Made by a program: the position numbers and the translations under genes. Below the pieces are notes generated by a model. That model worked only from the letters and a program-made list of their open reading frames with translations, was not told where the DNA came from and did no database searches. A stretch of DNA of 64,000 bases from Nereocystis luetkeana (taxonomy: Eukaryota > Sar > Phaeophyceae > Laminariales > Laminariaceae), in contig JARUPZ010000003.1 of NCBI GenBank assembly GCA_031213475.1, forward strand, positions 8,796,313-8,860,312, read 5' to 3'. Numbering within the stretch: position 1 is the first letter of the stretch; every line of letters starts with the position of its first letter. Positions 1-64,000 of the stretch are shown in pieces.

Positions 1-1616
1 ACGAGTGAGTGGCGACCGGAACTGCAGCCGCGCCCGGCGGTGATCCCTAGAACAATATCATGCATGGCGGTCGTGAGCCCATATTTTTCAGAAGCTCGAT
101 CGGCGAGGGCCACGACAACCGAGCGATTGAGCCAAAACACGGGGGGAAAAAATAAAGAATTCGATGTTATCGCCGTCGCTGTCCCTTGCGTGGCGCTTCG
201 CCCGCCCAGGAGAAGTTGAGACTGGTCGCTTACTATCCTGCATCGCCAACAAAACGCGAACCTGGCGGCGGCGCGCACGCGACGGTGTACGCGCCGTCGC
301 TATCCTGTGCTCCTCTCGGTGCTTTTTTTGGTCAGCCGGATGGCTCCAGTAAGGTTTGCCTCCAGATATGAACAACGAAGAAAATGTGTACCATGCAGGG
401 TAACTCGGAAACACGAAGGCAACGCGCTAGCCACATTATTTTTCGTTTCGTTACTGCAGCGCTAGAGTGACACACCGGGGAAGGATCTCTTCCCCGGTCA
501 GAAGACGGAGGCAGATCACGGTCCCCAACCAAACGTCGAATGAACTTCGCCATTCGAGTTTCATGCGCGCGTTCATGGTTATCTCTCGATCTCCTTTGGA
601 CCAGCCCAATACGAATGTGCTTCACCTCAGGGGAGTCGACAGCAGTAGGCCGACGTCTACCCACGCCAAGCCCGGAATGTTTACCACCCGGTCAGCCCAT
701 GAGGAACGCCAACCCCCTAAACCTATAATGTCTAGTACTTTCAGCTGAAAACAGTCCACATCTCACCCCGCTCCTGAAACTTCGGGTCATAGAGCTACCC
801 CATACTCACCGCTTATCGTTTGAAAATATGGCGCGAGCGGCGAATGAAAAGAAGCAGACATAGCAGACACAAACGAAACGAAGCACAAATACAGAGCGTT
901 GATTCCGTGCTGCCAAACAAATGTTGAAATATATCGTAGACGTGCGGACTCGCGGGATGGCCGAAGATGGGCACGTCTATCGACTTGCCGTGCAAAGAGA
1001 ATGGGCCATGTCCAACCAACCGACAGACAACCCACACGGCACCAACCCTCGGGTGTTTTACTTTACCCTACCGTATCTATTGCATCTGCTTGCCGTAGAT
1101 TCTCCATATCGGGAGCGATGGCAAGTGGTGCTCATGCGCTCTACTGTATCTCTTGGACTTTGCCTACCGTAGTGATCTACCAGGGTAATCGGGAAAAAAA
1201 GGCACGTGGTGCCCATGTGCTCTACAGTCCCTCCAAACTCGCCCCAATAGGCGACTGGATAGTTTGCCGGGATGGCGAAGAAAGGCATGTCGTCCAAGGC
1301 GTTGACCGATAACCCTACATACGTTCTACACTGCTACCTAGTGGACCCGAGGGAACCGCAACCAAGCCCGCAACGAACCTCTTGGATCTTAGTGCGTAGT
1401 GGCATGTGTAGGGAGCACTCGTATTTTACGCTCCGCGACGACTCCGACAAATTGAACACGAACCGTGCAGTTGTTAGCGTGGAGGAGCGCGCACGCGTCC
1501 AACCAAGACAATGGAATGCCGTCAACAAGATGAGACCACCGTCTCCTCGAGTACAAGACGAGCACCACCCGAAGGCACCTTGAGATATTAACGAAACGGA
1601 TGGCACGAAGACGCGA
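1..1616. other. 3' flank of the MFS gene; no gene recognised
   Basis: I see no recognisable coding domain on either strand. An imperfect duplication occurs near 1,118-1,160 and 1,200-1,235 (GGCAAGTGGTGCTCATGC against GGCACGTGGTGCCCATGT, each followed by GCTCTAC). The region must hold the 3' UTR of the transporter, but no clear polyadenylation context was identified. Confidence 0.5.
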
Positions 1617-1852
1617 TCACAGCACCCCCTCTCCTTGTCCGACGTGATGACCGGTCCTTTTGAGCAGGCCGCAACAAATGCCGTACACAATCAACAGAAG
1701 CGCCGATATCACGACGCAAACGACATAGAGCGCAGATGGCCACAACCCGTCGTCAGGTCCCATAAGTGCGGCTATAAGAGCAGGCATCAGCATATCTCCC
1801 AGCGCACCGCCGATTACCATTTTCGACGAATTCTTACCTGAGAGGAAGAACC
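1617..1852 (-). CDS. MFS gene exon 8 (TM11-TM12 and stop)
   Basis: The acceptor is CGAGGCAG/GG, entered in phase 1. It encodes FFLSGKNSSKMVIGGALGD and MLMPALIAAL (TM11), then SALYVVCVVISALLLIVYGI (TM12) and a 20-residue basic tail before the stop ending at 1,617. The exon 7/8 junction LLSSAG-FFLSGKNSS is typical of the TM10-TM11 loop. Confidence 0.75.
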
Positions 1853-4800
1853 CTGCCTCGAACAAGCAGAGGTTTTCGGCCCCACGGGGGCGGTAGGAAC
1901 AAGCGTACGGGGGAAGGCAGGATCATGAGAGCGTGTTGGCATGGTTGCCAGGGGGCTCACAAATATATATTCCGTTCGATATTCGCACGGCATGGAAAAA
2001 AGCGGCGGACCCGTGCAGCCGTACGGTTAGCACAGGATGTTTACGAGACTCTTCACGTGTATGCTCTACCAGGTATACATCACAAAGAAATATATTTCGA
2101 GAAAAATTGAATCTCAGCCCAGTATAAACGTCCGATGGGCAACCGGGTGATACACCAGGTATATCGGATAATATCGTATAGAGCACATCAAATTCCAAAG
2201 GGTTTCACACGTTTTGTAGTTGTGAAGCCCACTGCCCATTTGGCCTAGGGGGTCCATAGGGCCACCTGTACCTCAAAACGGGTCGGCGGGATTATTGCAA
2301 TTGTGTATAGGCATGTACATCTGGCGCATACATCGGTCGCCGTGTTTTTGAGTGCCTTCAACTTAGGGATTGGCGATTCAGAAACGGCTAAGCCTGCGTG
2401 ATCCCCTCTTGCGTTCAGCGAACATGGGACAACCACATGCATGGAGCGTGTCAGCAATCTGTAGTGTCGCGGTGAAGACGGACATCGAGGTGCGTTTTGT
2501 ATGGGAGTCCAACACGTCACGGTCCCCTTCGGCAATCGGAAGCACGGGTAGGCGTTGTTCGATTTGTTGCAGCTGGCTCCGAAATATGTTGTGCGATACC
2601 TCAAAAACGCCGTCTATATGGTTTCGGTGGTGTTGGTTTCTCTGCCTTGCACCAATTCAAAGCCAAAGCGTTAGCAACGGATGCAGCCCCTCAGGGGCAA
2701 GCATGTTATTTTAGGTTCGCGGCGGTGTCGTCCCGAACATTACGATTAAAAAAGGTCACTCATTGTTGACGTGTGTTCAGTTCCTGGCAAAACAAGACCG
2801 AAATTTAGTATTCGCTACGTTTCCGTAGCCAGTCCTTCGCCGCTTGCCCGCAATGCCTGTAGCCACATACTTGAGTACTTAAAAGGACTGCCGCTCCTAG
2901 ACTTTTCCTTGCCACGCGTGCTACTGGTGTAGGGTTGCACCGACTATGCGTGTTGAGGTGCATGTAAACCTTATCCCGATGAACAAACCCGTGACCTAGG
3001 TATCTCACGGGAACGTTGTACAACACGAACTATATTCTACCGGTATACGAAGTAGGGTGATTGTTCAATCGAGTAGGTCCGCCGAACGGCAATAAGTTAG
3101 TAATCGAAATCTGCCACCCCTACATCAGCACGCCGCTTGGACCATCGGTTGTCATGGCCGCCTGATGCCCTAAGCCGCGCTCATGGATGAGGGGGTGCAA
3201 TGTATTCCTGGCACAACGAGTCACACGTTGCTTCACGTTCAAATGACGTCGTGCTCTCGGCCGGCAAAGGATCAAGGCAAGCACTTTCACAGTTTCTTTG
3301 TGTTTCGACGAAAACATGCTCGGAGAAGAGATTTAACCGGTTTATGGCCGTATCTGGATCCTCGTTGTCTCCATGCCCTCTACGAGCAGTCCCGCCGCAG
3401 TCCGTACCCCCCGGACCAGCCGTTTCGGGAATTCGTCGACCCCTACACTATCTGTTAGATATGTTGCGCCGGTGATGTCCGTCACATATTTCGTTCACCA
3501 AACGCGCTTGAACTCCAGTACCACCCCTCGGAGAGTGTGGATCACGGTCAGCGTTCACGGGACCTGCTTTCTTTACCCTAGGTTTGTAGCGGCCCACGTT
3601 TTCACAAATAAATATGAATTTCACTGACCAACAGCCGATGTGTTGCCATTCCGCCGGAGCGATGAGGCGTGGATGACCACCCCCCACGATACGATTGCGG
3701 GAAAAATATATTGTAGATATCATCCAATGTGGTAAACGTTGTGCGATTTCAATATGGAGAGGCATGTGCAGCGTCCATGTGTTCGTTTAATGAGGGTGGG
3801 TGGTGTAAGCGATGCCACAAGGTTTGGTATCTGGATCACACTGGCGTGGGTCGTCGGTCGGCTTTTCACCATCGTCTTGTTCAGTCATCAACTATTTTCA
3901 TGTTTGGCGTCATGGAGGACACCGGTTCAAATACCCCGTCGAACGTTTCTTGTGCAGAACCGCTTCGGCGGAGATCCGTACAGCACCTGAGTCTCTGGTG
4001 TCCCAGGCACTGAACCGCAGCAGTTGGGTCGCTATACGACCTCTTACCGTCACGTCAGAACGTTCCCACCGTTCAGAGCCGAGAGACAGCTTTATACGGA
4101 TCAACCTGGATGCGGATCAACCTGGATCGCGTTTATTTTAGATTTGTTGATGCCGGAACTCAGCAGGCAACACCCGTTTCAATATTGGGTAGGCCTCGTA
4201 GCCCCGCGCAATGCACGACGCACATCGTACATTCACTCACGCAAACCATCGTACACACGCACCACACTGCGAACTGCTGTCAGGATAATCCGTCGATTCT
4301 AGAGCGTGCATTTTATTTACCACTCCCGTACGCTGGCTTGCATCGGGGACAGTTGAGCGAATACGGACCCGGGGCGAATGTTTGACCGGTGAAAATTCGG
4401 GCGGGAGCTGTGATTCTTCCCGCGCGTAGCAGCGCGATCGGTAGTTCGTTCATCGACAAGAACTGCCTCCGGTGTAGACATGTAGAGAGTGTTGCAGACA
4501 CCGATTTTTCCCACCACCAAGGTGGTGCTTTCCGGGTACTATTTTCGCTCCTAAGGCTCTTGGGCTTCGGAATCCTATCTCGTTTTGGTTCGTTCTAATG
4601 TTTTCGGTGTTTAACACGGCCTGTGGCAGCCACCGTGGACCGGGCTGCGTCAATGAAGGGATGCGGCATACTCTGTGTCCACGGAGATTGCTCCAATTGG
4701 AGCTCCCAAAAAAATAAAGCATGGAAACCTACTTCTCGCATGATCGCATTTCGGGTTTGGCGAATAATAGGCGTCTTCTCGAAATAGCACTGGCCCACTA

Positions 4801-7800
4801 TACGTAGCACAAGATACGTTTAGTTTATCAACCTGAGCCTCAATTCGTTTGCCGGCATCTTGCTGCATACCAGGTACCTGGTACCAGGTATATGAGAAGA
4901 AAAAATAAACTATGAGTCGTAAGATCGAAACTCGAATATTATGTCTGCAAGTTTTGTGTCACATTCCAATCACGTGGAGTGTACCACGAAGCCGCCTATT
5001 ATACCTGCCTGACCGCCCGCCAATTATGCCCAAGATGGATAGAAAGACCGGCCGAACCGAACAAATACAAACTTCTCCAAGAGTTTACCTCCTTTTTCAG
5101 CTAGACGAACCTTCAGCACTTCCTAAACCACACATCGAAACACGAACGCACTCAGCACCCTCACCAGCGCTCGAGAGAAGTGACATTACGAGCGGGAAGC
5201 TCGAGGCCATGGTCAGCCCAAACAGTCCAACTCCTAGTGCGGCCCATGCATAACTCACCTTTGGCGCGGTGGCATCAACGGGGGGGGGGGGGGGGGGGGG
5301 GTCAAAGGCTAGACGCGGGAATCAATGACGAACAATTCATTCCCGCGTGTTTATCAACACTTTCCCCACATGTATAAGCGGTAGAAAAGCGCCCTGAGGG
5401 GGAGAATGGCGCTGAAGACATGGCGCACGCTGCAACTGGCATGCACCAATGTTGCGTGATTCTCCTGACTTAACTAGAGGAGCTCCGTTCCATAGTTCAC
5501 TACCGAGCTTGCGACAAAGCGATGGTGGATTCAGACGCGTTCTACGATAGAGGTAGCACCTTCCGGCCTAACTATTTTCTGAATGACGGGGTTTTTTATC
5601 CCAAAAGCATTCAGAATATCAATCTTGGTTTCGAAAAATGACGTTTTTTGTATACTATGACCATGGGATTGTTCATCGGGATGCAAGTTGATTTTTGCTG
5701 AAGTCAGTTTCCGGGTGACGTATGGATCTCCTTAAGCGAGGAGCCTCAGAAAATTTAGGGTGACCCTCTATTCTAGAAAACCTCTTCAGCGAAGCAATAC
5801 CAGAAGCATTCTACAATAGGGGTATCACGTTGAGAGGAAAACCTCCCCGAACTACCACGGTGTTCTTACCGGTCGCCAGTTGAGGGATGATTACTAACGT
5901 ATGCTCTACATTGTTCCGCATAATTCCTACGTAGACGTACGTACGAGATGCGTGCAGCATCAGCTGTATTAATTTCTTGTCTTCGTTGAGTTTTGCAATA
6001 CCGGTGTGCATCGGGGGCACACAACAGCCTCGTAAAATTTCGGGTGAACCTCTATCGTAGAACCCCTCACCAGGGTCTAGACATGAAACGAATAATTGAG
6101 TTAGATACTAGTTCATTTCATGTACTTTTATTAATACCCTGGAAGGACGGAATATCACCAGCCGGAGCTATTGGTTATGTACGCAGAAACATCTACGCCT
6201 ATTGTTTAGCCGAGTTGGGGTAAGCGTTCAGCAATACAAAACTCCGGCAATGAGACACGCGCCTAAGATGTGTAGTCGATGAACGCAAAGGCGGTAACAG
6301 CAAGGACAATCTAGCCTATGCGTAAAGAATAGCCGATTACACTCCCGTAGGCTGCATAGGTTAGCGATGGTAGTAGTGAAACTGACCGAGCAGACACGTT
6401 GCGTGTCGAGGATGTAAAATATTGCTTCAAAAAAGCCCATAGAAGGGAAATCAAACTATGAAGATGATCTGCGATAAATTCAGATACGGTCTGACGAGTG
6501 AGCGTGGGGTGTGTGCAAAACGCTCCAGGTCCCCAATCTTGATAGGCTCGTGCAGAACGTGTATCAAAAGGCTTGTCGCGGCAACTCGTTGACTACAATA
6601 ACTTCTGAAGGGTTTTCTATGTATCCCGGTGCCAAAAATGCAGTGTAGTTAGTTGAACCACAACTTACGAGGCATTGGCTCATTAGACTATCCACTGAAT
6701 ATGTCTCAACACTCCCCCCCAATGCAAGCTGCACTGCATAAATTTAAATGTTTCCGAGCGATAGAAGACGTGCCCAAAGTTTTGATCATGGCTCTAGATC
6801 CTCAGCACTCCTGGGAAGGGATAGACCCTGTACGAAATCGCCAATCATGCCAAGCGATCACCAACACTTGTTGGAGGTTATAAAAGCACGACTAAAGGAC
6901 CAGCCATGGCTAGCGATTGCCAGCACTTGTTGGAAAGGATAGAAACAAAACTACAGTCCCGATCAAGGCTACCTGGTAGCGATCACCAGCACCTGTTGGA
7001 ACCTATAGGAACATGACTGGAGTGCCGAATATGGCTATAACTATCACCACTATTCGTTGGAAGCGATATAATCATAGCTACTGTGCTAACCTTGGCTAGC
7101 GATCCCATGCACTTGTTGGAAGCTGTGGAAGCAATGGTAAAGTCCCGATGATGACTAACCACCGTCAGCACACGTTGAACGCGATGGAAACCTAACTACA
7201 GCGCCGATCACGGCTAACGACCACCGCCACTTGTTAAAAAGACTATATTCCACTATTAGCAAAAAGACTGACTGTGTAAAACAAAACCCAGCGTCTTGTG
7301 CAGTGCATTGCCATTCGAAATGTTCTTCGCATTGTTGAACTTATTCATGGCAATTAAAAAGCAAAAGTAACAAATTACCTCACAGAACACGTAGAGGTCC
7401 TGACAACAGGGCTTCCGTAGCTCATTGTTGATAGCATGATATTATATCGAACCGATGCGGCGTACTGTAGCGCTATTAGAAACGGTACCACCCTAGCTGA
7501 ATAAACAGCGGTGTGACCACACTTACGCGTAAATGTTACGAACAAGGACAGTCAGCAGAACCCCTTACTCTTTGATTGTCTAGACGTTTCAATTTCAGGC
7601 CCTGGATTCGCTGATCAACTTGAAACGATAGCGCTGCGTTTTTTATTGAATTGCTTGCAGCGGGGCCAATGCCGACAAGCTGGTACTCTGATTTCGCTGA
7701 TATATATGACGGCCGTTCTGCTCTCGTTGACTAGCTCCTGGATGAAGAAGTACCGAAGAGCAACGTGCTTAACAGATAAACTGTAAGCCCAATTTCCGAC

Positions 7801-10800
7801 GACGTGCAGACGCGAGTTGTTGTTGATGTGTAATCGTTGTCCTGTCGAAGCCCGTGCCGAATCGTAGGTCTCCATCATGATCGAGACACACACAGCTTTC
7901 TTCATCTCTAAGGCTGCGGACACGAACTCTGCTCTCATTGATTGTGGATCACGCGCTCAGCCCATGAAGACTCAACATGAACCAAAACGGAGCAATCAAA
8001 AGGAAGACAATATACAAGGCCATCGACGCGCCGTCGTCCGGGTTATAATCCCAGTTTGCATCGGAAACTGATATCAGGTTGAAGACACTTTGTGGGCGCG
8101 TGATGGCGAAATCCAACGTTCCAGCCAGGTAAAGAAGTTGATATTTGACTGCCGCCATGTGAGCTTAGGACGGTTCAGGCATCGCCCTCGCCGTCTGGTT
8201 TTCGGCACATAAAACGTAATACCGAGTCACCTGCTCAATGCACACTACCCTCCCCGTGAATATATTTGAACACAATGTTTCTCTTGTTTGTCTAGAAGCG
8301 TCTCCTCCAACTCGTCCAGCGACCATTCGCTTCCCACACCAGGCGCGCACGTTAGATTGCACGATAGCTAATTGTTTCGTTGAGCGATGGCTACCGTCTC
8401 TTTCTCGCGGTCACGGGTAACGCCCAACCCCAGCACGAGTTCCACGTCTCCCACGTCCGTCATTGAAAACGACTCATCAGCTTCTGATTGATCCGTCTCA
8501 GGACCAAGAGGTAGTTCCGAGGAGGAGAACGTCGTCTACGCGTAGGGTCATGATGGCAATGGCACCGCCTTCCAAGTAAGTAGGTGAAAAAACACGGGTC
8601 CGACTTGAGACACTTGAAGCAAATGCCCACCATATGTTAGTCGATCGTGTTCCGCGGGTTGGTTCGGCCCTCGCGGACGACGCACAGGCTTTTCGAAAGC
8701 GTCATCACCTGTCTTCATCGAGTTCATCATACTCGTATCCGGGCGCCATCTATATGTGCACTTCCTCTCTGTAACATCGGCGTTCAGAAACGCAGTTTTT
8801 GATTGCTTGCGACGAATAGTCCTGAATATACTCCGCCGCTTTCTGCAAAAGGGAGCGAACGTGCTGCCGCCATCAACGCCAGGAAGTTTGCCCCCATGCC
8901 AGTACTGCATGCTTCCGTTCTGCGAGTTGCCAGTCTTGACCCTGTAGAACCATAAACTACTGATACTTCATGTGTCCCGTGAGGACGGAGGTCACCGACC
9001 TGAGAGTGAAGACGCTGTTGTTTTTCAGGGTTTCCCCCTCATAAAATTGCGGCAAATTTCCCCTTCGCCTTGTCCGGTCGAGTCGTGGCCTCGTCGAAAA
9101 TGTTCGTCGCTACTTTCTCATTCCTCTCCCGCCGAAAAGCTTGTAATACTGGTTGCGGCGTTGATGTATTCCATGGCCAAGTCCGCTTCGTACGTTTCAT
9201 GCACAATATCTGGCAGGGTCGCGCCTGGGTGTAGAGCCTCGGTTTAGCTCAGTTCAGGCCGTGTGGGCACGGTGGTGTTCTCTGCTACTTGAGCAGTATT
9301 TGAACGGTTGTTGGCGTTACCCCTCGAGTAGTTCTACGATTGAGGTAGCACATTTCCGCTATTTTTTTCTGAAAGACGGGGTTCCTTGACCACAAATCGT
9401 CGGAATATCTGTCTTGATTTCGAAAAACAAAAACGTTTTGTAGACTCGGGCCATGGGATTATTCGCCGCGATGCACTTTGATTTTTGCTGAAGTCAGATT
9501 TCGGAAGAGGTAAGGAGCTCCTTAAGTGAGGAGCCTCCGAAGGTTTAGGGTGAACCTCTATCGTAGAACGCCTCCCTCACGAATGATTGAACTGCAGTGC
9601 CAGCACGCGCGACTGCAGGTGTCACGTCCAGCCTTGAATGCCCCCGTTGTTGGAGCGGCGGTAATCCAGCCAGGAGTGTTTCCAGGGAGGCTTCCGAAGG
9701 CGACGTTGGCTGCTCCAGCGTTTGGGCAATGAACTCCTGCGATCCGCCCTCCATCGGTACTCTCGCGGGCATAACCCCCTCTTGCGATGGTCCTCACGCT
9801 CATCCTACCCGTATGTCCCTCGTGGTAATCTCGCTGATATTCTCCAAACGTTCAACCACCGGTGGATTGGCAGAGAGCCCACCCACGGCGATGTGGTCAG
9901 CAGAACCGTCGGGAAGAGGTTCCAACACCGATGTGTGATCGCGACGATCGCGCAGGAAGTCATCGTCTGTGGTCTAGTGGTGGTCGTTCATGTCGCGGCT
10001 CGACGGAATAGTTTGCGTCGAAGTTTCCTCCGGCGATGGCGGGTTTAGGCGCAAGGTATCTCGGTGACGATAACGTCCTTTCTTTGTCTTCATGGTGCGT
10101 TGGGTGGAAGTGTTTTGAACGCTGTAGCTCTTGCTGTTGTTGCTGTACCCCACCAACCATCCTTCCACCGCCTTGTGTTCACATTTTCAAAGAGCGTGCG
10201 CAAAGGCCCGGGAATCAAATGGCTCGAGAAGTTGCAGATCCCGCCCCGTCCCGTGTAGCATATTATACGGGAACTGTATGTCGATCGCGGAGTGCGGCGT
10301 CCTGTTGCTCGACGCCGTCAGCATTCATTCTCGGTAAACGTCGGCAATCTGCCGTCGGCAAGCACACACCGCACCAAAGCTCCAATGTGTCGTCCAACGC
10401 GCTCAGACATATCGATTTTGCTGCATAATGTTGGTGCTGGCGTACTCAAGCGACACCCTCGTCTGATTGTACTAGCCCTGGAACTCCTTAATGATGAACT
10501 CGACGCCTTTGAGAACCCTCCAACGCTCGACGCGAACACCGCTTGGAATCCCGACAGATTTTACAAATGACTTGAACGAGCTGAGAGCGTCGTGCTTGGA
10601 CTTCAGCGGGAACGTCTCCGTTCACTTGGAGTGCTCGTCAGAACTCTTGGTGACGTACGTGCAACCCCGGCGTGCTTATGGGGTTAGCGGTCCTATCTGG
10701 TCGGCAAAGACCAGCTGGACAGGGAACTTGACCCTATGATCGGAGGTCTCGGGATGTGCCAGCTGGTGACTCTCGCCCGCGTTACACACGTGTCAGCCTG

Positions 10801-12728
10801 GCACGGGCCCATCGAGTATTACAATATTGCTTTCCGGATTGTTGAATAGATCTAGGCGCTTGCAATGTAGGCGTCCTAGTCGCTAATGCCACGGATTGGT
10901 GTTAGCAGCAGTCTGAGGTGCCAGCTCCGGCTGCCAAGGAGACCGTCCGTGAGCGCCGATCCGTCCTACACACAGGTGATCCCGTGATCCCCTCTAATAC
11001 CCCAGGTTGTATTGGTGTTTGTATACACTGCAACATAAAGCGAGTTGCCAAGCGAGAGCCACAGGTAGTGGGGCATGGCCGCCACCACTAGCGCACGGGT
11101 CATAGCCGCCCAACCCCCGACGATGTACGTTCGGAGTCCCAGTTGATGGCCCGGTTCTGCCTTAACCGTGTAAAGCGAATCGCCGGAGACTTCTTCGCTG
11201 ACGCCGCAGAAATCTCCCGAACAGTCCTCTGGTGTCGAGGGCGTCATCTGCGGGACCGAGTTGCCAGAGTTCTACCTCCTCCGTCCCTGTTTCCGCCGCT
11301 GTGAATGCGATAGGGTGGCCAATGTAGTGGGGAGCGGCATGTTTTTCGTTGCCGGCGTTTGCACTCCTGGTGAGTAGTCCGATCCGCGTTGCTATGTGCA
11401 TTGGACTCATGGAACGAACACCACTAATTCGCATCTCCCCTTCTCCTCGCGTCTCCGGGCCCTGCTTTTGTTTGCCTGTTTCCGTGATGATGTCGAACCC
11501 ACTGGTTGGCCCTACGCCGGCTTTCCATATATCGCTTTTTTGTCCCTTCTTTTTTTCATCTTTCTTTCATTCCCGTTTGTACCTCTTTGTGTCTCTGTTA
11601 GTATGGCCCGTTTTGGCTTTTTGTTTGCGTTTTGCTATCTGCTCCTGTTTTTTGTTTAGTATTATTTTGCTTCGCTTCATCTTCTTTTTTACGTTTTTGT
11701 CTGCAATTAATTGTCTCCTTTTTGCTTCCCTGGTGTCCGCAGTGGTGGATTGCGCATGCTTGTTCTTTCGTTTTTGCCTCTGTTTTACTACCGAGGTATT
11801 CCTTCCACTCCAGAGTTGTTGGAGCCTGTCCTGCGACCACGGACTGCATTATATTGTGAGGTAATGTGAGAACAGCAACAACAACAACAAAACAACCCTT
11901 CAGGACGGCGCAGTCTGGTATGGCGAGTCCGATTCCGTCGAAGGAGCTCCACTTTTTGTCGCTTGCCGTTGTGTATGGCGACCTTCATGGTCACACCACG
12001 GCCGGCGACCATCTTAGAGTTCAAAGACCGCAAAATTATGTCGACGTATAAAGTGTGCGCCACGGCATCCAGTCCTAAGCCCCGTTCCCGTAGTTAGTTG
12101 GTGGTTCGTACCCTCTGATGTTTGGTAGGAAGAGCTTAAGAGATGAAGTTTTCCTACCTGGCGTAGTGTAAAACATTTCATCCATTTCAACAAAGAGTCG
12201 CGACATTGGTTCAGGACGAAGTGGAAGTCATCAGGATCCTGGCCAGAGTCAATCTTCGTGTTGACCAGCTCCTCATGACACGCCGATCTGGCCTCCTTCG
12301 TTGTACTTCTCGCGCAAGGTCTCCCACGCACCCCGTCTTTGCCACGACCCATAGTATGGCCGCTTTCCCTCGAACGTCTGGATGGTACTGTTTGCAGAGA
12401 AAAGATGTGGGAGAAGTGGAACGCTTCAGCGACCTTGGTTCGCTTGTTTCCATATCTTCCCAGCGACGGTACGATGCATCGCGGTGGCGATGCCCCCCAG
12501 AGCTGGTGCTGGCTGGGCGTTGCCTTGAAACACGTTCAAAAACAGGCTTGCTGAAAGCGATAGACAGGCGCGAAGGTTGCTCTTGGAACCGGCAAATGTG
12601 TTCTTGTTCTTGCCGGCGGAGGTCGGGAAGGTTTTAAGCATTGTCTTGGTGTTCTTAGACGCCATGATATCCATAGCGATCACGAGACGCAGAAGACAAA
12701 TGCGTCCCTTCGGTCAATTAATACAAAG

Positions 12729-12759
<31 letters not shown>

Positions 12760-15700
12760 ACAGTAGACAAAAGACGAATCCGCGTCTCGGCGGCGGTGAT
12801 GAAAACGAATAACAAATTAGCAAACACCCCCCCCCGCAGTCTGTGTGGGAATCTAAAATATAAACACTATCGCGTGTAAAAAGACGAACCCGAGTCTCGG
12901 TCGCGGGGCCAAGTGCACACTTGCCCGAGTCTGTGGCGGGCCACTGAATCGTGGAACCGAGCTATGTCAAGCCCCCGACAAAACTAACCAAAGCCGAGAG
13001 GCTCTGAAGAGAAAAGAAAATTTGTCTGAGAAGCTTGGTGTAAAATCCTCTGATGTTCCAGCCCCGGGTCCACCCAGGTTCCCGGTGCGCGCGCCGCACT
13101 GAAACGAGGGAATCATACATACTGTACATAATTTTCGATGAGACTCCCAACAGTAGTGTTCATAGGTTAGTGATGGCCGTCCCTAACATAACCGAGCAGA
13201 CACGCGGCTTGTCGACGATGTCAAACATCAATTACTCTTGAAAAGAAGGGCCGCACGAGGGCGAATATATTCGCGCAGAAGCGTAGGTTTAACAGCCGTT
13301 GACTTGTGAGCGTTAGTGGAGTACAGACGGTAGTATATAGCATAGTCGTCATTGCTGCCTCGTCGACACCGCAAGCTGTTTTGCTAATAATGCTGTTCGG
13401 AGACAAATACGGCATTGTCCGCTCACAATACAGAAGAGATCGGATCAGGCTCGAATACGCTACTACCAGGGTACTACATTGCTGCAGTACTACACACAAG
13501 GTATATGACACCCGGATCAGGGATCAGGCTCAAAGAGGTACTACAATGCCGCCTGCGAGTAGTAGGGCGAACAGTAGTAGCAACACGCAGCATTACAGCG
13601 TTACTGCTGCAGTACACTGGTACATAGGTACAGGGGTAGTACGGATTTGATATCATTTTAGAGTCGGGAGTCGAACTCGAATGCCAACAAAAAAAAATTA
13701 AAAAGTGAAATCTACACGAGACAACAGACAGGTCAGGTGTGGCTCGGGCGTTGGGCGGCATCGGGTGACGAACTGCTTGTTCAGGCATCTCTTGCTGCTG
13801 CGACCTCGTGGCGCCGAGCCGCGAGCGTCTAAGTTCGAGTCTCCTTGGCCTTTCGCAATCCTGCCGGGTGGAGGTCGCTCAGTGTGGCAGCAGAGAGAAC
13901 GAAAGAGAGGACAATCCTGGTCCTGCGAACTGATAGGCATGCAGCCTGCTGCGCTGCAGCTGCAGCACTGCTGCTGGTACGTAGAGTTCGTAGGCAGAAG
14001 TTGTCGTTGTCTGGACCTTGAGTACGTACACGCAACCCAGCAATACATGGTAGGGACCCCAGCACGGGTCCGTATCTACGACACTGGGTGCGCTCCGGAT
14101 GAGCGGCGGCTGTACTTCTCCAGCACTGCGGTGTTGATGACACTCCCGTCGTGACACCGCGCCGTTGTAGTTCACCTCTGCTGCTGTGCTGACTGCTATG
14201 ATCGCAGTACGCCGAGCGCCACAATAATTTACCGTCCCGAGCATGTCCCGCAGTATACCCCAGAATCGTTTATGGGGAGTTGCGTTTGGGAAGTTGTGTC
14301 CGGGAGGCTGCGCCGCGGAATACAGCAATAATAGTCCTATCGAGTAAAATAATGCTTCTGCCATCAAGGTATGACGATGAAATGTGGTACGTTCAGATGT
14401 TGGTTGATGAGTGGGCGTGGGGTGTGTGCAAACACTTCCAGGCCCTCAATCTTGACAGCCGCTCTCAGCATCGACGGCTTGTCGCCGGCTATAAGAACTG
14501 TTGAGAGGTTTCCTAAACAACCCGATACCAATATTGAGTATTTGTTTGAACCGTCACTCACCAAGCATTGACTCAATGGACTATGCACCGCCTATCTGTT
14601 GACACTCTGGTCCAAACTCTTGTTCATGTCTACAAATCTATCCAGTTACATCCTCGATTCCCGCTGTCATACCTGTAACACAGCAGTAGAAACTACTGCA
14701 GTGCAAGCAATCCTGTTCATGACGCTCACCCTTCCAGCTAAAAGCAGCAGCAGGGACGACAGTAGGCCACCCAGTAGATTAGCCCTTATAAGGAAGGCGT
14801 TGGAGAATCGAACCGCCAGGGGTACTGCCAGTAGTCTCCCCACTGTAATCCCACCCCAGAACAGGCTGGCACGAAGACGCGAAGAGAAAAACAGAGCCAG
14901 CGAAGAGTTTTAAAGGTGTCGCGGTATATATATCCCACGCAAGATCAATGGATTGCGCTATTCAAAGGTATAGTTCGCTCGCTACTGACGTTCAAAACTA
15001 TTACCAGAATCAGTGTCGCTCAAACACGACAAGATCGCTGATTTATTTCCGGGAGGGGGGGGGGGGGAGGGGGGGGTGCTGAAACACGGGTGACTGAGAC
15101 AGCCGGGGTCCCGTCGCCGATGCGAGCGCTGAACCTGTTTAGGGCGCACAACCGATACTTTGCCAAGGGCGGCGGCGATGTTAAACTCCTGAACCAGCCG
15201 AAGCGGTACAGGGCACCTCATGTGCAACCTCAAGTTTGCCAGAGCGGGACCCAGCTCTAGGGCACCAGCATCACCGACGTAAATGAGAGCAGCAAGATAA
15301 ATCGGCATACGATGGCCCTCTCAGGCAATCCCGGTCGTAAATCGAAAGTGAAATAGTGATCGCGTAAGCGAGATATGAACGACAGGCAAGGTCGTCGTCG
15401 TCGTGTTCTTCTCCCCACCTGGCCATGCGAACGGCACCCGCTTCTCCAGATAACCCATCTCGCAGTACAACAACGGCGATCCAGGCGCCGAACCCGACCT
15501 CGGCTCCGACGTAGAGAAACAAAAAGAAGGACAGCAGAGCTATCAGGGAGAACGGCGGACGGTTTCCCTGCCCCCCCCTTCGAGCAAGCAGGGCTGTTTT
15601 GTCGCTCTTGCCAAACTGTAGATCCGCCACAACGTCGCATGCGGCTTTTTTGTTTCCGCCCGAACATGACCTTTCCGACAGCACGTGCGCCGCCACCGCT

Positions 15701-18700
15701 CCGGTGCTCTCGTTTAGTGTTGGTGGCTGCAAATTTGCACGAGCCGTGGATGACTCTGCGGTTGCTGCCGCGGTGGCGTCCGGAAGCTTGAGATGTTGAC
15801 CATCTTGATCATGCACCATGCTTGCAGCTATCGGTAGGATGCTCGCCGATGGAGATATAGACGCCGTCTCTTCGTTCCGATGACAAATTAACTCTTCTTT
15901 GGAAACAAGGCTTCCGTCTGAAAGCCGTCGCGATGCTGCTCCTCGGCGGTAAAATCGGGCACAAACAAACGGTGGGAACAACTTAGTACGTGCACTTACT
16001 TCCGAATATATACCATTAGTAGGAGCAAACAACGCAGGTATGCTACGCTTTACAACCGGTGGTTGCACCAGTAATACTGTATGTATCTCGAGGTTTTCAA
16101 GGCCATTTTTAGTAAGCAAACATGACCAAAACGATTGTGCGTCCTACGTCCTTCGGTGCCACAAGGTGCGCGACCTTGACGTACATGTACGATACTTAAC
16201 CCCGGGCACGTCTGCTACTGTTCCACCACCAGCATCCCGTTTGCAGCATACACGGATTAGGATGCCCGTCGTCTATCAAAATAACGTCGATCAAGCGCTT
16301 CACGCCTCCTCGAAGTATTTCGGCGTCTCACATAGGTGATAAAGTACAAATACCACCAATACTTCTGAGGCTTGAAAGACGAGGGGCTCTGCAACCTTGC
16401 CCTGCAATCGACCATCCGAAACGTATTGTAAGCTACGCCCGACGAGCAGCCGCTTGGACTACACATTTATCGCATGCCATCATATACTGCAGATCGAATC
16501 CGTAGACATTGTGAAGATCCTCAGGTAGAGGCGACTCCTTTCGCTCCGCCAACATATGTCTGATCAAAACCTTAATGTCCCTTTCTACGCGTGCGCTTCT
16601 CGTCGTCTCGCGTGTGCATCAGTCATCACACAACCGAAGCCCACGCCTTACCTTCCATACTATCCGCATCGCTTTCGAAAGAAGCGGTGCTATCTGTCAT
16701 ATACGTCGTTTTATCCGATTTGTCTTGGAGCAACATCCCCTTTCCACCTCCTCGCAAAGGCCAGCCACTGCTGCTGCTGTCACTCTCATCGCCGCCGTCG
16801 GCCACATAGCAAGCTAGAGACGCCGGCATTGCCAGGAGACCAAACGTTACGAACACCGTTCGGTACCCAAGCTGGCCGACGGTGGCGGGCGCCACGAGCG
16901 CGCCGACACTGAAGCAAAAATGCAAACCCTGCTCGTGCGTGATTGGTGGTTGCGGTCGGCGAGAGTAAGCGAACTGATGGCGGGGAATAGTGCGCATTGT
17001 TGTGTGGATACCGAAATGTATCTACAAAGAAGAAAACACACACATTCCTGTGTTGGTCAAAAACATTTTGGGTGGATGCTTTGTTCGGTAGGTACTGAGC
17101 TTCCAAGTTTATTATTATGCCTCATTAATGCTCAATACGTTTGCTGCCGAAATGGATTTCACAAGATTGACCGGTTCATAGACCAGCCCCATGGGAGTGT
17201 GCATCATGTTTCCAGGAGCGTCCAATTGTTCCTCTAAGGTGGTGGTGGGATGTGGTATGGACATCATCATCAACCAGAGGTCATCATAAACATTGGGCGC
17301 CTTACGACATAGGATAGGTATATGTTCATACAACATGAACGTAAATGTTATTCACCAGACGACGGGTGATTGCTTCGGATCGAGTGCCAAACAGTAATTA
17401 CTACTATTATAGATATCGTACGCAGGATTTATGGCGTAGGTGAAGACTCCATTGAAACGAAACGATGTTGCTACCCCTCGCCCGTGGTCGGCGGACATAG
17501 CAACCTTCGCTTTCCCACCCACCGAGACGCGAACAATCAGTACGCCGTTCGTTCCTAACCACTACCGCCCATTTGGGCGTTGCAAATAGTCAAGCGATAC
17601 AACACTGGCCTGCATCCAGGGCGCTGCTCCAGTGCTATGGATGTCGCTGATGGCAGCATTAGCAATAGTGTCGATAACCCCGCCGCAGAAGCCCTGCGAA
17701 TAGAATCGATTGCGTGTTGTTGAAGAATGAGAGGTCGCTCAGTAGAAAAATGGGCAGTAAGTACATATAATATCGATTTGTCTTCTGGTACTACTGCAGC
17801 AGTCCATATAGGTGTTGGGTGCTCTTTATCCTGCTAGCGCTGACGGCGTACTCGTTAGTACCTCGATTTGACACTCGGTTGTTTCCTTGTATAAAAAACC
17901 CTAGACGACCCAGCTTCTTTCTCGACGGCAACTAGCCAGGATTCCAAACATCATTCGTCAACGAACAGCAGCGTTCGCTCTAAACCTGATCCCGGCGACA
18001 GTCTGTTCGCCTTCTGTATAACGCCGGACAAGTCGTTTGTTGAGTTGATTGTTGCGGTCGGTCGCGCGCGGACGAGCTATGCTTGTTTTTTGTATCCTAC
18101 TGTTGTGTTCGCAACTCGACGCTTGTATTCCACAGATAACATCGACCAGCACCAGGTCGGATCGTTGGCGTACTTCAGTGCCCTATCGGCTGAGAATGTG
18201 CGAGCCAAGCCCACGCGACTTACGACCCAACCAATAACACGTTTGCTTCGTAGTGCTACCGAGGAAGCTCACGGATTGAGTGAGCGTACCACCCCCATCT
18301 CCTTAGCAAAACTCGAGTTAGTTCGCACCGTTCTCCTGCAGATGTTCTGCCTCGTTCACCACACGGCCCTATTACGCGTGGCCACTACAAAACTCGGCGT
18401 TTCGGATCCGGAGAGAAACCCGCGCAGGCTAGCCTCTATTCTGGCGTGAGAGTTTTTTTTAAATCCAATCGGAAACGGACGATATCGACGTATGCTGCAC
18501 CTTGATTTTTCCGAGGCTACACAGATGAGGAGATTTGTACACCCACGCAAAAGCCGACAATTAGATACTATATATATATATATATATGCACTGTTGAGTA
18601 GACGTAGCAGCCCATACATACAGTGGCTTTCTTCTGAATGATTTCACCAAACGCGGAAAGATCACAAATGATCTTGGATAGTTTCTCCGACGAGTAGCCC

Positions 18701-21700
18701 GCCAGTCAGGTTCTTCTCAGCTAGTAGCCCGTCAGTCAGGAGTTTCTCCGGCCATTAATTTGTACGAACCTACAAGGTGTATTGCAGCACACGTCTTCGA
18801 CAAACGCGTTAGCAGGTAGCAGCGGAGGCGTACGATGCCGTCAGCACCAAACCGCACGGTACGTGGGTGGTAACGAGGGGAGGCTCCTCATACTACAAGA
18901 ACCTCTCACTGCGTGGACGAACTTGCTCGAGAGCAGCGTCGTCAAACTGGGAAAAATACAAGACCAGAGACTGGTCACAAGGAACGCAGTCGGTCAAGCC
19001 TGTGACTGTAAACAGAAACATTTCGCATCTGAAAGTGGCAGAAATTCCCCCTATAATATAGGTAATAAAAGCGGTCACATCTATGGCCGGAAGCACCAAG
19101 CGCTTTCCAACCGACCGTAACATAACCTGAAACAACACTTGGCTGGCACACCATCTAAGTACCACTTTTGTTTTACCTGACGGAGATTCAAACCGATTCT
19201 GTCCAACGGTACTCCGTATTCTCGTCAGACTGAAGCACCAAGTGCAAACCAAACGGAACGTTCGAGTCGCCACGAGCGCAGTCGAAGAAAGACACAACAC
19301 TTACTTGCTTTCGTAGACGGAAATGCTAGATGATAACGTGGTCACGATTTGAAAAAACACAGAGCCGAAAACCAAACGGTCGGTGAAGAACGTCACCGCG
19401 AACAGACATATTTCGCGTACGAATGGCAACAAAGTTTATAGACGGGATTTCAACGGTCACATCTATGCGCAGAAGCACCAAGAGCCTACCACCCAACGAA
19501 CGGTAACATCACCTGAAAATTTCACCTCGCGCGCACACCAATCAACGTTCACATCACCTGATATATTGTCAACACCGCCTGCACGGTTCTTATTACCTGA
19601 CAAAGGCACCAAACGCAAACCAACCAGAAGGTTCCAGCCGCGACGAGCGCGATAGAAAAAAGCCCAATGCCGGTTGTCGCGGCCCCCAAGCGGCTCATGC
19701 GATTATTGAGGGCCTTTCGTAGACGCGGTCTGAGCCCCGTCGGCGGCAGCCTGGTATCCGACAAAAAGGCATCGGGCAATGGTAAGCAACAAATATGTAG
19801 TGGCTTGAAGGATAGTCTAGCCGTATTCCATGGGCGAAATACCGAAATTGTTTCGAACCCAAGACGGTAATTCGACGGTAAGGGTAGGTGTATTTTCTTG
19901 TGAGAAGCGCCGTACCTCGCCCGGCAACATTATTCGAGAAAAGCTGGGAGCAAGGTACAACCCATGTATCCTATGATGGGGCTTGGTGTAGCCAACACGT
20001 ACCGGGCATTGTTGTATAAGTACATGCCGGCCACACATGTAGTGGGTAGCCGTCGACGCGTGCTGCGATAAAAGTAGCACCTTTTGGCCAACCTACGTTT
20101 TGACGTACGGAGCTCCTCCAGCGGGGAATCGTTGGAGTCCCGTACGTTTCTCCACACAATATTTCCATTGTTTACCTGCAGTAGTAGGGCATAGCTTCGC
20201 TCGTCGGGTTACACTTTCATGCTTTTAGAAGGTCAGGGGTACATAGAGCTCCTCTAGCGAGGGTTTCTATAGCAAACAAGTTTTCGTTGGTTAGGGGATT
20301 GCTACTATATACCAGGCAGGAAAGAAAAAAACCAAACCAAGATTTTCGCAAACACCCTATTAGCGTCACGCCATACATATGGCACGTCGGCAAATACTTC
20401 CAGGTAAGCAACCGCGGCCTTTTCTTGTGCCTTTATTTCGGAGACCAAAAGGCACGGGCCAAGGTGTAACTCGACAAACTGCTTGATTTTCGCGTGATAT
20501 CACCTTTGTTTCACACGTTTTTCTTCTGCTTATTATGTATGCATCTATCTGTGGTATACACTTGCACGGCAGTATAGCTGGCTCATCCCTCTTCATTTGT
20601 CGCTAAATAAATCCTGTTTAGGAAAATGAGAAGCATTTTTGCATCATCCCACTCTGCTATTAATAGTAGTAGTAGTATTGATTCAAGTCAGCGTGAGGCT
20701 TCGAATAGATTTTGCCTACAGTACAATGATCCTCTTAATAGCGGGGCGTGAGAAGAATTCCACACTACTTGTTCGATTCGTCTGTAGTAGGCTTGTCTGT
20801 CTATATATGTTCGCCTGCTTGCTGAGTACTGCATTCAAGTTTCGCTGTCTGAATCAGTGCGAGGTGCGAGACTTGTCGATACACCATTTTCAACACACAC
20901 GGCGTGTACGGAGGTGGGCAAGCTTGCGCCAAACTCGCGGGCTTGGCTTCGCTGCAAGCCGTCTCGAGTGGGCCATCCTGGCCGTGCCGCGATGTGCTTG
21001 CGCCAATCCTGTTGTCTGTGTTGAAAGCGACGATTTCGAGCAAGTTCTTCCCGACAGAAGGGTTCGAAGTGTCGCCGTCGTGTCTGGGTAGTCTGCAATT
21101 TTTCAGCGAGCCAAGCGCATCGAAGACAAAATGACAGAACGATCGAGGTAAAATATTATCAACACTCTGCGCACATAATTGTCTGAGATAGTCACACATG
21201 CCGTCGGATTCCGCGTGGATTAAAGGTTCGGCTCGAATGTCAGCCTAGACTCGTTGTGTTTCTTGTGAGCTCAAAGCCCCACATGTCGTGGGATTTCGCG
21301 TGGATTGAGGGTTCGGCCCGAGCGTCAGCCTAAAAGCGCTGTGCTTCTTGGAAAAGTCGAAAACACACCATATCACGTTTTTCGAGATGGCCTCGAGGTT
21401 ATTAGACAATAAATGACTCGTGACTCGAGGCATTAACACCTGAGGCCTAGATCTAGCATGGCTGTTGAAGCATGATATTCCCCCCTATGACAAAGCTTAG
21501 GCTACTGGACAACCTCGGGTGTGTACCTGCGCGTACTTTACCTGCTGTCCAGTCTTCCGAGTAGCTATGCTGTGATATGTTGCTCTTCTGCCTACGATAG
21601 TAGTACTGCGGTTTTGCTATGCTTCCAGAAAGCACACGCTATGTGTACATGTGCACACAAGAACATACACCGTGCCGAACATATCGCCATTCCTATTGGT

Positions 21701-24700
21701 AGATGGGCACTGCCTACGTACTGTAGTACGAGCTACGTTGGGCCAGGTAACTCTGCGTTATCAAGCAACGACAATTAATATTAATAGGTTATATTTCCTA
21801 CGGCTGTAGTGCACGTCATCCCTAATGCCCTATCTGGTAGGTGAGTGGAAAACCAATGCATACACCGCCAGCACGAGCAAGTACGTGTCATGGGCGAACA
21901 ATTCACCTCCCTTCTCCCTGTTGTTTGGTGTCAATCACTCTTATTCATGGTCCGTGTGTTCTAAAGCATGTACAGAACAACAGTACGTCCATACAACGCT
22001 ACCACCCGGCGTTCGTATCAAAGACGCACAGTTTTACTGACAACAGCACAGGCTGGCAGCGCATAATAGAGAGTACCCTGAGCGCCCGACAACCCACGAT
22101 ATATCCAGAGCCTCATCACAGCATGTATCCAGCTATACCGGGAAGACGCCTTTTATCACCGCCCCCGGGACAATACTCGTTAAATCCCCTGGCAGTAGAC
22201 GCAAATATATACGCGTAACTTTTTCAAGCGGCCGTTCTCTCGTAGTTACACGACGTGGGGTTCTGGTCAGCATCGACGTAACGGTCATCCCTGATGTATT
22301 ATAAAGGTGTTCGACAAAAAATCTGTTTGCATGAAAACCGAAGAGTCCGTGCCCGCACTTCGTGGGGATGTCGAACGATTTTCGTACAGGGCCCTCTATT
22401 ATTACCACTCATTACGGGGGACCATACTAAAAAGGACTTCACTTACGGTAGCCCCAAAAACAAACTGTACACATCGCTATTTTAACGAACAATATTCCGT
22501 TGTAATTACTATGGCCCCCCGCAATAGGAACATTGATAGTTGATTGGATTTTAATGACGTGAGGGGGTCTGCCCCTTTAGCTCGCTGACTTGCTTGCGCC
22601 TGTCTGCATGCGCAACATGGCTCTCCTCGTCACGAAGCCTATGAACGACAGAACCAAGCACGCTTAACCCCTTTTAGAACCGCAGTCCCGTTTTCGGGAC
22701 AAACTACTTGAAATTTGAGTGGTTTGTCCCCAACTATAGGACTGCGGTTCTAAAGGGGTTAACCCCTTTAGAACCGCAGTCCCGTTTTCGGGACAAACTA
22801 CTTGAAGTTTGAGGGCATTGTCCCAAAAAACGGAACTGCGGTTCTAAAAGGGTTAGGCATGCCTCTACCCAAACGTGTACGTAGTTCATGCATGCACTGC
22901 GGATGTTTGACTACAGCTACAGTATGTATGTGCTCGGGGGTGCCCCCGAAATTCCACCTTGGTGCCAGAAATCAATTATTAAGACAGTCACGCACTGCTT
23001 GAAGGGCGCGAGATCCATCACGCACCCACCGGAGCCAACATTATCCGAGTGAATTGTTATTAAAAGTATGATCAGTCGAAACAGACTCATCATCTTGAGA
23101 TATGTTGTCAAATCCCACCAGGTGACAATCACGTTTACGGCACGTTTGCCCACGACATGTACGCCCAACTACAATCAACATTGAAAATACCTTATGAACA
23201 CAACCCTCAAGATCCAAGAAATCCACCATCAGTCGACAAGGCTGGGTGGCATTTATGACGTAATCCCGATCCCATCAGAGAGAGGTCGCCAATGGCCCTC
23301 CCTGCATGGGCTTTCGACTGCACACCAGGCAACCACACACATATCATGTCATCCACACCCCAAGGCCGCACAAACACTCTGGAAGGAGACAGCGGTCTCA
23401 GTCCGTTCGATTTGTTTCTTTTACGGCGTATGCACGCCCAACGTGTCGTACTATTCGTTACTACTGCGCAGCATGTTGCTATCTCGGAAATCATTAAAGT
23501 CGCGGGATCCGAGTAGATCCAGTATGCACTCTCTCATCACCCTGCGAACAAAACACGAGCCGCGACGGTTGGGCGAACGCGACGCGCGCGAATGTGTTGT
23601 CGTCGGATTCTCGTTCGGAGAGGTCAGGGGGGCGGATGCTGGGTGTTTGCGTCCGTGGCGACCCTGGCAGGGCCGATACCCGTGAAATGGTGGTTTCTGA
23701 ACGGCTTTCAGACGGCAAGAAGAAGCGAAAGGGTCTTGGTTGTGTTCCGCACTACCCCGAACGCGTGAAACGAGCTCGTGTTACAGCCATGTTTCGATGC
23801 CTTGTGCGGTTAGATAGCTCCAATGTTTGGTGGTAGGAGCGCAGATCGCGTGGTGGGCGCCCATCTTTTATTTACAAGCGATTGCACCAAATAAATATAA
23901 AAATGATGGCCTTATCGCGTTGGGATGGCCATTGTTGTCGGTGCATACTTAGCGCAAACGATTGTCGACGAAGTGCATGCGATGTACGTAGCTCGCTGTG
24001 AACATGGTACCCCAATAGTATATTCTGCGTCTTCAATCAGTGCCATGCCAGACTATGAAATGCAGCGTACACTCCTGCATTAGTACAAAACAGTTTATAG
24101 TTAAATATAACTGTATTCCGGTTTATGGTAGCGTGCGCATCTATGCAGAATATTTTCGAAGCATGATGTATGATGTATTGTTTTGTACAGTAGAACCCTG
24201 TGCGTGTGATGTAATTAGACATACAAGGGTCAGCTCAGCTGTCATATCGAAACATACTCGGGAATCTTTTTTGTAGGTGGCGTGCGTACTGTGGCCCACA
24301 ATGGACATTTTTTTAAAGGGGAATCCCTCGGGATTTTCCCCATGGTTTTGTGCGGGATTCGGAATTCGGAATATTCCCATAGCCACGTGATAAATGTGAT
24401 TCCCCGCCGCTGTACAAACGCGTCCCGAACAAGTTTCAATACTCTGCTTGCGCGACACGGAAAACAGTAAATCCCGTTCCAGCACAAACACGCCCTGCAG
24501 AAATGTTAATACCTGGTATTAAATTCCCGCACAAACACGTCCCTCACAATTTAGGGCATCTCGTTAATACTCCGGTTCCGCACAAGCACGTCCTGCACAA
24601 TCCAAGATATACCTACTGCTTTGTGATCCCGTGAGTAAAAACAAAGCAGTCAAAAGCCCGTATTTTCTCACGCGTATATTGTGCCGGTCCTTTCACAAGA

Positions 24701-27700
24701 AGCCTGGAACCGGTCTCAGGCTTGCCTTCATATTCTGGGCGCGCGCGAAAGAACACCTTTTTGTGTTGCGCTTTCTTGTTTCGGTTCCCGAGAGTACTGT
24801 GGTGTTGGTCGTGGTGCGCAGTTCGTAGTGCCTTGGGCCCAGGACGTTCGCAGGAAGCAGTGGACTTTCTGAAAGATGAGGCACTCGAGCTTGCTTAATT
24901 TCTTCTCGGGCGGGCTTTCTTGTGAGATAGATAGATGCGTTTATGAGCGGGCCGGTAGTGACCAGCCTTGACAGAAGAAGGACGGTCTAGGGCACACACA
25001 GACCGTACACACGTCTAATTTCCCGGCTTAAAATAGCACGTGCGATGGATTTTTATTTGGTCCTTCTTTCTTTTCAAGCAGTTCTTTGTTGTGAGGCAAA
25101 CCAGGTCCTTATATATAATACGTTGAAATCCTGTTTGTTGGCGAAAAAAACACCAGGTTTATATATACACCCCCAGTGAAACGCCGCGAAAAACCGAAGA
25201 CACAACAAATAATGCGAGAGAGACGGAGAAAGGCGCGAGCGCGGAGCGCGACGACACACGCGCGGCCCTGACGAGAAGATCCCGACAGCACGAGCACTGA
25301 CGACGATGATGAAATTCCCAAACAAGCCAGAGCGCTATTTTTTTTGTACCATGTGGTTGTCGAGGTTATGATCGTGTCGTTTTCCGGACAATACCGCATG
25401 CCCCCAAAATTCAATACTTCGCACAAATATATTTCGCACTGCTCGCATTCAATACGTACATACTTCGTATATATATGTTAGAGAGTAATATGTGACGCGT
25501 TCGGTGCGCGATGTACGTTTTCGAGCTCCGCACGACAACCTCAAAGTATCCTCAGCGATCGTATTCCGTCCAAACCAACGCGGGCGGCGCCACCGTTGTG
25601 ATGGCCGAGCACAACAACAGCAGTGTCACAAAATCAGGAAATTTTGTTGCAGTCGCGTCCATCACAAACAAATCCCGTCTACACTAGAACCGCGGTCGAC
25701 AGATACCGCACAAAACAATCCGTCTGTGCCACCGCCGTGGCTGGATCCCGCCCATTGAGTACCACGATGGCCGGATCCCGCACAAACAAAAACGTCGAAT
25801 CCCGTCGCGGCTATATCCCATACGAAAGAGGTCGTTGAGTCCCGCGGGGGTCTAAGTCCCGTCCCGTTGAATCCTGTGGTGACCACATGCCATACACATA
25901 GTACCGCTAAGTCCCGGGGTAGCTGAGGTTCGCGTGGTATGGTCCCGGAATCGAAAAGGCGTCCCGAGGAATGCCCTGACCGTTGTCGTCGTTGTTGTTG
26001 TGATTGCTATTGATATCTGTTTTTTCTGTTGTTGCATAACCCGTAGATATACGCACCTCAGAATGTCGCTATGCCCTACCGATACAAGATACTTGGTACC
26101 TGGTATCTGCCTTATCAATGGCTACGACAAGAACCGAAGCTGCTGCAGATGCTTACTTACTTGTAGTTTGAGTGTCTTCCATTTCTTGCCATGTGAGACA
26201 CTACTACTACTGTGCTGCATGGTCTGTCAGATACTCTACGATGGGCGGGGTGTCCTTCTCGTAGTACCTGAGTATATAGTCTGTCCTCTATCACTCTAAA
26301 AGGATTATCGTTCATAGCCCGAAACGTCGACTTTTTTTGTCTAAAGCGGCAAGCAAGCGGAGAAACGGAGAATATCAAAAATATCTATACCTACCTGGTA
26401 CATCAAAAGGGCGCAGTAAGTTGTTTCAACCCCCCCGCCACAATACCGACCAAATCTCGTGCGGGCTCAAGCAACGCCACGCGGTGTGTGGTGTCTGTGT
26501 GAGAGGTAGATTCTTGACGCTTCGATGTCAACCCCGATTCAAAATCGAAAACAGGGGAGGAAACGCAAGGAATCATCATCTATCTCTGTCTGTCTGGCAA
26601 ATAAATCCGGAAATCGTGATTCAGAGTGGTCAAATCGACACCGATCAAAGATCCCACTGTAATCAAAGCTGGTGAGAGGAGCGCTAATAATCGGAAATCA
26701 CCGCACCACTATATATATGTGGTGGGGGGGAGGGGAAAAGCTGCGCTGAAATCGGCGTGAAGATTATCAAAACGCAGTTTTGACGAGGGCGCCCGGAACA
26801 GTGCTGGTCCTACACCTGACATGAACCAAAGCCGCAATGAAAAACATAACCAGAGAACTATAACTGTGATCACAGGACGGTTTGATTGAGAGAAAATGTT
26901 TTTTTTTCAAGTTTTAATCACTTGGTTCTTCTAGAGACCCTCCCTCCTCCTAGACAGTAGTGGTAGGCCGGGGGGGGGGGGGTAAACTCGAAAACCAAGT
27001 GAACGAATATTGAGGAAAGCATTGAAGAAAGAAGCGAAACTTTTTCTCTTGATCGTCTTTGTGCTCAGAACGCTCCGTTTTGCTCTACATTCTGGCCTTT
27101 TCTTATGTGAGTAGTCGAAAAACGACTGTTTGTTCCGGGCGCCCTTGTGCCTCATGTGCAGTCGTTCGGATTCGATCAAGAAAAAACGGGCACAATCGCC
27201 TGCAAGCAAAGCGTGTCCGAGGATCGTTGGAGGGACCTATTATACCTGTGTCCTCGCAGAGGAAATCACACACTTTATTTGCTGGCAGGTGTCTTGATGC
27301 AACAGATAAGGGTTGAATAAAAGACACGACGGGAAAAAAAATATTGTTTGGTGACCGGTTACTCGCGACTTTACCAATACACTCAACGCACTACTGTACG
27401 TCTAAGGAGCTAACTACTTAAGTTTATATTCTACTACTTAAGTTTGTAATTCTTACTGTGTGCCGGTTTCACCTCTTGCCCGCTCGTGTATGTGCGGGAC
27501 TGTCACCACCAGCTATCGGTTCATTTATAAACCTGTCTGTCGATGGTCTCAGGTGTAGTCGGAGGAACTCCGTTGATTTTGGAACACTTAAAAAACGGAT
27601 AATTTTAACAAAACGTACTTTATATTATTTTTATTATTTCCTTTGCCATTATTCGACAATGTGCAGCATGATCTTCAGCATTGATCACTCATAGCGATCC

Positions 27701-30700
27701 CGAAAGAAAAAAACCTCGGAAACAAAGGAAACCCATGCACCAAGGCTACCTCCCATCTGTGCCAACTTTCGGATTGTCTACTCCATTTATTTGCTGTCCT
27801 TGTTCCTTCCTTGTCATTACGTTCAATCCTAAGCTGCACCCAACTTATATTATTGTTGATGGTCTCGCTTCTTGAGTGTCACGAATGAACAAAACAACAC
27901 ATACATACATGATACTCTAAATAAATCATGATGATGATGTTTACCAGGTAGTCAACATATATAAGCATAGCCACATCAAGAGAGGGCCTAGACGTTGGGA
28001 CGATTGCAGCCGTGAGACCATGATTAATACTCCGAGTAAGTAGTATGGTATGCTAAACGAACGCCAGAAAGAATGAAGCGCGCACACCCAATATTGAACA
28101 ATGAGTAAGTTTGGACGAAACCCTCACGCTCACAGCTTAGCTGATGATCTCTGGCGGCATATATATCGACAACAACAGAGAACGCAATGAGAAAGGAAGG
28201 AGCAAGGGCTGCAAATTAAATGGAGTAGACAAGCCTAAAGTTGGCACAGAAGGGAGGTAGACTTGGTGCATGCATGGGTTTCCTTTTGTTTCCTTTTGTT
28301 TTCTTCTTTATTTCGGGGAAGTTATGAGTGATCAATGTGGAAGAGATCATGCTGCACATTGTCGGATGGCAAGGCAAAAATAATAACAGAGTGTACGGCG
28401 AAAACACTTTTCATGATAATTTATTCTAAGTAATCCCCAATCATTTCAATACCAGGTATATATATTTTGCTCACCTACCTGCCTCCTCTCGCAGTAAGTA
28501 GAATCCACAGTACGGACGATGTTGCTATCACACTAGGATTGGAAATCTGAGCTACGACGAAGCAATCAATTTCTTAAGAGTGTTTCATCGATACCCTAAT
28601 ATCTATCTATCGTGTCCGCTTTTTTTACGAAACATTAATACTGCGCGTGAATTTACAGTCGCAAACTACCGCAGAATAATTTACGTATGTCTCCACCTGC
28701 ATCGTCGATGGAATTTGGCCCTCGCACGCCCCGGTCGATTTTTCTTCTCTCTGAAAAAATATGGAAACATGTCCTTGGCCACTTCTTATGCAGCCGGAAA
28801 CTAGGATTGAAAAACCGGTTTCCGACCGGTTTTATTTTTCCGACTGGATTGCGAATAATAGCTATTACGGGGGGCCATAGTTAACAGGACCAAATATTGT
28901 TAGTAAAAATGGTTAAACATATAGGTTTTTATGTGTACCATAGGTCCTGTTAACTGTGGCCCGCCGTAATATATACCCTCCTTATCGTCTGTCGGATCGA
29001 ATATATATACAGCTTTTGTGATTTTCGTGGAGACCACAGGAGACGCTTGATGTAAGTGAGGGAGTGTAGCTTGACCACTGCTGCTGTAGCACCGAGAAAA
29101 GGGTGTAAGGTAGACGGAAGTCGGTTTCAAACTGCTTCTATTAATAATAGCCGTAATGTTCGTGGGGTCGGAGAGGTGTTCATCCTCCAGCAGCAGCATG
29201 CAGCTGTGCCCAACCACACATACATACATACATACATACATGCTGATGTCTCGCTTCTTCCTCGAGCAGCGTGTGAGCTTCACACGGGGGGGCGTTCTCC
29301 CCCATCTCGTTCTCGAGACCATCAAGACTCTGGCTTTCTTCGACAGTTAGTTGCCAAAGCTGCAGCCAGGGCAGCAGTTAGTTGGCAAAAAAAGATCATC
29401 ATCGATACCGCACACTGCGGCCATCGGGTGCTGCCACGTGCTGCGTGCTGACGGGCACAGATGAGGATATATCACGCTGACACAAGCCAAGCAGCAGCAG
29501 CAAGCAGCAGACGTGACGGCAGCCAAGCCAGCGTCTCCGATGCTGTGGTGTGGGGTTGTGTCGTACCAGGTGTGTCGTGTTGTTGCGTGGGTGTGTGATA
29601 CTCGTACGAGTATGCGGCTGAACTTTCTAACATTTTTTTTCCGATGCACGAATCCGACTGACGAGTTGGATCGGAAAGCGTAGTATCTCTAATAAGTTCA
29701 GGTGAGATAGATGCCTGTTTTGTTCACAACCGACGGAATTAATTATGGTCTCTACCGACGGAAATTAAATGGCTTAATTTGTTCAGAGGCAGAGAGAAGA
29801 GAAGGACGGCCACATTCGTTTCGTGCCCCCTCCTAGCTTCTCGCAGCTCGTGATAGGTGCACGAGGAGAGCACGGCACCGCTCGCTGCCGATTGATAGGC
29901 CTAGAGGCTAGGCCTACCGTTGTGGTTTCTCCGTTTTTTCGACTGTCTGGTCCAGTTGGAAATCATGGCCGCTTATTTTTAATTGAAGAGGCGCTTTGTC
30001 AACTGCATAATAAGATTGCCATTTTTTGTCTCCAATCGGAAACCGGTTTTTTCTGTCCTAGTTTCCGACTGCATAAGATGTGGTATTATTTTTAAATGCC
30101 GCTCGGTACAAGCAGCCGTGATGATCATGGTATCCAAACATACCTGGTACAGATTTATAACACTGCTGTGATACGGGTATGAATTACACACCAGAACAAG
30201 TGTCCGCTATTATTTGACAAGCTACGTAGAAACCTCGACGGTTATCTTTATTCTTAAATATATCGTAGACAACACGCACTCCTCGAATTCTGCAGCTTCA
30301 GGTTCGCCTCCCTCATATATATACGGACTGTACTCCCTGCACAAAACCGTGTAAACCCCGTAGTACGCACCATCAAAGGACATAGATACACACCACTTGC
30401 ATAGACGAGTTTCGACCAAATCCTCGGTCTCACAGCTAGCTGTGGCTTCTTTTTTTTTTGTAAGCATGGGTCTCAGTTCCACCACTCAAACGTTATACTC
30501 GAGAGAAATTAAAATGTGGTTGTGAGCAATGCCATGATATTAAGGCCGGCGTCTTGGTTTCTGATGTCCTCAATTGAAGTGAGGAGCTCAACTTATCCTC
30601 CGAAACAGGACGACTTCGACTATTATATTGGCTTGCGCAACCCAACCCATGAGTTATTTCTAAAATGTACTTCGTATGAAAAATACTTCGTAATACAGTG

Positions 30701-33700
30701 GCAGTACGTACAGCATACTACACTGTGTATGGTAAACGTAGAGTAGTGGCTGGTAGGTGTGGTCACTTGAAGAGCTCAACCGGCCATCGAACATTGAGGT
30801 AAAAAAGTGCCAAGCCCTACGTACCGTAGCACGGGTCGTGTGCAGATTTAGCATGCCATACTGTGGACTAAGCGTGACTGATCAAATCACCATACCCCGC
30901 AACGAAATCAAGAATCAAAGCATCAACGCCTTCACTTCGTTGATGAACTGCACTAAAAACACCCTTCGTGGCGACTTGTTGCCTCCCCCCGCACGTGTAC
31001 ATGGGCTGCTCTAGAGTTGATGAAGAGAAACAGGTACGAGTACCAGGTGCACATTGGTACACACTTCCTCTGCAAGTATTGTATTGTCAAACGCACTCTT
31101 TTGGTATCCACTATGTTTTGCTGACCCCCTCCCCCCCATGTATCATCCATAGATTGGGTTAGCGTCGATTGACAAGGACACTGTAAAACGTGCCGCTTGC
31201 TACGTGAGCTGGCTAATCAGGGTGCTGTTTTTTTTCTTGGCGGTCAGTCACAACGGGCGATCGAGGTATAGATACCTTTGTGCGGGTGGAGAATCTTTAC
31301 TGCGCACACGGGGAATGATCGCGTCACGTAGTCTTTATGGGAAGGCACCCAAGAAGAGGAAGTTGCATAGTAAGCCCATTTCTGTTTCCGAACGTGGTCA
31401 CACCGGGAATTAAATCTACTCATTGAAGCTTCCATTCATGAGCAAGTCTGCCTGACGAGCGGTTCTTTGTAGGATGCAGCACATCCTTTAGGCGACCCGC
31501 CGAACATCTCACGGCGCTTCGCGCTTAGTGCGCAAGAAATGCCTGCCTCATCGCTTCTCACCCTGCGTGCTCCGTCCCGGCATTGTAGGGATGCGAAGAG
31601 ATCTATGGTCGTACGACTACGGCCATCATACCAGATACATGATAATCGAGTACCCCCCCCTGCGCCCCGCTTTTTCTTCTCTCCCTATATTGTGCTCCGC
31701 CTGTCCCCTCCCCCTGCCTGTATGTCGTCTATGAGAATTAACCACTCGCGTTGGTTGTGTTGCATAGGGCTTTCGCTATATATCGTTCAACAAATGAGAG
31801 GAGTCTAGGCCTAGCACTCGCGTCCTTCAGGACCCCAATCCGGAGCTAAGCCTAACTACGCTTGGGAACACGCCAGAAACGCAGCTAGCTGTATCGCTTT
31901 CGAATTAGTTTTTTCCGCGCCCTGTGCACGCACGACGACTTGACCTCCTTCATAAATGTCATGTCGTAAACATCTTCCTGAACGTTTAGGATGCTGCGTT
32001 TCGAATGCTACCGTTTCGCTGGGTGGAGAAATGTCATGCGTATCCTCTGTTATATTCCTTGGTACCGCACCCTCTCCTTCCCTTCTGTCCATGACTTGCA
32101 TTGGCTATCTCTCTGATTAGACTAATCACCCCTTTCATGCAGCAGCAGAAGAGACCTTTCGTGCGTACGATGCCTGTGGGCCTGTGAAACACCTTTTTGT
32201 ATTTTCGTGTCTACATATGATACTTGTAGCGGGCTTTTTTGTTGTCCCCGATACAACAGCTGCCATCGTGCATTCTACATGGTGATCCAATGGATAGTGG
32301 TGTTGAGCACCTGGGTTACATGTTTGTATGTTCCGTCGTTATTATACATGCACCAGGTACTTAGTAACGAGGATGAATAATATTCCCAACTTTCACCTGT
32401 TACTCATCACGCAGTGCTTCCCGGCACACCTTTCGTGCAGTCATATCGGGCACTGCAATTGATTGATTTCCTCCGCATTTCGTCCTGAGATAGATGTAGA
32501 CGCGCGCTCTCTGGCTCGCCGCTGCCAACCCCGGAGGAACTCGTTTCGCTCTGGGAAAGAAAGGTCACCGCGAATCCCCACTGTCCTGGCTGTCGATATT
32601 CGGTAGAAGCAATACTGGTTGTCCCAATCACAAAGGAAGCGTAAACACGACTGTTAATTTTGTCGCCAGTTGCTCACTGAAGTACAGTGTTATTCAACTA
32701 CCGACAACACCGTCGCATGCGCGCCCCGGCTGACCGCGGATACCTTTGAGACTCCGTCGCTGCGCTGGATCGCTCCCACAGTAAGATGTTGTTGAGATGC
32801 GCGCATGCGGAATCCAAGAATTAAACCCAATCTAAGCACTTCCAACTGGACGCGTACCGGTGCGGCAGCACTGCGACAATAGTATCAGCGACCCTGGCTA
32901 GAGCCGCGCACACTTCGGACAGGAGTCCATAAATATACCACGATCGTGTATGGTGCTGGGGCTCCCCGATCGTCAGCGTACTTCGTCGGCAGATTTAATT
33001 TTGGCACGCAGCGAAACCTCTGCTTGCGGTGGGCGAACGAGGTGCAGACCGTAATTACCTGTTACCAGGTATAGCTTTGCTGTATGAAGTGAAAATGTGC
33101 ATCCGGTACATACATACATGCCCCAGGGTTAGTCGAAAATCGATTTTGGTTTCGTTGCGACACGTCTTTTGTTTATTTGGGCCCCTGCCTTGCGTGGCAC
33201 ATTGTGAGTAAGCCTGCGACACAACTAAGAACCCGAAATGAAAGAAACCACTACTTCAGCACAGTCCTAACGTTTCGGGGACACGCAACACACATCTACG
33301 CACATACAGTGCAGTAGAATCTTAAAGGGAGTTTTGTTCGGCAAGCCTACTGCTACAGGGGAATAATACAAAGGCATTGCGGGTGGGCGGGTGGTTGATA
33401 AATAAATGGCTTTCGCGCTGGGGCCATACCTGCTGCAACCATGATTCATGACATTTTGAGGACGTCATGGGATAGCAGCCGGACATATAGCACGTTTTGT
33501 CCGAAGCTCGTCGTGGCTGCCGGGCCTTCTCGATCGGGGAACCACTCAGTCTCGCATGGTTTTTTTTAAATACCTTCCGAGATATCGATCGCTTCTCTCC
33601 ATTGAAAAAGCTATTGCAGGGGACCCTATTAAATAGGACCTACGGTGCACACACAAAAAGCTATACATTTCGCTATTTTTACTACCAATATTTGGCCCTA

Positions 33701-34767
33701 TTTACTACCAGGTAGGTATAGTCCTCCGTGGTAGTGAATCCACACTACACACTACTGGTACTGCGGGTCGTGTCGTCAGTCGAATGATTTCCATCCACCC
33801 CCATCCCTTTCGTGCAGACTTCGTAGGCCAGGGGGTTAATTGTTCATCGGTCGGGTGAAACCGAGTGTGAACTTTCGCAATTGGAGCTCTTGGTCGAGGG
33901 TTTTAGAGAGCCCGTCATGTTGGGAGCCTTGCCTCAGAAGGCAGAAGAAGCAGGTGCACCCTTCTCGTGGCACGCACTATTTACAAGTTATATTTTTTCT
34001 GTCCCCTTGGTCTACACGATAAGATGAAACTATTTTTTTCGAATGTATCGTGGTACAACGGGAGACCCGAGACCGCGAGCGAGGTTTAAGGCTTGGCGGT
34101 GGTTTTGATTTTATTTTTTGTTTGCGCGACTTGAGCTACTAATTAATGTAATAAATAATAGTGTGGAGAAAATAATTATCGGTAAAGGAAGGAAACGATA
34201 TACCTGGTACTATATAACAAGGGACGCGGTAGAGGGGGGGGGGGGTGAAATTATATCTAATATTTGTGTCACGCTTGCCATCCGACAATGTGCAGCATGA
34301 GCTTCAACGTTGATCACTCCCAACATTCCTGACAGAAAAGAAATCCCCGGAAACAAAAGAAACCTATGCACAAGGTATATCTACCTCCTATGTCGACCTC
34401 CCTCTTTGTTTATATACAATACTCCATTCGTTGCCTTTGCTCCCTCCTCTCGTGTTTGCGACAGTACCTGAGCTACGAGTGGCGCGGATGTATTATCGAT
34501 CGGTTGTCTTTTGAGGATAATATATATCAAACGCATTGCTTGCCTGAGGGATGAAGACCACGATCCCAGCAGATGCCCGAACCCCCGAAGTGAAAACACC
34601 ATGCCGAAGGACACTTCCTGGGTACCGACATCGCGTGAGAGCGCGGGGACCGCCGGGCCTAACGCACTCACGAACACCCCCAGCAAGAAGAAGGACAAAA
34701 ACATGGCAAGTGACGGCGAAAGCCGGTTCACATCGCGAGCCAGGGCAACTTTACTCGCTTGGCACAT
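1617..34767 (-). CDS. MFS transporter, MFSD4/NaGLT1-like, eight exons (whole gene)
   Basis: Reconstructed by hand from eight minus-strand exons: 34767-34562 (or to 34544), 19750-19597, 17231-17163, 16928-16652, 15935-15419, 14865-14730, 5258-5165 and 1852-1617. All phases agree, total coding length is 1689 nt (562 aa; 568 aa with the alternative exon 1 end), and the only stop is the last codon. In order the exons give TM1-2, TM3, the end of TM4, TM5-6, a polar loop of about 175 residues plus TM7, TM8-9, TM10, and TM11-12. Motifs: GVFVSALGPAVPAL (TM1), EPVNLGLHFCFSVGAL across the exon 3/4 junction, ASLFWGGITVGRLLAVPL across exon 5/6, and VIGGALGDMLMPAL (TM11). These suit the MFS branch that includes MFSD4 and sodium-dependent glucose transporter 1; a plasma-membrane or endomembrane carrier is inferred and the substrate is unknown. 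Motif A after TM2 is not clear, so a small exon could be missing in intron 1. The start ATG follows an in-frame TAA five codons upstream. Confidence 0.78.
1853..5164. other. Intron 7 of the MFS gene (3.3 kb)
   Basis: Open frames here are short and match nothing I know. The one clear structure is at about 4,868-4,895, where ACCAGGTA/TACCTGGT units are packed head to head (TACCAGG-TACC-TGGTACC-AGG). Single copies of the same 8-mer occur near 2,060 and 2,153. Confidence 0.6.
5165..5258 (-). CDS. MFS gene exon 7 (TM10)
   Basis: A 94-nt exon in phase 0, out phase 1, encoding VSYAWAALGVGLFGLTMASS followed by FPLVMSLLSSAG. This is the TM10 helix with the (S/A)SFP-type motif. The donor is GCTG/GTGAGG. 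The acceptor (CCAAAG/GTG) is weak, but a run of about 22 C on the coding strand (G-tract 5,280-5,301) sits just upstream and acts as an extreme pyrimidine tract. Confidence 0.7.
5280..5301. repeat. Poly-G tract (poly-C on the transcribed strand)
   Basis: About 22 consecutive G on the plus strand, 20 bases upstream of exon 7 in transcription sense. It reads as a pure C run directly before the acceptor and probably serves as the polypyrimidine tract. Confidence 0.85.
5539..5781 (+). mobile_element. MITE-like element, CTACGATAGAGGT family, copy 1
   Basis: A 243-bp unit that begins GTTCTACGATAGAGGTAGCA and ends with the imperfect inverse (GACCCTCTATTCTAGAAAAC). It has no coding capacity. Its internal blocks (CTGAATGACGGGGTTTTTTA, CCATGGGATTGTTCATCGGG, TTTTTGCTGAAGTCAG, GGATCTCCTTAAGCGAGGAG) are shared in the same order with the copies at 9,331 and 51,799 (inverted). 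A non-autonomous DNA transposon is the simplest reading. Confidence 0.7.
5809..6068 (+). mobile_element. Related inverted-repeat element with a different core
   Basis: It starts ATTCTACAATAGGGGTATCA and ends GGGTGAACCTCTATCGTAGA-AC, so the ends resemble the CTACGATAGAGGT family. The centre is unrelated to the 240-bp copies. It lies 30 bp from copy 1, so it may be a sister subfamily or one arm of a composite. Confidence 0.5.
6335..6711 (-). repeat. Copia element 3' LTR
   Basis: On the minus strand it starts TGTTGAGACATATTCAGTGG at 6,711, immediately after a polypurine tract. It aligns with the region ending at 14,604, sharing blocks such as GAGCGTGGGGTGTGTGCAAA / GGGCGTGGGGTGTGTGCAAA, CATAGGTTAG.GATGG and ACCGAGCAGACACG. 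The low-coordinate boundary is uncertain because similarity fades near 6,335. Confidence 0.65.
6712..6720 (-). other. Copia polypurine tract
   Basis: The minus strand reads CATTGGGGGGGAG immediately before the TGTTGAG start of the 3' LTR. That is the expected position and composition for a plus-strand priming site. Confidence 0.7.
6785..7240 (+). repeat. Minisatellite of about 60 bp, 7-8 units, in the Copia 3' noncoding region
   Basis: Units share the core GGCTAGCGATCACCAGCACT-TGTTGGAAG followed by a diverged tail. Cores start near 6,797, 6,856, 6,916, 6,980, 7,042, 7,103, 7,165 and 7,222, a period of 59-64 bp. It sits between the RNase H end and the polypurine tract. One similar unit recurs alone near 46,412. 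Confidence 0.75.
7615..8158 (-). pseudogene. Copia RNase H remnant
   Basis: Two frames carry Copia-type RNase H motifs in order: YLAGTLDFAIT...DANWDYNPDDG..MALYIVFL (8,158-7,949), then AEFVSAALEMKKAVC...LHINNNSRLHVVGN...KHVALRYFFIQELV (7,938-7,690). The family's catalytic DAxW and the later acidic and basic motifs are visible. The two halves are out of frame, so the domain is broken. Confidence 0.8.
8548..9250 (-). pseudogene. Copia reverse transcriptase remnant
   Basis: A frame ending near 8,548 contains KTAFLNADVTE, the conserved Copia RT block (D-x-K-T-A-F-L-N), with decayed sequence on both sides. The segment 9,247-8,980 reads as the usual linker before RT (LPDIVHETYEADLAMEYINA, then an acidic stretch). 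Several stops and frame changes show it is dead. Confidence 0.78.
9331..9569 (+). mobile_element. MITE-like element, CTACGATAGAGGT family, copy 2, inside Copia pol
   Basis: A 239-bp unit from GTTCTACGATTGAGGTAGCA to GAACCTCTATCGTAGAAC, collinear with copy 1. It interrupts the pol region between integrase and RT, so it inserted after the Copia element. The right flank continues the palindrome (AACGCCTC), matching the left end of copy 3 (GAGGCGTT); the true terminal repeat is therefore about 21 bp. Confidence 0.75.
9960..10860 (-). pseudogene. Copia GAG-pre-integrase and integrase remnant
   Basis: Read on the minus strand from about 10,860: a decayed zinc-binding pre-integrase segment (LGHLHCKRLDLFNN...CNAGESHQLAHP), then VFADQIGPLTP, DEHSKWTETFPLKSKHDAL, KGVEFIIKEFQG, and the downstream PHSAIDIQFP and NMLHGTGRDL block. 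The first catalytic Asp (FADQIGP) remains. The second (usual TDxGGEF) is altered to RWRVLKGVEF, and the E-block is degenerate. Stops and shifts are scattered throughout. Confidence 0.8.
10870..11590 (-). other. Probable Copia protease region, not resolved
   Basis: By position this lies between gag and integrase, where Copia elements encode the aspartic protease. Minus-strand frames here are open for 80-90 codons, but I could not find a D(T/S)G active site. It may be mutated beyond recognition. Confidence 0.35.
11598..12683 (-). pseudogene. Copia gag remnant
   Basis: Three frames together give gag landmarks in order: FEGKRPYYG...AWETLREKYNEGG (near 12,370-12,300), then HEELVNTKIDSGQDPDDFHF and VLNQC (12,285-12,200), and a basic, zinc-knuckle-like end (CAIHHCGHQGSKKETINC, near 11,760). 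A start is possible at the ATG of MASKNTKT near 12,665. Frame changes near 12,450 and 12,300 inactivate it. Confidence 0.75.
12728..12758. repeat. (TA)n microsatellite
   Basis: Alternating TA over about 30 bp, just upstream of the Copia gag. Confidence 0.9.
13135..14604 (-). repeat. Copia element 5' LTR with an insertion of about 1.1 kb
   Basis: The outer end at 14,604 begins TGTCAACAGATAGGCGGTGC on the minus strand. The outer 250 bp (14,370-14,604) and the inner 120 bp (13,135-13,245) align with the two halves of the 3' LTR, but about 1.1 kb (13,250-14,365) has no counterpart there. The insert is rich in GTAGTA/CTGCAGTAC motifs and has no recognised coding. The primer-binding site was not fixed; GGAACATCAGAGG near 13,057 on the minus strand is a candidate. 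Confidence 0.6.
14730..14865 (-). CDS. MFS gene exon 6 (TM8-TM9)
   Basis: The acceptor is GTGCCAG/C and the donor is GGAAGG/GTGAGC, phase 2 to phase 0. The junction with exon 5 reads RMASLFWGGITVGRLLAVPL, which matches the TM8 motif (S.FWG..T.GR) of this transporter branch. A second hydrophobic run, LLGGLLSSLLLLLAGR, is TM9. The exon ends only about 125 bp from the outer edge of the Copia LTR (14,604). Confidence 0.78.
15419..15935 (-). CDS. MFS gene exon 5 (large loop and TM7)
   Basis: The largest exon at 517 nt, with acceptor GAGCAG/CATCG and donor GCCAG/GTGGGG, phase 1 to phase 2. About 126 polar residues complete the central TM6-TM7 loop, rich in S, A, T and K. TM7 follows (LIALLSFFLFLYVGAEVGFG), then LSGEAGAVRMA leading into exon 6. 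The loop of about 175 residues is long for this family and may carry regulatory sites. Confidence 0.75.
16652..16928 (-). CDS. MFS gene exon 4 (TM5-TM6)
   Basis: The acceptor is GAGCAG/GGT and the donor is GGAAG/GTAAGG (near consensus); it enters in phase 0 and leaves in phase 1. It encodes GLHFCFSVGALVAPATVG (TM5), a second hydrophobic segment ending ASLACYV (TM6), and then the first 50 residues of an acidic, serine-rich loop. Confidence 0.78.
17163..17231 (-). CDS. MFS gene exon 3 (23 codons, end of TM4 and TM4-5 loop)
   Basis: A 69-nt exon with acceptor TTAGAG/GAA and donor CTT/GTGAAA, phase 0 on both sides. It encodes EQLDAPGNMM...EPVNL. The pattern LD..GN.M...G...EPVN directly before GLHFCF is a family hallmark in MFSD4-type transporters, which supports this very short exon despite its ordinary acceptor. 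Confidence 0.7.
18569..18588. repeat. (TA)n microsatellite
   Basis: About 20 bp of alternating AT in intron 2 of the MFS gene. Confidence 0.85.
18880..19665. repeat. Imperfect direct duplication of about 330 bp covering part of MFS exon 2
   Basis: The segments ~18,990-19,315 and ~19,375-19,665 align: GGTCACATCTATGGCCGGAA against GGTCACATCTATGCGCAGAA, CACCAAG.GC, TAACAT.ACCTGAAA, and GCACCAAGTGCAAACCAAAC against GCACCAAACGCAAACCAACC. The downstream copy in transcription (19,215-19,300) holds a decayed copy of the TM3 end with the donor GT lost, so it is a pseudo-exon. Confidence 0.65.
19597..19750 (-). CDS. MFS gene exon 2 (TM3)
   Basis: The acceptor is ACCAG/G after a pyrimidine-rich stretch and the donor is GTCAG/GTAATA. 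It is entered in phase 2 and left in phase 0. It encodes a basic loop (LRPRLRKALNNRMSRL) and a hydrophobic segment (TGIGLFSIALVAAGTFWLV), as expected for the TM2-TM3 loop and TM3. The 3' half of this exon has a decayed duplicate at about 19,215-19,300. Confidence 0.7.
20059..20130 (+). repeat. Diverged end of the CTACGATAGAGGT element family
   Basis: GTGCTGCGATAAAAGTAGCA-CCTTTT resembles the family start GTTCTACGATAGAGGTAGCA-CCTTCC. The shared GGAGCTCCTCCAGCGGGG motif follows 45 bp later. No matching right end was found. Confidence 0.35.
22412..22525 (+). mobile_element. TA-flanked MITE (TTACGG.GG.CCATA ends), diverged copy
   Basis: The left end ATTACGGGGGACCATACTAA and right end TTACTATGGCCCCCCGCAAT form inverted repeats. 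The ends match the two better copies at 28,864 and 50,225; the interior is diverged. Confidence 0.5.
22666..22760. mobile_element. 95-bp palindromic element, copy A
   Basis: It starts AACCCCTTTTAGAACCGCAG and ends with the inverse CTGCGGTTCTAAAGGGGTT. The arms continue with TCCCGTTTTCGGGACAAAC and GTTTGTCCCCAACTATAGGA around a short AT-rich spacer (TACTTGAAATTTGAGTG). It is nearly a perfect palindrome and would fold into a long hairpin. Confidence 0.85.
22761..22854. mobile_element. 95-bp palindromic element, copy B (abuts copy A)
   Basis: The same palindrome as copy A, starting at the next base with no spacer: AGGGGTT/AACCCC joins the two. Sequence identity is high apart from a CCCAAAAAACGGAACTGCGG variant in the right arm. 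Confidence 0.85.
24320..24620. repeat. Degenerate repeat with CCCGCACAAACACGTCC motif
   Basis: Successive occurrences of GTTTTGTGCGGGATTCGG (as inverse), CCAGCACAAACACGCCCTGC, CCCGCACAAACACGTCCCTC and CCGCACAAGCACGTCCTGCA, spaced 35-70 bp apart. Confidence 0.55.
25620..25930. repeat. Degenerate repeat with GATCCCGCACAAACA motif
   Basis: Units of about 30-40 bp built on (A/G)TCCCGC.(C/G)...: for example GGATCCCGCCCATTGAGTAC, GGATCCCGCACAAACAAAAA and CGAATCCCGTCGCGGC. It appears related to the 24.3 kb block and, inverted, to the 53.5 kb minisatellite. Confidence 0.5.
27645..27815 (+). repeat. Interspersed repeat of about 170 bp (CGACAATGTGCAGCATGA), copy 1
   Basis: Shared landmarks: GACAATGTGCAGCATGATCT, TTGATCACTC, GGAAACAAAGGAAACCCATG, CACCAAGGCTACCTCCC and ATTGTCTACTCCATTTATTT. 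Other copies are at 28,216-28,385 (inverted) and 34,275-34,450 (same strand), with a short piece at 38,560. Confidence 0.65.
28216..28385 (-). repeat. Interspersed repeat of about 170 bp, copy 2 (inverted)
   Basis: The reverse complement of copy 1 with about 80% similarity by eye: AATGGAGTAGACAAGCCTAA, ACCTTGGTGCATG-type and AGATCATGCTGCACATTGTC. With copy 1 it forms an inverted pair separated by about 400 bp. Confidence 0.65.
28864..28970 (+). mobile_element. TA-flanked MITE of about 107 bp
   Basis: The arms ATTACGGGGGGCCATAGTTA-ACAGGACC and GGTCCTGTTAACTGTGGCCC-GCCGTAAT are inverted repeats of 28 bp with two mismatches, around CAAATATTGTTAGTAAAAAT. The 50,225 copy is nearly identical. TA-like target duplications suit a Tc1/mariner-mobilised MITE. 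Confidence 0.8.
29219..29241. repeat. (CATA)n microsatellite
   Basis: Five to six CATA units in intron 1. Confidence 0.9.
31426..31675 (+). repeat. Interspersed repeat of about 250 bp ending in a C run, copy 1
   Basis: Shared with 47,673-47,930: TGC.TGACGAGCGGTTCTT against CGCCTCACAAGCGGTTCTT, GGATGCAGC, CACGGCGCTTCGCGCTT, GCTCCGTCCCGGCATTG-AGGGATGCGA, GTCTATGGTC-TACGACTACG, and a terminal ATCGAGTACCCCCCCC. The common C-rich 3' end suggests a retroposed (SINE-like or LINE 3') sequence. Confidence 0.65.
33612..33708 (+). mobile_element. TA-flanked MITE, degraded copy
   Basis: CTATTGCAGGGGACCCTATT-AAATAGGACC resembles the family start. A truncated right end (TATTTGGCCCTATT) follows 80 bp later. 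Confidence 0.4.
34275..34450 (+). repeat. Interspersed repeat of about 170 bp, copy 3
   Basis: CCATCCGACAATGTGCAGCA, TTGATCACTCCCAACATTCC, GGAAACAAAAGAAACCTATG and ACAATACTCCATTCGTTGCC, in the same order as the 27.6 kb copy. It ends about 90 bp from MFS exon 1. Confidence 0.65.
34544..34767 (-). CDS. MFS gene exon 1 (TM1-TM2)
   Basis: Begins at ATG 34767-34765; an in-frame TAA lies just upstream, so this is the first available start. It encodes a short polar lead, TM1 (LSFFLLGVFVSALGPAVPAL) and TM2 ending RGFGHLLGS. Two donors are possible, both phase 2 and 18 nt apart: GT after 34562 (ATC/GTGGTC, weak), or a GC-type donor after 34544 (CAG/GCAAGC, a strong match to GC-AG introns). Both join exon 2 in frame. 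Confidence 0.7.
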
Positions 34768-36492
34768 ACCGGTACGAGTTTAATGCGGGCGTAGACGGCA
34801 CAGCGGGCCTGTGCGTCGCCCTCCGGGTGTTTTGTCGGTGAGGCGACTCCGGAGTGGGCCGACCCGATTCGCGTAGTGGGCGATCTGACCTCGACGTTGA
34901 CGAATCTTGAATGCAAGCAGGCGCGACACCGTGCTCTGTCTAGAAGCAGCAGCGAGTGATGTGAAGGGGGGGAGAGAGATGTCATTGATTGCCAGGGGAA
35001 GCGCATACACATCATTGTACTCGGCGCTGTATAACAGCTACCTTCGTACAAGTCCTGTTGTATTCTGTTTTCATGAGCGTCTATGAGGTCTTACCGCTGC
35101 TCCGATGGCTTCAAACTCAACTTTGAGTCTGGGTGGCACTTCGGCAGAGCATGGAGTATATCTGCGAGCCCCCCTGGCCGGGAATGTAGTCCCCGTTAGA
35201 TGTCCACTACCGATAATCGACGGGGGCAACATTTCCGGCCAGAGAGGTGTGATGTAACATTTCGTCGGCGACAGTTTCTAAGTAAAAGCATGGTTGATGA
35301 TGAACTTGCACGTACATCACATCTAGTGGTTCATAGCGTGGCTTCATCACGGGAACTCTCTGTTCGCAGACCCGCCTGATATCCACAGCAACGGAAGCAA
35401 CAGTGACTTACACGTTGTTCTGTGCCATCCTTATCTATGGAGTGAGAGGTCGAGGAACTTAACGAGGCACGAAACCGATATCACGCGGTGTTTTAGTCGG
35501 TTTAAGGGTTCGGCTGGGGGTCGACCTTGTTCGGCTGGCGTGAAGACATAACAAATGACAGCAGATACACCTTGGCATGACGTCCGCTACGAGCGGTGTA
35601 GCACCGTGTTATACATCTACGTAAGGCTGAAAATGTGTTTTTGACAGACGGACCTCCTCGATTGGGAGATTTCCGCCCGTTTGTGTACCACGATCGTTTT
35701 CGTTACCACCTACGTACAGCAGGTTATGGGGGGCATTTAGCCTACATGTTTGCGTTAGTCGGTTTTGGGAAATTTGCTTGCGAACAGTATGGGGCTTCTC
35801 ATCAAGTGAAGAGGCGGTAACAAGCGTAGGTGAAAGGTCCTCGGGGTGCATAGACTATTATCGACGATGGGCATCGTGAGCAACGATGGGTAGGGGGCGC
35901 TTTGCTACATAGAGGATGGATGCCCTGGGTGTCGCACCGGATGCAGCAGCTGCTAGCTGCGTGCGCTCATACGCAGTGGTTTCGAGCGAAATAAATGGCA
36001 AGGGGGGGAATGGTTGATCTTTGGAAAAAATAATATGGGAAACATTTTTTCTTCCGACAATGCGTGCCCGCAGCAGCAGCTGAGGTGTGTTTGGTCATTT
36101 TGGCCAATACTAAAAACACGTGTAAACGCCAGGTGCTGGGGTTTCCCTTGCCTTGGTATGTTGACTATTAATAGGCGAGTAAGGTTGCCGGCCGCGGTAC
36201 GAGATCGATGCCAAATACAGCAAAAAAAACAATCGTCGCTTTCGACTTGATAGTATGCGCCTGGGGTCGTTTGTTAGAAGTACTGCTATTCCCCGACAAT
36301 CCATAATTATTTATAATATTGATAGAGGGGTAAATATATACCTGGTACCTGGTATGGATAATCATGAACGTGCGGGACGGTATGATACGCAGGAGTGTGT
36401 GCGTGCTTTTGTTTTTCAGCCGCACTACTCTTTTGGTTTTAATGCTCCCGCCTTCCGAAAACTCGCTCATGAACAAGACTTCCTCTAGCGTT
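34768..36492. other. 5' flank of the MFS gene; no gene recognised
   Basis: It should contain the promoter and 5' UTR, but no TATA-like or initiator context is clear. A diverged GGACCTCCTCGATTGGGAG block (35,650) resembles the CTACGATAGAGGT element core. Confidence 0.4.
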
Positions 36493-36585
36493 AACCCCCT
36501 TGGAACCGCAGTCCCGTTTTGGGGACAAGCTACTTGAAATTTGAGTGCTTTGCCCCCAAAGCGGGACTGCGGTTCTAAAAGGGTT
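36493..36585. mobile_element. 95-bp palindromic element, copy C
   Basis: AACCCCCTTGGAACCGCAGT-CCCGTTTTGGGGACAAGC and the inverse ending GCGGTTCTAAAAGGGTT; 93 bp, with the same ACTTGAAATTTGAGTG spacer as copies A and B. Confidence 0.85.
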
Positions 36586-37115
36586 GAAGCCGCCTGGTGT
36601 GCTGGGTTGTTGTTGTGTTAAGGTTGCAAACAGACACTTTTTTGCTTCAAGTCTGTCAGTTGGTCGCCCTTGTTACGGGAGTGAACCGAGCCGGCTCTTC
36701 TCATAGTCAGTGTGTCTGCTCTCGGAGAGGCACCCAGATCAGTTTTCCGCATCTCGCGTGGCGCAGTATAAAATAGTACTAATTTCGGACTACTGAAGCC
36801 CAATTTCCTATTTTACTTCTAGAAATAAATAGTTGATCGAACACAGCCCCCGATTGTGTTCAAGTGCTACTTTTCAGACTGGGCAATTTGACAAAAAAAT
36901 GAATTTCGAAACTCTTGCAACTGCGACCCTCGAGCAGAACTGATCTGTGGGTGCCCTTCCTTTCCAAACGTAGTCAGACCCATATTGCGAGAAGGGCGGG
37001 TTCGGTCTCCCGCTTTAACCTGAAACGAAACAAAATCTCTGTGCGCGGCCTAAAACTGCTGCCCCCCGCGACAAAATGCGGCCTAAATTTCGACGTATCG
37101 CCCTCGCGAGAGTTG

Positions 37116-37217
37116 AATCCCTTTCGAACCGCGCAGTCCCGTTCTGGGGACAAACTACTGTACTTGAAAACTTGAGTTGTTTGTCCTCCAAAACGGGACT
37201 GCTGTTGTGAAAGAGTA
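37116..37217. mobile_element. 95-bp palindromic element, copy D (diverged)
   Basis: AATCCCTTTCGAACCGCGCA-GTCCCGTTCTGGGGAC with the inverse GGGACTGCTGTTGTGAAAGA. The spacer has expanded (TACTGTACTTGAAAACTTGA), giving about 102 bp. Confidence 0.75.
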
Positions 37218-37588
37218 TAGGTCATAGTAGCATAGTAAGTAAGTGTGTTATTCGTGTCTCAGATACACGATGCGAGTTTCGTCACGAAACAAATCACCTG
37301 CTAGAATAAATAAAACACTTCATGCCTCTGCTACCCTTCGCCGCATTGATTGGCAGAATGTGGCTGTTTCTCGCGCCGCTTGCCGTGTGTGTGCCAACCC
37401 AACGTTCGACAACCAAGCCGGGCACCATGAATAGTAGGCGAACCTTCCTAGCCCTCTTGGTAGGGGCGGTTGGCAGTATCCAACACGGACGGACACAGCG
37501 GTGTAAAGATAGATGAGAAACGTGTGGCACTCCAGAAACTTTCAACTTCTGGTGGTGGTGTGGTACAGAATCTCCACTTACTTACTTT

Positions 37589-37684
37589 AGCCCTTCCTTT
37601 TAGGATCCCAGTCCCGTTCGGGGAAAAATTACTCACAAATTTTGTGGTTTGTCCCCATACCGGGACTGCGGTTCTAAAGGGGTT
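37589..37684. mobile_element. 95-bp palindromic element, copy E
   Basis: AGCCCTTCCTTTTAGGATCC-CAGTCCCGTTCGGGG and the right arm CCGGGACTGCGGTTCTAAAG-GGGTT. The right arm is well conserved, the left less so. Confidence 0.75.
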
Positions 37685-37689
37685 TTAAG

Positions 37690-40600
37690 GTGAACAAACA
37701 AAACAGTGTGTCTCCTCTCCGTTAAAACATCTAAGGAAGGGCCGCAACACATGGTAGCCATCACCACGAACGGCGTAAATAAATGAATATATATATATGC
37801 TTTGTTTTGGTCGACGAACCGAGGCGTAGTCGTTGAGCTATGATGCCGTTTTCGGTAGGGAGACATGATATATATACGTCGAATTGTTATACAACATGCG
37901 ATACAAAATGTCATTTGAGTTGTAGCACAGACGGACATATTTGAAGACAATAAACAGTTGCTAGTCATGACCGAAGCCTCCCAACCCTTCAGCTGTTGTT
38001 CTTGTTGTGAGCCCCGTGGATATCGTGGTCGATCGCGTTGTTGTGGTAAATGAACGCTTCTACCAGAGGTTAGAAAATAACATTTATTTGAGTTACGCGC
38101 GGCGGCTTTTTGTGGGTGGGGTATCAGATACCAGTCACCACAACAGCCGACATAATATATATGTAAAACTGAGAATTGTCTTTCCGATCAGAATGATTAT
38201 CTTATTCATGTATCAAGACAAACAAATCCTAGACACAGCGAAAATTTACCCTCGAATCGACGCAAAGACATCTATCTGGGACAACTGTGGACCACGCCGA
38301 TTTTACACCCGAACCAAAGTTAGTTGTCGGGCTCACGATGTCGAACATATATATGTCATTCAAAAATCGGTATTTCTTGGGGAGGCACCTCTAACCTACG
38401 TGCCAATTTTCTTATATCTAGCTTCTCCTGTTTTACAAACCTGTCAAGGCTGGTGCTGGTTCTGATTGTTAATAGTTATGCCGGAATCGCTACCAATCAT
38501 GAACACATAATTATATTTTAAAAACATTCCAGAGTACATTTTTTTGTATTATTTTTTTGCCTTCTGACAATGTGCAGGGCGTGTTATTCACTCAAAATGA
38601 AAAAGCTGACACAATTCGTCGAATACCACGAACTTCATCTACCCAATTCTCCTTCCCTGCGTATACTCACTTGAATATGCACTCCCCCCGTTTACCGAGA
38701 TATTTTACCTACTATGTATCTATATACGCCATGCATTTGACTTCGAAGAAAATATCAAAACATACACATATTTCCGTCTGGCAGTATTTATTTCTGAAGT
38801 CCTTGCGTCATTTTTTGCTTTCAGTTTCGTTTCAGATTTTTGGTTTTGGTTTGTTGTCTTTTTGTTCTTATGTTTCTGGTCTTGCTTGTGTTGTTGTGCT
38901 ATCGTACCCGGTACTCTGGTATTTCACTTTTGCTTTACACTTGAATTTGCGATCATTTTCAATTGCCTGGTCTTCCTCTGTCTCACGGCAGTCTGTGACC
39001 TCAGAATCAGTATCTCTCTAGGATAAGGAATCAGGACGGACACACCGGGTGTGCTGATGAAACTGGGTAGGAAGGACGTTTTGTTAATGTTAGGACAATA
39101 ACAGCAACACTTACTTCCTCCATCACGTTTCGAATAAAGTGGCATTTTTAACGTTCTACTTCAATGTTACGGTTCAGCGGAATATGTTTTCATCATTCCG
39201 TTCACTACGTCACCTAACTTTTCGGTAATGTGGCCACCTATTAATAGTGTTAGCACGTTACGACATAGGCTGGCGATCGCGTAGCACATTGTTACCCTGT
39301 TATTAATAGCTAGATTCCGTATTGGCGACAGTATAGTGTCACACTCTCTTACAGTGTGCGCCAATGTTCGAGTAACACAAAGTTTGACTGATATAGCTAG
39401 CTACACTTAATATTATTACTACTAATATTAACAGTTGCATCGTGACACGCGATTTATTAATGTGCACAACGTACACGATCGTTAAAACACGAGCATCTTG
39501 TCGGCATCTTAGCTCGTGCGCAAAATTATATAGCCGCACAAGTCAGACAAGTATATTCTTAATCAAATATCATCACTGTTTTGCTCTTCTTGTGGTTTAA
39601 CTCGTACGTGCGAGTGTGCAGATTTGGCCGTGAGGCATTGGTACTGGCAATGTAGATGAATAACGTAGTGGCGTGGTCCCCTAATTTTTATAGGCGTTTT
39701 TTTGCGGGGATATCTCCAGAACGTTCCCTGTTTTCGAGTTCCAAACTTTTTGAGGTATAATTTTAACGAGGACTATATGTTGTTGTATTTGTCCCCACGC
39801 GCGGAGTGTCTTTTGTATTCCAGTGTAATAGCGAATATCTTGCTTTACTGCGTGAATCCGCTTTGAGTGTAACCTTACATAGGAGCACTTTTTGTTGTGG
39901 ATCGAAGATATCAAAACCGCCACATAGAAACATTTTGTTGCAGCAATGACAGATCTATCCGTCACACAGTAAGGTAGTGTTACGTCCTGTCGATATTTAT
40001 TTATGGCAACTTGGTAACCTATAACGTTAAAGCCAGATAATTATCGCGAGTAACATCCTAGCATAACGTCGCACGCCCCTGGCCACTTATTAAGTAGGAT
40101 CCCGTTTATAACATAGTGTCACATCGCGACCACCTCCTGAGGTAACTTACCGATCTTTGGTAAAGTTCTACGTTATTCGACTCTAAGGAACAATACGTAC
40201 GTGAGGCTCGAAAAACGTTCGAAAAGCATACTGCTATTATTGTCATAGAGAACACAATCATCGCTATTGAAGCTTTGTTCCGGCGTTGTACCTACCATCA
40301 TCGTGAGCCCTATCAATTGCATGATACGAATGCGTTATGCCTAGACTCTCCTATACCATAACATTACGTTAATAGCAAGAAGATAGCGAAACGGCTGGGT
40401 TGCGATCCGCTTATGTTAGGCTAATCACGTACGAGTCTGGGCAAGTCCTAACATTGTGTTACGGTGATATTAATAGTACACGCACCGATCATGGCGTAAG
40501 ACTATGCTACCGAAACAGAGCCGCCGAGACGGGAGAAGAAATACAAGGTTAATGAGTTAGAACTTTCGCTCATGTATGCATTTAACAACATGTTACCAAC

Positions 40601-41178
40601 TTGCGCCGTTGATGATCCAGCGCTAACACTGGAACGTGGCCAGGCGGCAGTGTTAGGCCCCATAAAGTAGATAAGTGCTATCGGAGTGTAACGTTGTCCC
40701 AGGTGAGTTGTGGTGTGTCGTGTTTGAGTGTTCTCTGGTTCTGTGCTGTCGCCGCATGGGATGTTTCCGTGCACCTGTAAATGTTGCGCTTGTTCTGGCT
40801 GCATGTATCCGATAAAGGTGCTGTCCCGAACAAGCGTCTGGTGATACGATGCTCCTTACCTGTGCAGGGTAGGCGAGAGAACCATCACCTCCGTGAACGC
40901 TACCTATGGCATCGGGACGCCCCTGGCCTTGGGTGTACTTCCGTGGGATTCAACGTGCTCCAATATCAGCTCCCATTTGGACAATGGTGTACGTGATGTT
41001 TGTCTAGCTGTGCCGAGACTACCCGGCCAAGGGTACGCACGGGTGCGCCTAGCCTACCTAGGGTCCGGCATACTTGGCAAGACTCTGCATGAAAAACTTA
41101 GCCATGCTGGAGTTACGGTCGCTGAGTCGCCGGCCACTGACGTCGTCGATGCATCCTCACGTTTTCCGAACGAGTCAG
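37690..41178. other. No recognisable gene
   Basis: AT-rich DNA (39.1-40.5 kb especially) with short open frames only. The longest (38,557-39,021, plus, 154 codons) starts inside a fragment of the GACAATGTGCAG repeat and is low-complexity hydrophobic downstream, so it is not called. A (TA)n run lies at about 37,785-37,798. Confidence 0.5.
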
Positions 41179-42136
41179 GTTTCGACGGTGGCGATTGTTG
41201 CCCATGCACCTGCATCAACACCACTCTCGCCCGCGGCGACAAATTCCCCGGCGGTTTCGAATGTGTCGATCCTAGCGCTCGACAGCGACAGCGACATCAT
41301 CAGTCTTGAACCCAATGGATCGTCCTACACAGAACAGACAACGCAATCGTGCGTTCCTTCGTTTCTCTAAGACAAGGGCGGCGACCTCTTCGATCCGTAA
41401 CAACGAGGACTGCGGTGGGTCGCGTTCGGGGACGAACGTTGGGTTTGATGTCACTGCTGCTACTTCTAAACGTTTTAGCCGCTGAAACCAACCTTCCGTG
41501 CTTGAGAGCAAATGCCACGGTAGGTTGTCGCCTTACTTCCTGAGCTTCTCGCCTCAGGAGCTCAATGTCCCACCCGAACCTTGGCTTGGAACAAGTTTCA
41601 CTCGCGCAACCCGACCAACTTGATTGAATGCGCTCTATAGGCCTATCCCAATGCATTGCAGGAAATTTCGTATGGCCAGCCGGTATAAAGTTGCTCAACT
41701 TGAGGAGCTCGACCGGTCAGATAACATGTATTGCCTCAGAAGGCAAAAAGGTGCAAACCTTACCGCGGGATCAGTCTGGTTTTGTGGGTATCCCATGACT
41801 GTGGTCTCGCCGACACGTCTCTGGCGGGTATAAGGCCACGTATTAATATGGGCAGAAAGTCGAAGCTGACAACACCCCAGCCACCCCCTGGGCTGTATAT
41901 CCTGCCAGCATTACCCTTGCTTTCGTTCAGCGTACGCAGGAGCACAAGTATCACGCATTAGGTTGTGTAGGTCTGCAATGGAGCAAGTATTTTCGACCGG
42001 GAACAATAGGTCTGGCGGCGCCGGGTTGTGTTCCGCACACTGGCGCTCCGAATCCAAAGAAACTGAACGCGTGTTGCCGCAACCATCGCGGCAACCAAAT
42101 TGAACGATACTTTGTGACGTGTTTGGGCTATATGAG

Positions 42137-42377
42137 GTCATGATGGTGGCGACTGCTACGACTGCACCTGCGTCGACACCGACCGGTTCACCTGCGGGGG
42201 TGGAGAGTGCGGTGGCTTCGATTTGTGCCGACCCCAACACTCCGTGCGTCGATCGTGACGATGACATCACAAGCCTTGACCCTGAGAAGTCCTACACATG
42301 GGAGACAACCAGCTCCTGCCTCGGCGACGGTGTGTCGAACGATATCTTCGACCCGAGCTTCAATAGCGAGGAGTGTG
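42137..42377 (+). pseudogene. LNR gene, best-preserved module exon
   Basis: It runs from a phase-1 acceptor (TATATGAG/GT) to a phase-1 donor (GAGTGTG/GTGAGA). The eight cysteines of the module are present (DC..CTC, TC, EC, LC/IC, PCV, SC, EEC), but one base is lost between GGF and CADPNTPCV, which changes frame. Confidence 0.6.
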
Positions 42378-43756
42378 GTGAGACTTTCTGTTCTTAGTCT
42401 CAGTAGCTTTGCAATATTATGTGTGTGTGTTCCTTATTTTGCAGAGAACGGTGTTGTCGACAGCGCGAGTTACATCCTACCGCTGGTTCGGATGTTAAAC
42501 ACTGCGGTCACCAACACCTCGCCGCCACCGTGTCCCTCTCCCCTCACAATCATACGTGCATCCTGCCATCACTCCAGTTGCACGCTGCGTTGCACCATTC
42601 AGCTGTTACTCAATCCGGAGGGTAAATATGACGTAGATCGATCGAGACTTCCAAAATCGAGTATCATGCAAGTCTTCGTCATTTGTGTCATGCGTGGACC
42701 AGCTTTGTCACGCCTATACATGTTAGGCGATGCAGCAACACCACTGTCGACGCTAGTCTAGATTATCATATCAAATACGCACTATATCAGGGTGGCCGTG
42801 ACATCTTCTAAAACGACTCCTTCGCGTCAGCACCTCGAACTGCACATATGGTGGCGTTAACTTGTCTGTTCGTGGTGTCGCGATCTCAGTGGCCGGTGCG
42901 CCGAAGAAAATAACGAAACATTGTGTCTACTCCGGCCTTCATCGATAAGCTGAACACGGCCGATCCTCGAGCGATAGATCGCTCGCGTGCACTACTGATG
43001 CTAAGCCCCAGCAGTAACTAATGTCTTTTTGCGAAACGTTCGATATCTGACCATCGAGGAATGCGATAGATCGTCGACCGTACTCTTGTCTACAAGGGTG
43101 GAGCATGCGTTGCGGACACGACCCGTACAACCAACATTCTTTTAATGGCGCTGCTTCGCGTGGGTGGTCATCGTTCCGAGTGTTGATGCTCCTCATCCCA
43201 ACCCACTTCTTATTCAACGACCCACCACTACCCCTCTAAATGGCATGCAGACCACAGGTTAACCGCTTCCCCGTTGTTTGAGAGCGTTACCGATTAACGC
43301 CTGGTACGATCGCCGCAGCAACTTTCGGCAAAAACCAAGACGACCAACAGCACGCCTCATCTGCGGAAAAACCCACCACCCTCTTGTTGAGATTTAATAA
43401 TTAACCGTACTCGCTATCAATACCCAGGCCGTGATACATTTCGTCCGGTTTCCAATTCAATATCTTGCCAGTATCCGGCTTGTGGGGGAGGTACACTGTT
43501 CTTCCAGTTTGACGAGACTTGGGAACTTTAGATCCCACCCCTTGCATGGCGAAAGGCCCATCGAAAAGCTCCTTGCAGATCGAAAACGGGACAAATCTGC
43601 AGAAAAGCCGAGGCGGAGAGAAGTCTAAGATCTATTTCGAGCCACTTGTCCATTTTTGTCCAGACACTGACGGACACTCTGCCAAACTGCGCAAGTATAT
43701 TGCACGAAGGATCCCCGGTTTATCTTGAGCGCATGACCTCAACCTGCTGTTTGCAG

Positions 43757-43953
43757 GCCACGACGTCGGGGATTTTTGCAAATGCACCTGTGTGTGCACT
43801 TCCGATGCAACATGCGCCGACAACGGTGGCTTCGATCGCGTCGACTCGAGCTTGCCGTGCGTCAACCGCTATGTGGCCGGGACAAGGGCCACCATTGGCG
43901 TTCATCGACTAACGCGTACGGTACGCGCCCCAAGGGAGGCAGCAGGAATTTGA
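43757..43953 (+). pseudogene. LNR gene, third module exon
   Basis: The acceptor CTGTTTGCAG/GC gives G-HDVGDFCKCTCVCTSDATC followed by ADNGGFDRVDSSLPCVN, and reads on to a TGA at 43,951-43,953. One cysteine expected after GGF is replaced by R. Confidence 0.55.
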
Positions 43954-44119
43954 GCTGCGGCGACTGACCAGAGCTAACCCGGGACGGCAATACTGGTGGT
44001 GTGTCGAGGTTGTCGCGCGCGCAGAGACTTAAGGTCGACGGTGGGCTATGCGAGATCGGGTTCGCCTTCATAGCCCCCCAGGATGTAGTGGACGTCTCGA
44101 GGTGGCCATAGGGGAGCAT

Positions 44120-46410
44120 AGGGGAGACAAGCGCTGGCGAACTCTACAGGTGGTGCATTTTACACCATGGCAAGAAATTGAGGTCGCAGATGGGGAAGGT
44201 AAACTCGGTGTTTCTTTTGCGTTGAATGTGCGTGTATCGAGTGCACACCCGCGTGACGCTTTCCATGGGGACTCGAGTTGAAGTTACGGAAAACGTGAAA
44301 CGATTTACCTGAGGTGTTGCAGAGCCCGAATCATCCATCACACGGACATCAGCAACTCTGACACTCTTTGAACTGTACGACTGTAGTACCCGGTAGATCT
44401 TTTCGAGGCCAAGATCATGGCCTTGAGGCGTTCGACGCAATAGATACATGGCTATACTCGTACGTAGGGTCTGGGTTTGTGCGAGGAACACAGGAGCGCG
44501 AGCGTTCTCGTGTGGCTCCCTGCAAGCACTTGATGTCTCACTCGCATGCACGTCACAGCGATGAACGCCCCGACAGGGGGTACACCAATGTTTTTATGAC
44601 TCTCTTCACTTAAAACGCTCCATGCTCCACGCAAAGCCCACCTTAACCTTAGGAGAAAGTGGCGGTACAACCCGACGAACGTCGTCGCCATGGTCTAGAA
44701 ATAGGTAGCAACCACAGCACAGCAATGCCAACACAACATTGTATTCCTAGAGACAACAGTGGCTACTTCCTCAGTTAGAGACCCCCGTCAGCCAGAAACG
44801 TGTTGACCCAAAAACGTGATATACGACATGCCCTATCGTTAGTTTGCCTCGTGGAGTTGGGCACGACTCCTTTCTTTCTTTGAGGCCCTTTCTTCTGGAC
44901 GAGGCTCGAGATCGACGTATTTATTTACGGTATTTTTGCTGCCTGGCGGGGCAGCACTCCACGAGTTCACCATACGTTTGATTTTTGAGCACCACGGCGG
45001 CCGTCCCACCGGACTCGCGGGGGGGGTTATAGCCTCTAAGACCTCCTAAGCAATGCACGCCTGCAATCGGGCGTGTTGCGTTGGACCCCCTCGGTATGGG
45101 CCTCCAATTCATCGCGCAGGGGGATTCGTGCAATTTTACCCATCTATGGGGTCGCCATGATTGCATCGGGTTTCTCCGACTGGCTCTTTCGCACCTCCGG
45201 CAACGAACGGACGAAAAGAAAGAAAACGCGTTTGTTATACTAGTAATATACGAAGTATACGCACCAAAAAGGTGTCACCCCACGGTAGAGGTTGCACTTT
45301 TTGATAGTAAAGGCGTCTGACCAATTCGGTTCCTCAAGCTATGAACTACCAGTGAAGATGAAAGCTTTACTCCTATACTCGTTTTAGCACTAGCGCATAA
45401 ACGTGCTTGGTCGGGAGTCACGAACGAATGAATGTCTTCGAAGTATTTTATCTGGTGAGATTTTGAGCTCCTAGTGTGAGGGGTTCAGGAAGGTCTGGTG
45501 CACCCCTACTGTGGGATGTCTCAGGGAGAGATTCCAAGATCAGCGCGAAACAGCCAACAAGGAAACTTGCCACCGTTAGACTGCAGCCAAGAGCAATCCC
45601 ACGGTAGGGGTGGTGTTGTATTGAACATGAAATTTTCGCATGACGAGCTCAATACTTTCGCCCCGAAACGTGACTAAGAAGAAGAAACAAGAAATCGCCC
45701 AAACCGGGAAACGTGTATGTGCGCTGCAGTAGCCCTAAACGAAAGTTAGGACTGAAAGCATCACACCAACCGGTGGCTGGTCCTTTGAGAGGCTCACCCG
45801 GTCAAAATAATAGTAGGCGAAGACGGGTACCCCGTTTTTGCGTACCAGGTATGTCGATACGGCCTCGCCTGGTCGAAAACTCTTGCACTGGTGGTATCGA
45901 TTGAGCTACCCGAGGAACGTGCAGAATGCACGAGACAAGGACACGTCCGCCATTTTTGAGAGGGTGCTTGCCGCCCACCAAACCGTGAGAGCAGTGAACT
46001 GTGTGCAGAGTACGGGGGATACTGAAGCCTAAAAGGAGAATAATAGAAGGGAGTATAGAGTGGCAGCATGGAACAACGTCTTGACCTTAAGGATATCGTC
46101 CTGTACCACAATGTGGATGATTCTTCTGTTGTTGTCTCGTGCATTTGTATAGAATGCTTTACTCTGCTTTCGAACAGACTGCTGCCCGACACCCTCAGCA
46201 TGTCATTGCTCGCATCGCACCACTTCTGCTATTATGCTTGTACAGCTACTACTGTCGGCCATGTGCTTCACTCAGTAGCTCCGTTTCCCACCGCCGATAC
46301 GATTGGTAACAGTGATTGCTTACAGCGCACGCCGCCTACGTGTGTAAAGGCCACCTATCCTACACCTAACATTCCCCCTTACTGCCAGTGCGGAACAATT
46401 TACTGATATT
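44120..46410. other. No gene recognised; one inverted-repeat element
   Basis: The start may hold further remains of the LNR gene (RTLQVVHF at 44,140). Open frames of about 80-135 codons on both strands have no recognisable motif. The only clear structure is the inverted repeat at 45,452-45,660. Confidence 0.4.
45452..45660. mobile_element. Inverted-repeat element (CACCCCTACTGTGGGA arms)
   Basis: GGTGCACCCCTACTGTGGGA (to 45,516) is mirrored by TCCCACGGTAGGGGTGGTG (45,597-45,615). The similarity extends outward to GAGCTC on each side (45,466 and 45,646). A further solo arm, CACCCCACGGTAGAGGTTGC, occurs at 45,277. Confidence 0.5.
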
Positions 46411-46956
46411 GCCTAGCGATGACCAGTACTTAGTTGAAGCGATAGTAACGTCACGACATTGTCGTTAGCCTACATTTGTCACTCCCCACAATGCAAGTGG
46501 CATATCGAATTTGCATTCGACAGCATGTTCCACTTGAATCTAAGTTGCGGACGAATCAGAAATAGCGGCTCAACGCACTCTCGAATCAGGTGTATTGCAT
46601 GTTTCCCCACGCAAGTAATACAACTCCAACAACGGCACCCAGTGCATTCAAAGCGAATCATAAGCTAACGCTAATACAATGAGCTCTAAACGCTGTTGAC
46701 CAAACTATGAAACCAATAGTGAAACTGGTTCGTATCTGTGTCTAGGGTCCAAGGCTGGGAACACTGAGCAGGTAGCGACGCGGCAAATCATGTGCTGCTT
46801 GTCGGCTCAACCAGTCAATACACTATGAACTTTGATGAATAACCCGAATGCACTACAATAGTTATCCACCAATCTAAACGCATTTTTTCCTCCAAATTTA
46901 TAACCCCCCCCCTTCCCCCTGCGTGGAATAAGGTGGGATAGCGTAGTTGAGAAAAT

Positions 46957-47477
46957 ATGGAAGGATATAGGGGGAAATCAAGGAGAGGTGATGTCCGCGG
47001 GGAAGTTTGGGAAGCACGAGGCAGAAGTAGAAGGAATGATAGAAAGGAGGGAAAGGCTAGCGCTACGAAACAAGGTGGAATCGGAAAAATACTTGGATTT
47101 GTACGGGGGATTGAGGGCCCAATGGAGTTCGCGAAAATGCTGCAACTGCGCTTTCGTGTAGATGACCTGGGCCAGCCAGAAAGAAGAGAGACGTAGACCA
47201 GTAGCCGGGAGAAGGAGGAAATGGATGCACAGATGTGCCCGTGTGGCAAAGCAATAGAGACTGAAACTCGCATAGTACAGTAGGAGAATGTGCAATATAC
47301 AAAGAAGAACGGGATATTTTAGAAGAGATGAGGGAAATAGACGAATGCGACATGGAGGAGTTTGATACACTAGATAGCAGCGAGAAAACGATCGCTATAC
47401 TACTAGGCGATAAATGGTGGCCACAGGCGGCCAAACAGGAAAGGGATAAGACTAGCAAAACGTTTTATGTAATATAA
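46957..47477 (+). pseudogene. LINE (non-LTR retrotransposon) 3' ORF end
   Basis: Successive frames encode the C-terminal part of a LINE polyprotein: MLQLRFRVDDLGQPERRE, then MDAQMCPCGKAIETETRIV (a CPxCG-type zinc motif after the RT domain), then a +1 shift to GECAIYKEERDILEEMREID, EKTIAILLGDKWWPQAAKQ and a stop at 47,477. The RT catalytic domain is absent, so this is a 5'-truncated, frameshifted copy. A C-run follows at 47,606-47,620. Confidence 0.7.
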
Positions 47478-47672
47478 GATCATCCTAGTGAGAGCTCAGT
47501 GATCGGAGGTGTCTCTAAAAATAATAGGAGTAAGAACGGTGCTCCGTCTCGAACGACATGCGTGGTCAATGGTCAAATGACAAAGGCGAGCAACAAATGA
47601 GTACGCCCCCCCCCCCCCCTTACCCAAGAGGCAGTTACATAGTACTCCCATTGCTGTCTCTGGAATTTAACT

Positions 47673-47930
47673 CGTTGAAGCTGTCATCCATATGCAAGCC
47701 CGCCTCACAAGCGGTTCTTAGCAGGATGCAGCTCACCCTTCATGCGACTCGCCGGACCCTCACGGCGCTTCGCGCTTGGTGCCAGCAATGTCTGCCTGGT
47801 CGGTGAAAATTCGACATGCTCCGTCCCGGCATTGCAGGGATGCGAGGGTCTATGGTCATACGACTACGGCTATGCATGAGATCGAGTACCTATCTCCTAT
47901 CGAGTACACCCCCCCCCCCCCCCCCCCCTT
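47673..47930 (+). repeat. Interspersed repeat of about 250 bp ending in a C run, copy 2
   Basis: A partner of 31,426-31,675, with the same block order and a terminal ATCGAGTACA followed by about 20 C. It lies about 200 bp downstream of the LINE fragment, so it could be that LINE's 3' UTR or an independent SINE-like copy. Confidence 0.6.
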
Positions 47931-48029
47931 GCATGAATGCTACGGCTATTAGTAGGTTAGTCACCGCACACAGCAAAATTGAGTGCTTGCACAGACGCCT
48001 AGATGTAGGACAAGGTCGTCGTTGTCTTT

Positions 48030-50113
48030 CAGTCTAAACACATCCCTGATGTTTTGTTGAAGAGCTCCAGGTGACGTTTGTAGTTGAGGTGCCTAGTCCC
48101 AACGTCGGCGATGGGGTCTTGCGCCTTGACGAAGCAAATGGTTGGTAATCGTGCCGTCCTCGACCAGCCCCACGACCAAAGTAGTAATGCAGCGCGATGG
48201 GCTTGTCGCCGAGAGGGTAGATGCGATTGCCGCAAAATGAAGCGCAAGATGGTTGTTGATGAGGAGCCGAACACTGTCGAATCTGTACTTCATTGTTAGC
48301 ATCTCCATTATTTATAGCAGGTCCGGGCTATTGAAATTGTGAACGCTGCTGCCAGGGGCTTAGCTTCCATTGTTGACTAAGCGGTGATGCCCTGAGGCCA
48401 CACACTTTTAAGCCGATTGGGCAGCTGGTGGGCAACACGACATTAGACGGTGTTGGCTTGCCGTTCTCGGGGTTGTTACGCCCCAGTCAGCATCTGAGAA
48501 GGCGGCCAACTTGAACTCCCCCTGCTCGACGGAGACGTGGAAACGTCGGTGGACCCGGGCAAGTGGTGAAGCAGATGCCTTGGGGCCCCCAAATTAGCCT
48601 TGGGAAGACTTGGACAATCCCCGGATCAGCTGGTCCACGGTATTGAGGACGTCATACCGGGGTATCCTTGCCAGGTACAGGTGGAAACTACGATTATCTG
48701 GTACCGACACCGACGCTGGACTTACTCGTCCAGAAAATCCCTCTCCGGCTGGTTCAGATACACATCCAGTCCCGCTCCTGGCGTGAAGGCGGGGGTGCCG
48801 TATTTCGTGTCGAAGCACTCGACGAACCCTTCTTGTATTAGTTCTGACTGACTTTCTGTTTTCTAGGTCAAGGTTCATACGGAGAACCCTTGACTTGTCA
48901 CCGAAATGGGCCTACAGCTGTTGCCCAAGCTTGTCCAGCAGTTGCTTGTTTCTCATGCTTACCGCCCTCTGTCCCCCGTGGACTGTGGCCATTGGTACCA
49001 GCTCGTAGACGATATGCGTTTTCAGGCTTGTGGTTTCTTTCTTCTGACTCCTCTTTCCAACGCGCCGCTTGTAGGGTGCCCATACCGCGTTTGAAGGTGT
49101 TCGACTTTTTTCCGGTGTCTCCCTCGCAGAAAAACTGCTGCAGTTTATTTTTACTGCCCTTCAAGTGGCATAGTATATGGTCATCACAGCACTGAATAAA
49201 AACAAAGAGCATCGTACTGTACCACTGTAGTGCAGTACCTCCTACGGCCGTTAGTTGGCTGACTGCAGGTAGGTCGTCCGTAGTACAATTTGATTCTGGT
49301 GATATTTTGCGGATTTCTTTATTTTGGTTGTGACCGATGAGTGTACCCGTCGTGGCTTGCAACCTCTGTTTTCGCAACAACAATTTCAGTCAAGTGATTG
49401 GCTTGCTACGCCCCCGAAGTAGGAACGAACCATCACTTGCCGGTCCACTCACAGTCCAAGCAGCCGTCTATCTGCCGAATGTGTGTCGTTCGATGCGGTC
49501 GTGTTGTTCCTTCTCCAGGCTGTTGTCAACGGCGACGTCGTCGGGAAAATTGAACCAAAACCGGAAACTGCCTTCACCGCACTCGGCTTCCAGGGCACCG
49601 GTGTAGAAACGATGGCATCCGCGACGGTCGGCCTGGCCAAAAAAAGACTTGGGTCAGCCTTGCCTTGTCAAGGAGAGCGGCCATCGTTGTGAAGTCATCT
49701 GACGCCGCGCATGCTATATTTGAAACGGACGTCTTGCTCAACAAGCTCGGGGGGTACAAACGTGACCCTCAAGACTGGCGTGTTCGGACCCAATCAGCTC
49801 CTTGCGGCACCTGCCTGCCGAAGGTCCACCCCCCTTCTCTGGGGTGCCTTACTTATGTCCGCCAGCGACTAAGAATGCCTCCAATGCAGGGAAGCTTGAA
49901 AACGACGATTCACTTATTAACTGGTAAATCCTCGGCGTCAATTCGGTGTTCGTGTCGGGTAGTAGTACAACACAAGTTGATCGTGCTATCGGACAAATAT
50001 TCCATGACGGCAAAAGTTTCGACAACGGAACTGACTGCCCGACGGGGGTCTCGTTCGGGTGACGCCTCCAGATAGTCCATCTGCCACCTCAACCTGCCAG
50101 AGACAGAAAGCAC
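48030..50113 (-). pseudogene. Second Copia pol fragment (RT to RNase H)
   Basis: On the minus strand: FVECFDTKYGTPAFTPGAGL and RYDVLNTVDQLIRGLSKSSQ (RT thumb/connection, 48,830-48,600), FSDADWG and NPENGKPTPSNVVL (RNase H, 48,480-48,400), GNRIYPLGDKPIALHYYF (48,220-48,160) and KAQDPIADVGTRHLN (48,130-48,085). Upstream to 50,113 the frames look pol-like but were not assigned. Numerous shifts and stops; a different lineage or age from the 7-13 kb element. Confidence 0.7.
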
Positions 50114-50224
50114 GAAGGTTTATCTTACAGACCGAATAGTACGGGGGATTTCAGGTTTCGCGCCGGCAAACTCGTCCTCGAAGAAATTCGAACTACACTG
50201 GTGGTGCAGATCTCGCGACTACTG

Positions 50225-50329
50225 TTACGGTGGGCCATAGTTAACAGGACCAAATATTGTTATTTAAAATGGTTAAATATATAGGTTTTTATCTACACCA
50301 TAGGTCCTGTTAACTAGGGTCCCCCGTAT
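50225..50329 (+). mobile_element. TA-flanked MITE of about 105 bp, second good copy
   Basis: TTACGGTGGGCCATAGTTAA-CAGGACCAAATATTGTTA is almost identical to the copy at 28,864. The right arm GGTCCTGTTAACTAGGGTCC-CCCGTA is slightly diverged. Confidence 0.8.
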
Positions 50330-51480
50330 GAGTCCTCGTTCCCTTCTTGTCACAGTCGATCGCTTGCTACGATGAGCAAGTAAGCGTGTGAAACGGATTC
50401 AGAAGTCCTTTGCTGTCGTACTGTAACGCATGACACGCTCGCGTACACCTGCCTATGGCCCGGAAGACGATTGGGTCTAACCGCCGCCATGTTAAAGCGG
50501 ACCGTTCACGTGAGATTGCGCCCACAAGGCCTCCGCACAATGTCGCGGCATCACAGCGTTTTCTCGACCTGCAAGTGCGCTTCATGGTTGAGCCCTGACG
50601 GTGCAGAGCGTTCTCCAATCATTATCACCGTCGACAACATGGGCTGCTGTTCACTACCACCTACCTCGCGACTCAATCGAGGTCCTCCGGTAGAAGAATA
50701 GAACACAGCGCGGTGCTCGTGTGTTGCTTCGCGATGTCCTGTAGTGTGTAAGCGCTCATCAGGATCGTAGTATCAGTAACGTGCACGTTCGTGGCGTGGG
50801 CGCAATGAATGGGTGTTCGAGAAAACCTATATGATATAAACCGACTACTACTTACTGTAGTTTAATTTTGGTGGTGCATGGGGAAGAGGGGATACGACGC
50901 TATATATCTAGAGCATACGGCGGACTCATTTCTCGCCTTCGTACACATTTCAGGCCACGAACTCAATAATGTATGTATGCGTACAAGGTACTTGTATCTG
51001 CGATTGTGTCGTGAACTCTCGACTACAGAATATACATAGGGAGAATGGCAGAGCACGTGCTACTAGATATGAGAATTCAGCCTGTCAGACACGTACGTGT
51101 AGGGCTCGTACCCTTTTCCGTACAAACTGACCAGTACTTCTCATGATCTTGGCGGGTATCCAAAGGGGGTCTCGTATCCCCGTACACTACCAAACCCTGG
51201 TCTAGATATATCCATTTGCATCACACGTTATCAGAGGTTGCTGTCTACGAAACCAAATGTATGGCGCATGTAAAATATTGTAAACGCAGCGGTCAACACG
51301 TTTGTAATTGTGTTTTTTTTTTCGTGTGCGTCTTGTACCTTTACCACGGGCACTAGCTAGTTGGAGTAGATAATAGAGCCATTGTGAGAAGCAACATGTA
51401 CAACGTGAATCGTCGGGCATAGGTCCACCGTCGTAAGAAGGGGTTTGACGTTTTATCGGACACCAAATATATATAGCAAG
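50330..51480. other. No gene or repeat recognised
   Basis: Short open frames only. Confidence 0.4.
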
Positions 51481-51484
51481 TACC

Positions 51485-51765
51485 GCGCCATTACCGTCAT
51501 GTGGCGCTACCGCCAGCAGTTTTTTATTGGTACCGCCTCCGCGGAAGGGTTTCCACCAAAAACTGACTAATCGCCTATCGCCGAAAATCGGACGCCATGT
51601 GGCGTTACTGCCGGCGGTTTATCGCCATATTAGCTTATATCGCCTACGTCAGCGTCGTTACCGCCAGAACACGGTAAACCGCCTACCGCCTACATATTAA
51701 CTCAATATGGCAATACCGCCCTGCCTGAGTCCGCCTGACATAACGTTACCGACGGGTACCTTAGA
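51485..51765 (+). repeat. TACCGCC-rich segment
   Basis: The short word TACCGCC/TATCGCC/TTACCGCC recurs at irregular 10-35 bp spacing at least ten times (GCGCTACCGCC, GGTACCGCC, CTAATCGCC, TATCGCC, CGTTACTGCCGG, TTATCGCC, CGTTACCGCC, ACCGCCTACCGCC, AATACCGCC). CATGTGGCG(C/T)TAC.GCC occurs twice about 100 bp apart. Confidence 0.6.
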
Positions 51766-51798
51766 CTTTGTAAAAGTTTCAGTAGGTCCTGTTGAGGC

Positions 51799-52047
51799 GT
51801 TCTACGATAGAGGTTCACCCTAATTTGTCTGAGGCTCCTCACTTGAAGAGCTCCAACCCCCCCCCACCCCCCCCCCGAAAACTTGCGTCAGCAAAAAATC
51901 AACTTGCATCCCGATGAATAATCCCATGGACCAAGTATGCAAAAATGCCATTTTTTTTAAACAAGATTGGCATTCCGACGATTTCGGGTTAAGAATCCCC
52001 GTCATTCAGAAAACATTTTATCGGAAATGTGCCACCTCTGTCGTCTA
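51799..52047 (-). mobile_element. MITE-like element, CTACGATAGAGGT family, copy 3 (inverted)
   Basis: Read on the minus strand it is collinear with copies 1 and 2 (CTGAATGACGGGGATTCTTA, CCATGGGATTATTCATCGGG, GAGCTCTTCAAGTGAGGAGC) and ends GTGAACCTCTATCGTAGAAC. A C/A run (51,857-51,879) is an expansion absent from the others. Confidence 0.7.
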
Positions 52048-52429
52048 TTGCCCACCTGACATGTTCGCTTTTGAATGAGCCTCCCCCTCCCTTACCTCCG
52101 TTAAACTTTGTCGTATCTTGCTTGTACTGGGTTGAACTCTCCTTGAAAGCACGAACCGTGTTATTATGTTCCCCCCTCTCCCCCTGGCTTCTCCCCTGTC
52201 TTCCCCCCTCGCTCTTTGTCCGTCGCCATCGCCGTCGGTTTTGGATTGGAGACCCTGAAATATTTGCGACAACGTAGAAGGCGCGGGGGGGGGAGCCCAA
52301 ACCAGGGACACCTGGCGCTTCTGAGCTAAATAAATGGGATCGCTCAGCAGCAATGGGATCCTCACGTTGAAGGTGTCGGGAATGGTGCTCCGGGTCCTGC
52401 TGACCTTTTCTCGTCTTCCTCGTCTGACG

Positions 52430-53060
52430 TTGGCGCCGGCTAGCTTCGATATTTTTGTCAGCGTCGCCATCGTCATGAACACCGTCTCCGTCTTCGCCGT
52501 CGAGCCTTTCGTCGTGATCGCGGTATGATTGCCTTGTGGTGGTCGTGATGCATAGTGTTCATCGTGATCGCGATCGTCGTCACGTCCGTCATCACCGGCA
52601 TCGTGTTCGTGGAGTCATCGTCGCTGTTGTGTCGCCGTCGTCGTGGGTATCGCTATGGCCGTCTCCAGCGCCGTCGCCACAGTCATCGTCGACGTGATCA
52701 CGATCGTGCTCATTTCGGGGATCGTGACGTGGCGGTCATCGTCACGTTCCGTCGCCGTGGTCGGCGTCGTCATCGTGATGCGATCGTGATCGTAGTTGCG
52801 ATCGTGAGCACAATGCTGAACGCTTTCTTTCATGATGATCGTGATTGCAACCTCGATCGTGGTGGTGGTTGAAGGCAAGTCGTGCTCACGGCCATGGGCA
52901 TGGTCTTCGTCGCGATGGTCACGGTCATGGCAGCCATCATCATCGTCGGAGTCGTCACTGTCGTGAGCGGAATCGTCATGTTGATGGCCATGATCGTAAT
53001 GGTCATCGTGATTGTGTGAGCGTTGTTGTCGTCGCAGTCGTCGTACATCTGATTTATTCT
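52430..53060. repeat. Degenerate CGTCATCGTGATCG low-complexity tract
   Basis: Hundreds of bases built from CGTC, GTGATCG and GTCATCG words. It yields His/Asp-rich frames on one strand and Val/Ile-rich frames on the other, including a minus frame of 218 codons. I read it as expanded low-complexity DNA, not protein. Confidence 0.65.
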
Positions 53061-53529
53061 CAGTACCAGCTACGTTCGGGCTAGCATATTTTACCTGGTT
53101 GGTACGTATACCAGGTATGTGTGTAACGGTACGAAAGTCGTACGTATCATGATCCCGTACTTTGTCAAGGTGGCCTCGCCGCAGCGGGCTGACGCCTGCG
53201 TGCGGCTCGGCGCACGCCCGATATACAGTAGTAAAACAAATGTAGAAAAATCGCGGCCGTAAACGTGGCAATGCAGCCGAGGGTTGTATTCACGAGTAAT
53301 CAGAGGAAGCATCAAAAGGACCCCACGCCCTGCGGCATATGGGGGCAACCCCAGTACACCGTTCACACAGCTTCAAGTTAATCAGGGTGAAATTTTCGTG
53401 AAGCTTCGTATTCGCCCGATTTTACGCGACGCAGAGACACCAGAATTTCGCACCGTGCCTCTTCCCTTTGTATTCGGACTTCTCGTTTCTGGAGGGAGCG
53501 ATATTGCCGTCCTACTAATAATTACAACG

Positions 53530-54137
53530 CCAAGGATCAGCTGTGCGGGGGTAAAAATGACTTGGTTTTAGTGTATGGGTCGCTATTGACTCGGGTTTTG
53601 TGCGGGGGCATCGAACGCGGCGTGCGTTTCAAGTACTGATCAAGATTGCCTTGATTTCGTCTCTGGGGCCGAAACTGAGTTGGTTTAAGTGCGCTTGACT
53701 TGGTATTTGTACAAGGGACAAACGTTGACCTTGCTCTTGTATGCGGGCCGAAACTGACTTGGTTTTAGTGCACGAATCGCAACTAACTGACTTGACTCAA
53801 GCATGGTGATTTTGATTAACTTCGTTTAGTGTGCGGGCCATAATTGATTTTTTATCTATTATAGTGCGAGAATTGACCGACTTGCTGTAGTTTTCGTGCG
53901 GTGATTGAGGCTGACTAGGCTTATGTCTGTCTGCGGGCTGAGCATGGCTTGATTTTTGCGGTGTGAGCATCGAAAAAGTCTCGGTTATTTGTGTGGGGGA
54001 TCGAAATTGACTCGGGTGTTCGTGTGGGTGGTCGATATCGACCGTATTTCAGTTCTGGGGGTCGAAACTTACTTGATTTCAGTGCAAGAATCGGGATTGC
54101 ATTGTTTTGTGTGGAATGTTGACACTGACGAAATTTA
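53530..54137 (+). repeat. Degenerate minisatellite of about 35-45 bp (GGG.CGAAA.TGACTTGGTTTTAGTG)
   Basis: Repeated units such as GGGGTAAAAATGACTTGGTT, GGGGCCGAAACTGAGTTGGT, GCGGGCCGAAACTGACTTGG and GGGGATCGAAATTGACTCGG. It ends exactly where homology between the two tyrosine-recombinase copies begins (54,138). Similar units occur at 57,080-57,340 and, inverted, at 61,210-61,430. Confidence 0.65.
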
Positions 54138-55939
54138 CTGTAGTATTTTGTCTCTACCGAGGACCATTTAATGTAAGTATTGGATTGGATGGGGCCTCCT
54201 GTGCCGGGCAGGAGGCCCCGTCCGGTATTTCCCCCCGCGCTGAGTAACTTGGCGAATCACAAATTCTGCGCGGGGTTAGTACCTGTAAATGATCTGGTAT
54301 ACAAGCCCAAGAATACTAAACCTACTGCCGGGTGGGTGGGATGGTCTCAAGAAATGGTGCGACCAACTAACTCTACACCCGAGGGTTTGGGGGCGGAAAG
54401 AAGAACTCATCTCGATTCGCTACAAATTCCGAGACGTTTCGATACAATCAATGGTTGCGTTATTTGTGCCAAATTTGAGTCCATGGATTAGATCGCCATT
54501 TTACTTTCTGGACTCCGGCAACAACGATAGCTCGCTAGCGTCCGCGTAGCTCTGGCCACGTTTCTTCTTGCTACCCCGCACTTGTCCACTCGAGGTAGCC
54601 CGGATGTAGTACTGCGCAGCAGACTCTGTCTTCCAGCCACCAATTTCCATGATCTCGTCCACAGCCGTTCCGGGCAGGGATTCGCTGAGCGAGCCTCCCA
54701 CTCGAAAGGAGTGCATCGGCAAGTGGTTCGGCAGGTCTGCCATTCGCAGATAGTTTTGCAGATTCGCCGTCATACGGTCCGCGGAGAGAGAGACGCCCCC
54801 GGCCACCTTCTGCCGTAGCAACGGGGAAGAGGTGCCCAGTGCTTAAGTCCCACCCAATCCGCTGTGCGGCCGAGATGCACGCCGTAACCGCCCGAAAGGC
54901 GCAAATCACCGGGCAGTCCCGGTCCACTAAAACTACCACTGTCTCACTAGAGGACCGCAGCGTCTTGCCAAACTGAAAGTTGAAGATCAAACACTTAGAC
55001 GCTGGGAGCCTCAAAATGTGCAAACCCATGGTAAAGGAAATATCTTATCCCCTACGCATCGAATAGAAAGCCAAATAATACCAGGCGGTATCTCGGGTCT
55101 GCGAAGTACGCTCTGCCAGAGAGCTGGCTACCTGAGAACGCTAACCGCATGTCGCTTAGCAGAACTATGAGCGAGTGTTCCAGCATCGGCGCGGCCTGAT
55201 TGACCTGAACCCCGACCTGTTTTGTTTCCTCAGATACGAAGGTAGGGTACGAATCTACAAACGGGCTCGAGCACGGACTTCCTACCCGGCGGACGGGGTC
55301 CCATTCCTCTCCTTGCCCGCTTTCCTTCATCGCCATTTTGAGCTTCAAGTAAAAACCTTTTCGAATAAACTCGGCCGCATACCGTTTAGCACACGAAGAC
55401 CCCGTCAGGCACGCATCGTCGCCCGCGTGGCCCACACCGGGGCAAGACGCTTCATGCACCATCTTTGTGCCTTTCCCTTGCGTGTCAAGGAAGCAGAGGA
55501 AATTAAAGACATCGTCTGGGGTGGCTGTTTGCCAACCACGGGATCCCGCCGAAACAACGAGCGCAAACGCGTCAAACTCGTCGGCCACCCTGATTTTTCA
55601 GACTTGCCCGGGGCGTCCCTCTATCGCCGCCAGTACTTGGCGTCGACGTGCTAGCGTATTATCAACACCCACAACCCCAGGCACCCGCTCCGGATACCGC
55701 GGGGCCGAAAATGATCGAACCGGCTGAGCGCCGCACTTCCAGCAGAAATTAAACTGTGCAACATTTTCTTCCCGACCTGTAGAGCACAATGCGGACCGAA
55801 TCAAGTCCCTTGCCGTTGCTGCCCCACTGAGAGGTGACCCACCCTGAAGGAGGCTCCCGCCAGCGCAGTTCTGTTTGAACGAGAACACCAAAGAAAGGAG
55901 GACCGACAGCCTCGGTGAGCGTCCGAAGACGCCCGACAC
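54138..55939 (-). pseudogene. Tyrosine recombinase of a mobile element (YR/Crypton-like), broken
   Basis: In transcription order: a zinc-ribbon-like CWKCGAQP near 55,745; one frame through 55,601 that continues after an in-frame TGA (55,598-55,600) as a 178-codon segment (55,588-55,052: WQTATPDDVFNFLCFLD, AEFIRKGFYLKLKMA, MLEHSLIVLLSDMRLAFSG); then RDCPVICAFRAVTACI..GHLFP (54,930-54,835); then, after a +1 shift, the catalytic end HSFRVGGSLSESLPGTAVDE, IGGWKTESAAQYYI. HxxR (54,713-54,702), Trp (GGW) and Tyr (QYYI) fit the C-terminal box of tyrosine recombinases. Known relatives catalyse site-specific strand exchange for Crypton or DIRS-type elements; no RT is nearby, so Crypton-like is favoured. 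The 3' flank (54,138-54,500) has an 11-bp perfect hairpin at 54,191-54,219. The stop and shift imply it is inactive. Confidence 0.72.
54191..54219. other. Perfect hairpin in the recombinase element end
   Basis: GGGGCCTCCTG, a 7-nt loop, then CAGGAGGCCCC. The corresponding region of the inverted copy (about 61,978-62,008) keeps CTCCTGCC and GGCAGGAGG-like arms with mismatches. Confidence 0.6.
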
Positions 55940-56999
55940 GGCGAAATATATGCACGCTGCTATGTGATAGCTGCCGGTCCCTGCGCGATAGTAGCCGAAA
56001 CTGGGGCACCCGTTTCCCTTTGGTACGGAAGTCTAAAGCCGAGAGCTCGTACCTCGTCATCCACAAACCTGGTGAACCTTGGCGAGATACGGCTGTGGAA
56101 CACCGCAACGGGAAATCGGGCGACGTCATACCGGCAGGCGCTCGACGGAACCCTGGTATTCCCTTAGGAGAAGATTGCGAAGATCCACTCCATCGCGTAA
56201 GTGCAACACCAGAGTGTCTCAAAGCGGGTGCTCTTTGAGGATGATGTGCCAGAGGCCTACATGCTGCGGGCGCATGAACCCCGACACGAATTTGTTCCCA
56301 CCCCCCCCCCCGCATTCCTTATCGGAGCATCCGACGGCATACGCCGTAGGAGACCCTGCAAGGGGTCACGAGTGACATCCGCCACGGACGGCCACACTCC
56401 CGAGGCGGGCAGGGCTCCCGTGCGCGCCCACTCGCGTTCGTCGGTATCCAAGGGGGACGTGGGGAGAAGAACGGGCCGCACGTGTGCGTGGCGTCGATCG
56501 AGGCGTCCGAGCCAGCCGTTGGCGACCACCTACAGCGCGCCGTGGGGGGAAAGGGATGAGCATACATACCCATGTATATATATGTATATATACGGAGTAT
56601 CGTATGGCGCAAAACGAAACCTCGCGAAACGCGCGTGTGCCCTTAATTGAGGTAATCGGATCCACGAGAGGCAGAGCTCTGCCACCCTGCTACAGAGTAA
56701 GTAAATATTTGCCAGCAAGCGTCGTATACGGAATGCTGTATTGCGCCATAAGCCGCCCCGCGAAGACACGCGTGACAACCTTGGTGAGGTAATCGATCTA
56801 ACGAGGAGCAGAATTCTGCCCCCCTTGTTACAAAGTAAGTAAAACGTCTTGTAAGCAAGCGTCGAAGCGAAGCTATGTATCCAGGCGGGTCGTCGAGAAA
56901 ACATGACGATTGCGCAGACACCGGCAACGCAACTCCGTGCGAATCTACATGGATGTTAATACAGTAACAGAATGTGTGGATAACGAGTAGTGTTGGTGT

Positions 57000-57345
57000 C
57001 TGAAATTCCGAGACATTTCCATATAACCAATGGTTCCATTATTTGTGCCAAATTCGAGTTCATGGATTGGATCGCCATTTTAACTTGCGGGCCGAAAATG
57101 GCATGGTTTTAATTTGGGGCATCGAAACTGGCTTGGCCTAGTGAATAAGTAAAAAATTACTTGGCGTTCGTGTAGAGATTGAATTTGGTTTGATGTTTGC
57201 TTGCGGGCTGAAAATGACCGCTGTTTAGTGTAGGGGTAGATTGCCATGGTTGTTTGTGTCGGCTGTCGGAATTGGCATGGTGCTCCGCGTCGATGAAAAT
57301 CGAAATTGGCTCAGTTTCAGAGTATTCTACAGCGCTCTAACACGA
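57000..57345 (+). repeat. Third partial copy of the recombinase element end, fused to minisatellite
   Basis: ATTCCGAGACATTTCCATAT to TGGATTGGATCGCCATTTTA matches 54,424-54,505. At the point where the recombinase C-terminus should start it instead passes directly into GCGGGCCGAAAATGGCATGG minisatellite units. This looks like a deletion derivative. Confidence 0.6.
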
Positions 57346-59419
57346 GTTTTGCAATTCCACATGAAATCGTAGGTAAACCCCCTTAAAGGATTGGTCGACA
57401 TCCTGGCTACAAGGTATAATATATTGGCATGGTAGGAAGAAGTGCCATACATATGGAGGCGTTCGTGTTTGTGTCGGGGAGGAGATGCGAAACATATTGT
57501 CACATGAATTGCTACGGCGTTACTTACCCTAAAACCGTCTGAAATATCTCCATCCCTCTTTACGCATCACATCAATCTGCGATTTTGCGCTTTAGTATAA
57601 CGTTTAGACCAGGAGTACTCGTCGTTTGGGGCGAGTCGTTCTACCTTTTTTGTTCTGCATTCATGTTTTCAATTTTATCTTTCACTTTTACAGGTGTGTT
57701 CGTTGGTTCTCTTGCACCGTTGCTATACACGACGCACAAATATACTTCACTCTCGAAATTTTCGCGTTTCTCATACTTTTCGCTTCTGCTTTGCGGTGTG
57801 TGTTGATCGAATCTAGCCGTGATTTTTAAAGGGATTTGTTGGTTGAATGTCCATTGCAAATACTATCCATCGTTTTTTGTTTGTTTTATCACCTCTGGTG
57901 TGATCATAGCTGCACAAAATACGGAGGATCGGTCGCTATCGCGACGTACTTCTGCTGCAAGTATTATTGTCTGATTCAACCGAAGTCGGATGGGAAAATG
58001 CTCCCAGAACGACTCATGGGTATCCTGTCAAACTGAAAGCGAAAAATACTACTGTAGGCGGCCTACTATAGCCATTGCCTCTTGGAAGGGCCGTCCCGAC
58101 GTCATGATCAATGTGGGATGCAGTCAAGCCTCTGAGAAGGCATTCAACACAATTTGTCACCGTGACTAGGTACTGTAACGGGCTGCGGTAGGGGCTGTCG
58201 TGGGGTATTAAAAGATGTTTCTCGCTTCGTGTGAGGGACGTTAAAAAGGTATCGTATATCGAATCGTGAGCCTACCAGATCGTGAGGTCGAGGGTTGAGA
58301 TGAAGCAGACAGTCCATATCCATGCAAGGAAGTACTGGCAGGGTCAATGTTTAACCTGGTGTCGGACGAAACAGGATCAAAACATGCCTGCGACATGGCA
58401 TATATATGCATGGAACAAATATTAGTCCGATCAACCTCAAGTCTGGCGATGATGCAACCGAGTTTAGAGGTACGCTCGTACTTGCAGAAGCTTGGAGGGC
58501 TCCTAGTTTCTCGCTGTAGTGAGCCTCCAGACAAGGAATGGATATTGAGTGATGCTCTTTGATTGCTTATTCCCAGGCTAGCGTCCCGTACATGGGCAAA
58601 GAGGGAAGGAAGAGCAGTGAGAGGTCGTGAGACCCAGCCCCCACAAAGGAGGGTTGTTAACAGCCGTGGCCCCTGTTTATTGTGAAAAACAACTAACTCC
58701 ATGACAAAAGTAACTTCGGAAACCGTTACTGAAAGCGTAAGATCATCCCAAGCACTATGCGGCACTTGGGTGAGCGATACGTTGTAGTAATTCAGTGACT
58801 GCAACCAGGGAAAAAAGAGCCGCAGCGTATTTTTGCAAAAAAATAACGGTCTCGAGGAATGGCCCTACGTTTGTCGACAATGAATAACCCGCGTGATCCA
58901 TTTCTCCTGGACCTAAACCGCCATATCTCTGTCTTCTGCACGAGACAGACGTGAAAAACTCGTCGGGTTCGGTAGGCCCATACAAGAACCCCCTGAACGG
59001 AAGTCTACCAATAGCTCAACTTAAGTCACTCTCTCTCTCTCTTTGCGTTCATTGAACGCGGCAAAAGCCAATGTCCGTGGGATTCGAGTCCTTCTGACCG
59101 AACGTGAAGTAGACGAGTAGCTCAGGTCATTGAGTAAAATAGCACACCACCGTGCACGAACTCGAACACCCTCCCCCGCAACCCAAACATTCAAACATTC
59201 ACGTACTCGGAACATCTACCCGATGCCCCAACAAGCTTATACCCAACTGATTCCACGCCAAACCGACCAGCTGTTACGAGTAGGACCCCTAAGTATTTCA
59301 TACAACAGCGCACAACCACGAAGACCAGGAGCTTCGCCTCCTCGGCGAACGGTAAGTATCGCTTCAGGTTGGCAACTGCTCCATATCGTGGCAGATCGGC
59401 TTCTCTCAGTTCTGGTCGT
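57346..59419. other. No gene recognised between recombinase copies
   Basis: A minus-strand frame of 187 codons (58,804-58,241) and shorter plus frames have no recognisable motif. A (CT)n run is at 59,029-59,042. TTCGAGTCC at 59,078 resembles a tRNA B box, but no tRNA fold surrounds it. Confidence 0.4.
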
Positions 59420-59995
59420 TGGAGAGCACGATAAAGGCTTCGGGGCGAGAGAACAGCGCGCGGGCAAGGCTTCAAAGCAAGGGAATGGCACACCGACAAG
59501 ACGTCCGAGAGAGGGGACGGCGCACATGCAAAGCTTGGGGGCGAGCGAAGCGCGTACGGGCGTGGGGTCAGAGCGGAGAGCGGTGCACGGGTAAGGCTTC
59601 GGAACGAAGGTCGGAGCGGGGAAACGGCGCACGGGCTAGGCTTCGGAGCAAGGCAACGGCGAACGGAGCAAGGCGTCGGAGCGATGGAGCGCCGCAAGGC
59701 AAGGGCTTCGTACCCAGGGAGCAGCGCACGGGGAAGGCGTCAGAGCGGGGGAGCAGTGCATAGTGAGAGAGCCGGAGGAAGGGAGCAGCGAGCGCGCGGG
59801 CAAGGATTCGGAGCGAGAGAACGGCGGGCGAACAAAGTGTCGGAGCGAGGAAGCGACGCACGGGTAAGGCGTGGGGGCGAGAGAGAGGCGTACGGGCAAG
59901 CGAGGGAGCGGCGCATGGACAAGGGTTCGGAGCCCGGGAACGGCGCACGGGAAAGGCTTCGGGGTCAGGGAGTGACATACGGGGCGTGATGCTCG
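59420..59995 (+). repeat. G-rich minisatellite, variant units (CGGCGCACGGGCAAGGCTTCGGAGCG)
   Basis: More than a dozen units, with the core AACGGCGCACGGG(C/A)AAGG-C(T/G)T(C/G)GG(A/G)GC in head-to-tail array and irregular spacing of about 25-45 bp. All six frames are partly open because the array lacks stops, which explains the overlapping arginine-rich and proline/serine-rich frames. Confidence 0.7.
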
Positions 59996-60002
59996 ATATC
60001 GC

Positions 60003-61209
60003 TTGAGCCCTGCAAGTGCTCTATCTGGCGGTGGGTCAGCTCGCCCCAGTTGTGGTTGCTGTCGCGTACTCGTCAATAGAGGTATCTGTAGTCGTACACC
60101 TAGCCCTGCAATCCGAAACCGTCACCAACGTCCTTTCATTCTGCGAAACCTATGTGGAGCAGGGTCAAGGCTGACCCAGATGGGAGTAATTACGTTGCTT
60201 TCGCGTGTGGGATACGGGCTGGTGAGTACTCGAACCCCTCGGTTGAAGCCAGGTGACTTCATGTCGTGGCAGCCTCCCTTCCGACCGAACACGTCCCCCC
60301 TCCCCCCCGTCGACGACCTGACACCGAAAATGGGAGGAAAAGAGAGGGATAGAAAAAACAGGAGAGCGCAACAGTTAGAGCCAAGGTATAAGACAAATGC
60401 CGGTGGCATGTGCTCCTGGGTGTGTCTTTCACCCCCCCAAAAATATGAAGAGAAGCAAAATAACAAGAGGAAACATAATAACAATGATGGACACGCGCCA
60501 ACAGGGGGCACGAGGTTTCAACCAAACTTCCGCACACACACGGCGGAAACCGGGGCGTCAGAAAAAGGTTACAGCAAGCGCGGTAAAATGCATGGCATGG
60601 ACATACGGTTGGTGCGCACAGTATCCTATACTTGTGTGCACGGGTTATGCGAACTGAAACATGTCCGCACCGCTCGGGATTGTGGCCGGGAGAGAATCGG
60701 ACCTGGAGGGGGCTGATGAGCACGCACAGTGAAGCACGTGACGGCCATAGAAAACGCTCGACACACGCAGCGGAATACGGGATGTCTACAGAGGTCACAG
60801 CCAGCGCACTTATATGCGCGGATATATGGGTTCGAGCGCGTCATACCCTGCAGTTAGTTGCGTGTGCGGATCATGTGAGATGGGATCTGTTCGCTTCAAA
60901 GGTTGACAATATAGACAAACCACGCTGCCACAATGCAAACCTGTCATGAACAATCGAGGAACCAAAATAAAATGTACCAGCACGCAAAAAGAAGAAGAAA
61001 GAAAAACGCACAGAGGTACCCATTTTGAGAAAAGGTGCGGACCTAAAGGGATCTGATTACCGTCTCTCTATATATATAGCATGGGAGACAGGGACAACTC
61101 TCCCAGCAGGTGCGCCCCCATCTCTTAGGGTCATCCACCCACACACAACAAAACAAAGTCAAATATGTTCCCCACGCTGAAAACAAGTTAATTCTGACCC
61201 CCCGCCGTG
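60003..61209. other. No supported gene
   Basis: A plus frame of 237 codons (60,003-60,716) starts at the edge of the minisatellite and has no recognisable domain. Composition is basic and low-complexity in the middle (KKYEEKQNNKRKHNNN-like). I do not call it. Confidence 0.4.
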
Positions 61210-61430
61210 GGATCAATTGAAATCAGACTGGTCAGACCAGAACCGGGCACGTTTCGGTAGCAATACAAAAACCAAGTCGATATCGGTCACCCACATAAAT
61301 ACAACCGAATTTCGATCTCTGCCCCGAAATCATGTCAGTTCCGATTCCCGCTCTGGACTCGGAGCATTATTGATGAGCCGACATCAAAACCGAAGTCAAG
61401 TTATATCAGCTATCATCGCTGTCAAGGTCT
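61210..61430 (-). repeat. Inverted, degraded units of the 53.5 kb minisatellite
   Basis: Read on the minus strand it gives GACTTCGGTTTTGATGTCGG, CGAAATTCGGTTGTATTTAT and CGACTTGGTTTTTGTATTGC, similar to the GGG.CGAAA..GACTTGGTTTT units. It ends close to the truncated recombinase copy. Confidence 0.45.
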
Positions 61431-61485
61431 TGGACTCGCTTAGTTTGCTGGTGGCGTCAGCCACGGAGCTTCGTGGTTTCCCGGG

Positions 61486-62058
61486 GGTTTCGAGGGGGAG
61501 GCTCGCTCAGCGAATCCCTGCCCGGAACGGCTGTGGACGAGATCATGGAAATTGGTGGCTGGAAGACAGAGTCAATTGCAAAGTACTACATCGGGGCTAC
61601 CTCGTGTGGACAAGTGCGGGGTAGCAAGAAGAAACGTGGCCAGAGCTACGCGGACGCTAGCGAGCTACCGTTGTCGCCGGAGTTCAGAAAGTAAAAAAAA
61701 AATCCAATCCATGGACTCATATTTGGCACAAATAATACAACCATTGATTGTATCGAAATGTCTCGAAATTTGTATCGAATCGAGGTCACTTCTTCTTTCC
61801 GCCCCCGAACCCTCGGGTATAGAGTTGGTCGCGCCATTTCTTGAGACCATCCCACCCACCCGGCAAGTAGGATTAGTATTCTTGGGCTTGTATAACCAGA
61901 TCATTTACAGGTACTAACCCCGCGCAGAGTTTGTGATTCGCCACTTTACTCAGCGCGGGGGGAAATACCGGACGGGACCTCCTGCCTGGCGCAGAAGGCC
62001 TCATCCAATCCAATACTTACATTAAATGATCCACGGTAGAGAGACAGAATACTACAGG
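61486..62058 (+). pseudogene. Truncated inverted copy of the tyrosine recombinase element
   Basis: An inverted match of 54,138-54,708: it keeps GSLSESLPGTAVDEIMEIGG, WKTESIAKYYIGATS and the stop at 61,692-61,694, then the full 3' end with the hairpin region. The recombinase is cut at the HxxR box (HSFR is replaced by RGFR), so only the Trp and Tyr remain. Homology stops at CTACAGG (62,058), matching CTGTAG at 54,138, which fixes one terminus of the element. Confidence 0.75.
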
Positions 62059-62169
62059 TTTTTGAGCTCCTGAGTGAAGTGATATTCCACACTCCAGAGA
62101 TGTCAGAGCCCGTCCTGTGACCATCTACAGCGTTGTGGTGATAAGATATAGTGATTTCTTGAGGTGTTC

Positions 62170-62340
62170 CCCGGATGATCGAAACCCAGGCCTGGCGGGA
62201 ACACCCCGGATGGAGAAAATCCGTGACGGGTTCGGGTTTGAATGAAATCCGCGGGTTCTTGAGGTGACCGAAACCCGGGTACTCGCCGGGTTCGAGTCCC
62301 CGGGTACCCGTATATTTGGAATGCCCCCCGTTTTAGCCGG
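62170..62340. repeat. CGGGTACCCG-type repeat block 1
   Basis: Multiple CCCGGGTA, CGGGTTCGGGTTT and GGGTACCCG words within 170 bp (for example GAAACCCGGGTACTCGCCGG). A similar block lies at 63,266-63,415. Confidence 0.5.
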
Positions 62341-62369
62341 GGTTTCTAATCATCATTTCGACTTTCCAG

Positions 62370-62655
62370 CAGGAGGTTTTACCCTCAGCGATCTTCTGGG
62401 CAAGCCGTAATGATAGATGTCGTTCCTTTCCCCCCCCCCCCGGTACGTGCCATCATTTTTATCGCTCATAGGGTTCAGCATTCCCACTGCACGTCGGTTT
62501 TCGTCGAATGTTGCTAACTCACGCGCTTTCCGCTATTCAATTTCTATGCAAGAAGACGCCCTTACGAGTGCGCACTCGGTGAGAGTCGAATCCACGAAAA
62601 TGATATTCGTGGGCACGCGGACCACCTTCCAAGCCACTGGGGACGCCGATTTGCC
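62370..62655 (+). repeat. Left arm of a ~290-bp inverted pair
   Basis: GGTTTTACCCTCAGCGATCT-TCTGGGCAAGC, a C run (62,431-62,441), GGTACGTGCC, GGGTTCAGCATTCCCACTGC, TTTCGTCGAATGTTGCTAAC, GAGTGCGCACTCGGTGAGAG and GGGGACGCCGATTTGCCTCA mirror 63,760-63,470. Confidence 0.7.
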
Positions 62656-63265
62656 TCACAATTATCTCTAGAAACATTTCAAATCGACAATGTTCCGCTC
62701 TTTCTTTATATATACTCGTGCCCGTCATGTTTATCCCTTCGGTGTTCTTTGGGTCTACCGCAGAGGATTGCATACGCATGCCTTTCTTTTCCTCGAGCCA
62801 TGGTCCCTGCCCGACATATAGACCTGGAAACGCCACCCGCTATCGTGCACATCAGGCCAACCTGTCTTTCGCTATGTACCTGAATGTGCTCGGTTCAGGG
62901 GTGTACGTGTGGGGATCTGCTTTCTCGCGTGCAACCAAGGGCTGCATACGCATGCCGGACGCTACTACCCCTGCAGCGCATCTCTGTATATTCGAGCATA
63001 CACTCATCATGCTGTACAGCTCCGCTAAACAATACCAGGCATTCTGCAGTGTACATCATCAAAACCACAAAAAAAATGAAAAAAAAATAAAAAAAACATG
63101 GCAAGTTGATTGCCTTGTGATGTAGTACAGCAGTACGTAGTTTATCGTTGTTCTTATTGGATACCCGAGGCTCTGCCATTGCCGTACGATGGTTTTAGTT
63201 ATCGTTTCGGCATCAAACCGTAGTACGCCTTGTCCTCTGCTTGCGGTACCCCTTGATGACCATAA

Positions 63266-63415
63266 ACGCAAACGGGTCGTCCGAGTGCCCGGGTTTATCC
63301 GAGTACTCATCGAAACCGTTTGATTTCGTCTGAATACCCGGGTTACCCGCTACGGGTCCGGGTTTCACTTTCAGAATTATCCGAGTACCCGTTTGTGACG
63401 GGCACCCGCCGGGGT
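63266..63415. repeat. CGGGTACCCG-type repeat block 2
   Basis: GAGTGCCCGGGTTTATCCGA, AATACCCGGGTTACCCGCTA, GAGTACCCGTTTGTGACGGG and CACCCGCCGGGGTACACC; related to the block at 62,170 in inverse orientation. Confidence 0.5.
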
Positions 63416-63469
63416 ACACCTCTCTTTATTGGTGAGATAACAACACGATGATTTATGAATACGAGTGAA

Positions 63470-63765
63470 GTCGGCGTTCCTGGTGGCTTGGTAGGTGGCC
63501 CGTGTGCATATCAAGATTAAATTCGTGGGTTCACGTCTCGCCGAGTGCATGCTCGTAGGTACGTTTTTTTGCAACACATTTACAAGCGAAAAGCACGAGA
63601 GCGTGAGTTAGCAAACATTCGATGAAAATCGACGAGCAGTGGGAATGCTGAACCCTATGTGCGACTAAAAAATAAAGGCACGTACCGGGGGGGGGGGGAA
63701 AGGGACAACACCTGTGACCGCAGCTTGCCCAGAAGATCGCTGAGGGTAAAACGTCCCACTACGAG
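63470..63765 (-). repeat. Right arm of a ~290-bp inverted pair
   Basis: Contains GCAGTGGGAATGCTGAACCC, GTTAGCAAACATTCGATGAA, a G run (63,689-63,700) and GCTTGCCCAGAAGATCGCTG-AGGGTAAAAC, the reverse complement of the left arm. About 815 bp of mostly unique sequence lies between the arms, with no transposase seen. Confidence 0.7.
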
Positions 63766-64000
63766 TTTAGGCTGGAGAGTAAAGGGGATGATTGAAAAAA
63801 AAAAAAAAAGTGAAACAACGTGTTTGAACTGCTATTGGATGATACCTGGTACTATTTGATAGGTATGAAAGAAGTGTTTCAAGACAAAAAAAATGTGTCT
63901 CTTTGCCCCATCCATGTTTTGCTGTTCGGAGATGCCGCCTTTTGTTTACTGTTGGCGTGTGAAAATGAGAGTGACGACGTATGCATATAACTTGTGGAGT

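Follow-up and report, generated by a model that had tools for sequence, protein, structure and literature searches.

A probable eight-exon MFS transporter gene of Nereocystis luetkeana and its close second copy

Exons of the gene

In the window, that is, the whole 64,000-nt stretch of Nereocystis luetkeana DNA analyzed here, eight exons lie on the minus strand between an ATG at 34,767 and the end of a TGA at 1,617. Spliced in phase, they give a protein of 573 residues without an internal stop, and the coding length of 1,722 nt takes up ~5.2% of a span of 33,151 nt. The preliminary description had already recognized eight in-phase minus-strand segments over this span, with a coding share of ~5%, as well as the 94-nt exon 7. 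Introns 1 to 7 measure 14,793, 1,903, 681, 716, 553, 9,471, and 3,312 nt. The exons are listed below, with a slash at the splice point of each donor; the second copy is a related gene elsewhere in the same genome.

Exon 1, 34544..34767, minus strand: 224 nt; start ATG at 34,767; TM1-TM2; donor CAG/GCAAGC (GC); supported by blastn against the second copy (80% over 34,558-34,740)
Exon 2, 19597..19750, minus strand: 154 nt; loop 2-3, TM3, and the first part of TM4; donor CAG/GTAATA; supported as a conserved block (71% over 161 nt against the second copy), with length and phases equal in both
Exon 3, 17610..17693, minus strand: 84 nt (28 codons); end of TM4 towards TM5; donor CAG/GCCAGT (GC)
Exon 4, 16652..16928, minus strand: 277 nt; TM5-TM6 and the first part of the central loop; donor AAG/GTAAGG
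Exon 5, 15419..15935, minus strand: 517 nt; central loop and TM7 (AEVGFGAWI)
Exon 6, 14730..14865, minus strand: 136 nt; TM8-TM9; donor AGG/GTGAGC
Exon 7, 5165..5258, minus strand: 94 nt; TM10; poly-C tract upstream of the acceptor; the exon starts with a donor-like GTGAGT
Exon 8, 1617..1852, minus strand: 236 nt including the stop TGA; TM11-TM12

Hydropathy windows above 1.3, grouped by hand, fall at 11 of the 12 expected helix places, with TM2 below the threshold. The position of the start codon is not conserved, exon 1 of the second copy being shorter by 18 nt. The acceptor of exon 5 was picked by likeness to the second copy, and in-phase AGs with a first base at 15,941 or 15,917 may be used instead. 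For exon 8, a first base at 1,852 was preferred over 1,837, also in phase, since the 1,852 acceptor aligns with that of the second copy; on this alignment, earlier placements of the exon 5 and exon 8 starts at 15,917 and 1,837 were given up for 15,935 and 1,852.

GC donors occur in two of the seven introns of the window gene. GC-AG introns form a recognized minority, approximately one in a hundred introns in animals and plants. Two of seven in a single gene is unusual, yet not new in kind. The intron 3 donor is GC in both copies (CAG/GCCAGT in the window and CAG/GCACGT in the second copy), and in each of them the GT four bases downstream of the GC would break the frame. At intron 1, the window has GC (CAG/GCAAGC), whereas the second copy has GT (GAC/GTGAGT).

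In intron 2, a 57-nt stretch (19235-19291, minus strand) repeats part of exon 2 in degenerate form (79% identical), with no evident splice donor; it could be a failed or an alternative exon. In intron 6, GTGAG is found at the donor (14730) and again right after the acceptor (5258), and GTAAG stands at these two sites in the second copy; the intron looks as if it had been created when an AGGT-containing stretch was duplicated in tandem.

The second copy and the gene model

The genome holding the window (465,085,209 bases in 1,987 contigs) was searched with the protein of our first model, which had 548 residues. Of 17 matches, 8 fell in the window, 7 at C12:8,202,969-8,227,780, and 2 had E values >1. 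The seven matches on contig C12 correspond, in the same order and all on one strand, to seven of the eight first-model exons. DNA comparison of this region with the window then gave a match at 71% identity to window positions 19,593-19,753, which hold the true exon 2; matches outside the eight exons were mostly repeats out of order.

The second copy has eight collinear exons of 206, 154, 84, 271, 511, 136, 94, and 230 nt, with phases equal at all seven junctions and splice sites in agreement. Exons 2, 3, 6, and 7 are identical in length between the copies. Intron lengths are not conserved; those of the second copy are 17,968, 919, 551, 795, 487, 563, and 1,831 nt, and intron 6 in particular measures 9,471 nt in the window versus 563 nt. 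In-phase joining alone proves little, as splice sites are chosen to fit, but the second copy removes most of this freedom, even though its own splice sites were also chosen by hand, guided by alignment with the window gene. At the level of sequence comparison, we consider it the decisive evidence for the gene model.

The first model had placed exon 2 at 25,267-25,171. This candidate is in phase and MFS-positive, and it was rejected: it lacks a counterpart in the second copy, has a weak donor, and leaves a gap of 13 residues in TM3 relative to the bacterial relatives. No convincing extra micro-exon was found among 370 candidates in intron 1 (34,500-25,350).

Exon 3 had been described as 69 nt (23 codons) and is in fact 84 nt (17,693-17,610). 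The start of the shorter version is not preceded by AG, while the 84-nt version is found in the second copy too, with a CAG acceptor in the matching position. The N-half score against Pfam MFS_1 differs little between them (27.7 bits with 69 nt and 29.5 with 84 nt, both obtained with the false exon 2); the choice is settled by the acceptor and by the second copy. The five additional residues of exon 3 account for most of the excess of the final protein over the 562 to 568 residues given previously, a length that is itself compatible with the true exon 2 (19,750-19,597).

Several repeats were also observed in the window:

22664-22855, 36490-36585, and 37596-37684: palindromic repeats of ~95 nt, with the unit counted from TTAACCC; two in tandem
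28862-28971: repeat of 110 nt, also at 50222-50328
54138-54707 and 61488-62057: inverted repeat of ~570 nt (91% identity between copies separated by 6.8 kb), plus a third, shorter copy at 57003-57086
59440-59985: degenerate minisatellite, unit ~32 nt, 11 register copies found
55055-55597, minus strand: weak ALOG domain match (E 0.0017; 19 bits versus a cut-off of 26.6)

Intron 1 of the second copy of the gene also carries related copies of the palindromic repeat and several copies of the 110-nt repeat. The palindromic repeats look like small nonautonomous DNA elements; viral contigs searched with an 18-base piece of them gave no match. Tyrosine recombinases from mobile elements are relatives of the ALOG domain. 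The match here may be due to chance, since it was not listed again in the six-frame Pfam scan of the larger stretch. Six-frame scans of 54,138-62,057 returned no domain above the cut-off. Twenty further long frames likewise had no Pfam match above the cut-off, and Rfam gave no match at gathering scores.

MFS membership and alternative explanations

The final protein matches Pfam MFS_1 (PF07690) with 49.9 bits (E 2.9e-13; cut-off 33.4) over profile positions 1 to 321 of 347, with the helices in order, in line with the MFS identity proposed previously. The 548-residue protein of the first model was already above the cut-off (42.2 bits), and the true exon 2 raises the N half to 40.6 bits, compared with 29.5 with the wrong one. 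A scan of the genome with MFS_1 gave at least 9 matches, so other MFS genes are present; the window gene is absent among the matches listed, as expected from its short exons.

It could be argued that hydrophobic frames were joined here by chance and do not form one gene, and indeed one exon of the first model was such a chance frame. Furthermore, when the eight true exon frames were scanned singly, two of them (exons 1 and 4) matched MFS_1, weakly. The fact that only two frames match alone also indicates that the strength of the match comes from joining. Ablation and order controls, which used the first model with its wrong exon 2, behaved as follows. The N half fell from 29.5 to 21.5 bits without exon 3 and to 27.8 without the then exon 2, which had therefore added only 1.7 bits. 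The C half lost its match without exon 6, fell from 19.4 to 7.6 bits without exon 7, and scored 22.5 without exon 8. With the exon order reversed, the MFS_1 match was lost in both halves. Other hydrophobic frames, joined from 20 of 36 plus-strand pieces or from 23 of 25 minus-strand pieces, gave no MFS match, the minus-strand set not being a pure decoy because it held part of the true exon 2; the frame that holds this exon (19,552-19,929), scanned as a decoy before it was recognized, did not match alone. Six hydrophobic pieces cut mechanically from the exon frames of the first model, including the false exon 2 and lacking exons 3 and 7, also gave no match when joined, from which it follows that the match depends on correct joining. 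Together with the recurrence of all eight exons at another genomic locus, collinear and with equal phases, these results make a chance assembly extremely unlikely.

A pseudogene deserves slightly more attention, although we judge it very unlikely as well. Under this explanation, the exons would be relics of a disused MFS gene, with a lesion at the intron 1 donor, which is GC here and GT in the second copy; the degenerate, partial repeat of exon 2 in intron 2 (19,291-19,235) could be read in the same sense. On the contrary, 573 codons run without a stop or a frameshift, CAG/GCAAGC fits the consensus of GC-type donors, and the window copy outscores the second copy for MFS_1 (38.5 bits for the latter). 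The two proteins (573 and 561 residues) are identical at 338 of 556 aligned residues (61%), and a simple Nei-Gojobori count gives a dS of 0.87 and a dN of 0.28. The resulting dN/dS of ~0.32, with dN below dS in all eight exons, argues against decay, although a pairwise value cannot alone assign constraint to one copy. Exon 6 has the lowest ratio (0.09/1.18) and exon 5, with the central loop, the highest (0.47/0.87). As far as substitution counts can tell, this pattern is that of two genes that are both maintained as proteins and are most constrained in their membrane parts.

Thus, we are confident that the window holds a eukaryotic gene, very probably working, for an MFS transporter. The gene has eight exons and one close second copy, and its 573-residue product has a long central loop and probably 12 helices. 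It is a real, probably functional gene for a transporter of ordinary type. The main value of the analysis is for annotation, with the second copy fixing the gene model: exons 2, 3, and 7 are short, introns of the window copy are up to 14.8 kb long, and GC donors occur twice, a combination that may cause automatic callers to break up the gene or miss it.

Substrate branch and comparison with known systems

The two six-helix halves of MFS transporters function by alternating access. The window protein would be expected to move a small, probably polar solute across the membrane in this way, perhaps coupled to H+ or Na+. The suggestion that this solute is sugar-like derives from a weak match to TsgA. 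TsgA, GluP, and NaGLT1 share a branch of the MFS, and among NCBIfam models the window protein scores best with TsgA (NF002982), at 25.6 bits versus a cut-off of 221 (E 6.1e-6). The only other NCBIfam match, to CrcB (19.7 of 128 bits), is chance-like. A scan for bacterial relatives returned two loci with MFS proteins, L001 from a Bacillota MAG and L002 from an Anaerolineae MAG, matching at 40% and 26%, respectively, in the best segment, around TM7-TM10. The TsgA model matches three of the four members of the four-sequence alignment, and models for aromatic acid/H+ symport (8.7e-14), GluP (1.2e-12), and lactate transport (8e-11) match one member each. Among the curated models of the fucose/galactose/glucose branch, TsgA is below its cut-off and GluP is absent from the NCBIfam matches of the window protein. 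This miss is expected, since these models are bacterial or archaeal and the window protein is a distant eukaryotic relative. As the TsgA score is low and other MFS branches are also matched, the substrate branch is only a lead, and the match points weakly to a sugar-type branch.

A search of solved structures with a profile that included L001 and L002 gave 30 rows up to an E value of 10. NorA, SLC18B1, and the vesicular acetylcholine transporter scored best, with matches confined to the N half (E 7e-6 to 3e-4). Neither MFSD4 nor NaGLT1 is named in any of these 30 rows, and PDB chains gave no match to the protein of the first model. A more ambitious proposal would combine the weak substrate pointer with the splice donors: a lineage-specific pair of sugar-type MFS genes in which the GC-AG intron 3 of both copies, together with the GC versus GT difference at the second donor, perhaps offers a handle for regulated splicing. 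We regard this proposal as quite improbable and keep to the reading of an ordinary MFS transporter.

Compared with known systems, this transporter shares with MFS_1 (PF07690) the two halves joined by a long loop and the order of the helices. The common MFS loop 2-3 motif contains D-R; in both copies, loop 2-3 ends instead in LR.ALNN, without this pair. With TsgA-type MFS proteins, L001, and L002, it shares the TM7 motif EVGFGAW, identical in all four aligned sequences, while L001 and L002 lack its long central loop. Finally, the tie to vertebrate NaGLT1/MFSD4 suggested in the preliminary description is plausible, and the matches above are compatible with it. The window protein probably resembles these transporters in predicted architecture, with 12 helices and a long loop between the halves. 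An excerpt of one report describes MFSD4A as having 12 predicted helices and a long cytoplasmic loop between its halves (PMC5648162), and an excerpt of another gives lengths of 514 and 518 residues for vertebrate NaGLT1/MFSD4 (PMC5627054), compared with 573 for the window protein.
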